From Blastococcus sp. (GTDB lineage: Bacteria; Actinomycetota; Actinomycetes; Mycobacteriales; Geodermatophilaceae): a DNA stretch of 64,000 nt. Shown piece by piece: positions 1 to 64,000 of the stretch. The position numbers were made by a program, and so were the translations under genes. The stretch lies in assembly GCA_025465355.1 (NCBI GenBank), contig JAODNN010000106.1, positions 1-64,000 of the forward strand. Direction: 5' to 3'. How positions within the stretch are numbered: position 1 is the stretch's first letter; every line of letters starts with the position of its first letter. The notes beneath the pieces were generated by a model. That model did no database searches and was not told the DNA's origin. It worked only from the letters and a program-made list of their open reading frames with translations.

Positions 1-244
1 CGATCCAGACGGAGAACGACGGGGTGAAAGAGAAGTCGTGGACAGGCGGGCTGTCGGTGCACAGGAACTCCTGGCCGGCCAGGGAGAACCTGGCGAACTG
101 CACGGTTCCCTCCGCGCCCGGTCCCTCCGGCCCGAACCGGGTGATGTCCACGATGCGCGCATCGTCGAACAGCGACGTGTAGAAGGTCATTGCCTTCTCG
201 GCGTCACCCGTGAACATCAGGAAGGGCGCGATCTGCTTCGGCAT
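1..244 (-). CDS. VOC-family (PhnB / 3-demethylubiquinone methyltransferase-like) protein, C-terminus cut by window edge
   Basis: Reading leftward from an ATG at 244 gives 81 residues with no stop before the edge. The protein opens MPKQIAPFLMFTGDAEKAM, followed by a FYTSLF motif. This is the first beta-alpha-beta unit of the vicinal-oxygen-chelate fold as found in PhnB-like proteins, which are often misnamed 3-demethylubiquinone-9 3-methyltransferase. PhnB-like proteins are usually about 130-160 aa, so about half is visible. No clear Shine-Dalgarno sequence precedes the ATG. The substrate is unknown. The family call is fairly secure; any specific enzymatic role would be a guess. Confidence 0.75.
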   Translation of the reverse strand, partial: MPKQIAPFLMFTGDAEKAMTFYTSLFDDARIVDITRFGPEGPGAEGTVQFARFSLAGQEFLCTDSPPVHDFSFTPSFSVWI

Positions 245-324
245 GCCGGGCAGGCTAGCGGGGATCGCCGACAGGGATCGCCACGCGGACAGGCGGTCTG
301 GCAGGTCAGGCCGGACCCGGGAGT

Positions 325-1353
325 TCAGCCGAAGATGCGGCGTGCGCCCCGGTAGCCGGACTGGTCGACGCTGGTGACGGCGACGGGCTGACCGAACGTG
401 CGGGCGTGCACCATCATCCCGTTGCCGATGTAGAGGCCGACGTGGCTGACCGGTGAGTAGAAGTACACGAGGTCGCCGGGCTGGAGCTGGCTGCGGCTCA
501 CCTCGTGACCCAGCTGGGACTGCCCGCGGCTCGAGTGCACCAGCGCGACGCCCGCCATGCCCCAGGCATAGGAGGTGAGCCCGGAACAGTCGAACCCGTT
601 CGGGCCGCTGGAGCCCCAGACATAGGGCTTGCCGACCTGCGCGAGGGCGGCCTTCACCGCCACGGCGGCCGCGCTGCCAGGGGCGAGCGGCAGCGAGTCG
701 GCGGAGGGGACGGCGAGCCGGGGGCCGGAAAGGGCCGTGGTCACCGCGGCCTGCTCCGTCGCCGTCAGCCGGGCGAAGTCTGCCTTGTACGCGTCGATCT
801 TCTTCTGCACCGCCGCCTGCTGAGCCTTCAGCTCGGCGAGGCCGGCCTTCGCCTTCGAGGCCAGCTGATCGGCCGCCGCCTGTGCCCGGCGCGCGGTCTC
901 CTGGGCGATGGCCACCTGGGCGATGACGGACTCGGTGTGCGTGGCGATCATGTCGAGCGTGGTCATCTGCTGCACGAGCTCGGTGGCCGAGGCGCTGGTG
1001 AGGAAGGCGGCCATGCGGGACTGCGTCTTGGCGGCGTAACCGCTCTGCGCGATGGCCCGCATCTGCGGTTCGTATCTGGCGAGGGCGGCCTTGGCGATCG
1101 CAGCCTTCTGGGCGGCTGCGGCGGCTGCGCGCGCCTGGGCGGCCACGGTCAGCTCGGCCTGGTGCACCTGCTCGTCGACGACTGTCAGCTGCTGAGCCGC
1201 GGCCTCGACCAGCTTCCCGGCCTGGGCGGACGTCCGGGGAGCTGCGGTTGCCGCGGACGGCGAGAGGACACCGGCGGTCACGGCGATCAGCGCCGCGCCG
1301 ACGGCGAGGAGGACACGCGCAGGGCGCCGGGTGGTCGTGCGCTCGTGCTGCAC
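325..1353 (-). CDS. NlpC/P60-family peptidoglycan endopeptidase (RipA-like), secreted
   Basis: This 342-aa protein starts at GTG 1353, preceded by a good Shine-Dalgarno (GGAGG, 6 nt upstream). Residues 1-38 form a signal peptide: Arg-rich n-region, hydrophobic core from about 14, and Ala-rich cleavage near ATAA-PR. Residues about 40-210 are Ala/Gln/Lys-rich and predicted coiled coil, as in actinobacterial cell-wall hydrolases. The C-terminal 115 residues are the NlpC/P60 domain, with nucleophile Cys256 in FDCSGL, His304 in SHVGLYIG and a third polar residue His316. The family cleaves the D-Glu to meso-DAP bond in peptidoglycan stem peptides during cell separation. The coiled coil probably autoinhibits the enzyme or mediates partner binding (inference). 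It is monocistronic, with a strong stem-loop upstream at 1571-1599. Confidence 0.92.
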   Translation of the reverse strand: MQHERTTTRRPARVLLAVGAALIAVTAGVLSPSAATAAPRTSAQAGKLVEAAAQQLTVVDEQVHQAELTVAAQARAAAAAAQKAAIAKAALARYEPQMRAIAQSGYAAKTQSRMAAFLTSASATELVQQMTTLDMIATHTESVIAQVAIAQETARRAQAAADQLASKAKAGLAELKAQQAAVQKKIDAYKADFARLTATEQAAVTTALSGPRLAVPSADSLPLAPGSAAAVAVKAALAQVGKPYVWGSSGPNGFDCSGLTSYAWGMAGVALVHSSRGQSQLGHEVSRSQLQPGDLVYFYSPVSHVGLYIGNGMMVHARTFGQPVAVTSVDQSGYRGARRIFG

Positions 1354-1570
1354 CGCTGGCCTCCGTCTGCATGCGCCGAGCCCGCCTGATCGGGGGCTCC
1401 TTCCGAAGCGCGTCGAGACGGACGGTAGGGAACTGATATCGACAAGTAGTGGACGGCGCGCTGGTCGGACGGTGCAGTGACGTCTCGCCAGTCACAGCTG
1501 CCTCACCCGGTCACACGCGTCACGCGCCGCGGCGGGAGCAGGGACATGATGGGCGGTTCGACACCACGAA

Positions 1571-1599
1571 GCCCCGCGAGAACGTCGTTCTCGCGGGGC
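1571..1599. terminator. 13-bp perfect stem-loop, probable terminator of the upstream Cys-rich gene
   Basis: The arms GCCCCGCGAGAAC (1571-1583) and its exact complement (1587-1599) flank a 3-nt loop GTC. The stem lies 57 bp past the stop of the minus-strand gene at 1656-1958 and before the endopeptidase gene on the same strand. No U-tract follows, which is common for actinobacterial terminators. The rest of 1354-1655 shows no gene; it must also hold the endopeptidase promoter, which I cannot place with confidence. Confidence 0.6.
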
Positions 1600-1655
1600 G
1601 TACGCGTGGTCCACACGCAGGGGGCAGCTCCGCCGGGCGCCGGCGGAGGCGCGGG

Positions 1656-1958
1656 TCAGCCGGCGAGGGGCTCCTGGGCATCCAGGCTCTCGACGGCCGA
1701 GAGGTCGCGAAGGATCGCGGCGAGTTCGTCAGCCGTCCACGGCTCACAGCAGTCGCAGCCGTCCTCGTCGAAGCTGGCGAGGCCGAGACGTCCGCCGGCC
1801 TGGTCCTCCTCGATGGCGAGGTGGCCGGCCGAGGGGTGGCGGTGGCATGCGCAGCCGGCGGCGCACAGCCCGAGGCCCCACCCGGAGATGACGACGGTGT
1901 GGCCGTCGTCCCGGATCTTGCCCACCTGGAAGACAGACGGCTTCCGGTTCCTGTTCAC
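1656..1958 (-). CDS. Small Cys-rich protein of unknown function
   Basis: A 100-aa protein starts at GTG 1958, with an AGGGGGG purine run about 7 nt upstream. I do not recognise the family. It begins with a basic NRNRKPSVFQVGK stretch, then VVISGWGLGLCAAGCACHRH, which carries three Cys and two His in a tight cluster. A second cluster, CDCC, lies around residue 71 in an acidic context, followed by a Glu/Asp-rich helix to the end. The paired Cys/His clusters suggest metal binding or disulfides; this is inference. No signal peptide or membrane segment is seen. It sits 315 bp downstream of the tldD-tldE pair on the same strand and ends before a strong stem-loop, so it is probably its own transcription unit. 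Confidence 0.65.
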   Translation of the reverse strand: MNRNRKPSVFQVGKIRDDGHTVVISGWGLGLCAAGCACHRHPSAGHLAIEEDQAGGRLGLASFDEDGCDCCEPWTADELAAILRDLSAVESLDAQEPLAG

Positions 1959-2272
1959 GGGAGTTCCCCCCTCGACAGCCCCACCTGAGTAGGGCCCGGC
2001 GTGCGTTGTGCGAAAAAACTGGGCAGCAGAGATGTCGGCAGATGAGGGTCCGCGGTAAAGCCCTGACTCACTCGCTCTTTCAACACTGAATGTAGTGGGA
2101 CAAGCACGCCACGTCGCCGTCAGTTGTCGCCAGCAGTACGCCTGGCCCGTTGGCGGAAGTGGGCGCCGGGCGGCTGACGCCCGGCGCGGCACGGCCAGCC
2201 GCCGGGCCCACGCCGGGTCTCCGCCGGATCTGCGCGAGGTCTGCGCGAGGTCTGCGCCGCCCCTCCGTCGGC
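1959..2272. other. Gene-free interval upstream of the Cys-rich gene
   Basis: This 314-bp gap follows the tldE stop and precedes the minus-strand GTG at 1958. On the minus strand, TTGAAA (2077-2082), a 17-bp spacer and CTTTAC form a weak candidate promoter; the -10 match is poor. The left end (1959-1975) supplies the ribosome binding site for the Cys-rich gene. An 11-bp tandem repeat lies at 2229-2257. I see nothing else. Confidence 0.35.
2229..2257. repeat. 11-bp tandem repeat, 2.6 copies
   Basis: TCTGCGCGAGG occurs at 2229-2239 and 2240-2250, followed by a partial third copy to 2257. It is in non-coding DNA directly after the tldE stop codon. It is probably replication slippage; there is no evidence of function. 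Confidence 0.7.
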
Positions 2273-3661
2273 TCAGCTCGCCGGGCTGACGCTGCTCATG
2301 TTGAAGTCGGGCACCCGCAGCATCGGCATCGCGGCCCGCGTGAACCAGTCGTTCCACTCGCGGGGCAGCGTCCGCTCGGTGCGGCTCGCCTGCACCGTTC
2401 GCGCCAGCAGATCCACCGGCGATTCGTTGAACCGGAAGTTGTTCACCGCGCCGGTGACCTCGCCGTTCTCCACCAGGAACACGCCGTCCCGGGTCAGCCC
2501 GGTGAGCAGCAGCGTCTGGGGATCGACCTCGCGGATGTACCAGAGCGTCGTCAGGAGCAGCCCCCGCTCGGTGGCGGCGACCATCTCCTCCCCTGACGTG
2601 GTCACGGTCCGGTCCTCGAGGATCAGGTTGTCGACGGCCGCCGTGGCCGGGGCGGTCGTCTTCAACGCCCACGCCCGCGGGCGGATCAGGTTGGCCAGGA
2701 CGCCGTCCTCGATCCAGTTCACCGCCGGCGTGGCCATCCCGTTGTCGAAGACCGACGCCGCCTCGGAGGAGGCCTGCACGATCTGGAACGGAGCGGCCTC
2801 CAGCCCCGAGGCGAACGGATCACTCCTCAGGGTGAGGGGAAGAGCCGCCAGCCGCTCGCCGATGCGGTTGCCGCCGCCGGGCTTGGCGAAGACACTGCGG
2901 CCCTCGTCGGCCTCCCGGGCCAGCATCGTCCAGTAGAGATTGATCATCAGGTCACTCGCGGCCGACGGCGGCAGCAGCGTCTCGTAGCGACCCGCGGGCA
3001 GCTCGATCTTCCGCTGCGACCAGGCCATCTTGCGCGCGACGTCGGCCGCGAGGTCGGCCACGGACACGTCGCGGAAGTCGCGGGTTCCGAGGCCGGACCA
3101 CACCGAGCGACCGAAGTCGGCGCTCTTGCCGTTGAGCTCCACGCGCCCGGTCGGCTGGTCGTGCCGGAGCCGGAGGCCGGTCGAGGTGCCCATGTACGTC
3201 GTGCTCATGCAGTGCTCGGCGAAGCCGAAGAGCAGGTCCCCGCGATCGCGCGCCTCGCCGAAGGCCTGGCCGAGGCCCGGGGCGAAGTCGCCGAAGACCT
3301 CGATGGAGGTCTCCGCCGGCTCGGTGTCCCAGTCGCCGGAGCCGGGCGGCTTCTCGCCGACCAGCGGCACCGCGTCCTCGGCCGGCCCCGCGTCGCGCGC
3401 GGCCTGCTCGCTGGCGGTCACGAGTGCGGCGATGTCCGGCGTCCCCGTCCTGGTCACCGTGCCGGCCGCCATCCCGGCGCCACCGTCCACGACCGAGATG
3501 ACCACGACCTGGCGGGAACGCATCGCCCCGTTGGTGGTCAGGCTGTTGTTCGCCCAGCGCAGGTTGGCCTCGGAACTCTCGACCACGTAGGTGATCTGAC
3601 CGTCGACGGTCGACGCCGCCAGCGCCCGCTCGACGATCTCCTGTGCGGAGAGCTGTGTCAT
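2273..3661 (-). CDS. tldE: TldE/PmbA-family protein, partner of TldD
   Basis: This 462-aa protein starts at ATG 3661, overlapping the tldD stop by 4 bp (ATGA), so the two are translationally coupled. It has the U62/TldD-PmbA fold across its length: an N-terminal domain with the VVVISVVDGGAG strand, a middle domain, and a C-terminal core with VNWIEDGVL and TGLTRDGVF. It lacks the HExxxH zinc motif, which assigns it as the non-catalytic TldE/PmbA subunit. In Escherichia coli TldD and TldE form a heterodimeric metalloprotease that degrades unfolded peptides and trims certain RiPP precursors such as microcin B17. The natural substrate here is unknown. Confidence 0.88.
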   Translation of the reverse strand: MTQLSAQEIVERALAASTVDGQITYVVESSEANLRWANNSLTTNGAMRSRQVVVISVVDGGAGMAAGTVTRTGTPDIAALVTASEQAARDAGPAEDAVPLVGEKPPGSGDWDTEPAETSIEVFGDFAPGLGQAFGEARDRGDLLFGFAEHCMSTTYMGTSTGLRLRHDQPTGRVELNGKSADFGRSVWSGLGTRDFRDVSVADLAADVARKMAWSQRKIELPAGRYETLLPPSAASDLMINLYWTMLAREADEGRSVFAKPGGGNRIGERLAALPLTLRSDPFASGLEAAPFQIVQASSEAASVFDNGMATPAVNWIEDGVLANLIRPRAWALKTTAPATAAVDNLILEDRTVTTSGEEMVAATERGLLLTTLWYIREVDPQTLLLTGLTRDGVFLVENGEVTGAVNNFRFNESPVDLLARTVQASRTERTLPREWNDWFTRAAMPMLRVPDFNMSSVSPAS

Positions 3662-5172
3662 CGACCTGCCTCCTGCACCGTGTTGAGGATGTTGATGTTC
3701 TCGAACAGCGCCGACGGGGACCCGTGGCTCACCGGGGCGGTCTGGCCGGGCTGGGCCTTGCCGCAGTTGAAAGCGCCCCCGAGCACGTAGGTCTGCGGGC
3801 CACCCACCACGGACATCGCGCCCCAGAAGTCCGTCGTCGTCGCCTGGTAGGCGACGTCACGCAGCTGACCGGCCAGCCTCCCACCCTCGACCTTGTAGAA
3901 CCGCTGGCCGGTGAACTGGAAGTTGTACCGCTGCATGTCGATCGACCAGCTCTTGTCGCCGACGACGTAGATGCCGCGCTCGACGCCGGCGATCATCTCC
4001 TCGGTCGACGGGCCGGCCGGATCCGGCTGCAGCGAGACGTTCGCCATCCGCTGCACCGGGACGTGCCGGGAGGAGTCGGCGAACGCACAGCCGTTGGAGC
4101 GCGGCATCCCGCGCAGCCGGGCCATGTTCCGGTCGACCTGGTAGCCGACCAGGATGCCGTCCTTGACGATGTCCCACTGCTGGCCGGCCACACCCTCGTC
4201 GTCCCAGCCGATGGTGGACAGGCCGTGGACGGCGGTGCGGTCACCGGTCACGTTCATCAGCGGCGAGCCGTACTTCAGGGTGCCGAGCTTGTCGACGGTG
4301 GCGAACGAGGTGCCGGCATATGCGGCCTCGTAGCCGAGCGCGCGGTCGAGCTCGGTGGCGTGGCCGATCGACTCGTGGATGGTGAGGAACAGGTTCGACG
4401 GATCGATGATCACGTCGTACCGGCCGGCCTGGACCGACGGCGCCTTGGTCTTCTCCCGCAGCAGCTCGGGGATCTCGGCGAGCTCACCGCGCCAGTCCCA
4501 CCCGGTGCCGGTGAGGTACTCCCAGCCCCGGCCGACCGGCGGCGCGAGCGTGCGCATGCTCTCGAACTGGCCGGTCGCGCGGTCGACGGTGAGGGCGGTG
4601 AACTCGGGGTGGATGCGGACCCGCTGCTGCCGCGTGCGGGTGCCGGCGGTGTCGGCGTAGTACTTCTGCTCCTTGACCAGCATGCAGGTGGCCTGGACGT
4701 GCTCGACGCCGTCGGCGGACAGGAGCTGCTCGGAGAGGTCGGTGAGCAGCGCGGCCTTCTCCGCGTCCGGCACGGCGAACGGGTCGACGTCGTACTCCGA
4801 GACGTAGGTGGCGTCGCGGTAGACCGGTTCGGGCGCGAGCTCCACGCGGTCGCTGTTCACGGCGGCCGAGACCTTCGCGACGGTGACGGCCTCCTCGGCC
4901 AGCCGGACCGCCTCCGCGGCGGTGAGGACGACGCCCGCGGCGAATCCCCAGGTCCCCTCGTGCACCACCCGCACGGCGAGGCCCAGGTCCTCTGCGTCGG
5001 TGAACGACTCGGGCCGGGCGTCGCGCAGGCTGATGACCTGCGTGCGGATCCGCTCGACCCGGACGTCGGCGTGCTCGCAGCCGAGGTCGACGGCGCGGGT
5101 CAGCGCGGCATCGGTCAGCGCGGACAGCGGGAGCGCGAGAAAGGACTCGTCGACCGAGCGGGCTACGGGCAC
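3658..5172 (-). CDS. tldD: TldD-family zinc metalloprotease, catalytic subunit
   Basis: This 504-aa protein starts at GTG 5172, of normal length for TldD (about 480-510). The zinc-binding HExxxH motif is present as His266-Glu267-Ser-Ile-Gly-His271. Downstream the conserved glycine-rich TldD core (GNMARLRGMPRSNG-like loop and C-terminal YVLGGAFNCGKAQPGQ) is visible. The gene is first of a two-gene operon with tldE. The pair forms a cytoplasmic protease with a narrow channel that accepts unstructured peptides. Neighbours give no direct hint of the substrate; a Cys-rich small protein lies downstream. An alternative role in RiPP maturation is possible but unsupported. Confidence 0.92.
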   Translation of the reverse strand: MPVARSVDESFLALPLSALTDAALTRAVDLGCEHADVRVERIRTQVISLRDARPESFTDAEDLGLAVRVVHEGTWGFAAGVVLTAAEAVRLAEEAVTVAKVSAAVNSDRVELAPEPVYRDATYVSEYDVDPFAVPDAEKAALLTDLSEQLLSADGVEHVQATCMLVKEQKYYADTAGTRTRQQRVRIHPEFTALTVDRATGQFESMRTLAPPVGRGWEYLTGTGWDWRGELAEIPELLREKTKAPSVQAGRYDVIIDPSNLFLTIHESIGHATELDRALGYEAAYAGTSFATVDKLGTLKYGSPLMNVTGDRTAVHGLSTIGWDDEGVAGQQWDIVKDGILVGYQVDRNMARLRGMPRSNGCAFADSSRHVPVQRMANVSLQPDPAGPSTEEMIAGVERGIYVVGDKSWSIDMQRYNFQFTGQRFYKVEGGRLAGQLRDVAYQATTTDFWGAMSVVGGPQTYVLGGAFNCGKAQPGQTAPVSHGSPSALFENINILNTVQEAGR

Positions 5173-5347
5173 CGGCCCTGTCTACCAGCCAACTCCGACA
5201 CCGGCCGACCGGATGGTTCGCAGCGCTACGGACTTTCGGTCCGCTTCCCGACCAGGTCGCCGACTCGGGACCACCCGCGCCTCCCGGCGGCCACATCCCG
5301 ATGTGGGCGAAGGGGTGGAGTGACGCCGCCCGGGTATTCGCTCGGGC

Positions 5348-6151
5348 ATGGCTGCGCCCAGCGATGACGTCACGCTGACCTTCGGCGGCAACGCCACCAT
5401 GCTGCTGCGGGTGGGCCCCTTCACGCTGCTCACCGATCCGAACTTCCTGCACCGCGGGCAGCGCGCCTACCTGGGCTACGGGATGTGGACGAAGCGGGTG
5501 ACCGAGCCCGCCCTGCAGCCGACCCAGCTGCCCGCGCTCGACGCGATCGTGCTCTCGCACATGCACGGCGACCACTGGGACCGCATCGCGACGCGTTCGC
5601 TGTCGAAGAAGACCCCGATAGTCACCACGCCCCAGGCTGCGAAACACCTGCTCGGCCGCGGGTTCAGCGAGACCTCGGACCTTCGTCCCTGGCAGACGCA
5701 CGAACTCACCCAGGACACCGACACCCTGCGGATCACCTCCGTGCCCGGGGTCCACGGACCGGGACCGCTCGCCCGGGCGCTGCCCGAGGTCATGGGCAGC
5801 GTTCTCGAGCTGATCCGGGACGGCGAGGTCCGCTGGCGGGGCTACATCAGCGGCGACACCCTCTACCGGCCGTTCCTCAAGCGGGTGCTCGATCGGTGCG
5901 GGCCGCTCGACGTGCTCATCCCCCATCTGGGCGGCACCAAGGTCCTCGGCATCACCGTCACCATGGACGCCCGCCAGGGCGCCGCCCTCGTCGCGCTGCT
6001 GAGGCCGCCGGTCACCGTGCCGGTGCACTACGACGACTACGGCCGGTTCAAGTCGCCGCTGGGCGACTTCGTCTCGGAGGTCGCCCGGCGCGTGCTGCCG
6101 GGCGAGCTCCGCGCCGTCGGGCGCGGCGACACCATCTCGCTGCGGGCGTAG
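5348..6151 (+). CDS. MBL-fold metal-dependent hydrolase (UlaG-like)
   Basis: This 267-aa cytoplasmic protein starts at ATG 5348. The metallo-beta-lactamase signature is complete in its first part: HMHGDHWD gives His71, His73, Asp75 and His76. Further ligands are likely in VPGVHGPG, SGDTLY and PVHYDDYGRF. The N-terminal LTFGGNATMLLRVG strand and the YISGDT motif resemble UlaG/ComEC-type hydrolases acting on phosphodiester or lactone bonds. The exact substrate is not evident. The gene stands alone, divergent from tldD-tldE with about 175 bp between, and convergent with the VOC gene 5 bp downstream. Confidence 0.85.
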   Translation: MAAPSDDVTLTFGGNATMLLRVGPFTLLTDPNFLHRGQRAYLGYGMWTKRVTEPALQPTQLPALDAIVLSHMHGDHWDRIATRSLSKKTPIVTTPQAAKHLLGRGFSETSDLRPWQTHELTQDTDTLRITSVPGVHGPGPLARALPEVMGSVLELIRDGEVRWRGYISGDTLYRPFLKRVLDRCGPLDVLIPHLGGTKVLGITVTMDARQGAALVALLRPPVTVPVHYDDYGRFKSPLGDFVSEVARRVLPGELRAVGRGDTISLRA

Positions 6152-6156
6152 CGAAG

Positions 6157-6549
6157 CTAGAACTGGTCCCCGGTGCGCCAGGGCATCTCCTGGAGCGTCA
6201 GGGTGTTGCCGTCAGGGTCGCTGAACCCGGCGTACCTCACCCCGCCGCCGACGTCCTCGACCGGACCGACCTGCACACCGCGGCCGACCAACTCCGCGCG
6301 GGCCTTCTCGATGTCGGCCACCACCAGGTGCAGAGCCCTGATCGTTCCTGGCGCCGCCTCGTAGGCGCCCAGGCCGGTCCCCATCCCGATGGAGCACGCC
6401 GAGCCCGGCGGCGTCAGCTGCACCACTCGCACGCCGTCGGCAGGGCGCACGTCGACGTCCTCGATGAAACCGAGCTGCTCGGTGTAGAAGGACTTGGCAC
6501 GGTCGACATCGCTGACCGGGATCGGCACCAGCTCGAGCTTCATGTCCAT
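6157..6549 (-). CDS. VOC-family protein (glyoxalase/bleomycin-resistance fold)
   Basis: This 130-aa protein has the two beta-alpha-beta-beta-beta repeats of the vicinal-oxygen-chelate fold. The first starts LELVPIPVSDVDRAKSFY and the second ALHLVVADIEKARAELV, ending in GFSDPDGNTLTLQEMPW with the usual Glu ligand position. Members bind a metal and act on small electrophiles or simply bind ligands. The gene shares its strand with the SRPBCC and ArsR genes upstream (45 bp gap to SRPBCC), so it is probably the third gene of that small operon. Such ArsR-SRPBCC-VOC sets are common in actinobacteria, but their substrate is generally unknown. Confidence 0.85.
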   Translation of the reverse strand: MDMKLELVPIPVSDVDRAKSFYTEQLGFIEDVDVRPADGVRVVQLTPPGSACSIGMGTGLGAYEAAPGTIRALHLVVADIEKARAELVGRGVQVGPVEDVGGGVRYAGFSDPDGNTLTLQEMPWRTGDQF

Positions 6550-6594
6550 CTGTTCCTCTTTTCTCGGGGGAATGTCGTGTCGAGGGATGCCGCC

Positions 6595-7074
6595 TCAGCG
6601 GGCGAGAACCTCGTCGAGACGGTCGTAGCCCTCACGGACTCCGGTCTCCATGCCGCTGGCCACGAAGGCGTCGCGGTCGGCGAAGGAGTCGACCAGTGAG
6701 GTCGCGGTCAGCCGGGTGCGGCCGTTGCCGAGGTCCTCGAGCAGCAGCCTCTCCAGGGCGACGCCGTCCGGCATCCCCTCGAAGGTGAACGTCTGCACGA
6801 TCAGCTCGTCGGGCCGCACCTCGTGGAAGCTGCCGTGGAAGCCGTAGTCCTCGCCGTCCCTGGAGTGGATGTAGCGGTAGGAGCCGCCGGTACGGCAGTC
6901 GTAGTGGTCGATCCGCATCGTGAGATCCCGCGGCCCGAGCCACTGGACGACGAGATCGGGATCGGTGTGGGCGCGGAAGACCTTCTCGGGCGGCGCGTCG
7001 AACTCGCGCACGATGCGCACCAGCGGGACGTCGGGGTCGGAGACGATCTGGGTCTCGTGCGTGGTGCTGGTCAT
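6595..7074 (-). CDS. SRPBCC / AHSA1 (START-like) domain protein
   Basis: The protein is 159 aa from ATG 7074, chosen because this ATG overlaps the ArsR stop (ATGA, 7071-7074). An upstream in-frame extension would lie wholly inside the ArsR gene. The sequence LVRIVREFDAPPEKVFRAHTD, the loop WLGPRDLTMRIDHYD and the GSFHEV strand are typical of AHSA1-type proteins, which form a helix-grip cavity for hydrophobic ligands. Pairing with an ArsR regulator is a recurrent arrangement. The function is unknown; a ligand-binding or stress role is inferred. Confidence 0.85.
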   Translation of the reverse strand: MTSTTHETQIVSDPDVPLVRIVREFDAPPEKVFRAHTDPDLVVQWLGPRDLTMRIDHYDCRTGGSYRYIHSRDGEDYGFHGSFHEVRPDELIVQTFTFEGMPDGVALERLLLEDLGNGRTRLTATSLVDSFADRDAFVASGMETGVREGYDRLDEVLAR

Positions 7075-7436
7075 GACGGTGTTCCTTCCTGACGGGTGGG
7101 CCTCGGCGCGGCGTCGTCCGGCATGGACCGGAGGACGTCGTCCAGGCGGCGGTAGCGCTCCTCGGCCTGCTGCCGGTAGCGCTCGATCCACCTGGTCATG
7201 AGGTCGAAGACGTTCGCTTCGAGGTGCACCGGCCGGCGCTGGGCCTCCCGGCTCCGGCTCACCAGGCCGGCGTCCTCCAGCACTTTGAGGTGCTTGGAGA
7301 CGGCCTGGACGGTCACGTCATAGGGCGCGGCGAGCTCGTTCACCGTGGCGTCGGCGACCGTGAGCCGCGCGACGATGTCCCGCCGGGTGGGATCGGCCAG
7401 CGCCGAGAACACCCGGGAGAGCGGATCCGCCGCCAC
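7071..7436 (-). CDS. ArsR/SmtB-family winged-helix repressor
   Basis: This 121-aa protein starts at GTG 7436, with a strong GAGGAGG Shine-Dalgarno 7 nt upstream. Residues 1-90 form the winged helix: FSALADPTRRDIVARL, then the recognition helix in VTVQAVSKHLKVLEDAGLV. No Cys metal site is present, so it probably does not sense metals like classical ArsR. It belongs to the branch that accompanies AHSA1-domain genes. It is the first gene of the operon. Two identical palindromes overlap its promoter (7455-7470 and 7501-7516), strongly suggesting autorepression. The inducer is unknown. Confidence 0.9.
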   Translation of the reverse strand: MAADPLSRVFSALADPTRRDIVARLTVADATVNELAAPYDVTVQAVSKHLKVLEDAGLVSRSREAQRRPVHLEANVFDLMTRWIERYRQQAEERYRRLDDVLRSMPDDAAPRPTRQEGTPS

Positions 7437-7454
7437 TGTGCGTCCTCCTCATAC

Positions 7455-7516
7455 TCAACCTTTCGGTTGAAGAGGACCGTAGAGCCCCGCGTCGAGTTGG
7501 TCAACCGTCCGGTTGA
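7455..7516 (-). promoter_or_regulatory. sigma70-type promoter with two flanking ArsR operators
   Basis: Two identical inverted repeats, TCAACC-N4-GGTTGA, lie at 7455-7470 and 7501-7516, 46 bp apart. On the minus strand, TTGACC (7504-7499) is a -35 embedded in the distal palindrome. A 17-bp spacer leads to TACGGT (7481-7476) as -10, placing the transcription start at about 7469, inside the proximal palindrome. The first codon is at 7436. This layout fits repression by the ArsR product, either by blocking sigma or by looping over 46 bp. The sites are seen directly; the binding protein is inferred. Confidence 0.8.
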
Positions 7517-7556
7517 AGAAGACGCCCACCCGCCGAGGTCCCGCGATCTCGCCCCG

Positions 7557-8855
7557 TCAGGCTGAACCGAGGCGGGCGGCGCGGGTAGCGACCTCGGCCC
7601 GCAGAGCCGCGGCGTCGACCGTGGTGCAGACGCTGTCGGCCACCACTTGCCGGCCGCCCACCCACACATCGCGCACGTAACGGCCGCCCCCGGACCACAC
7701 CAGGTGGGCCAGCAGGTCGGCCGGGCTGCCGACCGGTTCGAAGGCGAGGTCCCGGGTGTCGACGTGCACGAGGTCGGCCCGCCGTCCGACGACGAGCGCA
7801 CCGAGGTCCGGCCGTCCGATGGCGTCCGCCGCTGACCCGGTGGCCAGCCAGAACGCCTCGGCCGCGGTCAGCGCGGCCGCATCGCCCGCGGCGAGCCGGG
7901 CCAGCTGCGCGGCCAGCCGCAGATCGCCGAACAGGTCCAGGGCGTCGTTGGACGCCGGCCCGTCGGTGCCCAGCCCGACCCGGATCCCCCGGTCGAGCAT
8001 CGCCCGCAGTGGCGCCACCCCGCTGGCCAGCTTGGCGTTGCTGGCCGGGCAGTGCGCCACGGCTACGCCGTACTCCCGCCAGAGCTCGAGATCGCCGTCG
8101 TCCAGGTGCACGCAGTGCGCCGCGAGCACCCGCCCGCCCAGCACGTCGTACGCGGCCAGCAGGGCGGGCACGGAGAGCCCGTGCACCGCCAGCAGGTCCG
8201 CGCCTTCGCTCGGGGTCTCGGCGACGTGCAGATGCAGCAGGAGTCCGTGCTCGCGGGCGGCCCGGGCGGCTTCGCTCAGCACCGACAACGGCAGGGTGTA
8301 CGCCGCGTGCGGCCCGAGCCCGTACTCCACCGTGCCGTCGCCGGGGGCTGTGCGCGCGAGCTCGACGGCTGCCTGTAGCTGCTCGTCCAGCGGCGACATC
8401 CCCGGCAGCGGCAGCAACGGGGTGGCGATCACCGCACGGGCACCCGTCGACGTGACCGCGGCGGCGATCCGCTCCGGGTGGAAGTACATCTCGACGCTGG
8501 TGGTCACCCCGTTGGCCAGCAGCTCGGCCGACGCGGCGGTCATGGCCACCTCGACGTCGTCCGGGGTGAGCCGAGCCTCGCGGGGCCACATGACCTCGCG
8601 CAGCCAGCGGTCCAGCGGCAGGCCCTCCCCCAGCCCGCGGAACAGCACCATGGGAGCGTGCGAGTGGGCGTTGACCAGCCCCGGCGTCAGGATCCCGGGC
8701 AGTGCGACCACCTCCGCGTCGGCCGCGGGCGGCGCCTCGGCGGCGGGGCCGACCCAGCTGATGACGCCGTCGTCCACGTCCAGCACGGCGCCGGGGACGA
8801 CGGTGCCGGCGCGGTCCCCCACGACGACGGCCTGGGCTGTGAAGCGCTGCCGCAT
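7557..8855 (-). CDS. Amidohydrolase-family deaminase (Mta/SAH deaminase or TRZ/ATZ-like)
   Basis: This 432-aa protein starts at ATG 8855. It has the amidohydrolase (beta/alpha)8 barrel with metal ligands in order: NAHSHAP near residue 66, LHLHVAET, AHCVHLDD and GLGTDGPASND. This composition (Zn ligands, Glu, Asp) is that of the MtaD/TrzA branch, which deaminates S-adenosylhomocysteine, methylthioadenosine, triazines or guanine. The C-terminal beta-sandwich ends GALVVGRRADLVHVD. No genomic partner fixes the substrate. It starts 33 bp from the divergent HAD gene, sharing a compact promoter region. Confidence 0.88.
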   Translation of the reverse strand: MRQRFTAQAVVVGDRAGTVVPGAVLDVDDGVISWVGPAAEAPPAADAEVVALPGILTPGLVNAHSHAPMVLFRGLGEGLPLDRWLREVMWPREARLTPDDVEVAMTAASAELLANGVTTSVEMYFHPERIAAAVTSTGARAVIATPLLPLPGMSPLDEQLQAAVELARTAPGDGTVEYGLGPHAAYTLPLSVLSEAARAAREHGLLLHLHVAETPSEGADLLAVHGLSVPALLAAYDVLGGRVLAAHCVHLDDGDLELWREYGVAVAHCPASNAKLASGVAPLRAMLDRGIRVGLGTDGPASNDALDLFGDLRLAAQLARLAAGDAAALTAAEAFWLATGSAADAIGRPDLGALVVGRRADLVHVDTRDLAFEPVGSPADLLAHLVWSGGGRYVRDVWVGGRQVVADSVCTTVDAAALRAEVATRAARLGSA

Positions 8856-8888
8856 GGATCCCGAACCTAGCCCGTTACCGTGTGGCGC

Positions 8889-9587
8889 ATGCCGGCACCG
8901 GACGACGCCTCGGCAGGCCGCCTGCGGCCGGCGGTCGTCGCCTTCGACGTCAACAAGACGCTGCTGGACCTCGAGCCGGTGCGGGCGACGCTGATCGAGC
9001 TGGGCCGCCCGGCCGACCTGCTCCCCGCCGTCTTCTCCCGCACTCTCCTCACCGGCATCGCCGGGGCCCTCGTCGGCAGCTGGTGCCGGTTCCGGGACGC
9101 CTTCGACACAGCGCTCGCCCAGGCGACCGACCTGGATCCGGCCGAGCGCGCCCAGGTCGCCGATGCCTTCAGCGAGCTCGCCCCGCACCCGGACGTCGAG
9201 CCGGCGCTGCGCCGCCTGACGGAGGCCGGCGTGCGCGCGGTCACCCTTTCGCACGGCTCGCCCGGGATCGCGGAGGCCGGCCTCGCCCGCGGCGGGCTGA
9301 CGCCACTGGTCGAGCGCAGCCTGTCCAGCGAGTCGATCCGGGCCTGGAAGCCGTCCCCCGAGGTCTATCTGTGGGCGGCCGGAGCGTGCGACGTCGTCCC
9401 CGCGCGGATGGCGCTGGTCGCCGCGCACGGCTGGGACGTGCTCGGCGCCCAACGCGCCGGCCTGACCGGCGCCTGGTTCCCGCGCACCGAACGGAGCTAC
9501 CCGGCCGTCTACGACGCGCCGCACGTGCACGGGGCCGACCTCGCCGGGGCCGTCGATGCACTGCTGGCCCTGCCGGCCGGCGAATGA
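8889..9587 (+). CDS. HAD-superfamily hydrolase (haloacid dehalogenase type II-like)
   Basis: The protein is 232 aa from ATG 8889. GTG 8880 in the same frame would add three residues; neither start has a clear Shine-Dalgarno. Motif I is VVAFDVNKTLLDLE with Asp as nucleophile, motif II is TLSHGSP, and motif III Lys is in RAWKPSPEVY, followed by VAAHGWDVLGAQRAG. These match type II 2-haloacid dehalogenase-like proteins, although many annotated members have other small phosphorylated or halogenated substrates. It is translationally coupled (ATGA overlap) to the following alpha/beta hydrolase. Confidence 0.85.
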   Translation: MPAPDDASAGRLRPAVVAFDVNKTLLDLEPVRATLIELGRPADLLPAVFSRTLLTGIAGALVGSWCRFRDAFDTALAQATDLDPAERAQVADAFSELAPHPDVEPALRRLTEAGVRAVTLSHGSPGIAEAGLARGGLTPLVERSLSSESIRAWKPSPEVYLWAAGACDVVPARMALVAAHGWDVLGAQRAGLTGAWFPRTERSYPAVYDAPHVHGADLAGAVDALLALPAGE

Positions 9588-10210
9588 GTGGCGTCCAGGA
9601 CGTCGACACGCCCCTGGGCCCGGCGCGGGTGCACACCGCCGACCCCGCAGGGGCGCCGAGCGGCACGCTGGTGCTCGGGCACGGCGCGGGCGGCGGAGTG
9701 GAGTCCGTGGACCTGCTCGCGGTCACTGCCGCGGCGGTCGACGCCGGCTGGCGGGTGCTGCGGGTGGAGCAGCCCTGGCGGGTGGCCGGCAAGCGGATCG
9801 CGCCGGCGCCGCCGCGGCTCGACGAGGGCTGGCGCGCGGTGCTGGACCAGGTGCGGTCGGACGGCCTGCTGACCGGCCCGCTCGTGCTCGGGGGCCGCAG
9901 CGCCGGGGCGCGGGTGGCCTGCCGAACGGCCGGTGAGCAGGGGGCCGCCGGTGTCCTGGCGCTGGCCTTCCCCCTGCACCCGCCCGGCCGGCCCGAGCGG
10001 AGCAGGGCAGCCGAGCTCACCGCGGTGCCGGTGCCGCTCGTCGTCGTCCAGGGCGAAACGGACGCGTTCGGCGGCCCTGCGCAGGTCGCCGCCGAGCTGT
10101 CCGGGCAGGCCGGCGCCTCGGTCTACGCCGTCCCGGGCGACCACGCGCTCAAGGCGAACCTCGACGTCGTCGCCGCGGCCGCCATCTCCTGGCTCGTCGA
10201 CCTCGCCTGA
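9584..10210 (+). CDS. Alpha/beta-hydrolase (dienelactone hydrolase / KANL3-Tex30-like)
   Basis: This 208-aa protein starts at ATG 9584, overlapping the HAD stop by 4 bp. The alpha/beta-hydrolase core is compact: LVLGHGAGGG oxyanion region, nucleophile elbow GGRSAGARV, acid in VQGETDAFG and catalytic His in VPGDHALK. Such short lidless members act as esterases or lactonases of unknown substrate. Its last 15 bp, including the stop, are duplicated in tandem just after the gene (10196-10225), so the original C-terminus may have been the same VDLA ending one repeat later. It is convergent with coxG. Confidence 0.85.
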   Translation: MSGVQDVDTPLGPARVHTADPAGAPSGTLVLGHGAGGGVESVDLLAVTAAAVDAGWRVLRVEQPWRVAGKRIAPAPPRLDEGWRAVLDQVRSDGLLTGPLVLGGRSAGARVACRTAGEQGAAGVLALAFPLHPPGRPERSRAAELTAVPVPLVVVQGETDAFGGPAQVAAELSGQAGASVYAVPGDHALKANLDVVAAAAISWLVDLA

Positions 10211-10225
10211 GTCGACCTCGCCTGA
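10196..10225. repeat. 15-bp tandem duplication spanning a stop codon
   Basis: GTCGACCTCGCCTGA occurs twice in a row (10196-10210 and 10211-10225). The first copy encodes the final VDLA and stop of the alpha/beta hydrolase; the second is a non-coding copy directly before the coxG stop. It looks like a recent slippage event. Confidence 0.9.
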
Positions 10226-10226
10226 C

Positions 10227-11282
10227 TCAGCCGCGGCGCCTCCGGCGGCGCACCAGCAACGCGACCAGCACGACGGCGGCCGCGATCCCCGCCGCGGGAG
10301 CGGCGTAGCGGGCCATGGCCGCCCCTCCGGCCACCTCGAGGAGGTCGATCGGCTCCGGTTCGGCGACGACCCGGGGGCGGGACGGCGCACCGTCGGCGGA
10401 CGGAACGCTGCGCACCGGGGCGCCGGACGCCGGGCGGGTCGGCGGGGCGCTGGGTCCGCTCGGCGGACCACTCGGCGCCTTGGCCGCCGGGGCGGTGTCC
10501 TTGACGGCGGGGGCCGTCTTCGCGGGGGCGGCAGCGGCCTCGACGGGTGGCGGGACGATCGTCACCGGTGCCGTCGCGGGAGCCGCCTTGGCAGGAGCCG
10601 CCTTCGCGGCGGCGGTCTTGGCCGGAGCCTTCGCCGGCGCGGCCTTGGCCGGAGCGGCCTTGTCGGTCACCTTCTCCGTCGCGGCAGCCGTCTTCTTCGT
10701 CGCGGCCGCAGCCTTCTTCACGGTCCTGCCCGCGGCACTGTCCCCGGCTGACAGCTCCGCCGATGCGGCGATCTCCTCCACCGCGCCGGCCGCCGTCGCG
10801 GCGGCGCCCGCCGCCCGGTCCGCGCTCCCCTGGGCGTCACCCTGGCCGAGTTGTGCGGCGAGCTTGTCGGCGAACTGCCCGAGCAGCTTGTTGCCGACGT
10901 CGGTCATCACGCCCCGGCCGAACTGCGCGGGCCGGCCGGTGATGTTGAGGTCGGTGATCACGTGGACGCGGGTGATCGAGCCTTCCGGCGCCAGGTTGGC
11001 GGTGATCGTGGCGGCCGCTGTGCCGTTGCCCCGCTGGTCCTTGCCCCGGGCGTCGATGACCGCCTGGTGGGCGGCCGCGTCCTTCTCGACGAACGACGCC
11101 TTGCCCTGGTACGTCAGGTTGATCGGGCCCAGCTTGACCTTGACCCGGCCGGTGAACTCGTCGCCGGTCACGGAGTCGAGCACGGCGCCGGGCATGCAGG
11201 GCGCGATCCGTTCGATGTCGAGGAGCACCCGCCATGCCTCGTCGATGGGGACGGGCACTGTGAACGAGTTCTCCAGCTGCAC
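10227..11282 (-). CDS. coxG: CoxG-like SRPBCC protein with long Ala/Lys/Pro tail and C-terminal membrane anchor
   Basis: This 351-aa protein starts at GTG 11282, with an AGGAGG Shine-Dalgarno 5 nt upstream. Residues 1-150 are the CO dehydrogenase subunit G/SRPBCC domain (NSFTVPVPIDEAW; MPGAVLDSV; GKASFVEKDA). After that comes about 170 residues of low-complexity Ala/Lys/Pro/Thr with KAAPAK and KKAAAATKK units, resembling histone-like tails. The end is a single hydrophobic segment (AAPAAGIAAAVVLVALLV) followed by a run of Arg. It therefore looks tail-anchored, with the SRPBCC head tethered in the cytoplasm. In Oligotropha, CoxG helps recruit CO dehydrogenase to the membrane. It is the last gene of the coxS-L-M-G operon, 92 bp after coxM. 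Confidence 0.88.
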   Translation of the reverse strand: MQLENSFTVPVPIDEAWRVLLDIERIAPCMPGAVLDSVTGDEFTGRVKVKLGPINLTYQGKASFVEKDAAAHQAVIDARGKDQRGNGTAAATITANLAPEGSITRVHVITDLNITGRPAQFGRGVMTDVGNKLLGQFADKLAAQLGQGDAQGSADRAAGAAATAAGAVEEIAASAELSAGDSAAGRTVKKAAAATKKTAAATEKVTDKAAPAKAAPAKAPAKTAAAKAAPAKAAPATAPVTIVPPPVEAAAAPAKTAPAVKDTAPAAKAPSGPPSGPSAPPTRPASGAPVRSVPSADGAPSRPRVVAEPEPIDLLEVAGGAAMARYAAPAAGIAAAVVLVALLVRRRRRRG

Positions 11283-11374
11283 GACAACCTCCTGGAGGTG
11301 CGTCCCGGCCGGCCCGTCCTCCAGGGGAGGGGCCGACCGGGACGGACGAGTACGGACCGGGCGCCGGCTCGACG

Positions 11375-12229
11375 CTACAGCCCGGCAGCGGTGCTGACCG
11401 CGCGGCGCGTGAGCACCGTGACCAGGTGTCGACGGTAGTCGGCTTGGGCGTTGAGGTCGCTGCTCGGGTCGGTGCCCTCGGCGGCATGCGCCGCAGCGGC
11501 CGCCACCGCCTCGGCAGTCGCATCGACGCCGGCCAGGGCCTCCTCGACCGCCGTCGCCCGTAGCGGGGTCGGCCCCATGTTGGTCAGCCCGATCCGCGCC
11601 TCGGCGATCCGGCCGTCCTCGCGGCGGACCGCGGCGGCCACCGCCACGATCGACCACGCCTGGGCCACCCGGTTGAACTTCTCGTAGTGCATGCCCCAGC
11701 CCTCGCGCTTAGGGACGCGGATCTCGACGAGGATCTCCCCCTCCTCGAGCGCGGTCGTGAGGTAGTCGACGAAGAATTCGGCGGCGGGCACGGTGCGCCG
11801 TCCCCCGGGGCCGGCGACCACGAACTCGGCGTCGAGTGCCAGGGCCACCGCCGGCAGGTCACCGGCCGGGTCGGCGTGCGCGAGAGCACCGCCGAACGTG
11901 CCTCGGTGCCGCACCTGCCGGTCGGCCACCGTCTCGGTCGCCTCGGCGATGAGCGGGGCGTACCGCGCGATCAGCGGATCCGAGATGACATCGGAGTGCG
12001 TCGTCATCGCGCCGATGACGATCGCGCCGTCGTCCTCCCGGACGCCGCGGAGCTCGGCGACCCTGGTCAGGTCGACGACGGTCTCCGGGGCGGCCAGCCG
12101 CAGCCGCATGACCGGGATCAGCGACTGCCCGCCGGCCATGATCTTCACGTCCTCTCCGCCGGAGGCGACGGCTTGCAATGCCTCGTCCACCGTGGTCGGG
12201 CGGGCATAGGCGAACGCAGCGGGAATCAT
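11375..12229 (-). CDS. coxM: FAD-binding medium subunit of CO dehydrogenase-type molybdenum hydroxylase
   Basis: This 284-aa protein starts at ATG 12229, overlapping the coxL stop by 4 bp. It has the FAD-PCMH fold: N-terminal FAYARPTTVDEALQAV, the FAD pyrophosphate loop KIMAGGQSLIPVM, the second loop RHRGTFGGALAHADPAGDL, and the C-terminal CO-dehydrogenase flavoprotein domain (AQADYRRHLVTVLTRRAV). The subunit passes electrons from the 2Fe-2S centres to quinone or another acceptor. Length and motifs match CoxM/CutM of about 285-290 aa. Translation is coupled to coxL. Confidence 0.93.
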   Translation of the reverse strand: MIPAAFAYARPTTVDEALQAVASGGEDVKIMAGGQSLIPVMRLRLAAPETVVDLTRVAELRGVREDDGAIVIGAMTTHSDVISDPLIARYAPLIAEATETVADRQVRHRGTFGGALAHADPAGDLPAVALALDAEFVVAGPGGRRTVPAAEFFVDYLTTALEEGEILVEIRVPKREGWGMHYEKFNRVAQAWSIVAVAAAVRREDGRIAEARIGLTNMGPTPLRATAVEEALAGVDATAEAVAAAAAHAAEGTDPSSDLNAQADYRRHLVTVLTRRAVSTAAGL

Positions 12230-14724
12230 CGGTCCCCTCCCAGCGAGGAAGCGTCGGTGGACACGCCCGCGGTGGTCTCGGTCTGTGCCCCGCCGTAGGC
12301 AGTGGTGCCGGCGGTGGCGCGGTCCCCGCCGTCACCGCCCTCCTGAATGGCCCGCCAGACCCGTTCCGGCGTGAGCGGCATCCGGATGTCGGACACCCCC
12401 AGGTGCCGGACGGCGTCCAGTGCGGCGTTGACCACCGCCGGCGTGCTGGCGATGCAGCCCGCCTCGCCGACCCCCTTCGCGCCGATCGGGTTGCCCGGGG
12501 CCTCGTGCACCGTGTTGCCGGTGTCGAAGTGCGGCAGATCGGCCGCCGTCGGCACCAGGTAGTCGACGAAGCTGCCGGTGGTCAGGTTGCCGTCGGCGTC
12601 GTACACGGCCTCCTCGTACAGCGCCTGTGCGATGCCCTGCGCCACGCCGCCGTGGATCTGCCCCTCGACGATCAGCGGGTTGACGATCTTCCCGACGTCG
12701 TCGACGCAGGCGTACTTCCGGATCTTCACCATGCCGGTCTCGGTGTCGACGTCCATCGCGCAGATGTGCGTGCCGTGGGGGAAGGAGAAGTTCACCGGGT
12801 CGTAGGTGGCCTCCGCGTCGATCGAAGGCTCGATCCCCTCCGGATAGTCGTGCGCGGCGAAGGTCGCCAGGGCGATCTCCTGGATCGACACCCCGGTGCC
12901 CGGCGTCCCCCGCACCGAGAACGTGCCACCGGTGAAGTCCAGGTCGTCCTCGCTGGCTTCCAGCAGGTGCGCGGCGATCGTCCTGGCCTTGGCCACGACT
13001 TTCTCGGCCGCCTTGACCACGGCCACCCCGCCGACGACGAGCGAGCGGGAACCGTAGGTGTCCATGCCGCGCGAGGAGATCGCGGTGTCGCCGTGCAGCA
13101 CCTCGACGTCCTCGAACGGCACGCCCAGCTCGTCGGCGACGAGCTGGCTCCACGCCGTCTCGTGCCCCTGACCGTGCGGCGTGGATCCGGTGACCACCTC
13201 CACCTTGCCGGTGGGCAGCATCCGGATCGACGCCTGCTCCCAACCGCCCGCCCCGTAGGCGAGCGACCCCAGCACCCGGGAGGGCGCCAGGCCGCACATC
13301 TCGGTGAAGGTGGAGAAGCCGATGCCCAGCTGCACGGGGTCGTTGGACTCGCGGCGGCGCCGCTGCTCGGCGCGCAGCTCGTCGTAGCCGATCAGCTCGA
13401 GCGCCTGCTGGGTGGCGGCCTCGTAGTCGCCGCTGTCGTAGGCGAGCCCGGCGGCGGTGGTGAACGGGAACTCGGCGGCGTTGATCCAGTTCTTCCGGCG
13501 CAGCTCCAGCGGGTCCAGGTCGAGCTCGACGGCGAGCTCGTCCATGATCCGCTCGATGGCGAAGGTCGCCTCGGGACGGCCGGCGCCGCGGTAGGCGTCG
13601 GTGGGGGTCTTGGTGGTGAACACGCCGTCGCACTCGAACCGGTAGGCCGGGAACTTGTAGATCCCCACGAACATGAAGGCGCCCAGGATCGGGACCCCGG
13701 GGGTCACCAGCCGCAGGTAGGCGCCCATGTCGGCGAGGATGCGGCACCGCAGGCCCTTGACGTTGCCCTCCCGGTCGGCGGCGATGTCGATGTACTGGAT
13801 CTGGTCGCGGCCGTGGTGCGCGGTCATCAGCGACTCGCTGCGGGTCTCGGTCCACTTGACCGGCTTCCGGAGCCGACGGGCCACCAGAAGGCTGAGGATC
13901 TCCTCGGGGATGACGTTCAGCTTGCCGCCGAACCCGCCCCCGACGTCCGGGGCGATCACCCGCAGCTTGTGCTCCGGGATGCCGGTGACCATCGCCGCCA
14001 TCACCCGCAGGATATGCGGGATCTGCGTCGAGGACCACAGCGTGTAGTTGTCGCCCTGCGGCTGGACGACGACCGACCGCGGCTCCATGAACGACGGGAT
14101 CAACCGTTGCTGGACGAAGCGCCGGCTGACGACGACGTCGGCCTCGGCGAAGGCCTGATCGGTGTTGCCGGCCGCGCCCGCCTCGCCACCGTCGAACACG
14201 AAGTGGAAGCTGGTGTTCGACTCGAGGTGCGAGTGGACGAGCTCGGCGCCGTCCTTGATCGCCTCCTCCATGTCCAGGACGGGCGGAAGCTGGTCGTAGT
14301 CGACATCGACGAGTTCGACGGCGTCCTGCGCGGCGACCTTGCTGCGCGCGACGATGACGGCGACGGCCTCACCGACGTGGTTGACCTGGTCCACGGCGAT
14401 CGACGGGTGGCCAGGGTTGACCATGTCCGGCGTGACTGGCCAGGCGCAGGGCAACGAGCCCTGCTCCTCGGCGAAGTCGCGGCCGGTGTAGACCGCGACG
14501 ACGCCCTGCGACTGCTGGGCTGCGCTCACGTCGACGTTGGTGATCCGGGCGTGCGCGACCGGACTGCGGACGATCGCAAGGTGCAGCATCCCGGGCAGGA
14601 CCATGTTGTCGGTCCAGGTCGTCCTCCCGGTGATCAGCCGGGTGTCCTCCTTGCGCTTGCGCGGCTGTCCGACCTCCTTGGCCGGTGCGCCGGCGGTGAC
14701 GGTGGGTTCCTCGGTGACGGTCAT
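12226..14724 (-). CDS. coxL: Molybdopterin (large) subunit, form II CO dehydrogenase-type / xanthine dehydrogenase family
   Basis: This 832-aa protein starts at ATG 14724, overlapping the coxS stop by 4 bp. It has the aldehyde oxidase/xanthine dehydrogenase a/b hammerhead (about 25-150) and molybdopterin-binding domains. The active-site loop reads AYRGAGR at residues 377-383. True CO-oxidising form I enzymes have AYxCSFR with a Cys that binds Cu; the AYRGAGR loop defines form II. The catalytic Glu is present (KGVGEAGC, Glu754). The real substrate is therefore uncertain: it may be CO, an aldehyde or an N-heterocycle. A dense open frame on the opposite strand is an antisense shadow. Confidence 0.93.
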
Positions 14725-15224
14725 GCCTGCGCTCCCGTCGGCTCGGGTGCCGCGGTGCCCTGCATCTCGTGGGCGGCCTGCTGCACGGCCCGGACGATGT
14801 TCTGGTAGCCGGTGCACCGGCAGAGGTTGCCCTCGATGCCCTCGCGGACCTCGTCCTCGCTGGGATCGGGGTTGTCACCCACCAGGTCGATCGCGGCCAT
14901 GATCATCCCCGGGGTACAGAACCCGCACTGGAGGCCGTGCATCTCGTGGAAGGCCTTCTGCATCGGGTGCAGGGTGCCGTCGGAGGCGGCGATCCCCTCG
15001 ATCGTCGTCACCTCGCTGCCGTCGGCCTGGACCGCCAGCACGGTGCAGCTCTTCACCGCTTCGCCGTCCAGGTGCACGGTGCAGGCGCCGCAGTTGCTGG
15101 TGTCGCAGCCGACGACCGTGCCGATCTTCCCCAGCTGTTCGCGCAGGTAATGGACGAGAAGTGTCCGAGGTTCGACGTCGTCGCTGTAGGAAACCCCGTC
15201 GACCCGCACGCTGATCTGGCTCAC
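14721..15224 (-). CDS. coxS: 2Fe-2S small subunit of CO dehydrogenase-type molybdenum hydroxylase
   Basis: This 167-aa protein opens the operon from an ATG at 15224. The plant-type [2Fe-2S] site uses Cys40, Cys45, Cys48 and Cys60 (CDTSNCGAC...C). The all-helical second site uses Cys100, Cys103, Cys135 and Cys137 (CGFC...CRC). Length is standard for CoxS. The 227-bp gap upstream (15225-15451) must contain the operon promoter, but I find no convincing -35/-10. It does hold a GTGCAA-GG-TTGCAC palindrome at 15419-15432, with a further TTGCAC half-site at 15438-15443, close to the end of the upstream MFS gene. Confidence 0.94.
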
Positions 15225-15451
15225 AGGCCATCCGCCTCCTCGCTGTGGTCCCGGTCACGTTCCCGGGTACAGCCGGAGTCTCTCGCTGCCGCCGACAGTT
15301 AGGCCACGCTAAGCCGCGACCGGCTCGCGAGCTGCTCCGCAGATGCGGACTGATCATTCGGCCTGCGACCCGAAGGAGCGGAACGTGCTCGGTTACGGAC
15401 CTGTGCAGCTGCGGCCACGTGCAAGGTTGCACGCTGGTTGCACCTGCCTGG

Positions 15452-16711
15452 TCAGGCAGCCGGAACGCGTTCGAGTGCCGCCCGTTCCGCCGCGTGGCTC
15501 GCCGCGGCGGAGCGCTTCTCCCGGCTGCGCAGGACACCGGAGACCGCGAGGGGGCTGAGCCCCGCGACGGCGAGGCCCGCGCCGGCGACGGAGGGGGCCC
15601 GGTAGCCGAGGCCGGCGGTGATCACGAGTCCGCCGAGCCAGGCGCCGAGGGCATTGGCCAGGTTGAGCGCCGAGTGGTTGAGGGCGGCGCCCAGCATCTG
15701 TGCCTCCCCGGCGGTCTCCATCAGCCGGAGCTGCAGGCAGATGGCGAGCGCCGAGGCGACGAGCGACACCAGGAAGACGCCGGCCACGAGCGCCGGCGGC
15801 CATGGCGACGTCCACGCCACCAGTGCCAGCAGCACGCCGAGGATGCTCAGCGTGGCGACCAGGGAGCGGAAGAGCGCCAGGTCGGCCAGCCGGCCGCCGA
15901 GCGCCGTCCCGATCACGCCGCCGGCGCCGTAGGCGAGCAGCACCCCGGGGACCGCGCCGCGGGACAGCCCGGACACGTCCGTGACCAGCGGGGCGATGTA
16001 GCTGTACAGGGCGAACACGCCGCCGAACCCGACGATGCCGACCAGCAGGGTGAGGATCACCTGCGGGCGCCGGAGCGCGCCCAGCTCGCCGCGCACGGTG
16101 GCCTCGGGGCGCCCGGGGGAAGAGGGCACGACCGCGAGGACCGCGGTCACCGTGGCGGCGGCGAGGACGACGACCGTCCAATAGGCCGAGCGCCAGCCGA
16201 AGTGCTGCCCGAGCCAGGTGGCCACCGGGACGCCGGCCAGCATGGCGGCGGCCAACCCCAGGATCACCGAGCTGACCGCCCGGCCGCGCAGCCGGTCCGG
16301 CACGAGCGACGCGGCGACCAGGGACGCGACGCCGAAGTAGGCCCCGTGCGGGAGACCGGCGACGAAGCGGGCGATCAGCAAGGTGGCGTAACCGGGGGCG
16401 ACGGCACTGAGGCCGTTCCCGACGAGGAAGGCGGCCATCAGGCCGACCAGCAGCGCCCGCCGCGGCAGCCGCGCACCGAGCGCGGCGATGACCGGGGCAC
16501 CGACCACGACCCCGAGCGCGTAGACGGAGATGAGGTGGCCCGCCGTGGGGATGCTGACGCCCACGCCGGTCGCGATGTCGGGCAGCACGCCCATGGTCAC
16601 GAACTCGGTGGTGCCGATCGCGAAACCGCCCAGGGCCAGCGCGGCGATCGCGGTCACCAGGCGTCCGGTCGGCAACGGTCGATGGTCGGTGCTCGAGGGG
16701 GCGCTGCTCAC
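15452..16711 (-). CDS. MFS transporter, DHA1 family (AraJ/CmlR-like)
   Basis: This 419-aa membrane protein starts at GTG 16711. It has 12 predicted transmembrane helices in two six-helix halves, beginning ALALGGFAIGTTEFVTMGVLP, the signature of the AraJ/YdhP/chloramphenicol-efflux branch of DHA1. Loop 2-3 has the basic RLPRRALL motif. The likely role is proton-driven export of a drug or metabolite; the substrate is unknown. A perfect 11-bp-arm palindrome lies 51 bp upstream of the start. The cox operon follows downstream on the same strand, 227 bp away. Confidence 0.88.
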   Translation of the reverse strand: MSSAPSSTDHRPLPTGRLVTAIAALALGGFAIGTTEFVTMGVLPDIATGVGVSIPTAGHLISVYALGVVVGAPVIAALGARLPRRALLVGLMAAFLVGNGLSAVAPGYATLLIARFVAGLPHGAYFGVASLVAASLVPDRLRGRAVSSVILGLAAAMLAGVPVATWLGQHFGWRSAYWTVVVLAAATVTAVLAVVPSSPGRPEATVRGELGALRRPQVILTLLVGIVGFGGVFALYSYIAPLVTDVSGLSRGAVPGVLLAYGAGGVIGTALGGRLADLALFRSLVATLSILGVLLALVAWTSPWPPALVAGVFLVSLVASALAICLQLRLMETAGEAQMLGAALNHSALNLANALGAWLGGLVITAGLGYRAPSVAGAGLAVAGLSPLAVSGVLRSREKRSAAASHAAERAALERVPAA

Positions 16712-16761
16712 TCCATCAGCGAATCATCCCCGCCGTCCGTACATTCCCCGGCGAGCGTGTC

Positions 16762-16784
16762 GATGATCAGCTGAGCTGATCATC
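16762..16784. promoter_or_regulatory. Perfect palindrome (11-bp arms) upstream of the MFS gene
   Basis: The arms GATGATCAGCT (16762-16772) and AGCTGATCATC (16774-16784) flank a single G. It sits 51 bp upstream of the MFS GTG and 50 bp past the stop of the GAF regulator. The position suits an operator for the MFS gene; a terminator is less likely because no U-tract follows on either strand. The arm resembles the arms of the stem-loop at 25848-25912. Confidence 0.5.
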
Positions 16785-16833
16785 ACGCATCCGGGCTCAC
16801 GGTCGACGGTGAGCCAGGACACGCGGCGGTGAG

Positions 16834-18168
16834 TCAGCGGGCGCGCGTGGATCGCCGCAGCCGCAGTACGTGCGCGGCCGCCGCGGCGCGGCGCGGCGAG
16901 GAGGGGGGCAGCCAGTCCAGGCAGGCCTGCCAGACGGCGACGTCGTCCCGGGCCTCGGGCAGCTGGGCGTAGCGCAGCAGCAGCTCGGGACGGCGGCTGC
17001 GCAGCACCGCCTGGCGCAGCAACGCCGACACGCGCTCACGGGCCACGACGACACCGGGCGCGCGGGAGCCGGGCAGGACGGCGCCGGGATAGCAGTCGAG
17101 CGCCGTGCCGACCGATCCGCGGGCGAGCTGCCGGCGGACCCGGTCCAGGTCCGTGTCGATCGGCGTGACCAGCCGGTAGGGCCGCGACCCGACGAGGTCG
17201 GCCCCCACGAGGTGCCGCAGCCGGGACAGCTCGGCGCGGACGGTCACCGAGGCGGCGTCGCCGCGATGGCATTCCGCGGCCAGCTGCGCGGCGGTGCGGC
17301 CCGTGCCCGCGACGGACGCCTCGGCGAGCAGCAGCAAGAGCTCCGAGTGCCGCAGCGACAGCTCGATCGGACCGGCCGGGAGCGTGAGGCGGGCGCGCTC
17401 ACGGCCGAGGACGTCGAGTCGCGGCGCGACCCGTGGTGCCGGCGGTGGGCGGCGTCCCCCGGGCTCGCGCTGCTGGTCCCGGTGCTGCCACCGCAGCTCC
17501 GCCTCGACCGCCGCCACCGTGGCGCGGACGAGGGTGAGCACATGGGGGCCGGCCACGTGGTCACCACCGGTGACGTCGATGGCACCGATCAGCCGGCCGG
17601 TCATCGGGTCGTGCACCGGTGCCGCCGAGCAGCTCCACGGCTGGACCGGGCGCCGGTAGTGCTCACTGCCGTAGATCTGGACCGCGTGGTCGACGGCGAG
17701 CGCGGTGCCCGGCGCATTGGTGCCGGCGACGTCCTCCGCCCACCGCGCGCCCTCGACGAAGTTCATGCCGGCCGCCCGGGACCGCAGCCGGGAATCGCCC
17801 TCCACCCACAGCATCCGACCGCCGGCGTCGGTGACCGCGACGATCATCTGGTCGGCCTCGGCGTCCTCGACCAGCAGCCGGCGGATGACCGGCATCACGG
17901 TGGCCAGCGGATGAGCCGCGCGGTAGGCGAGCAGGTCGGCGTCCATCAGGTCGACCGGGGGAAGGCTCCCGTCCGGGTCGACCCCGCTGCCCAGCGATCG
18001 CCGCCAGGAATCCCAGACCACGGAGCGGACCGAGGCGTCGACCGGCTGCTGGCTCCGGGTGACGAGGCGCTCGTGCGCAGCCCGCAGCCGCCGGGTCAGC
18101 GCCGGGCTCGGCCCGCCCCCCGGAAGCGCCAGCCATGGGTTCACGACCCGCGGCACGGGGTGCTCCAC
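16834..18168 (-). CDS. GAF-domain transcriptional regulator with C-terminal DNA-binding domain
   Basis: This 444-aa protein starts at GTG 18168. The N-terminal part (about 40-230) resembles the sensor module of AcoR-type activators: WDSWRRSL near residue 52, a GAF-type middle (MIVAVTDAGGRMLWVEGD; MNFVEGARWAEDVAGTNAPG) and CSAAPVHDPMTGRLIGAIDVTG. The C-terminal part (about 270-350) has a helix-turn-helix region (ELSLRHSELLLLLAEAS; VRAELSRLRHLVG) rather than a sigma54 AAA+ domain. In actinobacteria such proteins often accompany alcohol or aldehyde dehydrogenase genes. It lies just downstream of mftF, so control of the mycofactocin-dependent dehydrogenase is plausible but inferred. Confidence 0.8.
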   Translation of the reverse strand: MEHPVPRVVNPWLALPGGGPSPALTRRLRAAHERLVTRSQQPVDASVRSVVWDSWRRSLGSGVDPDGSLPPVDLMDADLLAYRAAHPLATVMPVIRRLLVEDAEADQMIVAVTDAGGRMLWVEGDSRLRSRAAGMNFVEGARWAEDVAGTNAPGTALAVDHAVQIYGSEHYRRPVQPWSCSAAPVHDPMTGRLIGAIDVTGGDHVAGPHVLTLVRATVAAVEAELRWQHRDQQREPGGRRPPPAPRVAPRLDVLGRERARLTLPAGPIELSLRHSELLLLLAEASVAGTGRTAAQLAAECHRGDAASVTVRAELSRLRHLVGADLVGSRPYRLVTPIDTDLDRVRRQLARGSVGTALDCYPGAVLPGSRAPGVVVARERVSALLRQAVLRSRRPELLLRYAQLPEARDDVAVWQACLDWLPPSSPRRAAAAAHVLRLRRSTRAR

Positions 18169-18293
18169 GTCGAGTGCCTCATGTCACACCCATCGTGGCT
18201 GGTCGCGGCCGATTTCACCAGCGAACGGCTGCGGGGTTCGCCCGCGACCGCCGGGACTCCCCTCCTCCCGGCGTGAGTCGGCCGGGCCGCCGG

Positions 18294-19745
18294 TCATTCC
18301 CTCCGTTGCGGCCGGGCCGGAAGGAGGGCGCGCGGTTGCCCGTGCCGGAGCGCACCCCACCACAGCCCGGCGCCGTAGCCGAGATCCTCGAGGCGCCGCG
18401 CCAGCGTGAAACGGACCGGTCCCACTCTCCGCCGCTGCGGCCACCAGGCGAACGCGGCGTCCGCGACCGCCGCGCCGAGCACCCACCACCCGGCCCGCCG
18501 GAAGGCCAATGCGGCCGACAGTGCCACCGGCCAGGAGTGCCGGGTCACCGCGCGGCTCAGGGTGCGGCCGGCCGTGACGCTCCCACGGACCACGAGCCCG
18601 GCGGCGAGCGGAACCGGCACGGGCTGGCCGGTGCGGGCCAGCCGGCGGGTGAGCCGTGCGGTGGTCCAGCCGAGGACGAGCACGGCCCCCACCCGGCCCC
18701 ACCGTCCGCCGGCGACGGCCAGGCCCCAGGCCAGCGCCGACGCCGGCGAGAGCACCACGGGGGCGACGGCGCTCCCGTGCCGCGCGGCCAGCAGCGCTGC
18801 GCCGGTGCCGTAGAACGCCCGGCGGCGCAGCCATGCGCCGGTCGCCGTCCGGTGCTCGTGCGCGACGGCGCCGGCCGGCTCGTAGCGGACCCGCCAGCCC
18901 GCGGCGGACAGCCGCCAGACCAGGTCGACGTCCTCGGCCACCCGCATCGTCTCGTCGAACCCGCCGCCGAGCGCCGCCCGGCGGGCGAGCAGCGCAGCGC
19001 TGGGGACGTAGGAGACCGCTGACAGCGGGCGCACCGCGGCGGGGTACGGACCCATGTCCAGCGCGCCGGCCACCTCCTCGTAATCGCTGAGCCAGCCGCG
19101 GGGTCCCCCCGAGAGCGCGACGATCCGGGGGGCGACCAGCGCCAGCCGCGGATCGGCGAGGTGGGGGAGCAGCGCCTCGAGCCAGCCCGGACGGGGCACG
19201 CAGTCGGAGTCGAGGAAGGCCACGGCGTCCGTCGTCACCACGCGCAATCCCGCGTTCCGCGCCGCGGCCGGACCTTGGGCTCTCTCGTGCCGCAGCACGG
19301 TCGCGCCGGCCGCCGTGGCGCGCTCGGCCACCGCCGCCGCATCCACCGAGCCGTCGTCCACGACGACGACCGGGACCTCCCTGGTCGCGGGGTCGGCACG
19401 GAGGGCGGTCAGCAGGCGGGCCAGCGCGGCGGGACGGTCCCGGACCGGAACGACGACGGTGACGTCGGGACCGGTGAGCGGTGTGAGGTCGGGGTGCGCC
19501 AGCCCGGCGTCCAGCAGCCGGGCGGCGAGGGTGGCCGTGGTGGCATCGCGGACGACGAGCCGGTCGGCGCGCAGAAGCTCGCGGGCGCGAGGCGACAGCC
19601 GGAGCAGCCGCAGCGGCGAGCCGCCCAGGAGCGTGCCGCCGTCGTCGCGGCGGCGGGCGCGGGGGTCCAGCCGCACAGCGAAGCCGTCCGGCAGGCGTTC
19701 CATCGGCGGGGGCGGCACGGCGGGAACTCCGCGGCGGCCGCTCAC
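18294..19745 (-). CDS. mftF: Mycofactocin glycosyltransferase MftF
   Basis: This 483-aa GT2-fold membrane-associated protein is set to start at GTG 19745, which overlaps the mftE stop (GTGA). An in-frame ATG at 19703 (MERLPDGFAVRLDP) is an alternative that aligns well with the usual MftF start. The GT-A core is clear: VTVVVPVRDRPAALARLL, VVVVDDGS, RNAGL, and the DxD metal motif in FLDSDCVPRPGWLE. Later comes FDETMRVAEDVDLVWRL. The C-terminal third carries several hydrophobic segments. MftF adds beta-1,4-linked glucose units to premycofactocin. It is co-transcribed with mftE and ends 125 bp before the GAF regulator gene. Confidence 0.9.
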   Translation of the reverse strand: MSGRRGVPAVPPPPMERLPDGFAVRLDPRARRRDDGGTLLGGSPLRLLRLSPRARELLRADRLVVRDATTATLAARLLDAGLAHPDLTPLTGPDVTVVVPVRDRPAALARLLTALRADPATREVPVVVVDDGSVDAAAVAERATAAGATVLRHERAQGPAAARNAGLRVVTTDAVAFLDSDCVPRPGWLEALLPHLADPRLALVAPRIVALSGGPRGWLSDYEEVAGALDMGPYPAAVRPLSAVSYVPSAALLARRAALGGGFDETMRVAEDVDLVWRLSAAGWRVRYEPAGAVAHEHRTATGAWLRRRAFYGTGAALLAARHGSAVAPVVLSPASALAWGLAVAGGRWGRVGAVLVLGWTTARLTRRLARTGQPVPVPLAAGLVVRGSVTAGRTLSRAVTRHSWPVALSAALAFRRAGWWVLGAAVADAAFAWWPQRRRVGPVRFTLARRLEDLGYGAGLWWGALRHGQPRALLPARPQRRE

Positions 19746-20437
19746 CCGGCGAGGCGGCCGTCGTCGGTGACCCGCCACGCCGGAACGGCGGCGAGCAGTC
19801 GTTCGGTGAGCACTCCGAGCAGCGCGGCACCCTCCTCCGCCGCGGCCCCGGACGGGTCGCCGAGGACGCCGGTCGGGCTGACGGCGCGGACGCCCTCGGC
19901 CCGCAGCCGGGGCAGCAGGGTGGCGATCGGCTCCGTCTCCCCGGGCACCGCCTGCTGACGCAGCACCCACTCTGGTTCCACGTGCAACATCAGTGACGTC
20001 TCGGTGCGGCCGGCGTGCGCGTCGCCGTCCGGGGTTCCGCAGGGGAACCAGGCGACGTCGCGGCCCTCGGAGCGCAGCAGCGTCCCGGCCGAGCGCAGGG
20101 CGTCGAGGTTGCCGCCGTGCCCGTTGACGATCAGCACGCGTCCTGCCCAGCGGCAGGCGGAGCGGCCGTACTCGACGAGCAGGCCGGTGAGCGCCTCGGT
20201 GCCGAGGGAGATCGTGCCGGGAAAGCCTTCGTGCTCGCCGCTGGCGCCGTAGTTGAGAGCGGGCGCCAGCAGGGCGCCGTCCAGGACGGGGGTAGCGGCC
20301 TCGGCGACCGCGCAGGCGACGGCGGTATCGGTACTCAGCGGGAGGTGGTGGCCGTGCTGCTCCACCGAGCCCAGCGGGACGACGACCAGCGGAGATGCGG
20401 GGATGTCCGGCCAGACGGCACCCGCCAGCAACGACAC
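19742..20437 (-). CDS. mftE: Mycofactocin-system creatininase-family peptidase MftE
   Basis: This 231-aa protein starts at GTG 20437. The creatininase family metal motifs are intact: PLGSVEQHGHHLPLSTD, NYGASGEHEGFPG, NGHGGN and DAHAGRTETSLMLHVEPE. MftE releases the C-terminal Val-Tyr unit (AHDP) from the MftC-modified MftA peptide. The gene is preceded by a 250-bp gap instead of the usual mftD, so it may have its own promoter. It overlaps mftF by 4 bp. Confidence 0.93.
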   Translation of the reverse strand: MSLLAGAVWPDIPASPLVVVPLGSVEQHGHHLPLSTDTAVACAVAEAATPVLDGALLAPALNYGASGEHEGFPGTISLGTEALTGLLVEYGRSACRWAGRVLIVNGHGGNLDALRSAGTLLRSEGRDVAWFPCGTPDGDAHAGRTETSLMLHVEPEWVLRQQAVPGETEPIATLLPRLRAEGVRAVSPTGVLGDPSGAAAEEGAALLGVLTERLLAAVPAWRVTDDGRLAG

Positions 20438-20563
20438 CGCCGCAGATTAGCCAGCCCGCAACCCGGCGTGCTGCGGCGGAACTCGCACAGGGAGTGCATA
20501 GCCGGGGCTGGGCTGATGGTCAGCGGGCCGGCCGACGGTGAGAACAGCACTAGGAGGTGCCTC

Positions 20564-20677
20564 ATGACCGTCGTCCTCGCGTTCGCGCTTGCGTTCTTCT
20601 GCGTTCTGCTCACCGTCGCGGACCTGCTGGCCTCCGACGCCGAACGGCGCATCGGGTTGGTCGCGCCGCCCGCCTGA
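20564..20677 (+). CDS. Candidate 37-aa single-pass membrane microprotein inside the mft locus
   Basis: An ATG at 20564 follows a near-ideal AGGAGG with 7-nt spacing. It encodes 37 residues: a hydrophobic helix (MTVVLAFALAFFCVLLTVAD) and a short charged tail (SDAERR). It lies on the opposite strand to the mft genes, between mftC and mftE, where mftD would normally be. It ends 9 bp before the mftC stop. There is no known family to compare it with. The ribosome binding site and membrane-helix composition favour a real small protein. Against this, it is very short and no promoter can be assigned with confidence. Confidence 0.45.
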   Translation: MTVVLAFALAFFCVLLTVADLLASDAERRIGLVAPPA

Positions 20678-20686
20678 CGCGCGACC

Positions 20687-21901
20687 TCAGCCGAGGTCGG
20701 CGCCGGCCAGGGGGGACTCGTCGCACGGCTTGGCCGGAATGCTCGGCATGCCGAGCAGGGTGGGCTGGCCGCGGACCGGGCCGGTGTGCGAGTGGTCGAG
20801 ATGGCTGCGCGGCGGGGCGGCCTCGAGATCGCGGGCGGCCAGCGCCGTCTCCCCGTAGCCCTGCACGCACTCCGGATCCGGGCCGTCGAGCGGCAGCCCG
20901 GTGAAGAACTTCGCGGCCATGCAGCCGCCGCGGCAGGCGTCGAAGTGCGCGCACTTCGTGCAGGCGCCGCCGGTCTGCGGGCTGCGCAGGTCGGCGAACA
21001 ACTCGCTGGACTGCCACACCCGCCGAAAACCGCCGGGCGAGCGCACGTTGCCGGCCAGGAAGTTCTCGTGGATCGCGAACGGGCAGGCGTAGACGTCGCC
21101 GACCGGATCGATCAGGCAGACCACGCGACCGGCGCCGCAGAGATTGAGCCCCGGCAGCGCCTCGCCGAACGCCGAGAGGTGGAAGAACGAGTCGCCGGTC
21201 AGCACGCCTTCGCCGTGGGCGAGCAGCCACTGGTACAGCTCCCGCTGCTGCTGCTGCGTCGGGTGCAGCTGGTCCCAGACGTCCGCGCCACGGCCGGACG
21301 GGCGCAGCCGGGTGATCCGCAGCTGTGCGCCGTAGCGGTCGGTGAGCTCCTTGAACGCATCGAGCTGGCCGGCGTTCTCCCGGGTGACGACGACGGAGAC
21401 CTTGAAGTCCTTCATCCCGGCCTCGGCCAGGTTCTCCAATGCGCGGATGGCCGTGGCGAAGGAGCCGGTGCCGCGGACGGCGTCGTTGACCTCGGCCGTC
21501 GCGCCGTCCAGGGAGATCTGGACGTCGACGTAGTCGGTGCGGGCCAGCTGGGCCGCGCGCGCCTTGTCCAGCTTCACGCCGTTGGTGGAGAACTTGACGC
21601 CGACGTCGTGGCCGATCGCGTAGTCGAGGAGGTGCCAGAAGTCCGGCCGGACCGTGGGCTCGCCACCGCCGACGTTGACGTAGAAGACCTGCATGCGCTG
21701 CAACTCGTCGATGACCGCCTCGGCCTCGGCGGTGGAGAGCTCACGCGGGTCGCGCCGTCCGGAGGAGGACAGGCAGTGCACGCACGCCAGGTTGCAGGCG
21801 TAGGTGAGCTCCCAGGTCAGGCAGATCGGGGCGTCCAGGCCGTACTCGAACTGGTCGATCAGCCGCCCGCCGATGGGGCGCTCGGGGAGGACTGCGGTCA
21901 T
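20687..21901 (-). CDS. mftC: Mycofactocin radical SAM maturase MftC
   Basis: This 404-aa protein starts at an ATG at 21901, overlapping the mftB stop by 4 bp. The radical SAM cluster motif CxxxCxxC is Cys36-Cys40-Cys43 (CNLACVHC), followed by the GGE loop NVGGGEPTVR. A C-terminal SPASM domain is evident from CGAGRVVCLIDPVGDVYACPF and CTKCAHFDACRGGC, which bind two auxiliary 4Fe-4S clusters. MftC decarboxylates the C-terminal Tyr of MftA and then forms the Val-Tyr crosslink. The opening DAPICLTWELTYACNL is typical of MftC. Confidence 0.96.
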   Translation of the reverse strand: MTAVLPERPIGGRLIDQFEYGLDAPICLTWELTYACNLACVHCLSSSGRRDPRELSTAEAEAVIDELQRMQVFYVNVGGGEPTVRPDFWHLLDYAIGHDVGVKFSTNGVKLDKARAAQLARTDYVDVQISLDGATAEVNDAVRGTGSFATAIRALENLAEAGMKDFKVSVVVTRENAGQLDAFKELTDRYGAQLRITRLRPSGRGADVWDQLHPTQQQQRELYQWLLAHGEGVLTGDSFFHLSAFGEALPGLNLCGAGRVVCLIDPVGDVYACPFAIHENFLAGNVRSPGGFRRVWQSSELFADLRSPQTGGACTKCAHFDACRGGCMAAKFFTGLPLDGPDPECVQGYGETALAARDLEAAPPRSHLDHSHTGPVRGQPTLLGMPSIPAKPCDESPLAGADLG

Positions 21902-22191
21902 TCGGGGGCCTCCGGACGGCGTTCGATCATCTGGGAACGGGCGAGATCGGCCAGCGCCCTGACGTACGTGCGGTGCTGCCCCTCGGGCACGCCGCAGGCG
22001 GCGATCGCGGCCAGGGCGGTGGGATGCTCGGCGAGCGTCTCGACGACAGCGACCAGTTGCTTCGACTTCAGGAACGACAGCTTGCGGTTGCCGAAGTGGT
22101 AGACCAGCGCGCCGAACGGCTCGGGGCGCAGGGCGACCGAGCGGGCCCGCCGCCAGGGCAGGGTGGCGTCGAAGTCCGCCGTCGTCGTCAC
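21898..22191 (-). CDS. mftB: Mycofactocin RiPP recognition element protein MftB
   Basis: This 97-aa protein starts at GTG 22191, with no obvious Shine-Dalgarno but only 26 bp after the mftA stop. It has the PqqD-like RRE features of MftB: a beta-hairpin strand VALRPEPFGALVYHFGNRKLSFL, then helices with LVAVVETLAEHP and a C-terminal RTYVRALADLARSQMIERR. MftB binds the MftA leader and presents it to MftC. Overlap with mftC (ATGA) couples their translation. Confidence 0.92.
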   Translation of the reverse strand: MTTTADFDATLPWRRARSVALRPEPFGALVYHFGNRKLSFLKSKQLVAVVETLAEHPTALAAIAACGVPEGQHRTYVRALADLARSQMIERRPEAPE

Positions 22192-22217
22192 CGGTCCGGC
22201 AGGTTCGGGTCGACGGC

Positions 22218-22337
22218 TCAGTAGACGCCGCACATGCCGTCGATCGAGACCTCTTCGACCAGCGACTCCTCGACGAGGGGCTCCTCGGCGGCGGCCACCT
22301 CGAGCACGGGGGCGTCGGTCTGGGGCGTCTCGGGCAT
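22218..22337 (-). CDS. mftA: Mycofactocin precursor peptide MftA
   Basis: This 39-aa peptide starts at ATG 22337, preceded by a GGAGG Shine-Dalgarno at 5 nt. The C-terminus is IDGMCGVY, the invariant MftA core whose last Val-Tyr becomes mycofactocin. The leader is acidic and rich in Glu/Val (EEPLVEESLVEEV), as usual. It is first in the mftA-B-C unit, with a recognisable promoter at 22382-22410 and the divergent mftR beyond. It is very short and easily missed by automatic annotation. Confidence 0.96.
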   Translation of the reverse strand: MPETPQTDAPVLEVAAAEEPLVEESLVEEVSIDGMCGVY

Positions 22338-22381
22338 GCGGACCTCCGGGGGCAACACTGCGCGCGGCTGGGATGCCGCGG

Positions 22382-22410
22382 ACGTTAGTGACACCGAGTG
22401 CCAGTGGCAA
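22382..22410 (-). promoter_or_regulatory. mftA promoter with a palindromic probable MftR operator in the spacer
   Basis: On the minus strand, TTGCCA (22410-22405) and TAACGT (22387-22382) are separated by exactly 17 bp. The spacer contains the near-palindrome TGACAC-CGA-GTGCCA (plus-strand 22389-22403, one mismatch). An overlapping perfect repeat TGCCA-G-TGGCA extends into the -35. It is located between divergent mftA and mftR, so repression by MftR is the simple reading. The binding protein is inferred from position. Confidence 0.65.
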
Positions 22411-22468
22411 TACGGGCCCTCGGCGCGTCGCCGGGCGGGGCTGCCGTTCCTCCGCGTGGCGGCGCAAG

Positions 22469-23068
22469 ATGTCGGCCGTGACCGAGGCCGCCTCCGATCC
22501 GCGCGCAGACACCCGCGCCCGCGTCGAGCACGCCGCCCTCGACCTGTTCACCGTCAAGAGCTTCGAGCAGGTGATCATCGACGACGTCGCGGCGGCGGCC
22601 GGGATCAGCCGGCGGACGTTCTTCCGCTGTTTCGCCACCAAGGCCGACGCCGTCTGGGGTGACTTCGCGGCCCACGTGACCCGGCTCGAGCGTCTGCTGG
22701 CGGCCACCGACCCGGCCCAGCCGGTGCTGGCCTCGGTCTGCGCGGCATACGTCGAGGTCAACGACTACTCCGAGGCCGAGCTGCCGCTGTTGCAGCAGCG
22801 GATGCGGCTGATCCTCACCGAGCCGGCGCTGCTGGCCCACTCGCAGCTGCGCTACGCCGACGTCGACCGGGTCGTGGCCGAGCACGTGGCCCGGCGGACC
22901 GGCACCGCCCCCGGCGACCTCGTGCCGCGGCTGGTTGCGGTCAGCAGCCGGGCGGCGGCGACGACGGCCTTCGAGCTCTGGCTCGCCGACGAGCGGACCC
23001 CGCTCGGTCAGCGGCTCCGGGAGGCGTTCGCCCAGCTCACCGCCGGATTCCCGGCCCTCGCTCGCTGA
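22469..23068 (+). CDS. mftR: Mycofactocin-system TetR-family regulator MftR
   Basis: This 199-aa protein is read from ATG 22469; a GTG three codons later is possible. The N-terminal TetR helix-turn-helix is clear: TRARVEHAALDLFTVKSFEQV and IIDDVAAAAGISRRTFFRCFATKAD. The C-terminal ligand domain is about 130 aa. It is divergently transcribed from mftA, the usual position of MftR. Mycobacterial MftR represses the mft operon and responds to long-chain acyl-CoA. The stop is 10 bp before the convergent monooxygenase stop. Confidence 0.92.
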   Translation: MSAVTEAASDPRADTRARVEHAALDLFTVKSFEQVIIDDVAAAAGISRRTFFRCFATKADAVWGDFAAHVTRLERLLAATDPAQPVLASVCAAYVEVNDYSEAELPLLQQRMRLILTEPALLAHSQLRYADVDRVVAEHVARRTGTAPGDLVPRLVAVSSRAAATTAFELWLADERTPLGQRLREAFAQLTAGFPALAR

Positions 23069-23078
23069 TCCTGAGCGG

Positions 23079-24539
23079 TCAGCGCCGGGCGGACCGCACG
23101 ATCCGGTCCGGCCGGACGACGACGGCCGACGCGTGGCCGTGCCGCAGCCACCGCGCCAGAGTTCCGCCCGGGTCCTCGATCGACGTCTCCGCCCCGTCGG
23201 CGCCACGGACCACGAACCCCGCACCGGCCACCCGTAGTTCAGCGCTCCCCTCGCCCAGCACGTCGTCCAGCCGGAGACGCCGTCCGTCGGCCAGCACCTG
23301 CGGCTGCGGGACGAGCGTCCCGGCCAGGCGCCGGCCGGCCCGTCCACCCCGCTCCACCAGCGGGCCGGAGCGCAGCGGCGGCGTCCGGCTCCGGGTCGCG
23401 AGAGCCGCGACCGCCGGGATCCGCCGGGCGGCGGCCAGCACACCCCGGCGGACGACGGCGCCGCCTCGCCCGCCTCCGGTCATCAGCCGGCCCAGCAACC
23501 GCGCCACCCTGATGAGCGCGCGGGCGTGCGGCTCACGCTCGGCCTGGTAGCTGTCCAGCAGCCCGTCGTCGGCGTCCCCGGCCAGGACGGCGGCCAGCTT
23601 CCACGCCAGCTGGTGCACGTCCCGCAGCCCGAGGCCGAGCCCCTGACCGACGAAGGGCGGTGTCAGGTGCGCGGCATCGCCGGCGAGGAAGACCCGCCCC
23701 ACGCGCCAGGAACCGGCCACGGCGGCGCGGAACGTGTACTCCGCGGCCCGCACGATCGTCAGTCCGGCCACGTCGACCGGCGCCAGCAGGGCAGCCAGCC
23801 GCTCGGGCGCGACCAGCTGGTCGACCGTCTCCCCCGCCGCGAGACGGAACTCCCAGCGGTACCGGTCGCCGGTGATCTGCAGGAAGGTGGCGGCGCGGCG
23901 TGGATCGCACACCTGGTGCACCCCGCCCCACATGGGCAGCGGCGCCGCCGACCGCACGTCGAGGACCAGCCACCGGTCGGGCGGGCCCAGCTCGCGCAAT
24001 GAGGTTCCGATCAGCTCGCGCACCGTGCTGTTCGCGCCGTCGCATCCCAGCACGGCGCGCGCGCGGACGGACCGCTCCGTCCCGAGGCCCCGGTCGAGGA
24101 CGGTGAGCGTGACGCCGTCGCCGTCGCCGTCCTGGGCCAGGTCGCGCACCTCGGTGCCGCGGACGACGGTCACGCCCGGCGTGCCCTGTACCGCTTCGGC
24201 CAGCACGCCCTCGAGGTCCGGCTGGTGCAGCAGCGCGCCCTCGGGCCAGCCGTTCGCCCCCACCCCCGGGCGCCGCCCGAAGTCGGCCAGCACCCCGTGC
24301 GCTCCGTCGAGCAGCCGGAGGCCGGCCATCGGGCGGCTGATCGCCTCGACCTGGTCCGCCACGCCGGCGGCCTGGAGCACGCGGAACACCTCGTCGTCCA
24401 GGTGCACCGCACGGGGCAGGGCATAAGCGCCGCGGTGCCGCTCGAGGACGAGCACCTCGAGACCGCGGCGAGCGAGCAGGAGCGCCGCCGTCAGCCCCAC
24501 CGGCCCGGCGCCGACCACGACGACCGGGGCGCCTGACAT
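23079..24539 (-). CDS. FAD-dependent aromatic-ring-type monooxygenase (PheA/MhpA/TetX-like)
   Basis: This 486-aa protein starts at ATG 24539. Class A flavoprotein hydroxylase features are clear: N-terminal GAGPVGLTAALLLARRG (ADP-binding), the DG motif in VLGCDGANSTVRELIG, and the GD motif VFLAGDAAHLTPPFVGQGLG. The C-terminal thioredoxin-like region is shortened (GAGFVVRGADG). These enzymes use NAD(P)H and O2 to hydroxylate phenols or oxidise polyketides. No ring-cleavage genes are nearby, so the substrate is unknown. It is divergent from the alcohol dehydrogenase gene. Confidence 0.88.
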   Translation of the reverse strand: MSGAPVVVVGAGPVGLTAALLLARRGLEVLVLERHRGAYALPRAVHLDDEVFRVLQAAGVADQVEAISRPMAGLRLLDGAHGVLADFGRRPGVGANGWPEGALLHQPDLEGVLAEAVQGTPGVTVVRGTEVRDLAQDGDGDGVTLTVLDRGLGTERSVRARAVLGCDGANSTVRELIGTSLRELGPPDRWLVLDVRSAAPLPMWGGVHQVCDPRRAATFLQITGDRYRWEFRLAAGETVDQLVAPERLAALLAPVDVAGLTIVRAAEYTFRAAVAGSWRVGRVFLAGDAAHLTPPFVGQGLGLGLRDVHQLAWKLAAVLAGDADDGLLDSYQAEREPHARALIRVARLLGRLMTGGGRGGAVVRRGVLAAARRIPAVAALATRSRTPPLRSGPLVERGGRAGRRLAGTLVPQPQVLADGRRLRLDDVLGEGSAELRVAGAGFVVRGADGAETSIEDPGGTLARWLRHGHASAVVVRPDRIVRSARR

Positions 24540-24602
24540 GGCGCCAGTCTCGCCCAGCGCTGCAGGAACGTTGCACTCCCTCGGTGTAATGGGCGGTCAG
24601 CC

Positions 24603-24631
24603 TTGACGGGTCCCCAGCCGCTACCCAAGGT
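24603..24631 (+). promoter_or_regulatory. Weak candidate promoter for the NDMA-dependent alcohol dehydrogenase
   Basis: TTGACG (24603-24608), a 17-bp spacer and CAAGGT (24626-24631) lie 77 bp upstream of the GTG at 24708. The -35 is good; the -10 matches only two key positions. It is the best candidate in the 168-bp divergent region. Confidence 0.3.
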
Positions 24632-24707
24632 GAGACCTGGAGCACACCGCCGGACGGACGTGCCCGCAATCCCCGCCGGCATCGGCGGGCCACCAGGAGG
24701 AATCTCT

Positions 24708-25835
24708 GTGAACACCAAGGGCGCGATTCTGTGGGGCGTGGGCGAGCAGTGGTCGGTCGAGGAGATCGAGGTCGGCGACCCGCAGCAGGGTGAGGTCACG
24801 GTCGAGCTGGCCGCCTCGGGCCTGTGCCACTCCGACGAGCACCTGGTCACCGGCGGCACACCGGTCGGGTTCCCGGCCCTCGGTGGGCACGAGGGTTCGG
24901 GTGTCGTCACCAAGGTCGGCCCCGGCGTCGCGGGGCTGCAGGAGGGCGACCACGTCGTCACCGCCTTCATCCCGGCCTGCGGCCAGTGCCCGCCGTGCGC
25001 CAAGGGGATGCAGAACCTCTGCGACCTGGGCGCCCACCTGCTGGGTGGCGTCGCGATCTCCGACGGCACCCACCGCGTCACCGCGAAGGGACAAGGCGTG
25101 TCGCCGATGTGCCTGCTCGGCACGTTCTCGCCCTACATCACGGTGCATCAGGCCTCGGTCGTGAAGATCGAGCCGAGCGTGCCGCTGGCGGTTGCGGCCC
25201 TGGTGGGCTGTGGGGTGACCACCGGCTGGGGGTCGGCGGTCAAGGTGGCCTCGGTCCGGCCGGGGGAGACGGTGGTGGTCATGGGCGTCGGCGGCGTCGG
25301 CATGAACGCGGTCCAGGGGGCGGTCGCGGCCGGCGCCCGTCACGTCGTCGTCGTCGAGCCGGTCCCACACAAGCGCGACTGGGCCAAGACCTACGGAGCG
25401 ACGCATTCCTTCGCCACCGCGGAGGAGGCGATGGGCGCCGTCAACGAGCTGACCTGGGGCCGGATGGCGGACAAGACGATCATCACGGTCGGCGACATCC
25501 AGGGCGAGGACATCCAGGTCGCGCTGAGCCTCACCGGCAAGGGCGGCCGGGTCGTGGTGACCGGGATGGGCAACTACGCCAACCTCGACGTCACGCTCAG
25601 CCTGTTCGAGCTGACCCTGCTGCAGAAGGATCTGCAGGGCGCCATCTTCGGCGGGCTGAGCCCCCGCGCCGCCATTCCGGAGCTGCTGGCGCTCTACCAG
25701 GCCGGCCAGCTCAAGCTCGACGAGCTGGTGACCACGAAGTACGCCCTCGAGGACATCAATCAGGGCTACCAGGACATGCGCGACGGCAAGAACATCCGCG
25801 GGATGATCGTCTACACCGACGCCGACCGGCGCTGA
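24708..25835 (+). CDS. NDMA-dependent (mycofactocin-associated) zinc alcohol dehydrogenase
   Basis: This 375-aa protein starts at GTG 24708, with AGGAGG 7 nt upstream. Medium-chain Zn alcohol dehydrogenase features are complete: catalytic Zn ligands Cys40 (GLCHSDEH) and His61 (GGHEGSG), structural Zn Cys91, Cys94, Cys97 and Cys105 (CGQCPPCAKGMQNLC), and a Rossmann loop MGVGGVGMNAVQGA. The ILWGVGEQWSVEEIEVGDPQ opening and the long GDIQGEDIQVALSL insert resemble the NDMA-dependent family, whose NAD stays bound and is re-oxidised through mycofactocin. Position beside the mft genes supports this. The substrate is probably a primary alcohol. Confidence 0.92.
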   Translation: MNTKGAILWGVGEQWSVEEIEVGDPQQGEVTVELAASGLCHSDEHLVTGGTPVGFPALGGHEGSGVVTKVGPGVAGLQEGDHVVTAFIPACGQCPPCAKGMQNLCDLGAHLLGGVAISDGTHRVTAKGQGVSPMCLLGTFSPYITVHQASVVKIEPSVPLAVAALVGCGVTTGWGSAVKVASVRPGETVVVMGVGGVGMNAVQGAVAAGARHVVVVEPVPHKRDWAKTYGATHSFATAEEAMGAVNELTWGRMADKTIITVGDIQGEDIQVALSLTGKGGRVVVTGMGNYANLDVTLSLFELTLLQKDLQGAIFGGLSPRAAIPELLALYQAGQLKLDELVTTKYALEDINQGYQDMRDGKNIRGMIVYTDADRR

Positions 25836-25847
25836 CACCCTGCTCCC

Positions 25848-25912
25848 AGTTGATCATCGGCATATGGCTGCACGACACGCCGACCTGGGCAGCCGTTCGC
25901 CGATGATCAACT
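25848..25912. terminator. Two-part long stem-loop between convergent genes
   Basis: The outer arms AGTTGATCATCGGC (25848-25861) and GCCGATGATCAACT (25899-25912) are perfect 14-bp complements. Inside, a symmetric 4+4-nt bulge (ATAT/GTTC) is followed by a 6-bp stem GGCTGC/GCAGCC with a 17-nt loop. It lies 12 bp after the alcohol dehydrogenase stop and 14 bp before the XdhC stop, so it can end transcription on both strands. The outer arm shares GATGATCA-N-CT with the palindrome at 16762-16784. Confidence 0.75.
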
Positions 25913-25926
25913 CAGGGCGGCGACCC

Positions 25927-27048
25927 TCAGCGCTCGGCGGTGCGGTGGATGGGGCCGTCGGTCCCGGCGAGCCGCTCTCCTGACCCGCCCCAGCGGCCCG
26001 CGATGATCTCGGCGGCGATGGAGACCGCGGTCTCCTCGGGGGTCCGCGCGCCCAGGTCGAGCCCGATCGGCGAGGAGAGCCGCGCGATCTCCTCCTTCGT
26101 CAGCCCCGCGTCGGCCAGCCGGGCCAGCCGCTCCTCGTGCGTGCGCCTCGAACCCATCGCGCCCACGTAGGCGACCGGGATACGCAGGGCGAGCTCCAGC
26201 AGCGGGACGTCGAACTTCGGGTCGTGGGTGAGCACGCAGAGCACCGTTCGCTCGTCGATCCGGCCGGCGTCCACCTCCGCCTGCAGGTAGCGGTGCGGCC
26301 AGTCGACGATCACCTCGTGCGCGTCGGGGAACCTCTTTGGCGTCGCGAACACCGGACGGGCGTCGCAGACCGTCACCCGGTAGCCGAGGAACGCGCCCAC
26401 CCGGGCCACGGCGGCGGCGAAGTCGATCGCCCCGAACACCACCATCCGCGCGGGCGGCGCGAACGAGTTGACGAACAGGCCCAGGTCGTCGCCGCGGCGC
26501 TCGCCGTCGTGGCCGAAGTGCAGCATCGCCGTCCGGCCGGCGGCCAGCATGCCGCGGGCGTCGTCCGCGACGGCGTCGTCCAGGCGCTGCAGCCCGAGCG
26601 ATCCCGACACCCGGTCGGGCCAGATCACCAGCCGGCGGCCCAGCCGGTCGTCGGGCCCCTGCACGCAGGTGACGACGGCGACCGGCTCGTGCCGGCCCAC
26701 CGACTCGGCGATCTCGCCCAGCTCGGGGAACGACTCTCGGGACACGGTCTCGACGAACACGTCGAGGATCCCGCCGCAGGTCAGGCCGACGGCGAAGGCG
26801 TCGTCGTCACTGACGCCGTAGCGCTCGAGGGTCGGCTGCCCCGTCTCGACGACGTCCTTCGCCTCCTCGTAGACCGCGCCCTCGACGCAGCCGCCGGAGA
26901 CGCTGCCCACCGCGGTCCCGTCCGGGCCTACCAGCATCGATGCGCCGGCCGGACGGGGCGCCGAGCGCCAGGTCGCCACCACGGTGCCCATGCCGACGGT
27001 CTCCCCCGCCTGCCACCAGCCGATGAGATCCTCGAGAACGTCACGCAT
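25927..27048 (-). CDS. XdhC/CoxI-family molybdenum hydroxylase maturation protein
   Basis: This 373-aa protein starts at ATG 27048, with AAGGAA upstream. The XdhC N-terminal domain has MGTVVATWRSAPRPAGASM and the conserved Cys in VSGGCVEGAVYEEA. The C-terminal Rossmann domain has RMVVFGAIDFAAAVARVGAFLG and TVCDARP. The domain order is that of CoxI/CoxF-like proteins, which insert sulfurated Mo cofactor into XDH/CO dehydrogenase-family enzymes. It is third in a minus-strand unit after the MoxR ATPase and VWA genes (59 bp from the latter). The obvious client is the coxSLM enzyme about 11 kb away. Confidence 0.9.
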   Translation of the reverse strand: MRDVLEDLIGWWQAGETVGMGTVVATWRSAPRPAGASMLVGPDGTAVGSVSGGCVEGAVYEEAKDVVETGQPTLERYGVSDDDAFAVGLTCGGILDVFVETVSRESFPELGEIAESVGRHEPVAVVTCVQGPDDRLGRRLVIWPDRVSGSLGLQRLDDAVADDARGMLAAGRTAMLHFGHDGERRGDDLGLFVNSFAPPARMVVFGAIDFAAAVARVGAFLGYRVTVCDARPVFATPKRFPDAHEVIVDWPHRYLQAEVDAGRIDERTVLCVLTHDPKFDVPLLELALRIPVAYVGAMGSRRTHEERLARLADAGLTKEEIARLSSPIGLDLGARTPEETAVSIAAEIIAGRWGGSGERLAGTDGPIHRTAER

Positions 27049-27107
27049 CGCTGGGTTCCTTCCGTCCGGCGGTTCCGGCGGCCCTCTGCAGGGGGGCAGG
27101 GGGTCCT

Positions 27108-28304
27108 TCACGCACGCTGGATCACTCCCGACAGTTCCTCGAACGCCGCCATGCTGTGTCCGGAGACGAAGTGGTCGATCGACGGCAACGCCGCCTGCAT
27201 CCCACCGGTCAGCGGCTCGTAACCGGCCCGGCCCTTGTGCGGATTCACCCAGACGACGGAGTGGGCCAGCCGCCGCAGCCGCGTCATCTGCTCGGCGAGC
27301 AGCTCCGTGCCGCCTCGTTCCCAGCCGTCGCTGCAGACCACGACCACGGCGCCGCGCGCCGTCCCGCGCTGCCCCCAACGGTCGAGGAAGGCCTTGAGCA
27401 CCTCGCCGAGCCGGGTGCCGCCGGACCAGTCGGGGATCGCCGATCCGCTGGCGATCAATGCGGCGTCCGGGTCGCGCAGCCGCAGCTGCGGCGTCACCCG
27501 CGTCAGCCGCGTTCCGATCGTGAACACCTCCGTGGAGGCCGGGCGCGCCCGGACGGCGGCGTGCGCGAACCGCAGCAGCGCGTCGGCGTAGGGCGTCATC
27601 GAGCCGGAGACGTCGATCAGCAGGACCACGCCGCGCGGCCGGGGCGCCCGACGACGGTGCAGCAGCCGGGTCACCTCGCCGCCGTCCCGCAACGCGCGCC
27701 GGACCGTCCGGGCCGGATGGACGGCGCCCAGCGCGCTCGGCCGGCGACGCCGGGAAGGCCGCATCGGGGCGGCGGGCACCAGGAGGGTGAACAGTCGCCG
27801 GAGGTGCTCGCGCTCGGCCGCGGTCAGGCCGGCCACGTCGCGGTGCCGGAGCACCTCGTCCGCGCTGGCGCGGGTGGCCAGCTCCTCGGTCTCCGCGTCG
27901 GCCTCGGACTCTCCAGAACCCCCGTCCAGCGGCGCGGAGACCGCCAGCTGCGGCGGCACGGACGCCGTCGGCCGGGCCGCCCGGGGCGCCTCGCCGGCGA
28001 AGTAGGCAGCGAATGCCGCGTCGTAGCGGACGAGATCGTCCGGGTCACCGCAGAGCGTGAGCCGGCCTGCCCAGTACACGGCGGTCGGGTTCAGCACGTC
28101 GAGCGCCCCGAGCGCGGCGAGCATCGCCTCGACGCGGTCCGGCGAGGCGGGCACTCCGGCGTGCCGGAGTGTCCGGGCGAAGCCCAGCACCGTGTCGACG
28201 ACGTCCCGGTTCCGCGGTGCTTTGACGGCCCTGTCCAGAGGCTCGCCGCGAGCGTGCGAGCGGGGAGGAGGACAGGGTCCTTCCAGGGGTCCTCTTTCAG
28301 CCAC
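27108..28304 (-). CDS. coxE: VWA-domain protein, CoxE family
   Basis: This 398-aa protein starts at GTG 28304, which overlaps the MoxR stop by 8 bp. After an N-terminal helical half (about 30-200) comes a von Willebrand A domain with an intact MIDAS start: GVVLLIDVSGSMTPYADALL, then SGGTRLGEVLKAFLD and VVVCSDGWERGG. CoxE works with the CoxD MoxR ATPase to mature the Mo active site in CO dehydrogenase. Coupling with the ATPase gene supports that role. Confidence 0.9.
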   Translation of the reverse strand: MAERGPLEGPCPPPRSHARGEPLDRAVKAPRNRDVVDTVLGFARTLRHAGVPASPDRVEAMLAALGALDVLNPTAVYWAGRLTLCGDPDDLVRYDAAFAAYFAGEAPRAARPTASVPPQLAVSAPLDGGSGESEADAETEELATRASADEVLRHRDVAGLTAAEREHLRRLFTLLVPAAPMRPSRRRRPSALGAVHPARTVRRALRDGGEVTRLLHRRRAPRPRGVVLLIDVSGSMTPYADALLRFAHAAVRARPASTEVFTIGTRLTRVTPQLRLRDPDAALIASGSAIPDWSGGTRLGEVLKAFLDRWGQRGTARGAVVVVCSDGWERGGTELLAEQMTRLRRLAHSVVWVNPHKGRAGYEPLTGGMQAALPSIDHFVSGHSMAAFEELSGVIQRA

Positions 28305-29226
28305 CGAAGAGCGCCCCCCGGGCCAGTGCCTGGACGCGGTCGGTGTCCTCCCGGTACTTCAGGACGGCGCCCAGAGTGCGGGCCGCGAGATCCGGATCGA
28401 GGTCGCGGGCACCGAGCGTGTGCAGGGCGGTGGCCCAGTCCATCGACTCGGCGATGCCGGGGGGCTTGAGCAGGTCCAGCGTGCGGAGGGTGGCAGTGGC
28501 GCGGGCGACCTCGCGGGCCAGTTGCTCGGTCACCTGCGGCAGCCGACGGCGCAGGATCGCCACCTCGCGGTCGAAGTCGGGGTGCTGCAGCCAGTGGTAG
28601 AGGCACCGGCGCTTGAGCGCGTCGTGCACCTCCCGTGTCCGGTTGGAGGTGAGGACGACGAGGGGCGGCGTCTTCGCGTGCACGGTGCCGAGCTCGGGGA
28701 TCGAGATCGTGAAGTCGGAGAGGACCTCGAGCAGGAACGCCTCGAACTCGTCGTCCGCCCGGTCGATCTCGTCGACCAGGAGCACGCTCGGGGAGTCCTC
28801 CAGGGCCTGCAGCAGGGGGCGGGCAAGAAGGAAGCGCCGGTCGTAGAGAGAGGCCTCCAGCGACGCGGTGTCGTCGGTGGCGTGCGCCGCCTCGGCGGCC
28901 CGCAGGTGCAGCAGCTGACGGCCGAAGTCCCAGTCGTAGAGGGCCTGGCTGGCCTCCAGACCCTCGTAGCACTGCAACCGGTAGAGCGGCCGGCCGGTGA
29001 TCTCGGCCAGGGCCTGCGCCAGCGCCGTCTTCCCGACGCCCGCCTCGCCCTCGAGGAACAGCGGGCGGTGCATGACCAGCGCGAGATAGGCGGCGGTCGC
29101 CAGGCCCTCGTCGGGGAGGTAGCCGGTGGCCTCGAGCGCGGCCGCCAGCTCGCCGGGGCTGCCGAATCCGGGTTCCCCCTCCGGGTTCGGCGCAGCGGCG
29201 ATCGGGTGCACGGTGGGCTCGCTCAC
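28297..29226 (-). CDS. coxD: MoxR-type AAA+ ATPase, CoxD-like
   Basis: The protein is 309 aa from GTG 29226. An in-frame ATG at 29238 is possible, but the purine-rich GGTGGG stretch abuts it, so the GTG is better spaced. Walker A is GEAGVGKTALAQAL, Walker B LLVDEIDRADDEFEAF, sensor 1 VVLTSNRTREVHDALKRRC. This is the MoxR subgroup that includes CoxD, shown in Oligotropha to assist insertion of S and Cu into the Mo site. The enzyme here is form II, so Cu insertion is not expected. First gene of the maturation unit. Confidence 0.92.
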   Translation of the reverse strand: MSEPTVHPIAAAPNPEGEPGFGSPGELAAALEATGYLPDEGLATAAYLALVMHRPLFLEGEAGVGKTALAQALAEITGRPLYRLQCYEGLEASQALYDWDFGRQLLHLRAAEAAHATDDTASLEASLYDRRFLLARPLLQALEDSPSVLLVDEIDRADDEFEAFLLEVLSDFTISIPELGTVHAKTPPLVVLTSNRTREVHDALKRRCLYHWLQHPDFDREVAILRRRLPQVTEQLAREVARATATLRTLDLLKPPGIAESMDWATALHTLGARDLDPDLAARTLGAVLKYREDTDRVQALARGALFGG

Positions 29227-29337
29227 GTAGGCGAGCATCCCACCTGCGCCGACACGGGCGGCGGGTCGGATGCGACGTCGCGCAACGTTCCCGAGGCCCC
29301 GCAGGGGGTCCCGGTGGGTGCAGGGCACGATGGCGGC

Positions 29338-30621
29338 ATGCCTACGCCGTCCGACGAACTCGTCCTCGGCCACGATCTACGCAGCTTCGTCGACGCCTCC
29401 CCCTCGCCCGGCCACGCAGTGGCCGAGCTCGCCCGGCGGCTCGAGGCCGCCGGGTTCACCGAGCTCGCCGAGACCGACACGTGGACGCCCACGCCCGGGG
29501 CCGGCCACTACGTGGTCCGCCACGGCAGCCTCATCGCCTTCCGCGTGGGAAGCCGGCCGCTGTCGGAGGCCGGGCTGCGCATCGTCGGTGCCCACACCGA
29601 CTCGCCGACGTTCAAGGTGCGCCCGCATTCCGACGTCCGCCAGGCGGGGTACCGGCTGATCGGGGTCGAGCCCTACGGCGGGGGGCTGTGGCACACCTGG
29701 CTCGATCGCGAGCTGACCGTCGCGGGGCGGGTGGCGTTGCGGGGAGGCGGGACGACGCTGGTCCGGCTGCCCGGTGCACCCGTGCGACTGCCGTCCCTGG
29801 CGATCCATCTCGACCGGAGCGTGAAGGAGGGCCTGACGCTCGACCCGCAGAAGCACCTCGTGCCGGTCTGGGACCGGGACCTCGGCACCGAGCCGGGCCT
29901 CGCCGAGGCGTTGGCGGATGCGGTGGGCGCCGGGCCAGACGACGTCGTCGGCCACGATCTCGTGCTCACCGACACCCAGCCCGCCGCCGTGGCCGGCGCG
30001 GACGGGAACTGGGTCGCGGCGCCGCGGCTGGACAACCAGGGCAGCTGCCACTCGGGCCTGCTCGCCCTGCTGGCCGCCGCGGCGGGCGAGCGCACCCAGG
30101 TCCTCGTCTGCAACGACCACGAGGAGGTCGGCAGCGGGTCGATGTCCGGCGCGCGCGGGAGCTTCCTCGAGGACGTCGTCGTGCGGCTGGCCGCCGCGAC
30201 CGATCCGGCCGATCGACAGGCGGTGCATCGCGCGATCGCCCGCTCGGTGCTGGTCTCGGCCGACATGGCGCACGCCGTGCATCCGACCCGCTCGGACCGG
30301 CACGAGCCGGAGCACCGGCCGCAACTCGGTGGCGGGCCGGTGCTGAAGCTGAACGCCAATCAGGCCTATGCGACCGACGCGACCACCGGCGGCTGGTTCA
30401 CCGAGCGCTGCGCCGAGGCCGGCGTGCCGGTGCAGCACTTCGTGAGCCGCGCCGACCTGCCCTGCGGCAGCACGATCGGGCCGCTCACCGCCACCCGACT
30501 CGGCATCGCCACGGTCGACATCGGTGCGCCGACCCTGGCGATGCACTCCTGCCGGGAGCTCGTCTCGGCGCTCGACGTCCCCCTGATGGTCTCCGCCCTG
30601 ACTGCCTGTCTGGAGAACTGA
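29338..30621 (+). CDS. apeB: M18-family aminopeptidase
   Basis: This 427-aa cytosolic zinc aminopeptidase starts at ATG 29338. Metal ligands appear in order: RIVGAHTDSPTFK (His), APRLDNQGSCHSG (Asp), CNDHEEVGSGS (Glu-Glu), VSADMAHAVHP (Asp) and LAMHSCRE (His). The length is standard for M18/aminopeptidase I. Such enzymes remove acidic or neutral N-terminal residues. It is divergent from the MoxR gene and ends before a strong stem-loop. Confidence 0.95.
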   Translation: MPTPSDELVLGHDLRSFVDASPSPGHAVAELARRLEAAGFTELAETDTWTPTPGAGHYVVRHGSLIAFRVGSRPLSEAGLRIVGAHTDSPTFKVRPHSDVRQAGYRLIGVEPYGGGLWHTWLDRELTVAGRVALRGGGTTLVRLPGAPVRLPSLAIHLDRSVKEGLTLDPQKHLVPVWDRDLGTEPGLAEALADAVGAGPDDVVGHDLVLTDTQPAAVAGADGNWVAAPRLDNQGSCHSGLLALLAAAAGERTQVLVCNDHEEVGSGSMSGARGSFLEDVVVRLAAATDPADRQAVHRAIARSVLVSADMAHAVHPTRSDRHEPEHRPQLGGGPVLKLNANQAYATDATTGGWFTERCAEAGVPVQHFVSRADLPCGSTIGPLTATRLGIATVDIGAPTLAMHSCRELVSALDVPLMVSALTACLEN

Positions 30622-30635
30622 GCGCTCAGGCGAGA

Positions 30636-30673
30636 ACGGCGGCCGACCGAGTCTGTGCTCGGTCGGCCGCCGT
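30636..30673. terminator. 16-bp perfect stem-loop, bidirectional terminator
   Basis: The left arm ACGGCGGCCGACCGAG (30636-30651) and its perfect complement (30658-30673) enclose the loop TCTGTG. It lies between the convergent apeB stop and the PRC-barrel stop (30688). Confidence 0.85.
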
Positions 30674-30687
30674 CGCTTCCGGGTGGC

Positions 30688-31500
30688 TCAGCTGCGCCGC
30701 GTGTCCGGGGGCCCGTCAACCTCGACCTGCTCCTTGCGGACGGTCTCGTCGACCTGCGCCTCGTCGGTCACGGTCTGCTTGTCCAGGCGGACGCGCTCCA
30801 CCGGCACCGCCTCCTTGTCCACGACCGGACGCTCGGCGTGCAGCGTGACCTCGTGCTCCTCCTCGCTGATCGCGGGCCCGTCCATGGCGTCGCCGAGGTT
30901 GGCCTCGGTGATGGGCTCGCGCTCGACGACGACCTCCTCGCGGGAGACCGGCACCGTCGTGGTCACGTTCTCGGTGACGACGTACTTGCGCAGCCGGGCG
31001 CGGCCGACCTCCTCGGACCGGGTGCCCACATCGAGGCGCTCCTCGGACCGGGTCATGGCGTCGTCCGTGGTCGGGCCGGAGGTGTCGTGGCCGACCGTCC
31101 CGCGTGCGTCGGTGTCCGTCCCCCCCGTGTCGTAGCCGGCGCGGGCCGTGTCGTCACCGCTGCCGGCCACTCCAGCTGTCTGCGTGCCGTTGCCCATGTC
31201 GTAGTACCGGTACAGCTCGCTCTCCTCCGCGGGAGAGAGGTGGCCGTCGGTGTCGATCTTCGGGGCACCCTTCACCTGGTCCTTGCTGAGGGGTACCCGC
31301 AGTCCGTCGTCGGTCAGGTCGGCGTCCCGGATCGGGACGAAGGACTCCTTCGTGCCGAACAGGCCGGTCCGCACCGTGACCCATTCCGGCTGACCGGTCT
31401 CGTCATCGAGATAGACCTCTGAGGCGGACCCGAGCTTCTCGCCGGACCGGTCGTAGACGTCCTGGCCGATCACGCGGTCGATGGTGTCGCTGCCGATCAT
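30688..31500 (-). CDS. PRC-barrel and DUF2382 (YsnF/AvaK) domain stress-response protein
   Basis: This 270-aa protein starts at ATG 31500, with AGGAG about 10 nt upstream. Residues 1-80 are a PRC-barrel (VIGQDVYDRSGEKLGSASEVYLD; EWVTVRTGLFGTKESFVP). A Gly/Asp/Thr-rich linker follows. Residues about 155-262 are a DUF2382 repeat region (RLRKYVVTENVTTTVPVSREE; EHEVTLHAERPVVDKEAVPVERV). The protein is acidic and cytoplasmic. Related proteins are linked to general stress and desiccation in actinobacteria. The upstream region contains a perfect 8-bp-arm palindrome (31535-31552). Confidence 0.88.
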   Translation of the reverse strand: MIGSDTIDRVIGQDVYDRSGEKLGSASEVYLDDETGQPEWVTVRTGLFGTKESFVPIRDADLTDDGLRVPLSKDQVKGAPKIDTDGHLSPAEESELYRYYDMGNGTQTAGVAGSGDDTARAGYDTGGTDTDARGTVGHDTSGPTTDDAMTRSEERLDVGTRSEEVGRARLRKYVVTENVTTTVPVSREEVVVEREPITEANLGDAMDGPAISEEEHEVTLHAERPVVDKEAVPVERVRLDKQTVTDEAQVDETVRKEQVEVDGPPDTRRS

Positions 31501-31847
31501 CGTGGGGTGCTCCTGTCTGCAAGGGGGCTGTGCGGTCACCCATGTGGGTGACCGGGGCCACGTGCGGAAAACGGGTCCGCCCTTCCGACACGCCCGGCAG
31601 CCCCGGGCCGGATGGCTGAGTGGCGGTTCCGGGCCGCGCCTCTCCGGCCCTCTTCCGGACGTTTCGCCAGGTCACGCGCGGTTTGATAGTGCGCAACCCG
31701 GTGTCACACACGACATTCGTGGAACAGATGGGCGTGGTCACGCTCCGACATCTCGCCCCCTCCCGGGCGTGTCGTGTCGGGCCGCAGCCTCGCCCCCGAC
31801 GGCGCGTCGTCCGTCCGTGGGGCGCGGCCGGTGCTTAGCGTCGGGAG
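31501..31847. other. Divergent promoter region, no gene seen
   Basis: This 347-bp gap separates the divergent PRC-barrel and DUF3097 genes. Apart from the palindrome at 31535-31552 I find no coding potential with a ribosome binding site and no convincing promoter boxes. Confidence 0.5.
31535..31552. promoter_or_regulatory. Perfect palindrome upstream of the PRC-barrel gene
   Basis: GTCACCCA (31535-31542) and TGGGTGAC (31545-31552) flank TG. It lies 35 bp upstream of the ATG at 31500, where an operator or a 5'-leader hairpin would act. The binding factor is unknown. Confidence 0.45.
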
Positions 31848-32657
31848 GTGCCTCCCCGTTCGCCGTACGACAACCTGGTCCACCCCCGCACGGTCAAGAA
31901 GCCCAGCCCGCAGGTAGAGGCGGAGCGCGACCTCGTCGTCGAGGACCCGAGCTCGGGCTTCGTGGGCGCCGTGGTGCGCTGCGAGAAGGACGTCGTCCAC
32001 CTCGAAGACCGGTTCGGAAAGGTGCGGGCCTACCCCCTCGGTCCCGGGTTCTGGGTCGACGGGCGGCCGGTGGTGCTGGTCCGGCCGAAGCCCGCGGCGC
32101 CCGCCGGCCCGTCCCGCAGTGCCTCCGGGTCCACGTATGTCGCCCACGCCCGCGCCCGCGTCGCGCGCGAGGGACGCATCTACGTCGAGGGCAAGCACGA
32201 CGCCGAACTGGTGGAGAAGGTCTGGGGCCACGACCTCCGCATCGAGGGCGTCGTCGTGGAGCCGCTGCACGGCGTGGACGACCTGCCGTCGATCGTCCGC
32301 GAGTTCCGCCCGGGGCAGGGACGCCGGCTCGGCGTGCTGGTCGACCACCTCGTGCGCGGCTCGAAGGAGTCGCGGATCGCCGAGCAGGTGACCGGTGAGC
32401 ACGCCCTCGTCGTCGGTCACCCGTTCATCGACATCTGGCAGGCCGTCAAGCCCTCTGTCGTCGGGATCAAGGCCTGGCCGGTCGTGCCCAAGGGGCAGCC
32501 CTGGAAGGAGGGCGTCTGCACGGCACTGGGCTGGGAGGACGACACCGGCTACGTCTGGGCGCAGCGGATCCTGGCGCGGGTGCGCACCTGGACCGACCTC
32601 GAGCCGACCCTGATCGGCCGCGTCGAGGAGCTCATCGACTTCGTCACGACGGACTGA
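31848..32657 (+). CDS. DUF3097-family protein
   Basis: This 269-aa protein is a member of the actinobacterial DUF3097 family. The N-terminal half has SGFVGAVVRCEKDVVHLEDRFG. The central part is Toprim-like (GRIYVEGKHDAELVEKVWG; LGVLVDHLVRGSKESRIA). The C-terminus ends with WTDLEPTLIGRVEELIDFV. The VEGKHDAELVEKVW and VDHL motifs look like the Glu and Asp of a Toprim metal site, suggesting a nucleic-acid enzyme. That is inference; no function is established to my knowledge. The gene stands alone. Confidence 0.88.
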   Translation: MPPRSPYDNLVHPRTVKKPSPQVEAERDLVVEDPSSGFVGAVVRCEKDVVHLEDRFGKVRAYPLGPGFWVDGRPVVLVRPKPAAPAGPSRSASGSTYVAHARARVAREGRIYVEGKHDAELVEKVWGHDLRIEGVVVEPLHGVDDLPSIVREFRPGQGRRLGVLVDHLVRGSKESRIAEQVTGEHALVVGHPFIDIWQAVKPSVVGIKAWPVVPKGQPWKEGVCTALGWEDDTGYVWAQRILARVRTWTDLEPTLIGRVEELIDFVTTD

Positions 32658-32663
32658 CCCCGT

Positions 32664-32733
32664 CGAGATCACGCGATCTCGTCGTCATGGGCCCCCGGAG
32701 GCGCCGAGTTCACGCGATCTCGGTGCCTCCGGG
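32664..32733. terminator. Two stem-loops between convergent genes
   Basis: The first stem is CGAGATC/GATCTCG (32664-32670 with 32675-32681). The second is a 15-bp stem (32694-32708 with 32719-32733, one G-U pair) with a 10-nt loop. They sit between the DUF3097 stop and the aldo/keto reductase stop and probably end transcription both ways. Confidence 0.7.
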
Positions 32734-32739
32734 CGGTGC

Positions 32740-33576
32740 TCAGCTGGGGATGCGGTTCATCTCGTCCGGGTTGGGGCCGGTGCGCTCGCCGCGATCGAGC
32801 GCGGAGATCGCCGCCATGTCCGACTCGTCGAGCGCGAAGTCGAAGATCGCGAAGTTCTCCTCGATCCGGCTGCGGGTGACCGACTTCGGGAAGACGACGT
32901 CCCCGCGCTGGACGTGCCAGCGGAGCGTGACCTGCGCCGGGCTGCGGCCGAGCCTCTCCGCGATGCGGCCGATCACCGGGTCGCCGGCCACCTTCCCGCG
33001 CGCGATCGGTGACCACGCCTCGGTCACGATCTCGTGGTCGGCGTTGACCGCGCGCACCTCGTCCTGGGTCAGGAAGGGGCTGACCTCGATCTGGTTGACG
33101 GCCGGCGTCACCTCCGACGCGGCCAACAGGTTCCGGAGGTGGTGTGGCTGGAAGTTCGAGACGCCGATCGCCTTGACCCGGCCGCCGGCGTAGATCTCCT
33201 CCATCACCTTCCACCGGGCCACGTAGTCGCTCACGGCCGGAAGGGGCCAGTGGATGAGGAACAGGTCGAGGTAGTCGAAGCCGAGGTCGGCCAGGCTCTG
33301 GTCGAAGGAGCGCAGGATGTCGTCGCGCTCGAGCCGGTTGTTGTTCAGCTTGCTGGTCACGAAGACCTCACCGCGGTCGATGCCGAACTCGCGGACGGCC
33401 TGCCCCACCTCCTTCTCGTTGCCGTACATCTGCGCGGTGTCGATGTGCCGGTACCCGATCTCCAGGGCGGCCGTGGTGGCCGCCGCCGTCTCCGCGGGCT
33501 TGATCTGGAAGACGCCGAAGCCCAGCTGGGGGATCTGGACGCCGTTGTTGAGCGCAATGGTGGGCACGGATGCCAC
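32740..33576 (-). CDS. Aldo/keto reductase
   Basis: This 278-aa protein starts at GTG 33576, with an AGAGGA Shine-Dalgarno at 8 nt. The catalytic tetrad of the AKR superfamily is intact: Asp46, Tyr51 (DTAQMYGNE), Lys76 (VTSKL) and His109 (FLIHWP). The NADPH-binding C-terminal region has FPKSVTRSRIEENFAIFDF. This branch resembles 2,5-diketo-D-gluconate reductases (AKR5). The substrate is not predictable beyond small carbonyls. Single gene. Confidence 0.92.
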   Translation of the reverse strand: MASVPTIALNNGVQIPQLGFGVFQIKPAETAAATTAALEIGYRHIDTAQMYGNEKEVGQAVREFGIDRGEVFVTSKLNNNRLERDDILRSFDQSLADLGFDYLDLFLIHWPLPAVSDYVARWKVMEEIYAGGRVKAIGVSNFQPHHLRNLLAASEVTPAVNQIEVSPFLTQDEVRAVNADHEIVTEAWSPIARGKVAGDPVIGRIAERLGRSPAQVTLRWHVQRGDVVFPKSVTRSRIEENFAIFDFALDESDMAAISALDRGERTGPNPDEMNRIPS

Positions 33577-33692
33577 AGGGTGGTCCTCTCGAATCGATGG
33601 GCGCCGCGCATCAGGACCCGCGCGGCCTGCCGGCTGACCGGCCTACCCGGCCTCCGGTGGATCAACCCGCCCGCTTTCGCCCAGCGGAAGCC

Positions 33693-34589
33693 TCACGCGA
33701 CCGTGCGGGCGGCCCACAGGTCAGGGAAGACGACGCGGGCAGCGCTGCGCTCCAGCCAGGCCAGGCCCGCCGATCCCCCACTGCCGGGCTTGGCGCCCAT
33801 CGCCCGCCGGACCGCCGTCACGTGCCGTTGCCGCCACGTGGTGAACACCTCTGCGACGTCGGTGAGCGCCTCGCCGAGCATGAACAGGTCGTTTCCCGGG
33901 CGTGGATCGCGGTAGACCTCGACCCACAGCGCCGTGACCCCCGGATCGGCCTCGTGCGTGACGGACCGGTCCCGATCCAGGACCCCGGGCGGTACCGGCA
34001 GCCCGCGCCGGGACAGGTACGCCAGCACGTCGTCCTCCAGGGACGGGGCGGCGAGCGCGCGGAGCAGGTCGGCGTGCACGGCCGGAAGCCCCTGGTGCGG
34101 GCGGACCACGGACTCGGCCTTCAGCCCGAGCAGGAACTCCACGTGCCGGTACTCGTAGGACTGGAAGCCGGAGGCCTCGCCGAGCTGGTCGCGGAAGCCG
34201 TTGAACTCGGTGGGGGTGAGCCACAGCAATGATCCCCAGCTCGCGTCCAGCGACCGGAGGTGGTGCACCGAGCGTCGGATCGCCGACAGTGCGCCGTCCA
34301 GGTCGTCGGCGCGGAGCAGCCGCTGGGCCAGCTCCCACTCCCGCCGCAGCAGCGTGAACCAGAGCTCCATGACCTGGGTGACGACGAGGAACGACGGCTC
34401 CGCGGGGTGGTCGGTGACCGGACGGACCAGGGCCTGGAGCGCGCGGACGCCGACGTACTGCTCGTACGGCGTCGCCTCGGCGAACTCCACGATCGGCTCG
34501 GCCACGGCGTCCGCGTCACCCACCGGTTCGGGCCGCGCGGGCGGCGTACCGGCCGGAGCGGAGGACGCACGGAGCCGTCTGGTCGTCAC
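33693..34589 (-). CDS. kynA: Tryptophan 2,3-dioxygenase
   Basis: This 298-aa protein starts at GTG 34589. The TDO fold is clear: TPYEQYVGVRALQALV, PSFLVVTQVMELWFTLL, WLTPTEFNGFRDQLGEASGF, and the heme region WRQRHVTAVRRAMGAKPGSGGS. This enzyme oxidises L-Trp to N-formylkynurenine using heme and O2. It is not next to kynB or kynU, so the rest of the pathway would be elsewhere. It is flanked by an MFS transporter upstream on the same strand (40 bp gap). Confidence 0.92.
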   Translation of the reverse strand: MTTRRLRASSAPAGTPPARPEPVGDADAVAEPIVEFAEATPYEQYVGVRALQALVRPVTDHPAEPSFLVVTQVMELWFTLLRREWELAQRLLRADDLDGALSAIRRSVHHLRSLDASWGSLLWLTPTEFNGFRDQLGEASGFQSYEYRHVEFLLGLKAESVVRPHQGLPAVHADLLRALAAPSLEDDVLAYLSRRGLPVPPGVLDRDRSVTHEADPGVTALWVEVYRDPRPGNDLFMLGEALTDVAEVFTTWRQRHVTAVRRAMGAKPGSGGSAGLAWLERSAARVVFPDLWAARTVA

Positions 34590-34629
34590 CCGGCCATGAT
34601 CACCTATCGGGCGCTGCCCGGAAGAACCG

Positions 34630-35868
34630 TCACCCGGATCGGTCGGCACCGCGGAGCAGCGGGGATCCCGCCAGGGCGAGCAGCGCGGCGACCGCCGCCG
34701 CCAGCGCGGGGACCGCGAACGCGGTCTCGGCTCCCCAGTGGTCCACGGCGACCCCGGCCACTGCGGAGCCGACCGTGACCCCCAGGGTGAGGCCCGTCGT
34801 CACCCAGGCGAGCGCCTCGGTGAGCGCGGAGCGGGGGACCCGGGCCTCGACGAGCGACATCCCCGACACCAGCACCGGCGCGATCGCCAGCCCGGCGAGG
34901 AACGCGGCCGGAACGAGCACCACCACCGAGCCGACGCCGAGCAGCACCTGCGCGGCCACCCCGAAGAGGACGGCCGTGGCGACGAAGCGGCCGGCCAGGG
35001 TGCCGGGAAGCCGGGCGACGCCGTAGACCAGCCCGGCGACCAGGCTGCCGCCGGCGTACACGGCCAGCGCGCCGCCGGCCATCGCGGGCACCCCCTCGGC
35101 CGCGGCGAACGCCACGACGACGACGTCCATGGCGCCGAACACGGTGCCCATGGCGAGGTAGCTGACGATGACCACGAGGACCGTCGGCGGCAGGGCCGCC
35201 CAGCGGGAGACGGGCGTGTCCGGGTGCGCCGGGTCGCGCGCGGGCTCGGTATCGCGCTGCGCCGCCAGCCACAGGCCTCCGGTCAACCCCAGCGCGACGC
35301 CGGTGAGGAAGCCGACCGGAGGCGCCAGGAGGGTCGCCAGCAGCGTGACCAGCGGGGGGCCGACGACGAAGACCACCTCGTCGACCACCGATTCGAACGC
35401 GAAGGCGGTCTGCCGCTGGGTGGCGGCGTCCAGCGCGCCGGCCCACCGTGCCCGCACCAACGATCCGATGTTGGGAGCGCTCGCTCCGAGCAGTGCGGCG
35501 AGCACGAACCACGTCCACTCCGGGGCGCCGGCCAGGACGACCACCGCGAAACCCCCGCCGCCGACCGCGTAGCCGGCCATCGACCAGCGCAACACCGTGC
35601 CCTGACCCCGCCGGTCCATCGCCCGCGCCCACTGCGGGCTGGCCACGGAGAAGCTCAACGCCAGCGCTCCGGAGACCGCCCCCGCGACGGCGTAGCTCCC
35701 CGTCTCGTGGGCGACCATGAGCAGCGCGCCGAGGCCGAGCATGGGGGTGGGCAGCCGGGCGACCCACCCGGCCAGCGAGAACCCCAGCGATCCGGGGACG
35801 TCGAACAGACGCGCGTACGGGCTGAAGACGGTGCGGGCCGACACAGGTATCTCGCGCTTCCTGGCCAC
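34630..35868 (-). CDS. MFS transporter
   Basis: This 412-aa protein has 12 predicted transmembrane helices, starting at GTG 35868 without a clear Shine-Dalgarno. Early sequence FSLAGWVARLPTPMLGLGALL and the loop MDRRGQGTVLRWSMAG are typical of single-component exporters. The gene is divergent from moaA across 112 bp and precedes kynA on the same strand. A role in exporting a Trp catabolite is possible but unsupported. Confidence 0.85.
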   Translation of the reverse strand: MARKREIPVSARTVFSPYARLFDVPGSLGFSLAGWVARLPTPMLGLGALLMVAHETGSYAVAGAVSGALALSFSVASPQWARAMDRRGQGTVLRWSMAGYAVGGGGFAVVVLAGAPEWTWFVLAALLGASAPNIGSLVRARWAGALDAATQRQTAFAFESVVDEVVFVVGPPLVTLLATLLAPPVGFLTGVALGLTGGLWLAAQRDTEPARDPAHPDTPVSRWAALPPTVLVVIVSYLAMGTVFGAMDVVVVAFAAAEGVPAMAGGALAVYAGGSLVAGLVYGVARLPGTLAGRFVATAVLFGVAAQVLLGVGSVVVLVPAAFLAGLAIAPVLVSGMSLVEARVPRSALTEALAWVTTGLTLGVTVGSAVAGVAVDHWGAETAFAVPALAAAVAALLALAGSPLLRGADRSG

Positions 35869-35980
35869 AAGCGAGGGCGGGTCGGACGCCGCCGGACTCT
35901 CGGGTGACCAGGCGACCGTAGCAACGCCGTCCGACGGTCGGGCCGCGACGCGGACTTGTCACCGGCACTACATTCGGGAC

Positions 35981-37042
35981 GTGAGCAGCTCCTCTCTGCC
36001 CGACCCCTGGGTGCGCCCGGCCGCCGCCGTGCCCTCCGGCGTCGCCGGCACGGGCGGGCTGGTCGACCGGCACGGTCGGGTCGCCACCGACCTGCGGGTC
36101 TCCCTGACCGACCGCTGCAATCTGCGCTGCACGTACTGCATGCCGCCCGAGGGCCTGGACTGGCTGCCCAAGGTCGAGGTGCTCACCGACGAGGAGATCG
36201 TCCGGCTCGTCCGGATCGGGGTCGAGGAGCTCGGCATCCGCGAAGTCCGGTTCACCGGCGGCGAGCCGCTGCTGCGCCCGGGCCTGGTGGGCATCGTGGC
36301 CGCGACGACGGCGCTGCGCCCGCGACCCGAGGTCAGCCTCACCACGAACTCGATCGGGCTGGCGCGGGTGGCGCCCGCCCTCGCCGCCGCCGGGCTGGAC
36401 CGGATCAACTGCAGCCTCGACACCGTCGACCCGGTGCGCTTCAAGCAGCTCACCCACCGCGACCGGCTGGACGACGTCCTCGCGGGGCTGGCCGCCGCGC
36501 AGGCCGCCGGGCTCACCCCGGTCAAGGTGAACGCGGTGCTCATGCGCGGGATGAACGAGGACGACGCCGTCCCGCTGCTCGACTTCTGCCTCGAGCACGG
36601 CTACCAGCTGCGGTTCATCGAACAGATGCCCCTGGACGCCCACCACGCCTGGACCCGCGGCCAGATGGTGACGGCCGAGGACATCCTGGAGCGGCTCTCC
36701 GCCGCCCACACGCTCACGCCCGACACCGAGGACCGCGGCTCCGCGCCGGCCGAGCGCTGGCTGGTCGACGGCGGCCCGGCGACGGTCGGCGTCATCGCGT
36801 CGGTGACCCGCTCGTTCTGCGGCGCCTGCGACCGGACCCGCCTCACCGCCGACGGGCAGATCCGCAACTGCCTGTTCGCCCGCGAGGAGTCCGACCTGCG
36901 GACGGCGATGCGTGCGGGCGCTACGGACGCCGAGCTCGCCGACCGCTGGCGGATCGCGACGCTCGCCAAGCTTCCCGGCCACGGCATCGACGACCCGAGC
37001 TTCCTGCAGCCCAGCCGGCCGATGTCGGCGATCGGCGGTTGA
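35981..37042 (+). CDS. moaA: GTP 3',8-cyclase MoaA (molybdenum cofactor biosynthesis)
   Basis: This 353-aa protein starts at GTG 35981. The N-terminal radical SAM motif is CNLRCTYC in LTDRCNLRCTYCMPPEGLDW. The second 4Fe-4S cluster is held by Cys in SFCGACDRTRLTADGQIRNC. The C-terminal Gly-Gly tail essential for activity is present (SAIGG). MoaA converts GTP to 3',8-cH2GTP, the first step of molybdopterin synthesis. moaD follows after 2 bp. Confidence 0.96.
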   Translation: MSSSSLPDPWVRPAAAVPSGVAGTGGLVDRHGRVATDLRVSLTDRCNLRCTYCMPPEGLDWLPKVEVLTDEEIVRLVRIGVEELGIREVRFTGGEPLLRPGLVGIVAATTALRPRPEVSLTTNSIGLARVAPALAAAGLDRINCSLDTVDPVRFKQLTHRDRLDDVLAGLAAAQAAGLTPVKVNAVLMRGMNEDDAVPLLDFCLEHGYQLRFIEQMPLDAHHAWTRGQMVTAEDILERLSAAHTLTPDTEDRGSAPAERWLVDGGPATVGVIASVTRSFCGACDRTRLTADGQIRNCLFAREESDLRTAMRAGATDAELADRWRIATLAKLPGHGIDDPSFLQPSRPMSAIGG

Positions 37043-37044
37043 CC

Positions 37045-37293
37045 GTGGCTCCGTCGGTCACCGTGCGGTACTTCGCCGGGGCGCGGGCGGCGTCCGGGGT
37101 CGACACCGAGACCCGGACGGCGGCCAGCCTCGGCGAGCTCGTCGGTCAGCTCGTCGACGCCCATGGCGAGCGGCTGGAGCGGGTGCTGACCGCCTGCTCG
37201 TTCCTCGTGGACGGGACGCAGACCCGCGACCGCGCGATGTCGCTGGCACCGGGCGCGGTCGTGGACGTCCTGCCGCCCTTCGCCGGAGGCTGA
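37045..37293 (+). CDS. moaD: Molybdopterin synthase small subunit MoaD (ThiS/ubiquitin-like)
   Basis: The protein is 82 aa from GTG 37045, 2 bp after the moaA stop. A beta-grasp fold with VTVRYFAGARAASGVDTET and GAVVDVLPPFAGG; the C-terminal Gly-Gly carries the thiocarboxylate. It works with MoaE (38188-38613, opposite strand). Confidence 0.92.
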   Translation: MAPSVTVRYFAGARAASGVDTETRTAASLGELVGQLVDAHGERLERVLTACSFLVDGTQTRDRAMSLAPGAVVDVLPPFAGG

Positions 37294-37364
37294 CAACCCG
37301 CGGCGGATGATCGTCCGGGTGAATGCTGTCGGCTCGTGGCTGAGGTCTGCGGAAGGATGAAGGC

Positions 37365-37568
37365 ATGAGCATCTGGGAGAAGGCGAAGACCAAGGCGGAG
37401 GAGCTGCTCGGCCGCGCCGAACAGGTCTACGGGGAGTCGCACGGGGATGCCGCCGCCACGGTCGCCGGTGAGGCGCACGTGCTGGAGGCCGAAGCCGAGG
37501 AAGAGGCCGAGCGCAAGCACGATCAGCAGGTGCACCCGGACGAGGACGGGCTCGCCGGCAGCCGCTGA
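37365..37568 (+). CDS. Small highly charged protein of unknown function
   Basis: A 67-aa protein starts at ATG 37365 with a purine-rich GGAAGGATGAAGG stretch upstream. It is helical and extremely charged: SIWEKAKTKAEELLGRAEQVYG, then HVLEAEAEEEAERKHDQQVHPD. No Cys and no membrane segment are present. The first helix is reminiscent of CsbD-type stress proteins but too weakly to assign. It follows moaD by 71 bp on the same strand. Confidence 0.6.
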   Translation: MSIWEKAKTKAEELLGRAEQVYGESHGDAAATVAGEAHVLEAEAEEEAERKHDQQVHPDEDGLAGSR

Positions 37569-37820
37569 TCCCCTCCGTTCCGCGGCCGTCTGCCCTGAGC
37601 CCGGGTGGGAGCGATGCCCCGCCGTGACATGACCAGCGCGTAGGGCTCCGCCGCGCGGCGTGGTGCTCATCGGGTGGTGCGCATCACCCTCGGCACCCTC
37701 GGCGCGGTCAAGGCTGGGCAACGACCGTGCAGCGTCGCGCCGTCGCTGAGCCCCGTTCCCGGGGCTCGTCCCCAGGGCCCTCGGGGCCTGCCATACGACG
37801 AGCCGTGCGGAGAACCAGCC

Positions 37821-38153
37821 ATGACCCGAATCCAGGACAAGAGAGCCATCGAGATCGATGACGACGGGCGCCTGCTCGCCGAGGCGGACGTCGAGCCGAC
37901 CGACGAGTCCGGCCTCGTGCACATCGCGATGTCCGTGGCGGGCGGCCCCGTGCCCGGTGGCACCGGAGCCCGCCTCGTCGACGCCGTGCTGGACCTTCCC
38001 GAGGTCGACAAGGCCGACCGGTTGCTCGCCACGATGCCGCTCGGCGACACCGAGATGATCAGCCGCGTCCGGGAGCGCTCAGACGTGGTGGAGACCCGCG
38101 CCGCCGGTGCCACCAAGCTCGTCGAGGCACGGCTGCGGCCGGCTCACGACTGA
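37821..38153 (+). CDS. Hypothetical protein, about 110 aa, convergent with moaE
   Basis: A 110-aa acidic soluble protein starts at ATG 37821. I do not recognise the family. Features: TRIQDKRAIEIDDDGRLLAE, a Gly-rich SVAGGPVPGGTGARLVDAVLD turn, and a helical C-terminus with TLVEARL-like ends. The upstream 250 bp (37569-37820) is gene-free. Weak GGAGAA ribosome binding site. Codon use is like its neighbours, so it is probably real. Confidence 0.55.
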   Translation: MTRIQDKRAIEIDDDGRLLAEADVEPTDESGLVHIAMSVAGGPVPGGTGARLVDAVLDLPEVDKADRLLATMPLGDTEMISRVRERSDVVETRAAGATKLVEARLRPAHD

Positions 38154-38187
38154 CCGACCGGCCGTCGGCGGGACCCGGCCGACGGGC

Positions 38188-38613
38188 TCAGGGGCAGGCC
38201 ACCCACTCCTCCTCGCCGTCGGTGAAGACCTGCCGCTTCCAGATCGGCAGGCGCCTCTTCACCTCGTCGACGAGCTGGGCGCAGGCGGCGAACGCCTGAC
38301 CCCTGTGCGAAGCGCTGACCGCGCACGCAAGGGCGACGTCCCCGATCGCGAGCAGGCCGACCCGGTGGGAGACGGCCACCGCGTGCACCTCCGGGCGCGC
38401 GGCGAACTCCTCGGCCACCTCGACGATCACGTCGGCCGCCGTCGGGTGGCCCACGTACTCGAGCTCGGTCACCGACCGGCCGCCGTCGTGGTCGCGGACC
38501 ACGCCGGCGAACGAGACGACCGCGCCCGCAGCCTTGTCGGCCACGGCGTCCTCGTGCTCGGCCACCGAGAGCGGGGCATCGACGACGCGGGCGATCGACG
38601 GCGGAGTGGCCAC
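38188..38613 (-). CDS. moaE: Molybdopterin synthase catalytic subunit MoaE
   Basis: This 141-aa protein starts at GTG 38613. MoaE motifs are present: AGAVVSFAGVVRDHDGGRSVTEL, the RVGLLAIGD strand, VSASHRGQAF (catalytic His/Arg region) and the Lys-containing LPIWKRQVFTDG. It is last in the Mop-regulator/modABC/mocA/moaE operon (40 bp after mocA). It receives sulfur from MoaD thiocarboxylate to form molybdopterin. Confidence 0.95.
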   Translation of the reverse strand: MATPPSIARVVDAPLSVAEHEDAVADKAAGAVVSFAGVVRDHDGGRSVTELEYVGHPTAADVIVEVAEEFAARPEVHAVAVSHRVGLLAIGDVALACAVSASHRGQAFAACAQLVDEVKRRLPIWKRQVFTDGEEEWVACP

Positions 38614-38653
38614 GGCGCGACGGTACCCCCGGTCCGCCCCTGCGATCAGCGCG

Positions 38654-39238
38654 CTAGAGGCCGGTACCTGGGGGGACGTCGAGGTCCGTGGGGTCGGCCA
38701 GGCTGGTGCAGTCGAGCTCGATGACGTCGTGGCCGGCCAGGTAGCGGCGGGCGCCCTCGTCGCCGGCCGCCGTCTCCGCCACCCCGGCCCAGTGCTCCCG
38801 GCCGATCAGCACTGGATGCCCGCGGACCCCGTCGTACGTGGCGACCGCCAGGGCGTCCGGAGCGGCATGCTCGGCCATGCGGCTGAGGGCGGCCGGTGTC
38901 ATCCCTGGCATGTCGACGAGCAGGATCAGGGCGGCGTCCACCCGTCCCGGCCAGCCGCGGAGGCCGTCGAGGCCGGTGCGGAGCGAGGAGGCCATGCCGG
39001 TCTCCCAGTCCTGGTTGGCGAGCACGGTCGCGCCGTCGAGGTCCGCCCGCCGCCACACGTCGACCGCCTGCGCCCCGAGGACGACCAGCACCGGGTCACA
39101 CACCGCCCGCGCCGTCCGCACCGCGCGCTCGACCAGCAGGCTGCCGTCGTACTCCACCAGGGCCTTGGGCATGCCGTAGCGGCGGCCGCCACCGGCGGCG
39201 AGGACGACGGCGGCGACGACCGGGGCATCTGCACTCAC
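38654..39238 (-). CDS. mocA: MocA-like molybdenum cofactor nucleotidyltransferase
   Basis: This 194-aa protein starts at GTG 39238, 12 bp after modC. It has the GT-A-like NTP-transferase fold: VVLAAGGGRRYGMPKALVEYDG (LAAGGGRR pyrophosphate loop), ALILLVDMPGMTP (metal Asp) and GHPVLIGREHWAG. This set, especially GHPVLI, is of the MocA/MobA-like cytidylyl- or guanylyltransferase family. MocA-type enzymes make the MCD cofactor used by CoxL/xanthine dehydrogenase-family enzymes, consistent with coxSLM in this window. Confidence 0.88.
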   Translation of the reverse strand: MSADAPVVAAVVLAAGGGRRYGMPKALVEYDGSLLVERAVRTARAVCDPVLVVLGAQAVDVWRRADLDGATVLANQDWETGMASSLRTGLDGLRGWPGRVDAALILLVDMPGMTPAALSRMAEHAAPDALAVATYDGVRGHPVLIGREHWAGVAETAAGDEGARRYLAGHDVIELDCTSLADPTDLDVPPGTGL

Positions 39239-39250
39239 CCGCCCACTCTG

Positions 39251-40303
39251 TCAGCGGGCATAGACGGCCACCTCGGATGCCTTCACGGTGGCCCACACCT
39301 CCGACCCGGGCACGAGGCCGAGCTCCGCGAAGGCAGCGGCGGTGACGTCGGCGACCAGCGGCACCTCACCGGCCAGCTCGCAGCGCACCGTCGCGCCGTG
39401 CGGCGTGGCCCCGACCAGCCGCGCCGGCCACACGTTGCGGGGGCTGCCGTCCGGCCGGGAGAGGTAGAGCGCCACCGACTCGGGCCGGACGGCGGCGAAC
39501 ACCGGCCCCGACGCCTCCTCGGCGACCGCCACCTCGCCACCGGCGTCCAGGCGCACGCTCCGGCCGCTCCCCGTGCCCGGCAGCAGGGACAGGCCCACGA
39601 GGCGGGCGACGTAGTCGGTGCGCGGCGCCCGGCCGATCTCGGTCGGCGTCCCCGCCTGGACCACGTGTCCGTCCTCGACGACGACGACACGGTCGGCCAG
39701 CGCCAGGGCGTCCACCGGGTCGTGGGTGACCAGGACGGTGCTGCCGGGGAACTCGGCGAGGTGCCGGCGCAGCTCGGCCCGCACGGTGAGACGGGTGCGG
39801 GCATCCAGCGCCGACAGCGGTTCGTCGAGGAGAAGCAGGCGGGGGTTCCCGATCAGCGCGCGGGCCAGCGCCGCCCGCTGGGCCTGTCCACCCGAGAGCT
39901 CAGCGGACCGGTGGTCGCCGAGGCCCTCGAGGCCGACCCGGGCCAGCCAGTCCCCTGCGGCTCTCCTCGCCTCGGCGCGAGGGGCGCCGCGGGTGCGCAG
40001 CCCGAACGCCACGTTCTCGGCGACCGACAGGTGCGGGAAGAGCAGGGCATCCTGGAAGACCATGCCCAGGGCACGCCGGTGTGGCGGAAGGTGGACGCCG
40101 GCGGCGACGTCGTCCCAGACCTGGTCGCCGACCTCCACCCGGCCGCCGTCGGGCTGCAGCAGCCCGGCGACCACTCGCAGCAGGCTGGACTTCCCGGCCC
40201 CGTTGGGGCCGAGGACGGCGAGCACCTCCCGGTCGGCGACCTCCAGGTCGACGTCGACCTCGAGCGTCCCGCGGCGGACCTGGACCGTGGCGGCGAGACT
40301 CAT
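39251..40303 (-). CDS. modC: Molybdate ABC transporter ATP-binding protein ModC
   Basis: The protein is 350 aa from ATG 40303, overlapping the modB stop by 4 bp. ABC motifs: Walker A GPNGAGKSSLL, Q-loop VFQDALLFPHLS, signature LSGGQAQRAALARAL, Walker B LLLLDEPLSALD and H-loop LVTHDP. The C-terminal about 110 residues form a TOBE/Mop domain (FAAVRPESVALYLSR; VWATVKASEVAVY) that binds molybdate in ModC. Cytoplasmic subunit of the ModABC importer. Confidence 0.93.
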   Translation of the reverse strand: MSLAATVQVRRGTLEVDVDLEVADREVLAVLGPNGAGKSSLLRVVAGLLQPDGGRVEVGDQVWDDVAAGVHLPPHRRALGMVFQDALLFPHLSVAENVAFGLRTRGAPRAEARRAAGDWLARVGLEGLGDHRSAELSGGQAQRAALARALIGNPRLLLLDEPLSALDARTRLTVRAELRRHLAEFPGSTVLVTHDPVDALALADRVVVVEDGHVVQAGTPTEIGRAPRTDYVARLVGLSLLPGTGSGRSVRLDAGGEVAVAEEASGPVFAAVRPESVALYLSRPDGSPRNVWPARLVGATPHGATVRCELAGEVPLVADVTAAAFAELGLVPGSEVWATVKASEVAVYAR

Positions 40304-41097
40304 GCCGCGGCCCGGCCGAGCCAACGGTCGCGGAGCAGCAGCAGGGTGGCCAGCGAGACGACCAGCAACACCAGCGAGAGCACGATGGCGGCCTCGGGAT
40401 CGCGCTGGAGGGCCAGGTAGACGGCGAGCGGCATCGTCTGCGTCGTCCCGGGGAAGTTGCCGGCGAAGGTGATCGTCGCGCCGAACTCGCCCAGCGCCCG
40501 GGCCCAGCAGAGCACCGCGCCGGCCGCCACGCCGGGCGAGACCAGCGGGAGGGTCACCCGCCGGAAGGTCGTCCAGCGGTCGGCACCCAAGGTGGCCGCG
40601 ACGTCCTCGAACCGGGCGTCCGCGGCGCGCAGCGCGCCCTCGACGCTGATGACCAGGAACGGCATGGCCACGAACGTCTCGGCGAGCACGACGGCGGCGG
40701 TGGTGAACGGGATCGTGATGCCGGTGGTCTCGAACAGCCAGTGCCCGATCAGGCCGCGGCGGCCGAGGACGAGGAACAGCGCGACCCCGCCGACCACCGG
40801 TGGCAGGACCAGCGGCACGGTGACCAGCGCGCGTAGCACCGAGCGGCCGCGTCCGGCGGACCGGGCCAGCACCCATGCGAGCGGGACGCCGAGGACCAGG
40901 GAGATCAGCGTGGCCGAGGTCGCGCAGATCAGCGACAGGCGCAGCGCCTCGCCCACGCCCGGGGCGGCGAGCTGTGGCCCCAACTCGCTCCAGGGAGTCC
41001 TGACCAGGAGGCCGACCAGCGGAAGGACGAGGAAGGCGACGCCGAGGGAAGCGGGGATCAGCAGGGGTACCGGGACGCCGCTTCTTCCGCGCCTCAC
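40300..41097 (-). CDS. modB: Molybdate ABC transporter permease ModB
   Basis: This 265-aa protein starts at GTG 41097, overlapping the modA stop by 4 bp (GTGA). It has about six transmembrane helices and the EAA loop FEDVAATLGADRWTTFRRVTLPL near the C-terminus. The periplasmic loop SELGPQLAAPGVGEALRLSL and the length match ModB. Partner of ModA/ModC. Confidence 0.93.
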   Translation of the reverse strand: MRRGRSGVPVPLLIPASLGVAFLVLPLVGLLVRTPWSELGPQLAAPGVGEALRLSLICATSATLISLVLGVPLAWVLARSAGRGRSVLRALVTVPLVLPPVVGGVALFLVLGRRGLIGHWLFETTGITIPFTTAAVVLAETFVAMPFLVISVEGALRAADARFEDVAATLGADRWTTFRRVTLPLVSPGVAAGAVLCWARALGEFGATITFAGNFPGTTQTMPLAVYLALQRDPEAAIVLSLVLLVVSLATLLLLRDRWLGRAAA

Positions 41098-41894
41098 GAA
41101 CCGGGGGCGCGGAAGCCGGCCGCCTCGAGGGCCCGCTGCCCGGCGTCGGAGCGCACCAGGTCGACGAACGCCTGCGCCGCCCGCGGGTTCGGCGCTGCCG
41201 TGAGCCTGCAGATCGGGTACCTGGTGACGGCCTGCCCGGCCTCCGGGAAGGGGATGCCCGTGACGCCGGCCCCTGCCGCCCGCACGTCGGTGGCGTAGAC
41301 CAGAGCCGCGTCCACTTCACCGAGCTCGACCTTCGTCAGCGCCGCCTTGACGTCCTCCTCCTCGGTATCGGGCTTCGCCTGGATGCCGGCGGCGGCGAAC
41401 ACCTTCTTCGCGGCGGCGCCGCACGGAACGTCGGGCGCGCAGACCGCCAGGGTCAGTTCGGGCTTCGCGAAGTCCGCCAGCCCCGTCACGTGCCCCGGGT
41501 TGTCCTTCGGCACGGCGATCTCCAGCACGTTCCCGGCGAAGATGCCGGGAGCACCGGCCTGCAGACCCGCGTCGGTGACGACCTTCATCTGGGTCTCGTT
41601 CGCCGACGCGAAGACGTCTGCCGGCGCACCCTGGGTGAGCTGGGTCGCCAGCGCGGGACTGCCCGCGAAGTTGAACGTGATCTTCAGACCCGGATTGTCG
41701 GCCTTCAGGGTGTCGCCGAGCGTGCCGAAGACCTCGGTCAGCGAGGAGGCGGCGAACACGGTGAGCGTTCCGGACAGCTTCCCGCCCGAGGAACCGGATG
41801 ACCCGCCGGCGCCGGTCGCACTGTTCCCTCCGCCGCAGGCGGCCAGGAAGAGCAGCACGGTGAGCCCGAGGACCATCAGCCGGGGCCGCTTCAC
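41094..41894 (-). CDS. modA: Molybdate-binding lipoprotein ModA
   Basis: This 266-aa protein starts at GTG 41894, overlapping the regulator stop. An N-terminal lipoprotein signal ends LLFLAACGGG with the lipid-modified Cys. The mature part has the ModA fold: TVFAASSLTEVFGTLGDTL, NFAGSPALATQLTQGAPADVFASAN, and VDAALVYATDVRA. Binds molybdate outside the membrane. Confidence 0.94.
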   Translation of the reverse strand: MKRPRLMVLGLTVLLFLAACGGGNSATGAGGSSGSSGGKLSGTLTVFAASSLTEVFGTLGDTLKADNPGLKITFNFAGSPALATQLTQGAPADVFASANETQMKVVTDAGLQAGAPGIFAGNVLEIAVPKDNPGHVTGLADFAKPELTLAVCAPDVPCGAAAKKVFAAAGIQAKPDTEEEDVKAALTKVELGEVDAALVYATDVRAAGAGVTGIPFPEAGQAVTRYPICRLTAAPNPRAAQAFVDLVRSDAGQRALEAAGFRAPGS

Positions 41895-42286
41895 GGGATG
41901 TCCACGCTGACCTGGGTCGCCTTCACCGTCGCGACGGCGCGCACGCCCACCTCGAGGCCGAGCTCGTCGGCCGCCTCCCGCGACATGAGTGAGACCACCC
42001 GGAACGGCCCGGCCTGGATCTCGACCTGCGCCATCACCGTGTCGCGGACCACCCGGGTGACGATCCCGGTCAGCCGGTTGCGGGCCGATGACGAGCGGGT
42101 GGTGCCTGGGTCCGGAGGCTCGCGGAGCTGCGTGGCGACCCGTGCGAGGTCGGCGCCGTCCACGACGGCGGGCCCGCCGCCCTCGCGGTGCGCGGGCAGG
42201 CGCGAGCTGTCGATCCAGCGACGGACGGTGTCGTCGCTGACGCCGAGCAGCGCGGCAGCCTCGGCGATCCGGTAGGAGGTAGGCAC
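41891..42286 (-). CDS. HTH-Mop (TOBE) one-component molybdate regulator
   Basis: This 131-aa protein starts at GTG 42286. Residues 1-60 form an excisionase/MerR-type helix-turn-helix (SYRIAEAAALLGVSDDTVRRWI). Residues 65-131 form a Mop/TOBE fold (RNRLTGIVTRVVRDTVMAQVEIQAG; VGVRAVATVKATQVSVDIP) that binds molybdate. It overlaps modA by 4 bp, so it is the first gene of the molybdenum operon. A self-contained molybdate sensor controlling its own operon is the natural reading; no operator was identified. Confidence 0.85.
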   Translation of the reverse strand: MPTSYRIAEAAALLGVSDDTVRRWIDSSRLPAHREGGGPAVVDGADLARVATQLREPPDPGTTRSSSARNRLTGIVTRVVRDTVMAQVEIQAGPFRVVSLMSREAADELGLEVGVRAVATVKATQVSVDIP

Positions 42287-42418
42287 GGCGGGACCCTAGA
42301 TCCGCACGTGCGGCGATAGCAAGGCCCGACCCTCCGCACATGCGCCACGAGACGAGTCCGGCTGCGCAGCCCTCCTGCCGGTGCGACCTCCACCACGTCC
42401 GCGAGGGATGCTTCGCAC

Positions 42419-42916
42419 ATGCCCGTCCTCCCGCCGACGTCCGCCGAGGACGTCATCGATCAGCCGGCTCGGATGCAGGTGGAGACGTTCCTCGACGAGC
42501 ACCGCCGTGCGCTCAACGGCTGCCTGGACGGGCTGACCGAGGAACAGGTGCGCCGATCGTTGGTGCCCTCCCGGACCACGCTGCTGGGTCTCGTGAAGCA
42601 CGCGACCTTCGTCGAGAAGGTCTGGTTCGACGAAGCTGTGACCTGCCGGTCGCGCGCCGAGATCGGCATCCCCGCAACGCCCGACGAGTCGTTCATCCTC
42701 GCCGACGAGGACACCATCGCCACCGTCACACGAGCACACCGCGAGGCATGCGAGTCATCGCGACGCGCGACGTCGTCCCTGGGGCTGGACGACGTGGTCC
42801 GCGGTAACCGGCGGGGCCCGCTCCCGCTGCGCTGGGTGTACCTCCACGTGGTGCGCGAGCTCGCTCAGCACTGCGGGCACGCCGACATCCTGCGCGAGCA
42901 GCTCCTCCGCGGATAG
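42419..42916 (+). CDS. DinB/DUF664-family protein
   Basis: This 165-aa protein starts at ATG 42419, with GAGGGA upstream. It has the DinB four-helix bundle: RMQVETFLDEHRRALNGCLDGL, LVKHATFVEKVWF (His ligand), and WVYLHVVRELAQHCGHADILRE (two His ligands). Such metal-binding bundles include mycothiol- and bacillithiol-dependent enzymes, but the role here is unknown. Single gene. Confidence 0.88.
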   Translation: MPVLPPTSAEDVIDQPARMQVETFLDEHRRALNGCLDGLTEEQVRRSLVPSRTTLLGLVKHATFVEKVWFDEAVTCRSRAEIGIPATPDESFILADEDTIATVTRAHREACESSRRATSSLGLDDVVRGNRRGPLPLRWVYLHVVRELAQHCGHADILREQLLRG

Positions 42917-42940
42917 CGCACCGGAGTCAGTTCCGTCCGC

Positions 42941-44743
42941 GTGAACGACGGAACAGCCGGGCGCCGTTTGCCCACCGGGGACGGCGGGCAGCGGGATCCG
43001 GTGCCCGCCTCCTCCCCCGACATGCGAACCGACGACAATCCCGCCGGCGCGTCCGCCTCCGTCCGCACCCGTCGCATCCGCGAGTTCGCCCGGGACGTCC
43101 TCGGCTTCGAGTCGTTCCGGCCCGGCCAGGAAGAGGCGATGCAGGCCGTCGTCGCCGGGCAGGACACGCTCGCGGTCCTGCCCTCCGGGGCTGGGAAGAC
43201 GGCGGTCTACCAGGTGGCCGGGCAGCTGCTGGACGGCCCCGTGATCGTCGTCTCGCCGTTGATCGCCCTCCAGCGCGACCAGGTCGACCGGCTCACCGAA
43301 CTCGAGGACCGCGCCGGCCGGGCCGCCCAGCTCAACTCGACCCTGTCGGCCGCCGAACACCGCGAGGTGCTGGAGGCCCTCGGTGACGGAACGGTCCGCT
43401 TCGTGTTCCTCGCCCCGGAGCAGCTGACCAAGCCCGAGGTGGTCGACGCGGTCCGCGACGCCGGGCCGGCACTGTTCGTCGTCGACGAAGCGCACTGCGT
43501 CTCCGCCTGGGGGCACGACTTCCGCCCCGACTACCTGCGCCTGGGGTCGGTCGTCGAGCAGCTCGGCCATCCGACGGTTCTGGCGCTGACCGCCACGGCG
43601 GCACCGCCGGTCCGTGCCGAGATCGTCGAGCGCCTGGACATGCGCGACCCCGCGGTCGTCGTCGCGGGCTTCGACCGCCCCGAGATCCGGCTCGAGGTCG
43701 ACCAGTACGCCGACCCCGTCGCCAAGCGCAACGGCGTCCTCGACCGGGCCACCGCCGAGGTCGCCGCCGGTCGCGGGCCGGGCATCGTCTACAGCGCCAC
43801 CCGCCGAGGCACCGAGGACCTGGCCGAAGCCCTGACCGGCCGCGGGATCCGCGCCCGGGCGTATCACGCGGGGATGAGCACGGCCGAGCGCGAGGACGGC
43901 CAGCGCGCCTGGATGGACGACGAGCTCGACGTCGTCGTCGCCACCACGGCGTTCGGGATGGGCATCGACAAGCCGGGCACCCGGTTCGTCGTCCACGCCG
44001 AGCCGGCCGACTCCGTGGACAGCTACTACCAGGAGATCGGGCGGGCAGGCCGGGACGGGCAGCCCGCGCTCGCCGTGCTCGTCTACCGCCAGGAAGACCT
44101 CGGGCTCCGCCGCTTCTTCGCCGCCGGCGTGCCCGCCGAGGAGGAGCTCCAGCAGGTGGCCGGGCTGGTGGCCGCCGCGTCGGCTGCAGGCATCGAGGAG
44201 GGCGTCGACGTCAAGGCGCTCCGTGAGCAGACCGGTCGCGCCGCGACACCGCTCATCCGGGACATCAACCTGCTGGAGCAGGTCGAGGCCGTCGTCCTGG
44301 ACGAGGACGGCGCCGCCCACCCGGCCGCGGATGCGCCGCCCCCCGCCGAAGCCGCCGCGGCTGCCCGTGAGCTGGCCGAGCTCCACGAGCGGGTCGACCA
44401 GAGCAGGGTCGAGATGATGCGCGGCTACGCCGAGACCACCTCGTGCCGCCGGCAGTTCCTGCTCGGCTACTTCGGCGAGCAGCTCGACGGTCCGTGCGGC
44501 AATTGCGACAACTGCGACGAGGCCCGCGACGAAGACGGCAACGGGACGTCGGGGGTCGAGGCCGACCCCGACGCGCCGTTCGCCGTCTCGATGCCGGTCG
44601 AGCACGACGAATGGGGTCCGGGGGTGGTCATGCGCGTCGAGGACGACCGGCTCGTCGTCCTCTTCGAGGAGGTCGGGTACAAGACCCTGGCGGTGTCCAC
44701 CGTGCTCGAGCACGACCTGCTCCGGCCCCGCAGCCGCGCCTGA
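42941..44743 (+). CDS. recQ: RecQ-family ATP-dependent DNA helicase
   Basis: The protein is 600 aa from GTG 42941; ATG 43022 (residue 28) is a possible alternative. Helicase motifs: 0 [62 protein letters not shown] and [13 protein letters not shown]. The RecQ zinc site is [12 protein letters not shown]...CGNCDNC. Instead of an HRDC domain, the last 75 residues are a small DUF3553-like beta domain ([31 protein letters not shown]). It unwinds DNA 3'-5' in recombination repair. Confidence 0.93.
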
Positions 44744-44830
44744 CCTGGGCCTGCGCGCCGTCACGCCACGGTTCGAAGGACGCCGCGGTGGGCATGCCGC
44801 GAGGAACGACCGGGCGAGAGGAGCGCGCGC

Positions 44831-46474
44831 GTGAAGGTCCTCGGCATCAATGCCCTCTACCACGATCCCGCCGCGGCCCTCGTCGTCGACGGGCAGGTCG
44901 TGGCCGCCGCCGAGGAGGAGCGTTTCAGCCGGCGCAAACACGGTAAGCGGCCGCTCCCGTGGAGCGCCTGGGAACTGCCCGAGCTGTCCGCAGCCTGGTG
45001 TCTGGCCGAGGCCGGCGTGACGCCGGCCGACCTCGACGCCGTCACGTACTCCTTCGACCCGCGGCTGATGCCGAGCCCTGAGGAGACCGGGCTGAACGAT
45101 CAGGGCGACGTCCTGCGGAAGCACTACGCCCAGCAGGCGCCGTCGTTCCTCGCCCACTACCTCCCCGGGCTGAGCGAGGACCGCGTGCGCTACGTGCCGC
45201 ACCACGTCGCGCACGCTGCCTCCGCCGGGTTGGCCGCCCCCTACCCGGCCAACTCCGTGCTCGTGCTCGACGGCCGCGGCGAGGCGGTCAGCCACCTCGC
45301 CGGCCGCTACGCCGACGGGCAGCTCGAGGTGCTGGCCGGCCAGGCACTCCCCCACTCCCTCGGCCTCCTGTACGAGGACCTGACCGAGCACCTCGGCTTC
45401 CTCCGCAGCTCCGACGAGTACAAGGTCATGGCGATGGCCTCCTACGGCAAGCCGCGGTTCGCCGTCGAGCTCGAGGAGGCCATCCGCGCCACCGGGGACG
45501 GTGGCTTCCGGACGGCGAAGGTCGACTTCGGCGAGTTCGCCCCGCGGCTGCGCAGGGGCGACGAGTGGACCGAGGCGCACGCCGACCTCGCGGCCAGCGT
45601 CCAGCTGCGCCTGGAGGAGACCCTCCTCGATCTGGTCCGCTGGCTGCACGGGCGCACCGGCGACCGCGCGCTGACCCTCGCCGGCGGCGTCGCACTCAAC
45701 TGCGTGGCGAACAGCCGGATCGCCGCCGAGGGTCCGTTCGAGCACGTCTGGGTGCAGCCGGCCGCCGGAGACTCCGGCACCGCGCTCGGCGGCGCCCTGG
45801 CCGTTGCCCGCGAGCTGGGCGACACCACGGCGCCCATGCCCGGGGCCGATCTCGGCCGCGGCTGGACCGACGAGGAGATCGAGGCCTGGCTGACGACGGC
45901 GGCCATCGACTACGAACGCCCGCGGGACGTCGCCGACGCCGTCGCCGCGGTGCTGGCGGACAACGGGATCGTCGCGTGGTTCCAGGGCCGCAGCGAGTTC
46001 GGCCCCCGCGCACTCGGGCACCGTTCCCTGCTCGCCCACCCCGGCTACGCCGCCAACCTCGAGCGGATGAACGACGTCAAGGGCCGCGAACAGTTCCGCC
46101 CCGTAGCCCCGATGGTGCTGGCCGAGCGCGCCGCGGAGATCTTCAGCCGGGGCCCGATCCCGTCGCCCTACATGCTCTTCGTGCACGACGTCGCCCCGGA
46201 GTGGCGCGACCGCATCCCGACCGTCACCCACGTCGACGGGACGGCGCGGATCCAGACCGTCGATCGCGCGGACGAGCCGCTGGTCGCGCGGATGCTGGAG
46301 AGCTTCGAGCGGCGCACCGGGCTTCCGGTCGTGGTGAACACGAGCCTGAACACCGCGGGCCGCCCGATGGTCGATGACCCCCGCGACGCTCTGGAGTGCT
46401 TCGGCTCGGCGCCCGTGGACCTGCTGGCGATCGGCCCGTTCGTCGTCCGGCGGGCCCGCGCGACCGCCAGGTGA
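44831..46474 (+). CDS. Carbamoyltransferase, NodU/CmcH family
   Basis: The protein is 547 aa from GTG 44831, with GAGAGGAG 8 nt upstream. The N-terminal ASKHA/YrdC-like half opens [21 protein letters not shown], with [10 protein letters not shown] (metal His) and VLDGRGE. The C-terminal carbamoyltransferase domain has [19 protein letters not shown] and [11 protein letters not shown] and [19 protein letters not shown]. Members carbamoylate hydroxyls in antibiotics, Nod factors or sugars. No biosynthetic cluster is seen around it, so the acceptor is unknown. Confidence 0.93.
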
Positions 46475-46576
46475 GCCCGAATCGTCTTCCCCGGTGTCGC
46501 CGGCGGGAGGAGACTGGCCACGGCGGGACGCCGAGGCTTCAGGCATTACCCGCCCCGACCCCGAGGGGGCGGCGCC

Positions 46577-46852
46577 GTGGATCACGACCCCGTGCTGCGT
46601 TCCCTGGCCGCCGATCTGGAACAGGACGACCCGAGCCTGGCGGCCTTCCTCTCGACGGGCGCCGTGGCCCGCCGGCACCACCGCGCAGCATGGGTGACCG
46701 CCGGCCTGCTGCCGCTGTTCGCGCTCGCCGTCACGCTGCCGATCACGGTCGCGATCGGGGTGCTGGCGATGCTGCTGGTCATCGCCTCACCGCTCGCGGT
46801 GTGCTGGCTGTGCAGCGTCGCCGACGACCCGCCGCGGCCCGAGAACGGCTGA
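46577..46852 (+). CDS. DUF3040-like small membrane protein
   Basis: This 91-aa protein starts at GTG 46577. It begins [24 protein letters not shown], the acidic opening of DUF3040 proteins, then a basic turn and two hydrophobic helices ([37 protein letters not shown]). Function unknown. It lies 53 bp upstream of the acyl-CoA dehydrogenase gene. Confidence 0.75.
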
Positions 46853-46905
46853 TCCGCCGCACCCCGGAGGCGACGAGGTGGGGCCGCCGCCGCTACGTTG
46901 CGCTC

Positions 46906-48117
46906 ATGGACTTCGCCCTTTCCGCCCGAGCCGAGGACGTCGTCGGCCGGATGTGGGATTTCATGCGCGAGCAGGTCTTCCCCGCCGAGCCCGTGTACGA
47001 CCAGTGGCGGGCCGAGCGCGGGTACGACAACCACGAGCACCCGCCGGTCCTGGAGGAGTTGAAGGCAGACGCGCGTAAGCGCGGTCTGTGGAACCTCTTC
47101 CACCACGAGCTCGGGGGCCTGTCCAACCTCGAGTACGCGTCGGTGGCCGAGGTCATGGGCTGGTCGCCCACTCTCGCGCCGGAGGCGACCAACTGCGGCG
47201 CCCCGGACACCGGGAACATGGAGACCCTGATGCTCTTCGGCACGCCGGAGCAGAAGGAACGGTGGCTGCAGCCGCTGCTCGAGGGCGAGATCCGCTCCGG
47301 CTTCGCCATGACGGAGCCGGACGTCGCGTCGTCGGACGCGCGCAACATCCAGACCTCGATCGTGCGCGACGGCGACGAGTACGTCATCAACGGTCGCAAG
47401 TGGTGGACCAGCGGTGCCGCCGACGAGCGCTGCCAGATCTTCATCGTCATGGGCAAGACCGACCCGGACGGTCCGCCGCACAAGCAGCAGTCGATGGTCC
47501 TGGTGCCGCGGGACACTCCTGGCCTGGAGATCGTCCGGCACCTGCCGGTGTTCGGGTACCAGGACCAGCACGGCCACTCGGAGCTGCGCTTCACCGACGT
47601 CCGCGTGCCCGTGTCGAACATCCTGTCCGGCGAGGGTGACGGCTTCATGATCGCCCAGGCCCGGCTCGGCCCCGGTCGGATCCACCACTGCATGCGCGCG
47701 ATCGGCATGGCCGAGCGCGCGCTCGCGCTGATGGTCGAACGGGCCAAGTCGCGCGTGGCGTTCGGCCGTCCGCTCGCCGAGCAGGGCACCGTCCGCGAGT
47801 CGATCGCACGCTCGCGGATCGAGATCGACCAGGCCCGGCTGCTCGTGCTCAAGACCGCCGACCTGATCGACAAGTTCGGCGCGAAGGGGGCGCGCACCGA
47901 GATCTCCGCGATCAAGGTCGCCGCGCCCCAGGTGGCGCTCGACGTCATCGACCGGGCGATCCAGCTGCACGGCGGCGCCGGCGTCAGCGACGACACGCCG
48001 CTGGCCGGCTTCTACGCGCACGCCCGCACGCTGCGGATCGTCGACGGGCCCGACGCGGTGCACCTCCGCGGCGTCGCCAAGGAGGAGCTGGCCCGGGAGC
48101 GCCCCTACGCCGGCTGA
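46906..48117 (+). CDS. Acyl-CoA dehydrogenase family protein (ACAD10/11-like)
   Basis: The protein is 403 aa from ATG 46906. FAD/acyl-CoA motifs: [30 protein letters not shown], and the C-terminal [34 protein letters not shown]. It has the long N-terminal helix set of the ACAD10/11 clade rather than short-chain enzymes. It oxidises acyl-CoA to enoyl-CoA. No beta-oxidation partners are adjacent. Confidence 0.93.
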
Positions 48118-48144
48118 GCCGCCGAAGGCACCGTCACTCCGGCG

Positions 48145-48360
48145 TCAGGAGCTCCGGGCCCGGCGATAGAGCAGGGCGCCGACCGCGGCCAGCACCACGC
48201 CGAGGAACACCTGGGCGAGACCGACCACCTGCTGGCCGGTGCCGAACCACGACACCGACGACACGAGCAGGACGACGGCGATGCCGAGCAGGAGCACGCC
48301 GACCAGCCGCTCCCGCCGGACGTTGCGGGAGCCGGACGTCCCAGGATCTGCTGCAGCCAT
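48145..48360 (-). CDS. Small two-helix membrane protein
   Basis: A 71-aa protein starts at ATG 48360, with GAGAGGG 9 nt upstream. After a basic RNVRRERL it has two transmembrane segments (LVGVLLLGIAVVLLVSSVSWFG and VVGLAQVFLGVVLAAVGALLYR). No known family. It lies 13 bp after the GNAT stop on the same strand, so they are probably co-transcribed. Confidence 0.65.
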   Translation of the reverse strand: MAAADPGTSGSRNVRRERLVGVLLLGIAVVLLVSSVSWFGTGQQVVGLAQVFLGVVLAAVGALLYRRARSS

Positions 48361-48373
48361 ACCCGACACCCTC

Positions 48374-48892
48374 TCAGAGCCGGCGGACCAGGATGATCTC
48401 GTCGCGGTCGTCGCCCGCGCCCACGCGAATGGCACCCGGCAGCCGGCCGTGCTCGGCGTACCCCAGCCTGCGGTAGAAGGCGTCGACGCCGGTCCCGCCG
48501 CGCGCGGTCAGCTGCAGGAACTCCCAGCCGAGGCTGCACGCGATGTCGTGTACCCCCGCCATGAGCATCCGGCCGAGCCCCTGACCCTGCCGCGACGGGT
48601 GCACCTGCACGCGCAGGACCCTGCCCCAGTGCCGGCGCAGGGGGCTGGACGAGCCGACGAGACAGGCGAAGCCGGCCGTCGCGCCGTCCACGGTGAGCAG
48701 GGCGAGGACGTCGCGCCCCGAGGTGACGCCCGCCAGCAGCCGGTCCAGCACGGGTGCGACGTCCGCGGCGGTGACCGGAGGGACGAAACCGACGGCCCCG
48801 CCGGCGTTGTTCACGTCGGTCCAGCAGGCCAGCAGCTCCGCGCGAAGGGCGTCGTCGACGGCAGTGACGGCCCGGACCTCGACATCAGACAC
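48374..48892 (-). CDS. GNAT-family N-acetyltransferase
   Basis: The protein is 172 aa from GTG 48892. GNAT fold with the acetyl-CoA pyrophosphate loop: LRVQVHPSRQGQGLGRMLMAGV (Q/RxxGxG). The C-terminal FLQLTARGGTGVDAFYRRLGY is the usual motif B. The substrate is unknown. Confidence 0.88.
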   Translation of the reverse strand: MSDVEVRAVTAVDDALRAELLACWTDVNNAGGAVGFVPPVTAADVAPVLDRLLAGVTSGRDVLALLTVDGATAGFACLVGSSSPLRRHWGRVLRVQVHPSRQGQGLGRMLMAGVHDIACSLGWEFLQLTARGGTGVDAFYRRLGYAEHGRLPGAIRVGAGDDRDEIILVRRL

Positions 48893-48973
48893 GTCCCCAT
48901 CGTGCCGCCCGGCCTGTCGCGCACCGCGCACGACCTCCTGGCGAGGGCTCGGGGACAGGGCCACGCTGCCGTC

Positions 48974-49867
48974 ATGACCGTGCCGCACCCGCCGGTGCCT
49001 GCGACTGTCGCCGCATCGGCAGACCAACTGGAGCACCGCGCCGGGTTCGACCCCACCTTCCTCGGCGTCGATGTGCCGATGCCGGGCCTGGCGGCCGAGG
49101 TTCCCACGGTCCTGCTCCCCTACCTCCACTACAGCGTGCTGTTCCGGCCCGACCGGCGGTTGGCAGCCCTCACCGCCCTGAGCCTGGACGGGGCGCACCT
49201 CGTCCCGCTCGCCCGTTCCGACAGCTGGCAGCTCGACCCGCGGCTGGCCGCCGAGCTGCAGGCCGGCCCGGCGATCTACGCCAACAACATCCTCGACCGG
49301 GGCCATCTCGTGATGCGGGCGTCGTCGACCTGGGGAGAGACCGCGGAGGAGGCCCACCGGGCGGAGATCGACACGTTCTACTTCACCAACGCCGCACCCC
49401 AGGCCGCGCTGTTCAACCAGGGCCGGGAGCTGTGGCTGGGCCTGGAGGAGTACCTGCAGGAACATGCCGCCACCTTCGACCGCAAGTTGGTCGTCCTCGC
49501 CGGGCCGGTCCTGGACCAGGCGGACCCGCCCTACCGCGGGATCCAGATCCCGCTGCGGTTCTGGAAGGTCGTCGCGTTCATCCAGGACGGCGGGCTCGCC
49601 GCCACCGGTTACGTCCTCGACCAGTCGCCCCTGATCGATGACCGCCTGGAAACACTCCTGGCGGAGGCGGCCGCGGCCGGAGCCGTCCCACCGCTGGGGC
49701 CGTTCCGCACGTTCCAGGTGCCGATCGCGCACATCGCCGAGCTCACCGGGGTCCGGCTCGGCCAGTTGGCCGCCGTGGACCGGCTGCCGGTCGCCCCGTC
49801 GGTGGACAAGGGAGTGGGCGCGTGGCGGGAGCTGCACGCACTGGACGACGTGCAGTTCGCCGCGTGA
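48974..49867 (+). CDS. DNA/RNA non-specific endonuclease (NucA-like)
   Basis: The protein is 297 aa from ATG 48974. The beta-beta-alpha-metal nuclease motif is NILDRGHLVMR (general base His of DRGH) with the metal Asn in FYFTNAAPQAALFNQ. LHYSVLFRPDRRLAALTAL is the usual upstream strand. No signal peptide is obvious, so a cytoplasmic role or non-classical export is open. Close to a GNAT gene in divergent orientation. Confidence 0.88.
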   Translation: MTVPHPPVPATVAASADQLEHRAGFDPTFLGVDVPMPGLAAEVPTVLLPYLHYSVLFRPDRRLAALTALSLDGAHLVPLARSDSWQLDPRLAAELQAGPAIYANNILDRGHLVMRASSTWGETAEEAHRAEIDTFYFTNAAPQAALFNQGRELWLGLEEYLQEHAATFDRKLVVLAGPVLDQADPPYRGIQIPLRFWKVVAFIQDGGLAATGYVLDQSPLIDDRLETLLAEAAAAGAVPPLGPFRTFQVPIAHIAELTGVRLGQLAAVDRLPVAPSVDKGVGAWRELHALDDVQFAA

Positions 49868-49948
49868 CCGCGGGCTCGAGGACCGTGACCACCGCCGTCC
49901 CCGACGACACCTGCGGCAATCTGGTCCAGATCGTCAGCGGGTGAGCCG

Positions 49949-51496
49949 TCAGCCGTGCTTGGTGGCCGGCCGGCCCGCCGCGCGGGCCGCAGCGGCCTGC
50001 TCCGGGTCGTAGGCGCAGGCGTCCTTGACATCGGCGACGGGGTCGGTCGTCGGCGGGGCGCCGGACGGGGTCGCGGAGGAACTCGGCGCACCCGTCGACG
50101 GAGTCGCGGAGCCCGTCGTGGGGCTGCTGTCGTTGCCCGTCGGTTCCGCCGGCGCGGTCACTGCCTCGGAGACCAGGCGGCGGATCTTGTCGTAGTCCGG
50201 GTAGGCCGGATTGATCAGGCTCTGGTCGAACACCAGGCTGCGGATCGAGGCGTCCTTCACCAGGAAGGCCAGGTTGACGAAGTCGTCGAGCGCGGACTTC
50301 GGGATGTCGGTGCTGACCATGTCCTTGGTCGTGGCAGCCAGCTCCTGGTACTGCTGCAACAGCGTGACGGGCTGTGCCGCCTCGACGATCGCCTTGATCG
50401 CGCACCGCTGTCGGGCCATCCGGAGGTAGTCGGTCAGCCCGAACCGGCCGCGCGCCCAGTCGAGGGCGCGAGCGCCGCCCATGTGCTGGTTCGGCCCCGG
50501 AGCGATGTAGGCGTCCGGGAGCTGCCCGAGCGACGGCTCGCCCCCGACCGGCACGTAGTAGTTGACGTTGACCGTGATGCCGCCGAGCGCGTCCACCAGC
50601 CGGCTGAAGCCCGCGAGGTTCACCAGCACGTAGTAGTCGATGTGCAGTCCGGTCGCCTCGCCCACGCCCAGCTTGAGGAAGTCCGCGCCCGGGTCGTCGG
50701 TGGGGCCGAGGATGCCCGGGTGCTGCGCCGGGCCGTTGCGGTAGACGGCGTTGAGCAGGCTCTCGGACTCGCTACCGGCCTGGAAGCCGTTCGGATAGAC
50801 CTTGGCGAGCGGGCTCTCCTTCGGGAACGGCAGGTTCTCCAGGTTCCTCGGCAGGCTGAGCAGTGTCGTGTCGCCGGTGCGGGTGTCGATGCTGGCGACC
50901 ACCACGGTGTCGGTGCGCACGCCCTCGCGGCCCTCGCCGCCGTCGCCGCCCAGCAGCAGCACGTTGACCCGCAACTTGTCGCCGAACGGATTGGGCTTGT
51001 CGACGACGGTCGCCGACTTCCCGTCGTCGAAGACCCCCGCGATCAGGTTGCGCTGGACCAGGGCCAGCCGGCCCACCTCGACCGCCGGGGCGGCGACAGC
51101 CGCCACCAGCAGCAGGACGACGCACGCGCCGAGCAGGTGCCGGCCGCGGGAGATACCGGCCGGCAGCAGCATGCGGTATCCGGCGACGACGACCACGATC
51201 CAGAGCAGGGCGACGACCGCCGAGCCGCCCACGACCCACAGCAGCCGGTTGGTGTCGACGGCCGTGCGGATCGCGGTCGACCGGCCGGCGGTGAACAGCC
51301 AGACCACCCCGGCCACCAGGATCAGGAAGACCAGCAGGGTGAGGGCGCCGAGCTTGCGACGGCCCGCGGCCATCAGCGCCGTGCCCGGCAGGAGGGTCCC
51401 GAGAACGGTCCAGCCGATCACCGACCGGAAGGGGCGCGCCGGGCGGGCAGGTGGCTGCGCGCCGTCGTGGAGGAGGGCAGAAGAGCCGCCGCTCAT
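49949..51496 (-). CDS. LytR-CpsA-Psr (LCP) family protein
   Basis: The protein is 515 aa from ATG 51496. The N-terminal third has about four hydrophobic segments (SVIGWTVLGTLLPGTALMA; ALTLLVFLILVAGVVWLF; VVALLWIVVVVAGY; LGACVVLLLVAAVAAP). The LCP domain (about 165-395) includes VNVLLLGGDGGEGREGVRTDTVVV, TTLLSLPRNLENLPFP (Arg of the pyrophosphate site; usual Asp is Asn here), and ALDWARGRFGLTDYLRMARQ. A long Ser/Thr/Pro-rich tail follows. LCP enzymes transfer glycopolymers to peptidoglycan. Confidence 0.92.
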   Translation of the reverse strand: MSGGSSALLHDGAQPPARPARPFRSVIGWTVLGTLLPGTALMAAGRRKLGALTLLVFLILVAGVVWLFTAGRSTAIRTAVDTNRLLWVVGGSAVVALLWIVVVVAGYRMLLPAGISRGRHLLGACVVLLLVAAVAAPAVEVGRLALVQRNLIAGVFDDGKSATVVDKPNPFGDKLRVNVLLLGGDGGEGREGVRTDTVVVASIDTRTGDTTLLSLPRNLENLPFPKESPLAKVYPNGFQAGSESESLLNAVYRNGPAQHPGILGPTDDPGADFLKLGVGEATGLHIDYYVLVNLAGFSRLVDALGGITVNVNYYVPVGGEPSLGQLPDAYIAPGPNQHMGGARALDWARGRFGLTDYLRMARQRCAIKAIVEAAQPVTLLQQYQELAATTKDMVSTDIPKSALDDFVNLAFLVKDASIRSLVFDQSLINPAYPDYDKIRRLVSEAVTAPAEPTGNDSSPTTGSATPSTGAPSSSATPSGAPPTTDPVADVKDACAYDPEQAAAARAAGRPATKHG

Positions 51497-51679
51497 GCTC
51501 CGGACGCCGCTCGGCGCTGCGAGGTCATCCGGGCATGATCTCACCGTTTGCCCTGCTGGGCCGGGGTCGCGAAGCGCCGGCAGCGACAACCCCCCGATCC
51601 AGGGACAGCGAATGGAGCGGCCGCGCTGGTTACGGAGGCGTAGGTTTTGATGGTAGGCCCAGCCGCCCCGGAGGTCGCC

Positions 51680-52633
51680 ATGTCCCAGACGAACCCGCAC
51701 AGCGCGGTCCTCATCGAACTCGAGCCCGTGGTCGCACAGAACCTCGACCGGCATCTTGCGATCGCAAAGGAATGGCATCCGCACGACTACGTGCCGTGGG
51801 ACGAGGGCCGCAACTTCGCCTTCCTGGGCGGCGAGGACTGGTCGCCGGAGCAGTCGCGGCTCGACGAGACCGCGAAGGCCGCGATGTTCGTCAACCTGCT
51901 GACCGAGGACAACCTGCCCAGCTACCACCGCGAGATCGCCACGCGCTTCGGCCGTGACGGCGCGTGGGGCACCTGGGTCGGCCGGTGGACGGCGGAGGAG
52001 AACCGGCACGGGGTGGCGCTGCGCGACTATCTCGTCGTCACCCGCGGCGTCGACCCGGTGGAGCTCGAGCGGGCCCGGATGGACTACATGACCCTGGGCT
52101 ACGACTCCGGCGACAAGACCGCCCTCGAGGCGGTCGCCTACGTCTCCTTCCAGGAGCTCGCCACCCGCGTCTCGCATCGCAACACCGGCCGGGCCACCGG
52201 TGACCCGATCGCCGACCAGCTGCTCGCCCGCATCGCGACCGACGAGAACCTGCACATGATCTTCTACCGGAACCTCGTCGAGGCGGCGTTCTCCATCGAC
52301 CCGGACGAGATGATGCGGGCGGTGGCCGACGAGGTCATCAACTTCGAGATGCCCGGCGCGAACATGGCGAACTTCCGGAAGAACTCGACGATCATCGCGA
52401 AGGCCGGTATCTACGACCTGCGCCTGCACCACGACGAGGTCGTCGCGCCCATCCTGCGGTTCTGGAAGGTCTTCGACCGCACCGACTTCGGCCCGAAGGG
52501 CGAGCAGGCCCGCGAGGAGTTGGCCCAGTTCCTGACCGGGCTGGACGCCCAGGCCACCCGGTTCGTCGAGAGCCGCGAGCGGGCCCGCGCCCGCATGGCG
52601 GCCCGCGGTGAGGCACAAGGCGCCCTCTCGTAG
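51680..52633 (+). CDS. Acyl-ACP desaturase (diiron, ferritin-like)
   Basis: The protein is 317 aa from ATG 51680, with GGAGG 6 nt upstream; an in-frame ATG at 51647 is less likely. Two diiron motifs are intact: EENRH at 106-110 and DENLH further on. Helices WHPHDYVPWDEGRNF and LLTEDNLPSYHREIATRF are those of the DesA/stearoyl-ACP desaturase family. It introduces a double bond into acyl chains bound to acyl carrier protein. The xth gene follows 10 bp after its stop. Confidence 0.94.
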   Translation: MSQTNPHSAVLIELEPVVAQNLDRHLAIAKEWHPHDYVPWDEGRNFAFLGGEDWSPEQSRLDETAKAAMFVNLLTEDNLPSYHREIATRFGRDGAWGTWVGRWTAEENRHGVALRDYLVVTRGVDPVELERARMDYMTLGYDSGDKTALEAVAYVSFQELATRVSHRNTGRATGDPIADQLLARIATDENLHMIFYRNLVEAAFSIDPDEMMRAVADEVINFEMPGANMANFRKNSTIIAKAGIYDLRLHHDEVVAPILRFWKVFDRTDFGPKGEQAREELAQFLTGLDAQATRFVESRERARARMAARGEAQGALS

Positions 52634-52643
52634 GGTCGGTGGC

Positions 52644-53435
52644 GTGCGGCTGGCCACCTGGAACGTCAACTCCATCCGTAGCCGAGCCGACCGGGTTGCG
52701 GCATTCCTGCAGCGGAACGACGTCGACGTCCTGGCGCTGCAGGAAACCAAGTGCCGGGACGACCAGTTCCCCCAGATGATGTTCGACGCGCTCGGCTACG
52801 AGGTCGCGCACGTCGGCTACTCGCAGTGGAACGGGGTCGCAATCCTGTCCCGCGTGGGGCTGGACGACGTGACGGTCGGCTTCCCGGGGCAGCCCGCCTG
52901 GGGAGAAACACCGGCGACCGAGGCCCGAGCACTCGGCGCGACCTGCGGCGGCGTCCGTGTGTGGAGCCTGTACGTACCGAACGGGCGCACCCTCGCCGAC
53001 CCGCACTACCAGTACAAGCTGGCCTGGCTCGAGGCCCTGCGGACCGCGGGAGCCGTCTGGCTGGCGGAGGACCCCGCCGCGTCGGTCGCCCTCGTCGGTG
53101 ACTGGAACATCGCCCCACAGGACGACGACGTGTGGGACATCGGCGTGTTCGCGCACTCCACCCACGTCTCCGAGCCCGAGCGGGCCGCCTTCCGGGCGAT
53201 CGTCGACGGCGGGTACACCGACGTCGTCCGGCCGTACACGCCGGGGCCCGGCGTCTACACGTACTGGGACTACACCCAGCTGCGCTTCCCCCGCCGCGAG
53301 GGCATGCGGATCGACTTCGCGCTGGGCTCCCCCGCCTTTGCCGCCCGAACGACCGGTGCGCTCATCGACCGGGAGGAGCGCAAGGGCAAGGGCGCCAGCG
53401 ACCACGCTCCGGTGATCGTCGATCTGGCCGACTGA
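52644..53435 (+). CDS. xth: Exodeoxyribonuclease III (AP endonuclease)
   Basis: The protein is 263 aa from GTG 52644. The exonuclease III/AP-endonuclease family motifs are complete: RLATWNVNSIRSRADRV, VLALQETKCRDDQFP (metal Glu), SLYVPNGR, VGDWNIAPQDDDVWD, and the C-terminal MRIDFALG and SDHAPVIVDL (His). Repair of abasic sites and 3' ends. Possibly co-transcribed with the desaturase. Confidence 0.95.
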   Translation: MRLATWNVNSIRSRADRVAAFLQRNDVDVLALQETKCRDDQFPQMMFDALGYEVAHVGYSQWNGVAILSRVGLDDVTVGFPGQPAWGETPATEARALGATCGGVRVWSLYVPNGRTLADPHYQYKLAWLEALRTAGAVWLAEDPAASVALVGDWNIAPQDDDVWDIGVFAHSTHVSEPERAAFRAIVDGGYTDVVRPYTPGPGVYTYWDYTQLRFPRREGMRIDFALGSPAFAARTTGALIDREERKGKGASDHAPVIVDLAD

Positions 53436-53436
53436 C

Positions 53437-53461
53437 CCCCGGGGCGGTGGGCGCCCCGGGG
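53437..53461. terminator. 10-bp GC stem-loop after xth
   Basis: CCCCGGGGCG (53437-53446) pairs with CGCCCCGGGG (53452-53461) across a GTGGG loop. It lies 1 bp after the xth stop and 13 bp before the formaldehyde dehydrogenase stop on the other strand. Confidence 0.75.
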
Positions 53462-53474
53462 CAGCCGGTCCTTC

Positions 53475-54698
53475 TCAGGCCGAGATCAGATCGTTCGGGT
53501 TGAGGATGTACTTGCGGGCTGCGCCCTTGTCGAACTCCTCGTAGCCGCGCGGCGCCTCGTCCAACCCGATGACCGTGGCGTTGACGTTCTTCGCGATCTG
53601 CACCCGGTCGTGCAGGATCGCCATCATCAACTGGCGGTTGTACTTCATCACCGGACACTGGCCGGTGTAGAAGGCGAGCGACTTCGCCCAGCCCAGGCCC
53701 AGCCTGATCGACAGCGAGCCCACCCTCGCCGCCTCGTCGCCGGCGCCCGGGTCGCCGGTGACGTACAGGCCCGGGATGCCCAGCGCGCCACCGGCCCGGG
53801 TGATCTCCATCAGCGAGTTCAGCACGGTGGCCGGCTGCTCCTTCTGTGCGTCCGGCCCGTACCCGTGTGCCTCGAACCCGACCGCGTCGACGCCGCAGTC
53901 GACCTCCGGCTCGCCGAGGATCTGCTCGATCTGGTCCCTCGGGTCTCCCTTCGAGACGTCGACCGTCTCGCACCCGAAGCTGCGGGCCTGGGCCAGCCGC
54001 TGCTCGTTGAGGTCGCCGACGATGACGACAGCCGCGCCGAGCAGCAATGCCGACGTCGCTGCTGCCAGTCCCACCGGGCCGGCGCCGGCGATGTAGACGG
54101 TCGACCCCGTCGTCACCCCGGCGGTGTAGCAGCCGTGGTAGCCGGTCGGGAAGATGTCCGACAGCATCGCCAGGTCCTGGATCTTGGCCATCGCCTGGTC
54201 GCGGTCGGGGAACTTCAGACAGTTCCAGTCGGCGTAGGGAACCAGCACGTACTGCGCCTGGCCACCGGGCCAGCCGCCCATGTCGACGTAGCCGTACGCC
54301 GAGCCGGGACGGTCGGGGTTGACGTTGAGGCAGATGCCGGTCTTGCCCTCCTTGCAGTTGCGGCAGCGGCCACAGGAGATGTTGAACGGCACGCTCACGA
54401 GGTCGCCGACCTCGAGGAATTCGACGTCCGGCCCCTTCTCCGCGATCTCCCCGGTGATCTCGTGACCGAGCGTGAGGCCCTCGGGCGCCGTGGTCCGTCC
54501 GCGGACCATGTGCTGGTCACTACCGCAGATGTTGGTGGCGACGGTCCGAAGGATCACGCCGTGCGGGACCTTGCGGCCCACGTTGGCCGGGTTCACCCCG
54601 GGACCGTCGTGGAGTTCGAAATCCGGGTAGTCCAGGGCGTCGACCTCGACCTTCCCCGGTCCCATGTACCTGACGCCCCTGTTGCTGTTGCTGGCCAC
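53475..54698 (-). CDS. fdhA: Glutathione-independent formaldehyde dehydrogenase
   Basis: The protein is 407 aa from GTG 54698, with GAGAGG upstream. Medium-chain Zn dehydrogenase with the Pseudomonas FdhA pattern: NRGVRYMGPGKVEV, catalytic Cys and His in NICGSDQHMVRGR and GHEITG, structural Cys4 CGRCRNCKEGKTGIC, and AGAGPVGLAAATSALLLGA. FdhA-type enzymes oxidise formaldehyde with tightly bound NAD and no glutathione. A pair of identical palindromes lies 127-170 bp upstream. Confidence 0.93.
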   Translation of the reverse strand: MASNSNRGVRYMGPGKVEVDALDYPDFELHDGPGVNPANVGRKVPHGVILRTVATNICGSDQHMVRGRTTAPEGLTLGHEITGEIAEKGPDVEFLEVGDLVSVPFNISCGRCRNCKEGKTGICLNVNPDRPGSAYGYVDMGGWPGGQAQYVLVPYADWNCLKFPDRDQAMAKIQDLAMLSDIFPTGYHGCYTAGVTTGSTVYIAGAGPVGLAAATSALLLGAAVVIVGDLNEQRLAQARSFGCETVDVSKGDPRDQIEQILGEPEVDCGVDAVGFEAHGYGPDAQKEQPATVLNSLMEITRAGGALGIPGLYVTGDPGAGDEAARVGSLSIRLGLGWAKSLAFYTGQCPVMKYNRQLMMAILHDRVQIAKNVNATVIGLDEAPRGYEEFDKGAARKYILNPNDLISA

Positions 54699-55023
54699 AG
54701 CGCCCTACCTCTCCCTCGTGACGTCCCGGGTAACGGGTCGTCCTCACGCCTGCTCCCCCGCGCCGATCGGCGCGGACGTCCTGTTCACCGGCCCGGCCCC
54801 CGCGGCTCCCCTGGCGTGCCCGCGGCCTCGGTCACGAGGCAACGGGGGAATGGCCTCGGTCACGAGGCGACGGGGAAGGCGCGCGTCCATTCGGCCTCCG
54901 GGGCTCGGAACGTCACAGTCCGGAACGGTGTGGATCCGGGGTAGCCCTGGCCGCACGCCTGCGTCAATACCTGGACCCACCGGTCGGCCGGTCACGGCCT
55001 GTAGACACGTACGGTGGTCCGTC
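54699..55023. other. Divergent intergenic region with paired palindromes
   Basis: This 325-bp region between fdhA and the YaaA-like gene holds the paired palindromes at 54825-54868. I find no gene and no reliable -35/-10 for either direction. Confidence 0.45.
54825..54868. repeat. Two identical GCCTCG-GTCA-CGAGGC palindromes, 28 bp apart
   Basis: Copies occur at 54825-54840 and 54853-54868, each a perfect 6-bp inverted repeat with the same loop. The similarity continues to the right (A/G-ACGGGG). The pair lies upstream of fdhA, suited to a dimeric regulator binding twice. Confidence 0.6.
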
Positions 55024-55770
55024 GTGCTCGTGCTGTTGCCGCCGTCGGAGACCAAGCACCCCGGTGGGGACGGCGAGCCGCTCGACCTCGCGGCGCTCAG
55101 CGCGCCGGAACTGACGCCTGTCCGCGCGGAGCTCGTCGAGGCGCTGGTCACGCTCGCCCAGGACGTCCCCGCCGCACGGACCGCCCTCGGCCTGTCGCCG
55201 CAGCAGGACGACGAGATCGCCCGGAACGCCGCGCTGTGGACCAGTGGCACGCTGCCGGCACTGCAGCGCTACACCGGCGTCCTCTACGACGCCCTCGACG
55301 TCCGGTCCATGACGCGGGCGCAGCGGTCGCGGGCGGGACGGCGGCTGGCCGTCGGTTCGGCGCTGTTCGGCGTCGTCCACGGCGAGGACCCGATCCCGGC
55401 CTACCGGCTGTCGGCCGGCTCGGCGCTGCCCGGGCTGCCGACCTTGCGCGCGCTCTGGAAGCCGGTCCTCTCCCCCGTCCTCGGCGCCCGCGACGGGCTT
55501 GTCGTCGATCTGCGGAGCAGCTCCTACGCGGCACTCGCACCCGTCCCCGGCGCGGTGACGGTGCAGGTCCTGAGCCAGCGGCCGGACGGCACGAGGGCCG
55601 TCGTCAGCCACTTCAACAAGGCGCACAAGGGCCGTCTCGCCCGGCTCCTGGCCACCACCACGGCCGAGCCGGACGGCGTCGTCCGGCTGCGGGCCCTGCT
55701 GCGGCGGGCGGGGTTGCACGTGGAACATGACGGCGGCGCGGCGCTCACCCTCGTCGTCCCCGCCGCCTGA
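55024..55770 (+). CDS. YaaA/DUF328-family peroxide stress protein
   Basis: The protein is 248 aa from GTG 55024 (VLVLLPPSETK). DUF328 motifs: LLPPSETKHPGGDGEPL, QRYTGVLYDALDV, LRALWKPVLSPVLG, VVDLRSSSYAAL, and VVSHFNKAHKGRLARLL. YaaA proteins lower free iron under peroxide stress in E. coli. Single gene. Confidence 0.9.
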   Translation: MLVLLPPSETKHPGGDGEPLDLAALSAPELTPVRAELVEALVTLAQDVPAARTALGLSPQQDDEIARNAALWTSGTLPALQRYTGVLYDALDVRSMTRAQRSRAGRRLAVGSALFGVVHGEDPIPAYRLSAGSALPGLPTLRALWKPVLSPVLGARDGLVVDLRSSSYAALAPVPGAVTVQVLSQRPDGTRAVVSHFNKAHKGRLARLLATTTAEPDGVVRLRALLRRAGLHVEHDGGAALTLVVPAA

Positions 55771-55903
55771 TGGCAGGACTCACGGTCCTGGTTGGTTGCA
55801 CGCGACCGAGTTGCCATGACATAACTTCCGTCGACGGTGCCGGCTCGAACAACGCGGCGGGCACCTGCGCACCCCGGCATCGACGCCGGACAGAAGGGCT
55901 TTG

Positions 55904-58507
55904 GTGAACGACTCCCCCGACCGGCCGATCGTCGGCGACCCCGAGGGCGCCGAGCGTTCGGTCGCCGCGCTGCGCACCGACCCCGAGCGGTTGCGGCAGA
56001 CCCGCCGGCTCCTCCCGCGGGACGGGGAGACCGTGGCGCTCGACCGGCTGGCCATCCTCGCGTCGCGGCTGCTCGGCACGTCCGCCGCCCAGGTGTGGCT
56101 GCTGGACGACGTGCCGGTCATCGCCGGGGCGTCCGGACCGGCGGAGGGGGCGGTCGGCGAGGTCAGCCCGCTGAACGAGTTGTGCACGGTGACCGCCACC
56201 GGCGGCGGGCCGCTGGTCCTCCCCGACGCACCGGCCGACCCGCGGGTCCGGGAATTGCCGTCGGTGCGGTCCGGCACGGTCGGGTCGTACCTCGGCATGC
56301 CCCTCGCCGGCAACGGCGGGACGACGATCGGTGTCTTCTGCGTCTTCGACCCGGAACCGCGCGACTGGTCCGATTCCGAGGTCGCGACGCTGCGCCAGCT
56401 GGCCGTCTCGGTGGTCACCGAGCTCGAGTTGTCCGCGCTGGTCCGGGAGTACGAGAACGACCGCATTCGCTGGGGCCTCGCGATCGACGCCGCGGGGATC
56501 GGCACGTTCGACTGGGATCTCGTCGGTGGCCGGCTGAGCTGGGACGACCGGGTGCTCGCCATGTTCGGCTACGACGGCGACACGTTCGACCAGAGCATCG
56601 CGGCGTTCACCGCCCGCCTCCACCCCGACGACCGGGCCCGGGTGGCCGACATCCTGCAGAACTGCATCACGACCTGTGGTGAGTACGACGCCGAGTATCG
56701 CGTGGTACGCCCGGACGGCGAGACCCGTTGGGTCCAGGCCCGCGGGCGAGCGGTGGCCGGCGAGGACGGCACCGCCGTGCGCCTCCTGGGCGCTGCCCTC
56801 GACACGACCGCTGTACGCGCCGGCGAGACCCGCGTGACCCGCGTGCTCGAGGCGATGCCCGCCGGTTTCTACAGCCTGGACCGCGACTGGCGGTTCACCC
56901 ACGTCAACGCCGAGGCCGAACGGCTCCTCGGGACCCGTCGGGAGGAGCTGCTCGGCCGGGTGCTGTGGAAGGCCTTCCCGGCCGCCCTCAACAGCATCTT
57001 CGAGGAGAGCTTCCGCACCGCTGTACGCACCGGCCTGCCGGTCTCCTTCGACGCGTACTACCCCGCACCGCTGGACGGCTGGTACGAGCTGCGGGCGTGG
57101 CCCAGCCCCGACGGGTTGTCGGTCTACTTCCTCGAGGTCACGGAGCGCCGGCGCGTCCAGGTGCAGGCTGAGCGCTCGGCCCGGCGGTTGGCCCTGCTCG
57201 CCCAGGTGAGCGCCGAGATGGCCGGCACGCTCGACGCGCGGCGGGCGACCGGGCGGCTGCCCAGCGTCGTCGTCCCGGCGCTCGCCGACTTCTGCATCGT
57301 CACGCTGATGGATCCCGACGGCCGGCCGCGGGATATCGCGTCCGGGCATGCCGATCCGGCGGCCCGGCCGCTGCTCGAGCGCTACTCCGCCGTGCGCATG
57401 GACGCCCTGCCGGCGACGAGTCCGGTCGGCCGCGCCCTGGCCACCGGGGAGGCGGTGCGGGCGCGCGGCGCCGCCATCGGTGAGCTGATGAACCCGGGCG
57501 AGGCGCGCGAGCTGTTCGCCCTGCTCGCGCCGGAGTCCGTGGCGGTGCTTCCGCTGCGCGGGCGGGGGCGGACGCTCGGACTGCTGACCCTGTACTTCGG
57601 AGTGGGCCGGGCCATCGAGGCCGAGGACCTGGCGACAGCACAGGACGTCGCCGACCGGGCCGGGCTCGCGCTCGACAACGCCCGCCTCTACAGCGCTCAG
57701 CAGCAGTTGGCCGAGGGCCTCCAGCGCAGCCTGCTCACCGAGCCGCCCGAGCCCGATCACGCCGAGGTCGCCGTCCGGTACGTTCCGGCGGCGGAGGCGG
57801 CCCGGGTCGGCGGGGACTGGTATGACGCCTTCATGCAGCCCGGCGGCAGCACGATGCTGGTGATCGGTGACGTCGTCGGCCACGACACCGAGGCGGCGGC
57901 GGCCATGGGTCAGCTGCGCGGGCTGCTGCGGGGGATCGCCACCTACAGCGACGCGGGTCCGGCGGAGGTGCTGCGCGGCCTGGACAGCTCGATGACCATC
58001 CTGCGGACGAACACGCTGGCCACCGCGGCCGTCGCCCGCTTCGAGCAGACCCCTGACGAACTCGACCGCGGGGTGACCCGCATGCGGTGGGCCAACGCCG
58101 GCCACCTGCCGCCGCTGGTCATCAACCCCGACGGAAGCCTGGCCGAGCTGGCCTCCTGGCGCGGCGACCTTCTGCTGGGCGTCGATCCCGACGTCCGGCG
58201 CCGTGAGTCGGTGGTCAGTCTCGACCGCGGATCGACGGTGCTGCTCTACACCGACGGGCTCATCGAGCGGCGGGACGCCGACCTCGACCAGGGCATCGTG
58301 CGGCTGCGCGACGCGCTCATCGAGCTGGCGGACCGGCCGCTCGACGAGCTGCTGGACGAGTTGCTGGAGCGGCTCGTCGACGGCCGGCCCGAGGACGACG
58401 TCGCCCTGGTGGCCATCCGGCTGCACCGCCAGGACAGGCCACGGCCGGCCGAGGCGGGCCCGACCGAGGTGCCCCCCACCGTGCCGCCGGAGCGCCGTCC
58501 CGCCTGA
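55904..58507 (+). CDS. GAF-PAS-PAS-GAF-SpoIIE protein phosphatase
   Basis: The protein is 867 aa from GTG 55904. Domains: GAF (about 45-175; GSYLGMPLAGNGGTTIGVFCVFDP), PAS (about 185-305; RWGLAIDAAGIGTFDWDL), PAS (about 320-420; RVLEAMPAGFYSLDRDWRFTHVNAEAE), GAF (about 430-600; SVAVLPLRGRGRTLGLLTLYF), SpoIIE/PP2C (about 625-845; GGDWYDAF, VIGDVVGHDTEAAAAMGQLR, YTDGLIERR, DDVALVAIRL). Phosphatases of this kind act on anti-sigma-factor antagonists in the partner-switching network. No partner genes are in the window. Confidence 0.95.
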   Translation: MNDSPDRPIVGDPEGAERSVAALRTDPERLRQTRRLLPRDGETVALDRLAILASRLLGTSAAQVWLLDDVPVIAGASGPAEGAVGEVSPLNELCTVTATGGGPLVLPDAPADPRVRELPSVRSGTVGSYLGMPLAGNGGTTIGVFCVFDPEPRDWSDSEVATLRQLAVSVVTELELSALVREYENDRIRWGLAIDAAGIGTFDWDLVGGRLSWDDRVLAMFGYDGDTFDQSIAAFTARLHPDDRARVADILQNCITTCGEYDAEYRVVRPDGETRWVQARGRAVAGEDGTAVRLLGAALDTTAVRAGETRVTRVLEAMPAGFYSLDRDWRFTHVNAEAERLLGTRREELLGRVLWKAFPAALNSIFEESFRTAVRTGLPVSFDAYYPAPLDGWYELRAWPSPDGLSVYFLEVTERRRVQVQAERSARRLALLAQVSAEMAGTLDARRATGRLPSVVVPALADFCIVTLMDPDGRPRDIASGHADPAARPLLERYSAVRMDALPATSPVGRALATGEAVRARGAAIGELMNPGEARELFALLAPESVAVLPLRGRGRTLGLLTLYFGVGRAIEAEDLATAQDVADRAGLALDNARLYSAQQQLAEGLQRSLLTEPPEPDHAEVAVRYVPAAEAARVGGDWYDAFMQPGGSTMLVIGDVVGHDTEAAAAMGQLRGLLRGIATYSDAGPAEVLRGLDSSMTILRTNTLATAAVARFEQTPDELDRGVTRMRWANAGHLPPLVINPDGSLAELASWRGDLLLGVDPDVRRRESVVSLDRGSTVLLYTDGLIERRDADLDQGIVRLRDALIELADRPLDELLDELLERLVDGRPEDDVALVAIRLHRQDRPRPAEAGPTEVPPTVPPERRPA

Positions 58508-58565
58508 GAAAGGATCCCATCCTCCCCATCCTTCGCAGGCTCAGGACGGGACCCGGGACGGGGCC

Positions 58566-60284
58566 TCAGGGGCGGTCGCGGCGGACCGTCGCCTTCCGGC
58601 CCTTGATCATCGTGGCCCGCAACGCGCGGACGACGTCGTCGGCCGCCGACTCGGGCACCTCGACGAGCGCGAACCGCTGGTGGATCTCGATGCTGCCGAT
58701 GTCGCGGCCGCCGAGCTCGGTCTCCCCCGTGATCGCGCCCACGAGGTCGCCGGGCCGGATACCGGCGTCGCGGCCGGCGCCGACGAAGAGCCGGGCCACC
58801 GGGCCGCCCGACGAACGCCCGCCGCGCCCCGCACCGCGCCCGTCCGCCGGACGGTTGGTGGGACGGCCGGCCCGGTCGGTGCGGTCCGGGCGATCGGGGC
58901 GGTCCGGGCGGAACCCGACCTGCGGGATCTCCTCGTCGTCGTCGGTGGCGCCGCCGGCCTCGTGGGCGAGCTTCACCGCCGCGAGCGCGACCTCGAACAC
59001 GTCGAACTCGTCGGTGAGCGTCTCGACGACCACGCGGAACCGATCGAGATCCTCCTCGAGCAGGGTCTCCCGCAGCGCTGCGCGGGTGAGCTCCAGCCGG
59101 CGGGCCCGCAGGTCCGCGACCGTCGGCACCTTCTCGACGGTGATCGGCGCCCCCGCGACCCGCTCGATCGTCTTCAGCTGCCGGTGCTCCCGCGGCTCGG
59201 CCAGCGTGATGGCCACGCCCTCGCGTCCGGCGCGGCCCACCCGGCCGATGCGGTGCACGTAGGCCTCGGGCGCCGACGGGACGTCGTAGTTGACGACGTG
59301 GGTCAGCTGGTCGATGTCCAGGCCGCGGGCGGCGACGTCGGTGGCGACGAGGAGGTCCGCCGTCCCGGCGCGCAGCCGGCCCATCACGCGGTCGCGCTGC
59401 TCCTGGCTCATGCCGCCGTGCAGCGCCTCGGCCCGGTAACCGCGGCCGTTGAGCGTCTCGGTCAGCGTGTCGACCTCCTCGCGGGTGCGGCAGAACACGA
59501 TCGCGGCGGTCGGCGCCTCGACGTCCAGGATCCGGCCGAGCGCGGCCGGTTTGGCCGCCCGCGGGACCACGTACGCCGTCTGCCGCACCCGGGGGGCCTC
59601 GCCGGGCTCGGTGCGCTCGCGGCCGAGGCTGATCCGCACCGGGTCGTTCAGGTGCCGACGGGCCAGGGAGTCCAGCCGACGCGGCATCGTCGCGGAGAAC
59701 AGCACCGTCTGCCGCTTCTCCGGCGTCTCCTCGAGGATCGCCTCGAGATCCTCGGCGAAGCCCATGTCGAGCATCTCGTCGGCCTCGTCCAGGACGACGG
59801 TGGCGACCTCGCCCAGCTTCAGCGCGCCGCGGCCGACCAGGTCCAGCGCCCGGCCCGGGGTGGCGACGACGACGTCGACCCCGCTCTCGAGCGACCGCAG
59901 CTGCCGGACGATCGGCGCCCCGCCGTAGACCGGCAGCACGCGGGCGGCCAGCTCGCGGCCGTAGCGGTGCAGCGCCTCGGACACCTGGACGGCCAGCTCG
60001 CGGGTGGGCACCAGCACCAGCGCCGAGGGCGCCGACGTGCGGCGATCGGCGTCGAGCCGCTGCAGCACGGGCAGCGCGAAGGCGGCGGTCTTCCCTGTGC
60101 CGGTCGCGGCCTGCCCCAGGAGGTCGCGGCCGGCGACCAGCGGCGGGATGGCCTCGCGCTGGATCGGCGTGGGCTCCTCGTAGCCGAGGGCCGACAGGGC
60201 GGTCAGGAGCTCGGGCCGGAGCCCCAGGTCGTCGAAACTGCCCTCGGACGTGCCGCCGTCGCCAGACGTGCCTGTGTCGCTCAC
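58566..60284 (-). CDS. deaD: DEAD-box RNA helicase (DeaD/DbpA-like)
   Basis: The protein is 572 aa from GTG 60284. Q motif FDDLGLRPELLTALSALGYEEP then PTPIQ, motif I AATGTGKT, Ia VPTRELAVQV, II VVLDEADEMLDMGF, III FSATMP, V VATDVAARGLD, VI HRIGRVGRAG. The C-terminus has an Arg/Gly/Asp-rich linker and a DbpA-type RNA-binding domain (VARLFVGAGRDAGIRPGDLV). Ribosome assembly or cold-stress RNA unwinding. Confidence 0.95.
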   Translation of the reverse strand: MSDTGTSGDGGTSEGSFDDLGLRPELLTALSALGYEEPTPIQREAIPPLVAGRDLLGQAATGTGKTAAFALPVLQRLDADRRTSAPSALVLVPTRELAVQVSEALHRYGRELAARVLPVYGGAPIVRQLRSLESGVDVVVATPGRALDLVGRGALKLGEVATVVLDEADEMLDMGFAEDLEAILEETPEKRQTVLFSATMPRRLDSLARRHLNDPVRISLGRERTEPGEAPRVRQTAYVVPRAAKPAALGRILDVEAPTAAIVFCRTREEVDTLTETLNGRGYRAEALHGGMSQEQRDRVMGRLRAGTADLLVATDVAARGLDIDQLTHVVNYDVPSAPEAYVHRIGRVGRAGREGVAITLAEPREHRQLKTIERVAGAPITVEKVPTVADLRARRLELTRAALRETLLEEDLDRFRVVVETLTDEFDVFEVALAAVKLAHEAGGATDDDEEIPQVGFRPDRPDRPDRTDRAGRPTNRPADGRGAGRGGRSSGGPVARLFVGAGRDAGIRPGDLVGAITGETELGGRDIGSIEIHQRFALVEVPESAADDVVRALRATMIKGRKATVRRDRP

Positions 60285-60345
60285 CGCCCCATCGTTCCCC
60301 GGACGCCGTTGCGGGAGGCGGCCGGGGCCATGGGACCCTCGATCG

Positions 60346-61767
60346 GTGATCTCCGCGAACGACGACCTCTGCCTCCGGCCCGCCACCGAGCTCGCCGGGT
60401 TGCTGCGCACCCGCGAGATCTCGGCGCGCGAGCTGCTCGAGGCGCACCTGGACCGGATCGACCGGCTGAACCCGGGGATCAACGCGGTCGTCACGCTCGA
60501 CGCCGACGGCGCGCGGGCGGCCGCTGACGCCGCCGATGCGGCGCTGGCCGCCGGGCGCCCGGTCGGCCCGCTGCACGGCCTCCCGGTGGCGCACAAGGAC
60601 AACCACGCCACTGCGGGGATGCGGACGACGTGGGGCTCACCGTTGCGCGCCGACACGGTGCCCACGGCCGACGATCTCGTCGTGGCCCGCTACAAGGCCG
60701 CCGGGGCGATCCGGGTCGGCAAGACGAACATCCCCGAGTTCGCGGCCGGCTCCCATACGTTCAACACGCTCTTCGGCGTGACCCACAACCCCTACCGGCA
60801 CGGGCGCTCCGCGGGCGGCTCGTCCGGTGGCGCCGCGGCTGCGCTGGCCGCGGGACTGGTGCCGCTGGCCGAGGGCACGGACATGGGCGGATCGCTGCGC
60901 AACCCGGCCGGCTTCTGCAACGTGGTCGGGCTGCGGCCCACACCGGGCCGGGTGCCGATCTGGCCGACGCCCCTGGGCTGGTCGCAGCTGTCGGTGGACG
61001 GTCCGATGGGACGGACGGTCGCCGACGTCGCGCTGCAGTTGTCGGTGCTCGCCGGGCCCGACCGCCGGGTACCGATCGCCCTGGACGACGACGGCGCCGC
61101 GTTCGCCGCCCCCCTGCCCACGTCGCTGGCCGGTCTGCGGGTGGCCTGGGCGCCGGACCTCGGCGGCCGGGTGGCCGTGGATCCGGCGATCACGGCCGTA
61201 CTGGCGTCGTCCGTGGGCGTCTTCGAGGAGCTCGGGGCGAAGGTCGAGGAGGACTGCCCGGACCTGTCGGACGCCGACGAGGTGTTCGGCACCCTGCGGG
61301 CCTGGCTGTTCGACGCCGGCTACAGCGAGCTCGCCAGGCAGCATCCGGACAAGGTGAAGGAATCGATCCGCTGGAACGCCGAGCTGGGCGCGAAGCTGTC
61401 CGGCTCGGACCTTGCCCGGGCGGAGATGCTGCACACGAAGCTCTACGAGCGGATGGTCGGGTTCTTCGACCGGTACGACGTCCTGCTCGCACCGACGACG
61501 CAGGTCCTGCCGTTCCCCGTGGAGCTGGAGTACCCGACCGAGATCGGCGGGGTGCCGCAGGACAACTACCTCGAGTGGATGCGCTCGTGCACGCTGATCT
61601 CGGCCACCGGCTGCCCCGCGCTGTCGGTGCCGGGCGGGTTCACGCCCGAGGGCCTGCCGGTCGGGCTGCAGATCATCGGGGCGCCCCGGGCCGACCGGCG
61701 GGTGCTCGAGGTCGGGCACGCCTTCGAGCAGGCCACCCGCTTCGGCGAGCGCCGACCCGCCCTCTGA
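60346..61767 (+). CDS. Amidase (amidase signature family)
   Basis: The protein is 473 aa from GTG 60346. Ser-cisSer-Lys triad: Lys84 in VAHKDNHAT, cis-Ser in SAGGSSGGAAA, nucleophile Ser in GTDMGGSLRNPAGF. PVGLQIIGAPRADRRVL is the usual C-terminal motif. The substrate is an amide or ester of unknown type; GatA is less likely because no gatB/gatC are adjacent. Confidence 0.92.
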   Translation: MISANDDLCLRPATELAGLLRTREISARELLEAHLDRIDRLNPGINAVVTLDADGARAAADAADAALAAGRPVGPLHGLPVAHKDNHATAGMRTTWGSPLRADTVPTADDLVVARYKAAGAIRVGKTNIPEFAAGSHTFNTLFGVTHNPYRHGRSAGGSSGGAAAALAAGLVPLAEGTDMGGSLRNPAGFCNVVGLRPTPGRVPIWPTPLGWSQLSVDGPMGRTVADVALQLSVLAGPDRRVPIALDDDGAAFAAPLPTSLAGLRVAWAPDLGGRVAVDPAITAVLASSVGVFEELGAKVEEDCPDLSDADEVFGTLRAWLFDAGYSELARQHPDKVKESIRWNAELGAKLSGSDLARAEMLHTKLYERMVGFFDRYDVLLAPTTQVLPFPVELEYPTEIGGVPQDNYLEWMRSCTLISATGCPALSVPGGFTPEGLPVGLQIIGAPRADRRVLEVGHAFEQATRFGERRPAL

Positions 61768-61821
61768 CGCCTTCTACGACTCTCTAGGGCAGCGGCTAGA
61801 GAACTCGATAAGCGCCGAGAT

Positions 61822-61866
61822 CGACGAACTGGTGGCCATCAGTCGCTGATCGCCACGAGTTCGTCG
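61822..61866. terminator. Stem-loop between amidase and NAD-glutamate dehydrogenase
   Basis: CGACGAACT-GG-TGGC (61822-61836) pairs with GCCA-CG-AGTTCGTCG (61852-61866), a 9+4-bp stem with a 2+2 internal bulge. It lies between convergent genes. Confidence 0.65.
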
Positions 61867-61892
61867 CATTCGCCGGCGAAGCGCAACCAGCC

Positions 61893-64000
61893 CTACGTCG
61901 TCGCGGGGCGCGGGAAGCGGCGGGCCGTCCGGCGGCGGCGGAGGCCGCGGAGCGTGCGGACGGCGACGAGCAGTTCGGCGAGCTCCTGGCGTTCCCCACC
62001 CGTGATGTCGGCGAGCTGAGCGGCCGCCCGGGCCTGGCTGTTCTCCCAGGAATCCACCCATGCTGCGACCAGCTTCTCGGCGGAGTCCGTTTCGGCCGTA
62101 CGCATTCCCAGCACGTCCTCGGTGAGCGACGCCTGCTCCGAGGCCAGGTCGTCGCGCAGGGACGCGCGTGCCATCGACGGCCAGCGCCGGTCCCGCGGCA
62201 GGGCGATCACCAGTTCCCTCAGCGGCACCAGCCCCAGCCGTTCGGCCAGGCATTGCATCACCTGTCCGGCCAGCGCGACCGGCGCCCCCGTCCGCTCGGT
62301 GACGACGGCGAGATCGAGCGCAGCCGGGAGCAGGGGTGCCGCGGCGGCAGCGGCGGCGAGCTCCGCGGGCACGCCCGATTCCTGCAGCCGGGTCGCCCGC
62401 TCGGCAAAGGCCGCCGCCTCCGCGCCCAGCAGCCAGCCCGGCAGGCCGGCCCGCACGTCCGCGACGGGTGCCGCGAACCGGTCCGTCACGGTGGCGATGG
62501 ACGGTGCGGAGTCGGCGACGAAGTCCGCCTGGCGCAGCAGCCACCGGGTGGTGCGCTCGGCCAGCCGGGTCGCCTCGGTGCGCAGTTCCACCTGGATCGC
62601 GGCGGACACCTCGTTGTCCAGGTGGCCCACCGCGTCCCACAACCGGTCCACGTCGAAGACCGCGCGGGCGACGGCATGCGCCCGCACCACGCGATCCAGC
62701 GGCGCGCCCGTCTCCTGTGTCAGGCGGAACAGCCCGGTGACCCCGGCGATGTTCACCGCCCGGTTGGTCAGCGCGGTGGCGATGATCTCCCGGCGCAGCG
62801 GGTGTCCCGTCACCGCTTCCGGGAAGCGCTCGCGCAGCCGCGTGGGGAAGTAGTCGACCAACAGGTGCTCGAGGGCGCCGTCGTCGGGCAGATCCGAGTG
62901 CAGCACGACGTCGTCGGTCTGGAGCTTGGCGTAGGCGAGCAGCACGGAGAGCTCCGGGCTGGTGAGCGCCTGCCCGTCCCGGCGTCGTTCGACCAGTGCC
63001 CGCTCGTCCGGCAGGGCCTCGACGTTGCGGAGCAGGCGACCGGAGCGCTCCAGCGAGCGGAGGAACCGCTCGTGGGCGTCCATCAGGCTGCGCGCCGAGG
63101 TCACCTCGACGGCGAGGGTCGCATTCTGCGCGTGGTTGTCCGCGAGGACGGCCACCGCCACCTCGTCGGCCATCTCGCCGAGCAGCCTCGCTCGGCCCGC
63201 GGGGTCCAGCTTCCCGTCGTCCACTACCCGGTTCAGCGCGATCTTGATGTTGACCTCATGGTCGGAGGTGTCCACGCCGGCGGAGTTGTCGATGGCGTCG
63301 GTGTTCACCCGCCCACCGGTCAGCGCGTACTCGATCCGGCCGCGCTGGGTCAGTCCCAGGTTGCCGCCCTCCCCCACGACGCGGGCGCGCAGCTCGGCGC
63401 CGTCCACCCGCACGGCGTCGTTGGCCTTGTCGCCCACGTCCAGCGCGCTCTCGGTGCTGGCCTTCACATAGGTGCCGATGCCGCCGTTGAACAGCAGGTC
63501 GACCGGGGCCAGCAGGATCGCCCGGATGAGCTCGACGGGCGCGAGCCTCTCGACGCCGTCCGGCAGGCCGAGCGCCACCCGCATGGGCCCGGACACCGGG
63601 ATCGACTTCGCCGTCCGCGGCCACACCCCGCCGCCGGCGCTGATCCGCGAGCGGTTGTAGTCGGCCCACGAGGAGCGCTGCAGCCCGAAGAGCCGCGTGC
63701 GCTCGGCGAAGGACGACGCCGCGTCGGGGGTCGGGTCGACGAACACGTGCCGGTGGTCGAACGCCGCCACCAGCCGGATGTGCGGGGACAGCAGCATCCC
63801 GTTGCCGAAGACGTCGCCGGACATGTCGCCGACGCCGACGACGGTGAACTCCTGCGACTGGACGTCGACGCCGAGCTCGCGGAAGTGCCGGGTCACCGAC
63901 TCCCAGGCGCCGCGGGCGGTGATGCCCATGGCCTTGTGGTCGTAACCGACCGAGCCGCCGGAGGCGAACGCATCGCCCAGCCAGTAGCCGCGCTCGATCG
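61893..64000 (-). CDS. NAD-dependent glutamate dehydrogenase (large, 180-kDa type), N-terminal part beyond window
   Basis: This open frame runs from a stop at 61893 to the right edge without a start, giving 701 residues. The part upstream of an internal Met reads LGDAFASGGSVGYDHKA, continuous with GVGDMSGDVFGNGMLLSP and HRHVFVDPTPD, the catalytic core of the bacterial NAD-GDH family (about 1,600 aa). Further motifs: FNGGIGTYVKAS, GDKANDAVRVDG, VVGEGGNLGLTQRGRIEYA, NTDAIDNSAGVDTSDHEVNIKI. The C-terminal about 350 residues are helical. It converts glutamate to 2-oxoglutarate. Confidence 0.95.
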   Translation of the reverse strand, partial: IERGYWLGDAFASGGSVGYDHKAMGITARGAWESVTRHFRELGVDVQSQEFTVVGVGDMSGDVFGNGMLLSPHIRLVAAFDHRHVFVDPTPDAASSFAERTRLFGLQRSSWADYNRSRISAGGGVWPRTAKSIPVSGPMRVALGLPDGVERLAPVELIRAILLAPVDLLFNGGIGTYVKASTESALDVGDKANDAVRVDGAELRARVVGEGGNLGLTQRGRIEYALTGGRVNTDAIDNSAGVDTSDHEVNIKIALNRVVDDGKLDPAGRARLLGEMADEVAVAVLADNHAQNATLAVEVTSARSLMDAHERFLRSLERSGRLLRNVEALPDERALVERRRDGQALTSPELSVLLAYAKLQTDDVVLHSDLPDDGALEHLLVDYFPTRLRERFPEAVTGHPLRREIIATALTNRAVNIAGVTGLFRLTQETGAPLDRVVRAHAVARAVFDVDRLWDAVGHLDNEVSAAIQVELRTEATRLAERTTRWLLRQADFVADSAPSIATVTDRFAAPVADVRAGLPGWLLGAEAAAFAERATRLQESGVPAELAAAAAAAPLLPAALDLAVVTERTGAPVALAGQVMQCLAERLGLVPLRELVIALPRDRRWPSMARASLRDDLASEQASLTEDVLGMRTAETDSAEKLVAAWVDSWENSQARAAAQLADITGGERQELAELLVAVRTLRGLRRRRTARRFPRPATT

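Follow-up and report, generated by a model that had tools for sequence, protein, structure and literature searches.

The activity of the form II 'CO dehydrogenases' is termed unresolved in the accessible part of PMC13240472, and PMC6794299, as far as it was available, states that recent work points to a physiological substrate other than CO. Mycofactocin clusters with a nearby alcohol dehydrogenase of family TIGR03989 have been described (Haft 2011, PMC3023750), and Geodermatophilus obscurus stands in the table of linked oxidoreductases of that paper with one TIGR03989 member; in its main text, in the form accessible, 'molybd' and 'carbon monoxide' have no occurrences. The mycobacterial MftR operator has the core T-N2-GGCA-N5-TGCC-N2-A according to the accessible sections of PMC8728441. 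Within the parts available, mycofactocin and carbon monoxide dehydrogenase are mentioned together in PMC8728441, where the phrase occurs in the reference list only, and in PMC7105596. Our literature search returned nothing that pairs mycofactocin with molybdenum hydroxylase, aldehyde oxidase, Geodermatophilaceae or Blastococcus, nor did it pair mycofactocin with an aldehyde cluster and MoxR, with a GAF domain and alcohol dehydrogenase, or with dehydrogenase synteny in Actinobacteria.

The locus considered here lies in a 64-kb stretch of a Blastococcus sp. genome, the whole of which is referred to as the window. Gene calls and profile searches placed two minus-strand groups, coxS-L-M-G at 10227-15224 and the maturation genes xdhC, VWA and moxR at 25927-29226, and between these an MFS transporter, a GAF regulator, mftFECBA, mftR, an FAD monooxygenase (FMO) and an alcohol dehydrogenase (ADH) of the mycofactocin type. 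The gene content and order are thus as a first-pass annotation had given them, with cox structural and maturation genes flanking a mycofactocin/alcohol dehydrogenase block, although several details required amendment. Of the 'two dehydrogenase-type genes' in that annotation one is indeed a Zn alcohol dehydrogenase but the other is an FAD-binding monooxygenase; the minus-strand arrangement holds for the cox, maturation, MFS, GAF and mft genes but not for the ADH and mftR, which are on the plus strand; and the inserted mft genes comprise mftA, B, C, E and F but not mftD, which is on another contig.

The structural genes are coxS, encoding the [2Fe-2S] subunit (14721-15224; PF01799, PF00111), coxL, encoding the form II molybdenum subunit (12226-14724; 4-base overlaps with coxM and coxS), coxM, encoding the FAD subunit (11375-12229; PF00941, PF03450), and a coxG-like gene with a presumed start (10227-11282; PF06240, 59 bits against a cut-off of 22.2), the product of which has a long C-terminal tail with a hydrophobic, membrane-type terminal stretch. 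On the same strand follow an xdhC/coxI-type maturation factor (25927-27048, start presumed; PF02625, PF13478; NF045664 at 205, below its cut-off of 350), a VWA/CoxE maturation protein (27108-28304; PF05762), which overlaps moxR by 8 bases, and a MoxR-type AAA ATPase (28297-29226, start presumed; PF07728; NF047784 at 270, below 475). Assignment to form II follows from the subunit order S-L-M and from the motif AYRGAGR, which all 27 CoxL orthologue rows examined contained (26 genomes; identity 64% or higher). CoxL has AYRGAGR where a form I enzyme has an AYxCSFR-type active-site motif (a second copy in genome G180, which served as the positive control, reads AYACSFR), and it scores below the form I CO dehydrogenase cut-off (TIGR02416; 717 against 991 bits). 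Some CoxL matches appeared to contain an in-frame TGA; in the case that was checked, G180, this is the terminal stop. Glyceraldehyde dehydrogenase was the top NCBIfam match for all three subunits, with scores below the cut-offs of NF041018/19/20 (718 against 790, 288 against 350 for CoxM with glyceraldDH_beta, and 244 against 290) and, for CoxL, a margin over CO dehydrogenase of only 718 to 717 bits. Among solved structures CO dehydrogenase is the closest to CoxL by sequence, and its solved relatives include quinoline 2-oxidoreductase and 6-hydroxypseudooxynicotine dehydrogenase. By analogy with these relatives either an aldehyde or a heteroaromatic compound would fit as substrate. An amidohydrolase and an alpha/beta hydrolase downstream carry generic annotation only, and no ring-cleavage gene was recognisable among the neighbours scanned.

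The mycofactocin genes on the minus strand encode the glycosyltransferase MftF (18294-19703; TIGR03965, 501 against a cut-off of 280), the peptidase MftE (19742-20437; TIGR03964, 336 against 172), the radical SAM maturase MftC (20687-21901; TIGR03962, 651 against 265), the chaperone MftB (21898-22191, start presumed; TIGR03967, 111 against 33) and the precursor peptide MftA (22218-22337), for which the ATG at 22337 is preferred because the DNA of several relatives starts alike. MftA ends in IDGMCGVY, which we take to be the canonical C-terminal ending. MftD is encoded elsewhere in the genome (C77:23437-24591; TIGR03966, 720 against 471 bits), so that the set for mycofactocin biosynthesis comprises MftB, MftC, MftE and MftF above their cut-offs, a short MftA and an unlinked MftD. 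The TetR regulator gene mftR (22469-23068, plus strand) was recognised by the MftR C-terminal domain (PF17754, 120 against 22.7) together with an operator, AGTGRCACnnnGTGYCACT with one mismatch, at 22387-22405, 50-68 bp upstream of mftA. A further copy, its 17-base core free of mismatches, precedes the match to the relocated mftD by 28 bp. Elsewhere in the genome the core with one mismatch occurs three times, which is close to the 3 matches of the control. At least one copy (up to two mismatches) was found in 58 of 63 family loci (L004-L066). Searched across the window, the operator occurs only before mftA and nowhere at the cox genes, so that no MftR control common to mft and cox is visible in the sequence.

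The remaining genes of the block are the ADH (24702-25835, plus; TIGR03989, 581 against 440 bits), the MhpA-like FMO (23079-24539, minus; NF004829, 541 against 390; PF01494), which is of the 3-(3-hydroxyphenyl)propionate hydroxylase type, the MFS transporter (15452-16711, minus; PF07690) and the GAF regulator (16834-18168, minus; PF01590). In a comparison of ten picked genomes TIGR03989 was over cut-off in all five with mft and in none of the five without; by this cut-off the ADH would be a mycofactocin-dependent nicotinoprotein of the NDMA type, its bound NAD(H) and its use of mycofactocin as acceptor being predicted. A structure model of the GAF protein (mean pLDDT 67, the N-terminal half poorly predicted), compared by Foldseek with matches to rank 6 used (4lrx, 8hvr, 8k60), suggests a DhaR-like GAF domain followed by an AfsR-like winged helix and a helical tail. 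A palindrome upstream of the MFS gene, CTGGCAGGCCTGCCAG, was considered and set aside; it was present at 15 of 29 loci (up to three mismatches) and at none of five other promoters tested, and the copy in the window, at 16918, lies inside the GAF gene.

It had been supposed that cox structural and maturation genes normally lie near each other, and among ten form II clusters from outside the family six are indeed contiguous, with the order moxR-VWA-xdhC-coxS-L-M-G (a gap of about 2 kb separates moxR from VWA in G226, one of the six); in G180 xdhC is on the opposite side of moxR, and in the other three, chosen for mft beside cox, there was no xdhC in the DNA read. Within the Geodermatophilaceae, a family of soil actinobacteria, 70 genomes carry the three genes on a single contig; 64 of these show the order xdhC, mftC, coxL on one strand, and in the remaining six xdhC is next to coxL and mft lies at a distance of 25-34 kb. 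This conservation, which the first-pass annotation had named as a check, is real but discriminates little: in a synteny control with six genomes of six other genera, 29 to 43 of 48 genes or reading frames tested from the window, tldD, an amidohydrolase, moaA and moaE among them, were found in nearly the same order in 100-120 kb around the same place. Because synteny across genera extends to most of the window, the split order is weak evidence for function and is ruled out as proof of coupling. Outside the family 44 genomes had both coxL and mftC, of which 36 had a listed mftC position (the other eight had none); in these the two markers lay within 50 kb in three, further apart on the same contig in 12 and on different contigs in 21. 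In three Pseudonocardia-like genomes mftF is 0.3, 0.4 and 1.1 kb upstream of coxS. Of the non-family cox clusters read, none had an FMO nearby. The coxL tree had long branches, with 12 of its 28 inner branches open, and the mftF tree was a quick version.

In some genomes mft has gone or been replaced while cox stayed; G009 and G111 have no mftC and no over-cut-off TIGR03989 ADH but have kept coxSLM, the maturation genes, FMO, GAF and MFS. Conversely, mftC without a coxL orthologue was found in five of 112 family genomes and both were absent from six, among them G090, G093 and G099 with a completeness of 95-99%; in these counts four genomes with a far weaker sole CoxL match were scored as lacking the orthologue (G010, G074 and G097 at 42-46%, and G073 by E-value). 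An apparent loss of cox from some Blastococcus loci, read from 10-kb flanks, was ruled out, cox having only moved in the genomes mapped. The occurrence of cox without mft and of mftC without coxL shows that the two systems are separable, and the molybdenum enzyme is independent of mycofactocin.

Evidence for regulation common to cox and part of the block came from a palindrome, TGCAACGTTGCA. A one-mismatch copy, TGCAAGGTTGCA, lies on the plus strand at 15420-15431, 196-207 bp upstream of coxS, and is a putative site for the GAF regulator; a two-mismatch copy, TGCAACGTTCCT (minus strand), lies at 24564-24575 between FMO and ADH. A weak copy of the palindrome core, GCAACGTTCC, at 29282-29291 upstream of moxR is not conserved in relatives, and the 14-base palindrome was found upstream of none of MFS, GAF and mftF at up to three mismatches. 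The sole perfect copy in the Blastococcus genome is on another contig, among LacI-type and PhyH-type reading frames. Across 1.78 Mb of 72 family loci TGCAACGTTGCA gave 11 matches at up to one mismatch, nine before coxS, one at FMO, one at ADH and none elsewhere, while 14 permuted palindromes gave 33 matches of which one fell at the six promoter classes. At two mismatches there were 15 at coxS, seven at FMO, one each at ADH and MFS and eight elsewhere; 17 non-family loci gave none at one mismatch and six at two, all elsewhere. Genome-wide, TGCAACGTTGCA occurred at 14 places in seven genomes (seven coxS, one FMO, one ADH, five elsewhere), of which only the non-coxS matches are unbiased, most of the genomes having been chosen as already showing the coxS site. 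A reversed control pattern occurred at nine places in the same genomes, about as frequently, so that only the position of the TGCAACGTTGCA matches is telling.

Of 18 loci that have the GAF gene 16 carry the palindrome (up to two mismatches) before coxS, against none of six that lack the gene (Fisher's test, 2e-4), in a count from which 14 names were dropped (duplicates, stretches superseded by longer ones, and L040), in which G031 was uncounted and which left out nine non-family rows with neither GAF nor site. When G016 is omitted, its missing coxS site being confounded with relocation of cox, the second figure becomes none of five (p 6e-4). At FMO the full palindrome (up to two mismatches) did not separate loci with GAF (4/23) from those without (0/8; p 0.55), whereas the half-site TGCAACG, a test chosen after that failure, preceded FMO at 16 of the 22 loci that have GAF and at none of the seven that lack it (p 0.001). 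The half-site count left out 22 of 53 FMO loci, in which the GAF slot lay beyond the available sequence, and likewise G031 and L040; the sequence of L040 appears to end before the GAF position known from its relative G100. These Fisher values ignore relatedness, and the absence of GAF may represent only two to four losses. Further conserved blocks are present upstream of coxS. The regulation once proposed to be shared by all operons thus persists in part, as a palindrome common to the coxS promoter and the FMO/ADH intergenic region, but does not extend to the MftR operator. We infer that the GAF protein binds the motif, and the direction of control and any metabolic link are likewise inferences. 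The literature search found no description of a DhaR/AfsR-like GAF regulator with an TGCAACGTTGCA site.

The gene content, order, conservation, natural losses and motif statistics are accounted for, in a reading that we hold with modest confidence, by an inherited mosaic of two regulons in which the GAF protein co-controls cox and FMO and perhaps the ADH. A canonical form II cluster, moxR-VWA-xdhC with coxSLM-G, would have been split, probably early in the Geodermatophilaceae, by a block of two modules. One would be the mycofactocin module of mftA-C, E, F, mftR and the TIGR03989 ADH, with MftR acting from the operator before mftA and mftD relocated; the other, of GAF regulator, MFS transporter and FMO, would go with cox. 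The GAF protein, as a sensor with a winged-helix domain, would most likely act on coxSLM-G through the TGCAACGTTGCA element some 200 bp before coxS and on FMO through a related site, and perhaps also the ADH where the intergenic region is common to both. A rival possibility, which we regard as unlikely, is that the block entered once by chance and that a stable chromosome kept the order without shared regulation or metabolism. The synteny of the window with six other genera and the loss or replacement of mft beside a retained cox are what this would predict, but the association of palindrome and GAF at two promoters, and the mftF-coxS neighbourhood in the Pseudonocardia-like genomes, would be unexpected.

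A functional link between mycofactocin and the form II enzyme, as first proposed, would have the ADH oxidise an alcohol, mycofactocin being the acceptor, and the form II enzyme convert the aldehyde to the acid, the genes lying together as one pathway. The membership of the ADH in a mycofactocin partner family, the glyceraldehyde dehydrogenase matches of the cox subunits, the rare palindrome common to the FMO/ADH region and coxS and the proximity of mftF to coxS in the three Pseudonocardia-like genomes are consistent with this; yet cox is kept where mft and ADH have gone, mftC occurs without coxL, six family genomes have cox beside xdhC with mft elsewhere, only three of the 36 non-family genomes have the markers close together and the linkage within the family is no better than background synteny, so that we consider it rather improbable. 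We give a similarly low likelihood to the molybdenum enzyme and FMO acting sequentially on an aromatic or N-heteroaromatic compound that the MFS transporter would import and the GAF protein detect, with mycofactocin an unrelated neighbour. The persistence of FMO, GAF, MFS and cox together without mft and ADH, the type of the FMO, the quinoline and pseudooxynicotine enzymes among the relatives of CoxL and the half-site before FMO as before coxS argue for it, while the lack of a recognised ring-cleavage gene among the scanned neighbours, the restriction of the FMO to the family among the cox clusters read and the closeness of CoxL to CO dehydrogenase argue against. Slightly more doubtful still is that the GAF/AfsR-like regulator responds to a signal derived from an alcohol or an aldehyde by inducing the mycofactocin-linked ADH, the divergent FMO and, as a second, aldehyde-oxidising step, the form II enzyme. 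If that were true the insertion of mft would mark an oxidation pathway with two cofactors, mycofactocin and molybdopterin, and the form II 'CO dehydrogenases' of the family would gain a physiological substrate.

On the mosaic of two regulons that we favour, a handle on the unsettled form II substrate would come from a regulator whose predicted sites lie at the cox promoter and at another oxidoreductase locus, and a further one from natural strains that lack the mycofactocin half. Should the alcohol-aldehyde pathway prove wrong, the locus still illustrates how, where the chromosome of a family is stable, conservation of gene order can be misleading. The locus resembles other form II clusters in its S-L-M order, AYRGAGR motif, coxG and three maturation genes, but differs in that the mft/ADH/FMO/GAF/MFS block, absent from the seven ordinary non-family clusters read, splits structural from maturation genes. 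The best Foldseek matches of the GAF regulator are DhaR for the GAF part and AfsR for the DNA-binding part, although it differs from DhaR in scoring only 56, against a cut-off of 551, with NF008485, the model for the DhaR regulator of the dihydroxyacetone kinase operon. With the mycofactocin clusters in the accessible part of PMC3023750 the locus has in common mftA, B, C, E and F, mftR and a nearby TIGR03989 ADH; unlike them, the set lies inside a molybdenum-hydroxylase cluster and mftD is unlinked. The MftR operator likewise resembles that of mycobacteria, as described in the accessible sections of PMC8728441, in its palindrome, its GGCA-N5-TGYC core and its place before mftA (50-68 bp here, -78 to -52 in M. 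tuberculosis), but differs in that a further copy precedes the relocated mftD.

The window is part of contig C191 (81,782 bases) in a draft Geodermatophilaceae assembly of 195 contigs totalling 4.9 Mb; Klenkia, Blastococcus, Geodermatophilus and Modestobacter supply its closest named records. In the direction of transcription, the minus strand carries moxR, VWA/coxE and xdhC and then a gene for a FAD-binding monooxygenase (FMO), followed by mftA, mftB, mftC, mftE, mftF, a GAF regulator gene (16834..18168), a transporter gene (MFS), coxS, coxL, coxM and coxG. The stretch from mftA to coxG has one common direction with intergenic gaps of at most 249 bases, taking the mftA start as first called. 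Both mftR and a TIGR03989 Zn alcohol dehydrogenase gene (ADH) lie on the plus strand, the latter divergent from FMO. No mftD is present in the mft block of the window; the gene is found on contig C77 of the same genome. To the right of moxR lie moaA, moaE, a mobA-like gene, modC, modB, modA and a TOBE regulator gene (35717-42341). A distance of 6-13 kb separates these molybdenum cofactor and molybdate genes from the maturation genes, and they occupy this position in every stretch from other genera that extended far enough to include it.

The first-pass annotation was right that the cox and maturation genes flank the mft block. In a survey of 112 Geodermatophilaceae genomes, coxL orthologues (at least 74% identity) were found in 101, mftC in 102 and xdhC in 105, and 94 genomes have the full set. 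Four carry coxL but no mftC, five mftC but no coxL, and six lack both. Among the 70 informative genomes with all three markers on a single contig, 64 show the order xdhC, mftC, coxL on the same strand. In the remaining six, all of one genus (g2), xdhC adjoins coxL and mft lies 25-34 kb away. Two of these six were mapped, and one (G016) retains an extra partial coxG match beside MFS, adjoining mft, and this suggests a return of cox to the side of xdhC. As a control for synteny, 48 window genes or mechanical reading frames were looked for in 100-120 kb fetched at the same place from one genome each of six further genera (G042, G100, G107, G075, G037 and G108). Between 29 and 43 of them were recovered, in near-identical order; three frames had no match in any genome, and some gaps are ends of the fetched DNA. 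The window genes are thus largely syntenic across genera, and therefore the cox-mft linkage rides on a stable chromosome and is a weak guide to function; conservation of the order in relatives is present but carries little weight in that respect. The cox and mft modules are neighbours by descent, and the meaning of their arrangement is narrower than first proposed. A record titled 'Bacillus sp. AZ43' (L021, SPQJ01000002.1; UNVERIFIED_ORG) belongs to Geodermatophilaceae by these genes.

Outside the family, moxR-VWA-xdhC-coxS-L-M-G is contiguous in six of ten form II clusters read, and in one genome (G180) xdhC is located across moxR, on its other side. An order-wide survey of 298 genomes, the family included, gave coxL orthologues in 147 and mftC in 159. 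Both occur in 44 non-family genomes; of the 36 with both positions listed, 15 have them on the same contig and three (G244, G289 and G304; loci L131-L137) within 50 kb. In these three, which complete the ten clusters and were fetched on account of mft near cox, mftF lies upstream of coxS in the same orientation, the aligned ends being 0.28, 0.43 and 1.1 kb apart; GAF and MFS were unmatched between the two genes, xdhC was not found in the DNA read and moaA lies 8-14 kb past coxG. Their mftC places them with named Pseudonocardia, and the mftF-coxS neighbourhood of these genomes may represent one event, shared or separate.

Natural losses separate the two modules. In G009 (a single contig) and G111, mftC is absent and the old order of moxR-VWA-xdhC, FMO, GAF, MFS and coxSLM is kept; an mftE match is still present in G009. 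In ten hand-picked genomes, a TIGR03989 ADH above the cut-off was found in 5/5 with mft vs 0/5 without. ADH therefore tracks mft, and FMO, GAF and MFS, being kept in the two genomes lacking mft, track cox. Directly behind xdhC, between it and GAF, G006 has divergent mft genes (C15:18259-39951; L096, L097), with 75% identity for mftC, 53% for mftE and 44% for mftF. Its mftC clusters with Nocardioides (support 99/90), a pattern that looks like replacement of the native cluster in situ. Separately, the cluster-linked ADH of G004 (C59:27851-28944) and of Blastococcus mobilis (L006, about 4.4-5.6 kb) appears as two overlapping pieces and is probably frameshifted; G004 has a separate ADH above the TIGR03989 cut-off on C61. 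Two or three copies of mftC above the cut-off were seen in some family genomes, namely G001 (C1:261597 and C1:1864256), G105 (on two contigs) and G086 (on three). The second G001 copy adjoins mftB and mftD, with mftE and mftF unmatched within 20 kb on each side.

CoxL contains the AYRGAGR motif in place of the form I motif AYxCSFR. It falls below the curated cut-offs of TIGR02416 (717 vs 991) and of glyceraldehyde dehydrogenase (718 vs 790). Its top relative of solved structure is 8uem, the large chain of a CO dehydrogenase (695 bits); quinoline 2-oxidoreductase (504 bits) and 6-hydroxypseudooxynicotine dehydrogenase (484 bits) are among the others. By these sequence features it is classed as a form II enzyme; a 2026 survey (PMC13240472) describes the activity of form II as unresolved. 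Three family genomes (G090, G093 and G099; L111, L112 and L113) lack both the form II coxL orthologue and mftC, and there xdhC-VWA-moxR (75-86%) adjoin another molybdenum hydroxylase in M-S-L order, with a large subunit of about 35% identity in which both motifs were unmatched.

A palindrome, TGCAACGTTGCA, lies approximately 200 bases upstream of coxS. In 72 family loci (1.78 Mb) it gave 11 matches at up to one mismatch, nine before coxS, one before FMO, one before ADH and no others; a control set of 14 permuted palindromes yielded 33 matches, one of them at these promoter classes. At up to two mismatches there were 15 at coxS, seven at FMO, one each at ADH and MFS and eight elsewhere. Across seven whole genomes, mostly picked for having the coxS site, it was found at 14 places (seven coxS, one FMO, one ADH and five elsewhere) and the reversed control pattern at nine. 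The coxS site is present in 16/18 GAF-bearing vs 0/6 GAF-less family loci, kinship ignored. Before FMO the full palindrome (4/23 with GAF vs 0/8 without) was not significant; the half-site TGCAACG, chosen after that outcome, was found in 16/22 vs 0/7, again ignoring kinship, and 60 permuted heptamers reach six at most. The GAF protein model has a GAF domain, an AfsR-like winged helix and a helical tail, with DhaR and AfsR as top Foldseek matches. The strongest regulatory evidence ties the GAF gene, as a candidate controller, to cox and FMO, and by position to the divergent ADH. This evidence does not point to a tie between mycofactocin synthesis and cox. An alcohol-aldehyde-acid route is possible where both modules occur. 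A 16-base palindrome, CTGGCAGGCCTGCCAG, recurs upstream of MFS in 15/29 loci (up to three mismatches), and its window copy (16918-16933) is within the GAF gene.

The mft genes appear with a different palindrome, AGTGRCACnnnGTGYCACT, in the mftR/mftA intergenic region. At up to three mismatches it has a single copy in the 64-kb window (position 22387), and none was found at cox, GAF, FMO/ADH or moxR. Because 0.8 copies are expected there by chance, its identity as an operator rests on position and conservation (58/63 family loci at up to two mismatches) and not on rarity. Genome-wide, the 17-base core has one perfect match, 28 bases upstream of the relocated mftD match (C77:23393-24591; L127, about 9394-10592), and four matches with one mismatch, one of which precedes mftA. 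In G005 mftD is likewise unlinked, among similar-looking reading frames, with no operator at up to two mismatches. The operator core of mycobacterial MftR is given in PMC8728441 as T-N2-GGCA-N5-TGCC-N2-A, and the mftR/mftA palindrome of the window fits this core as stated there.
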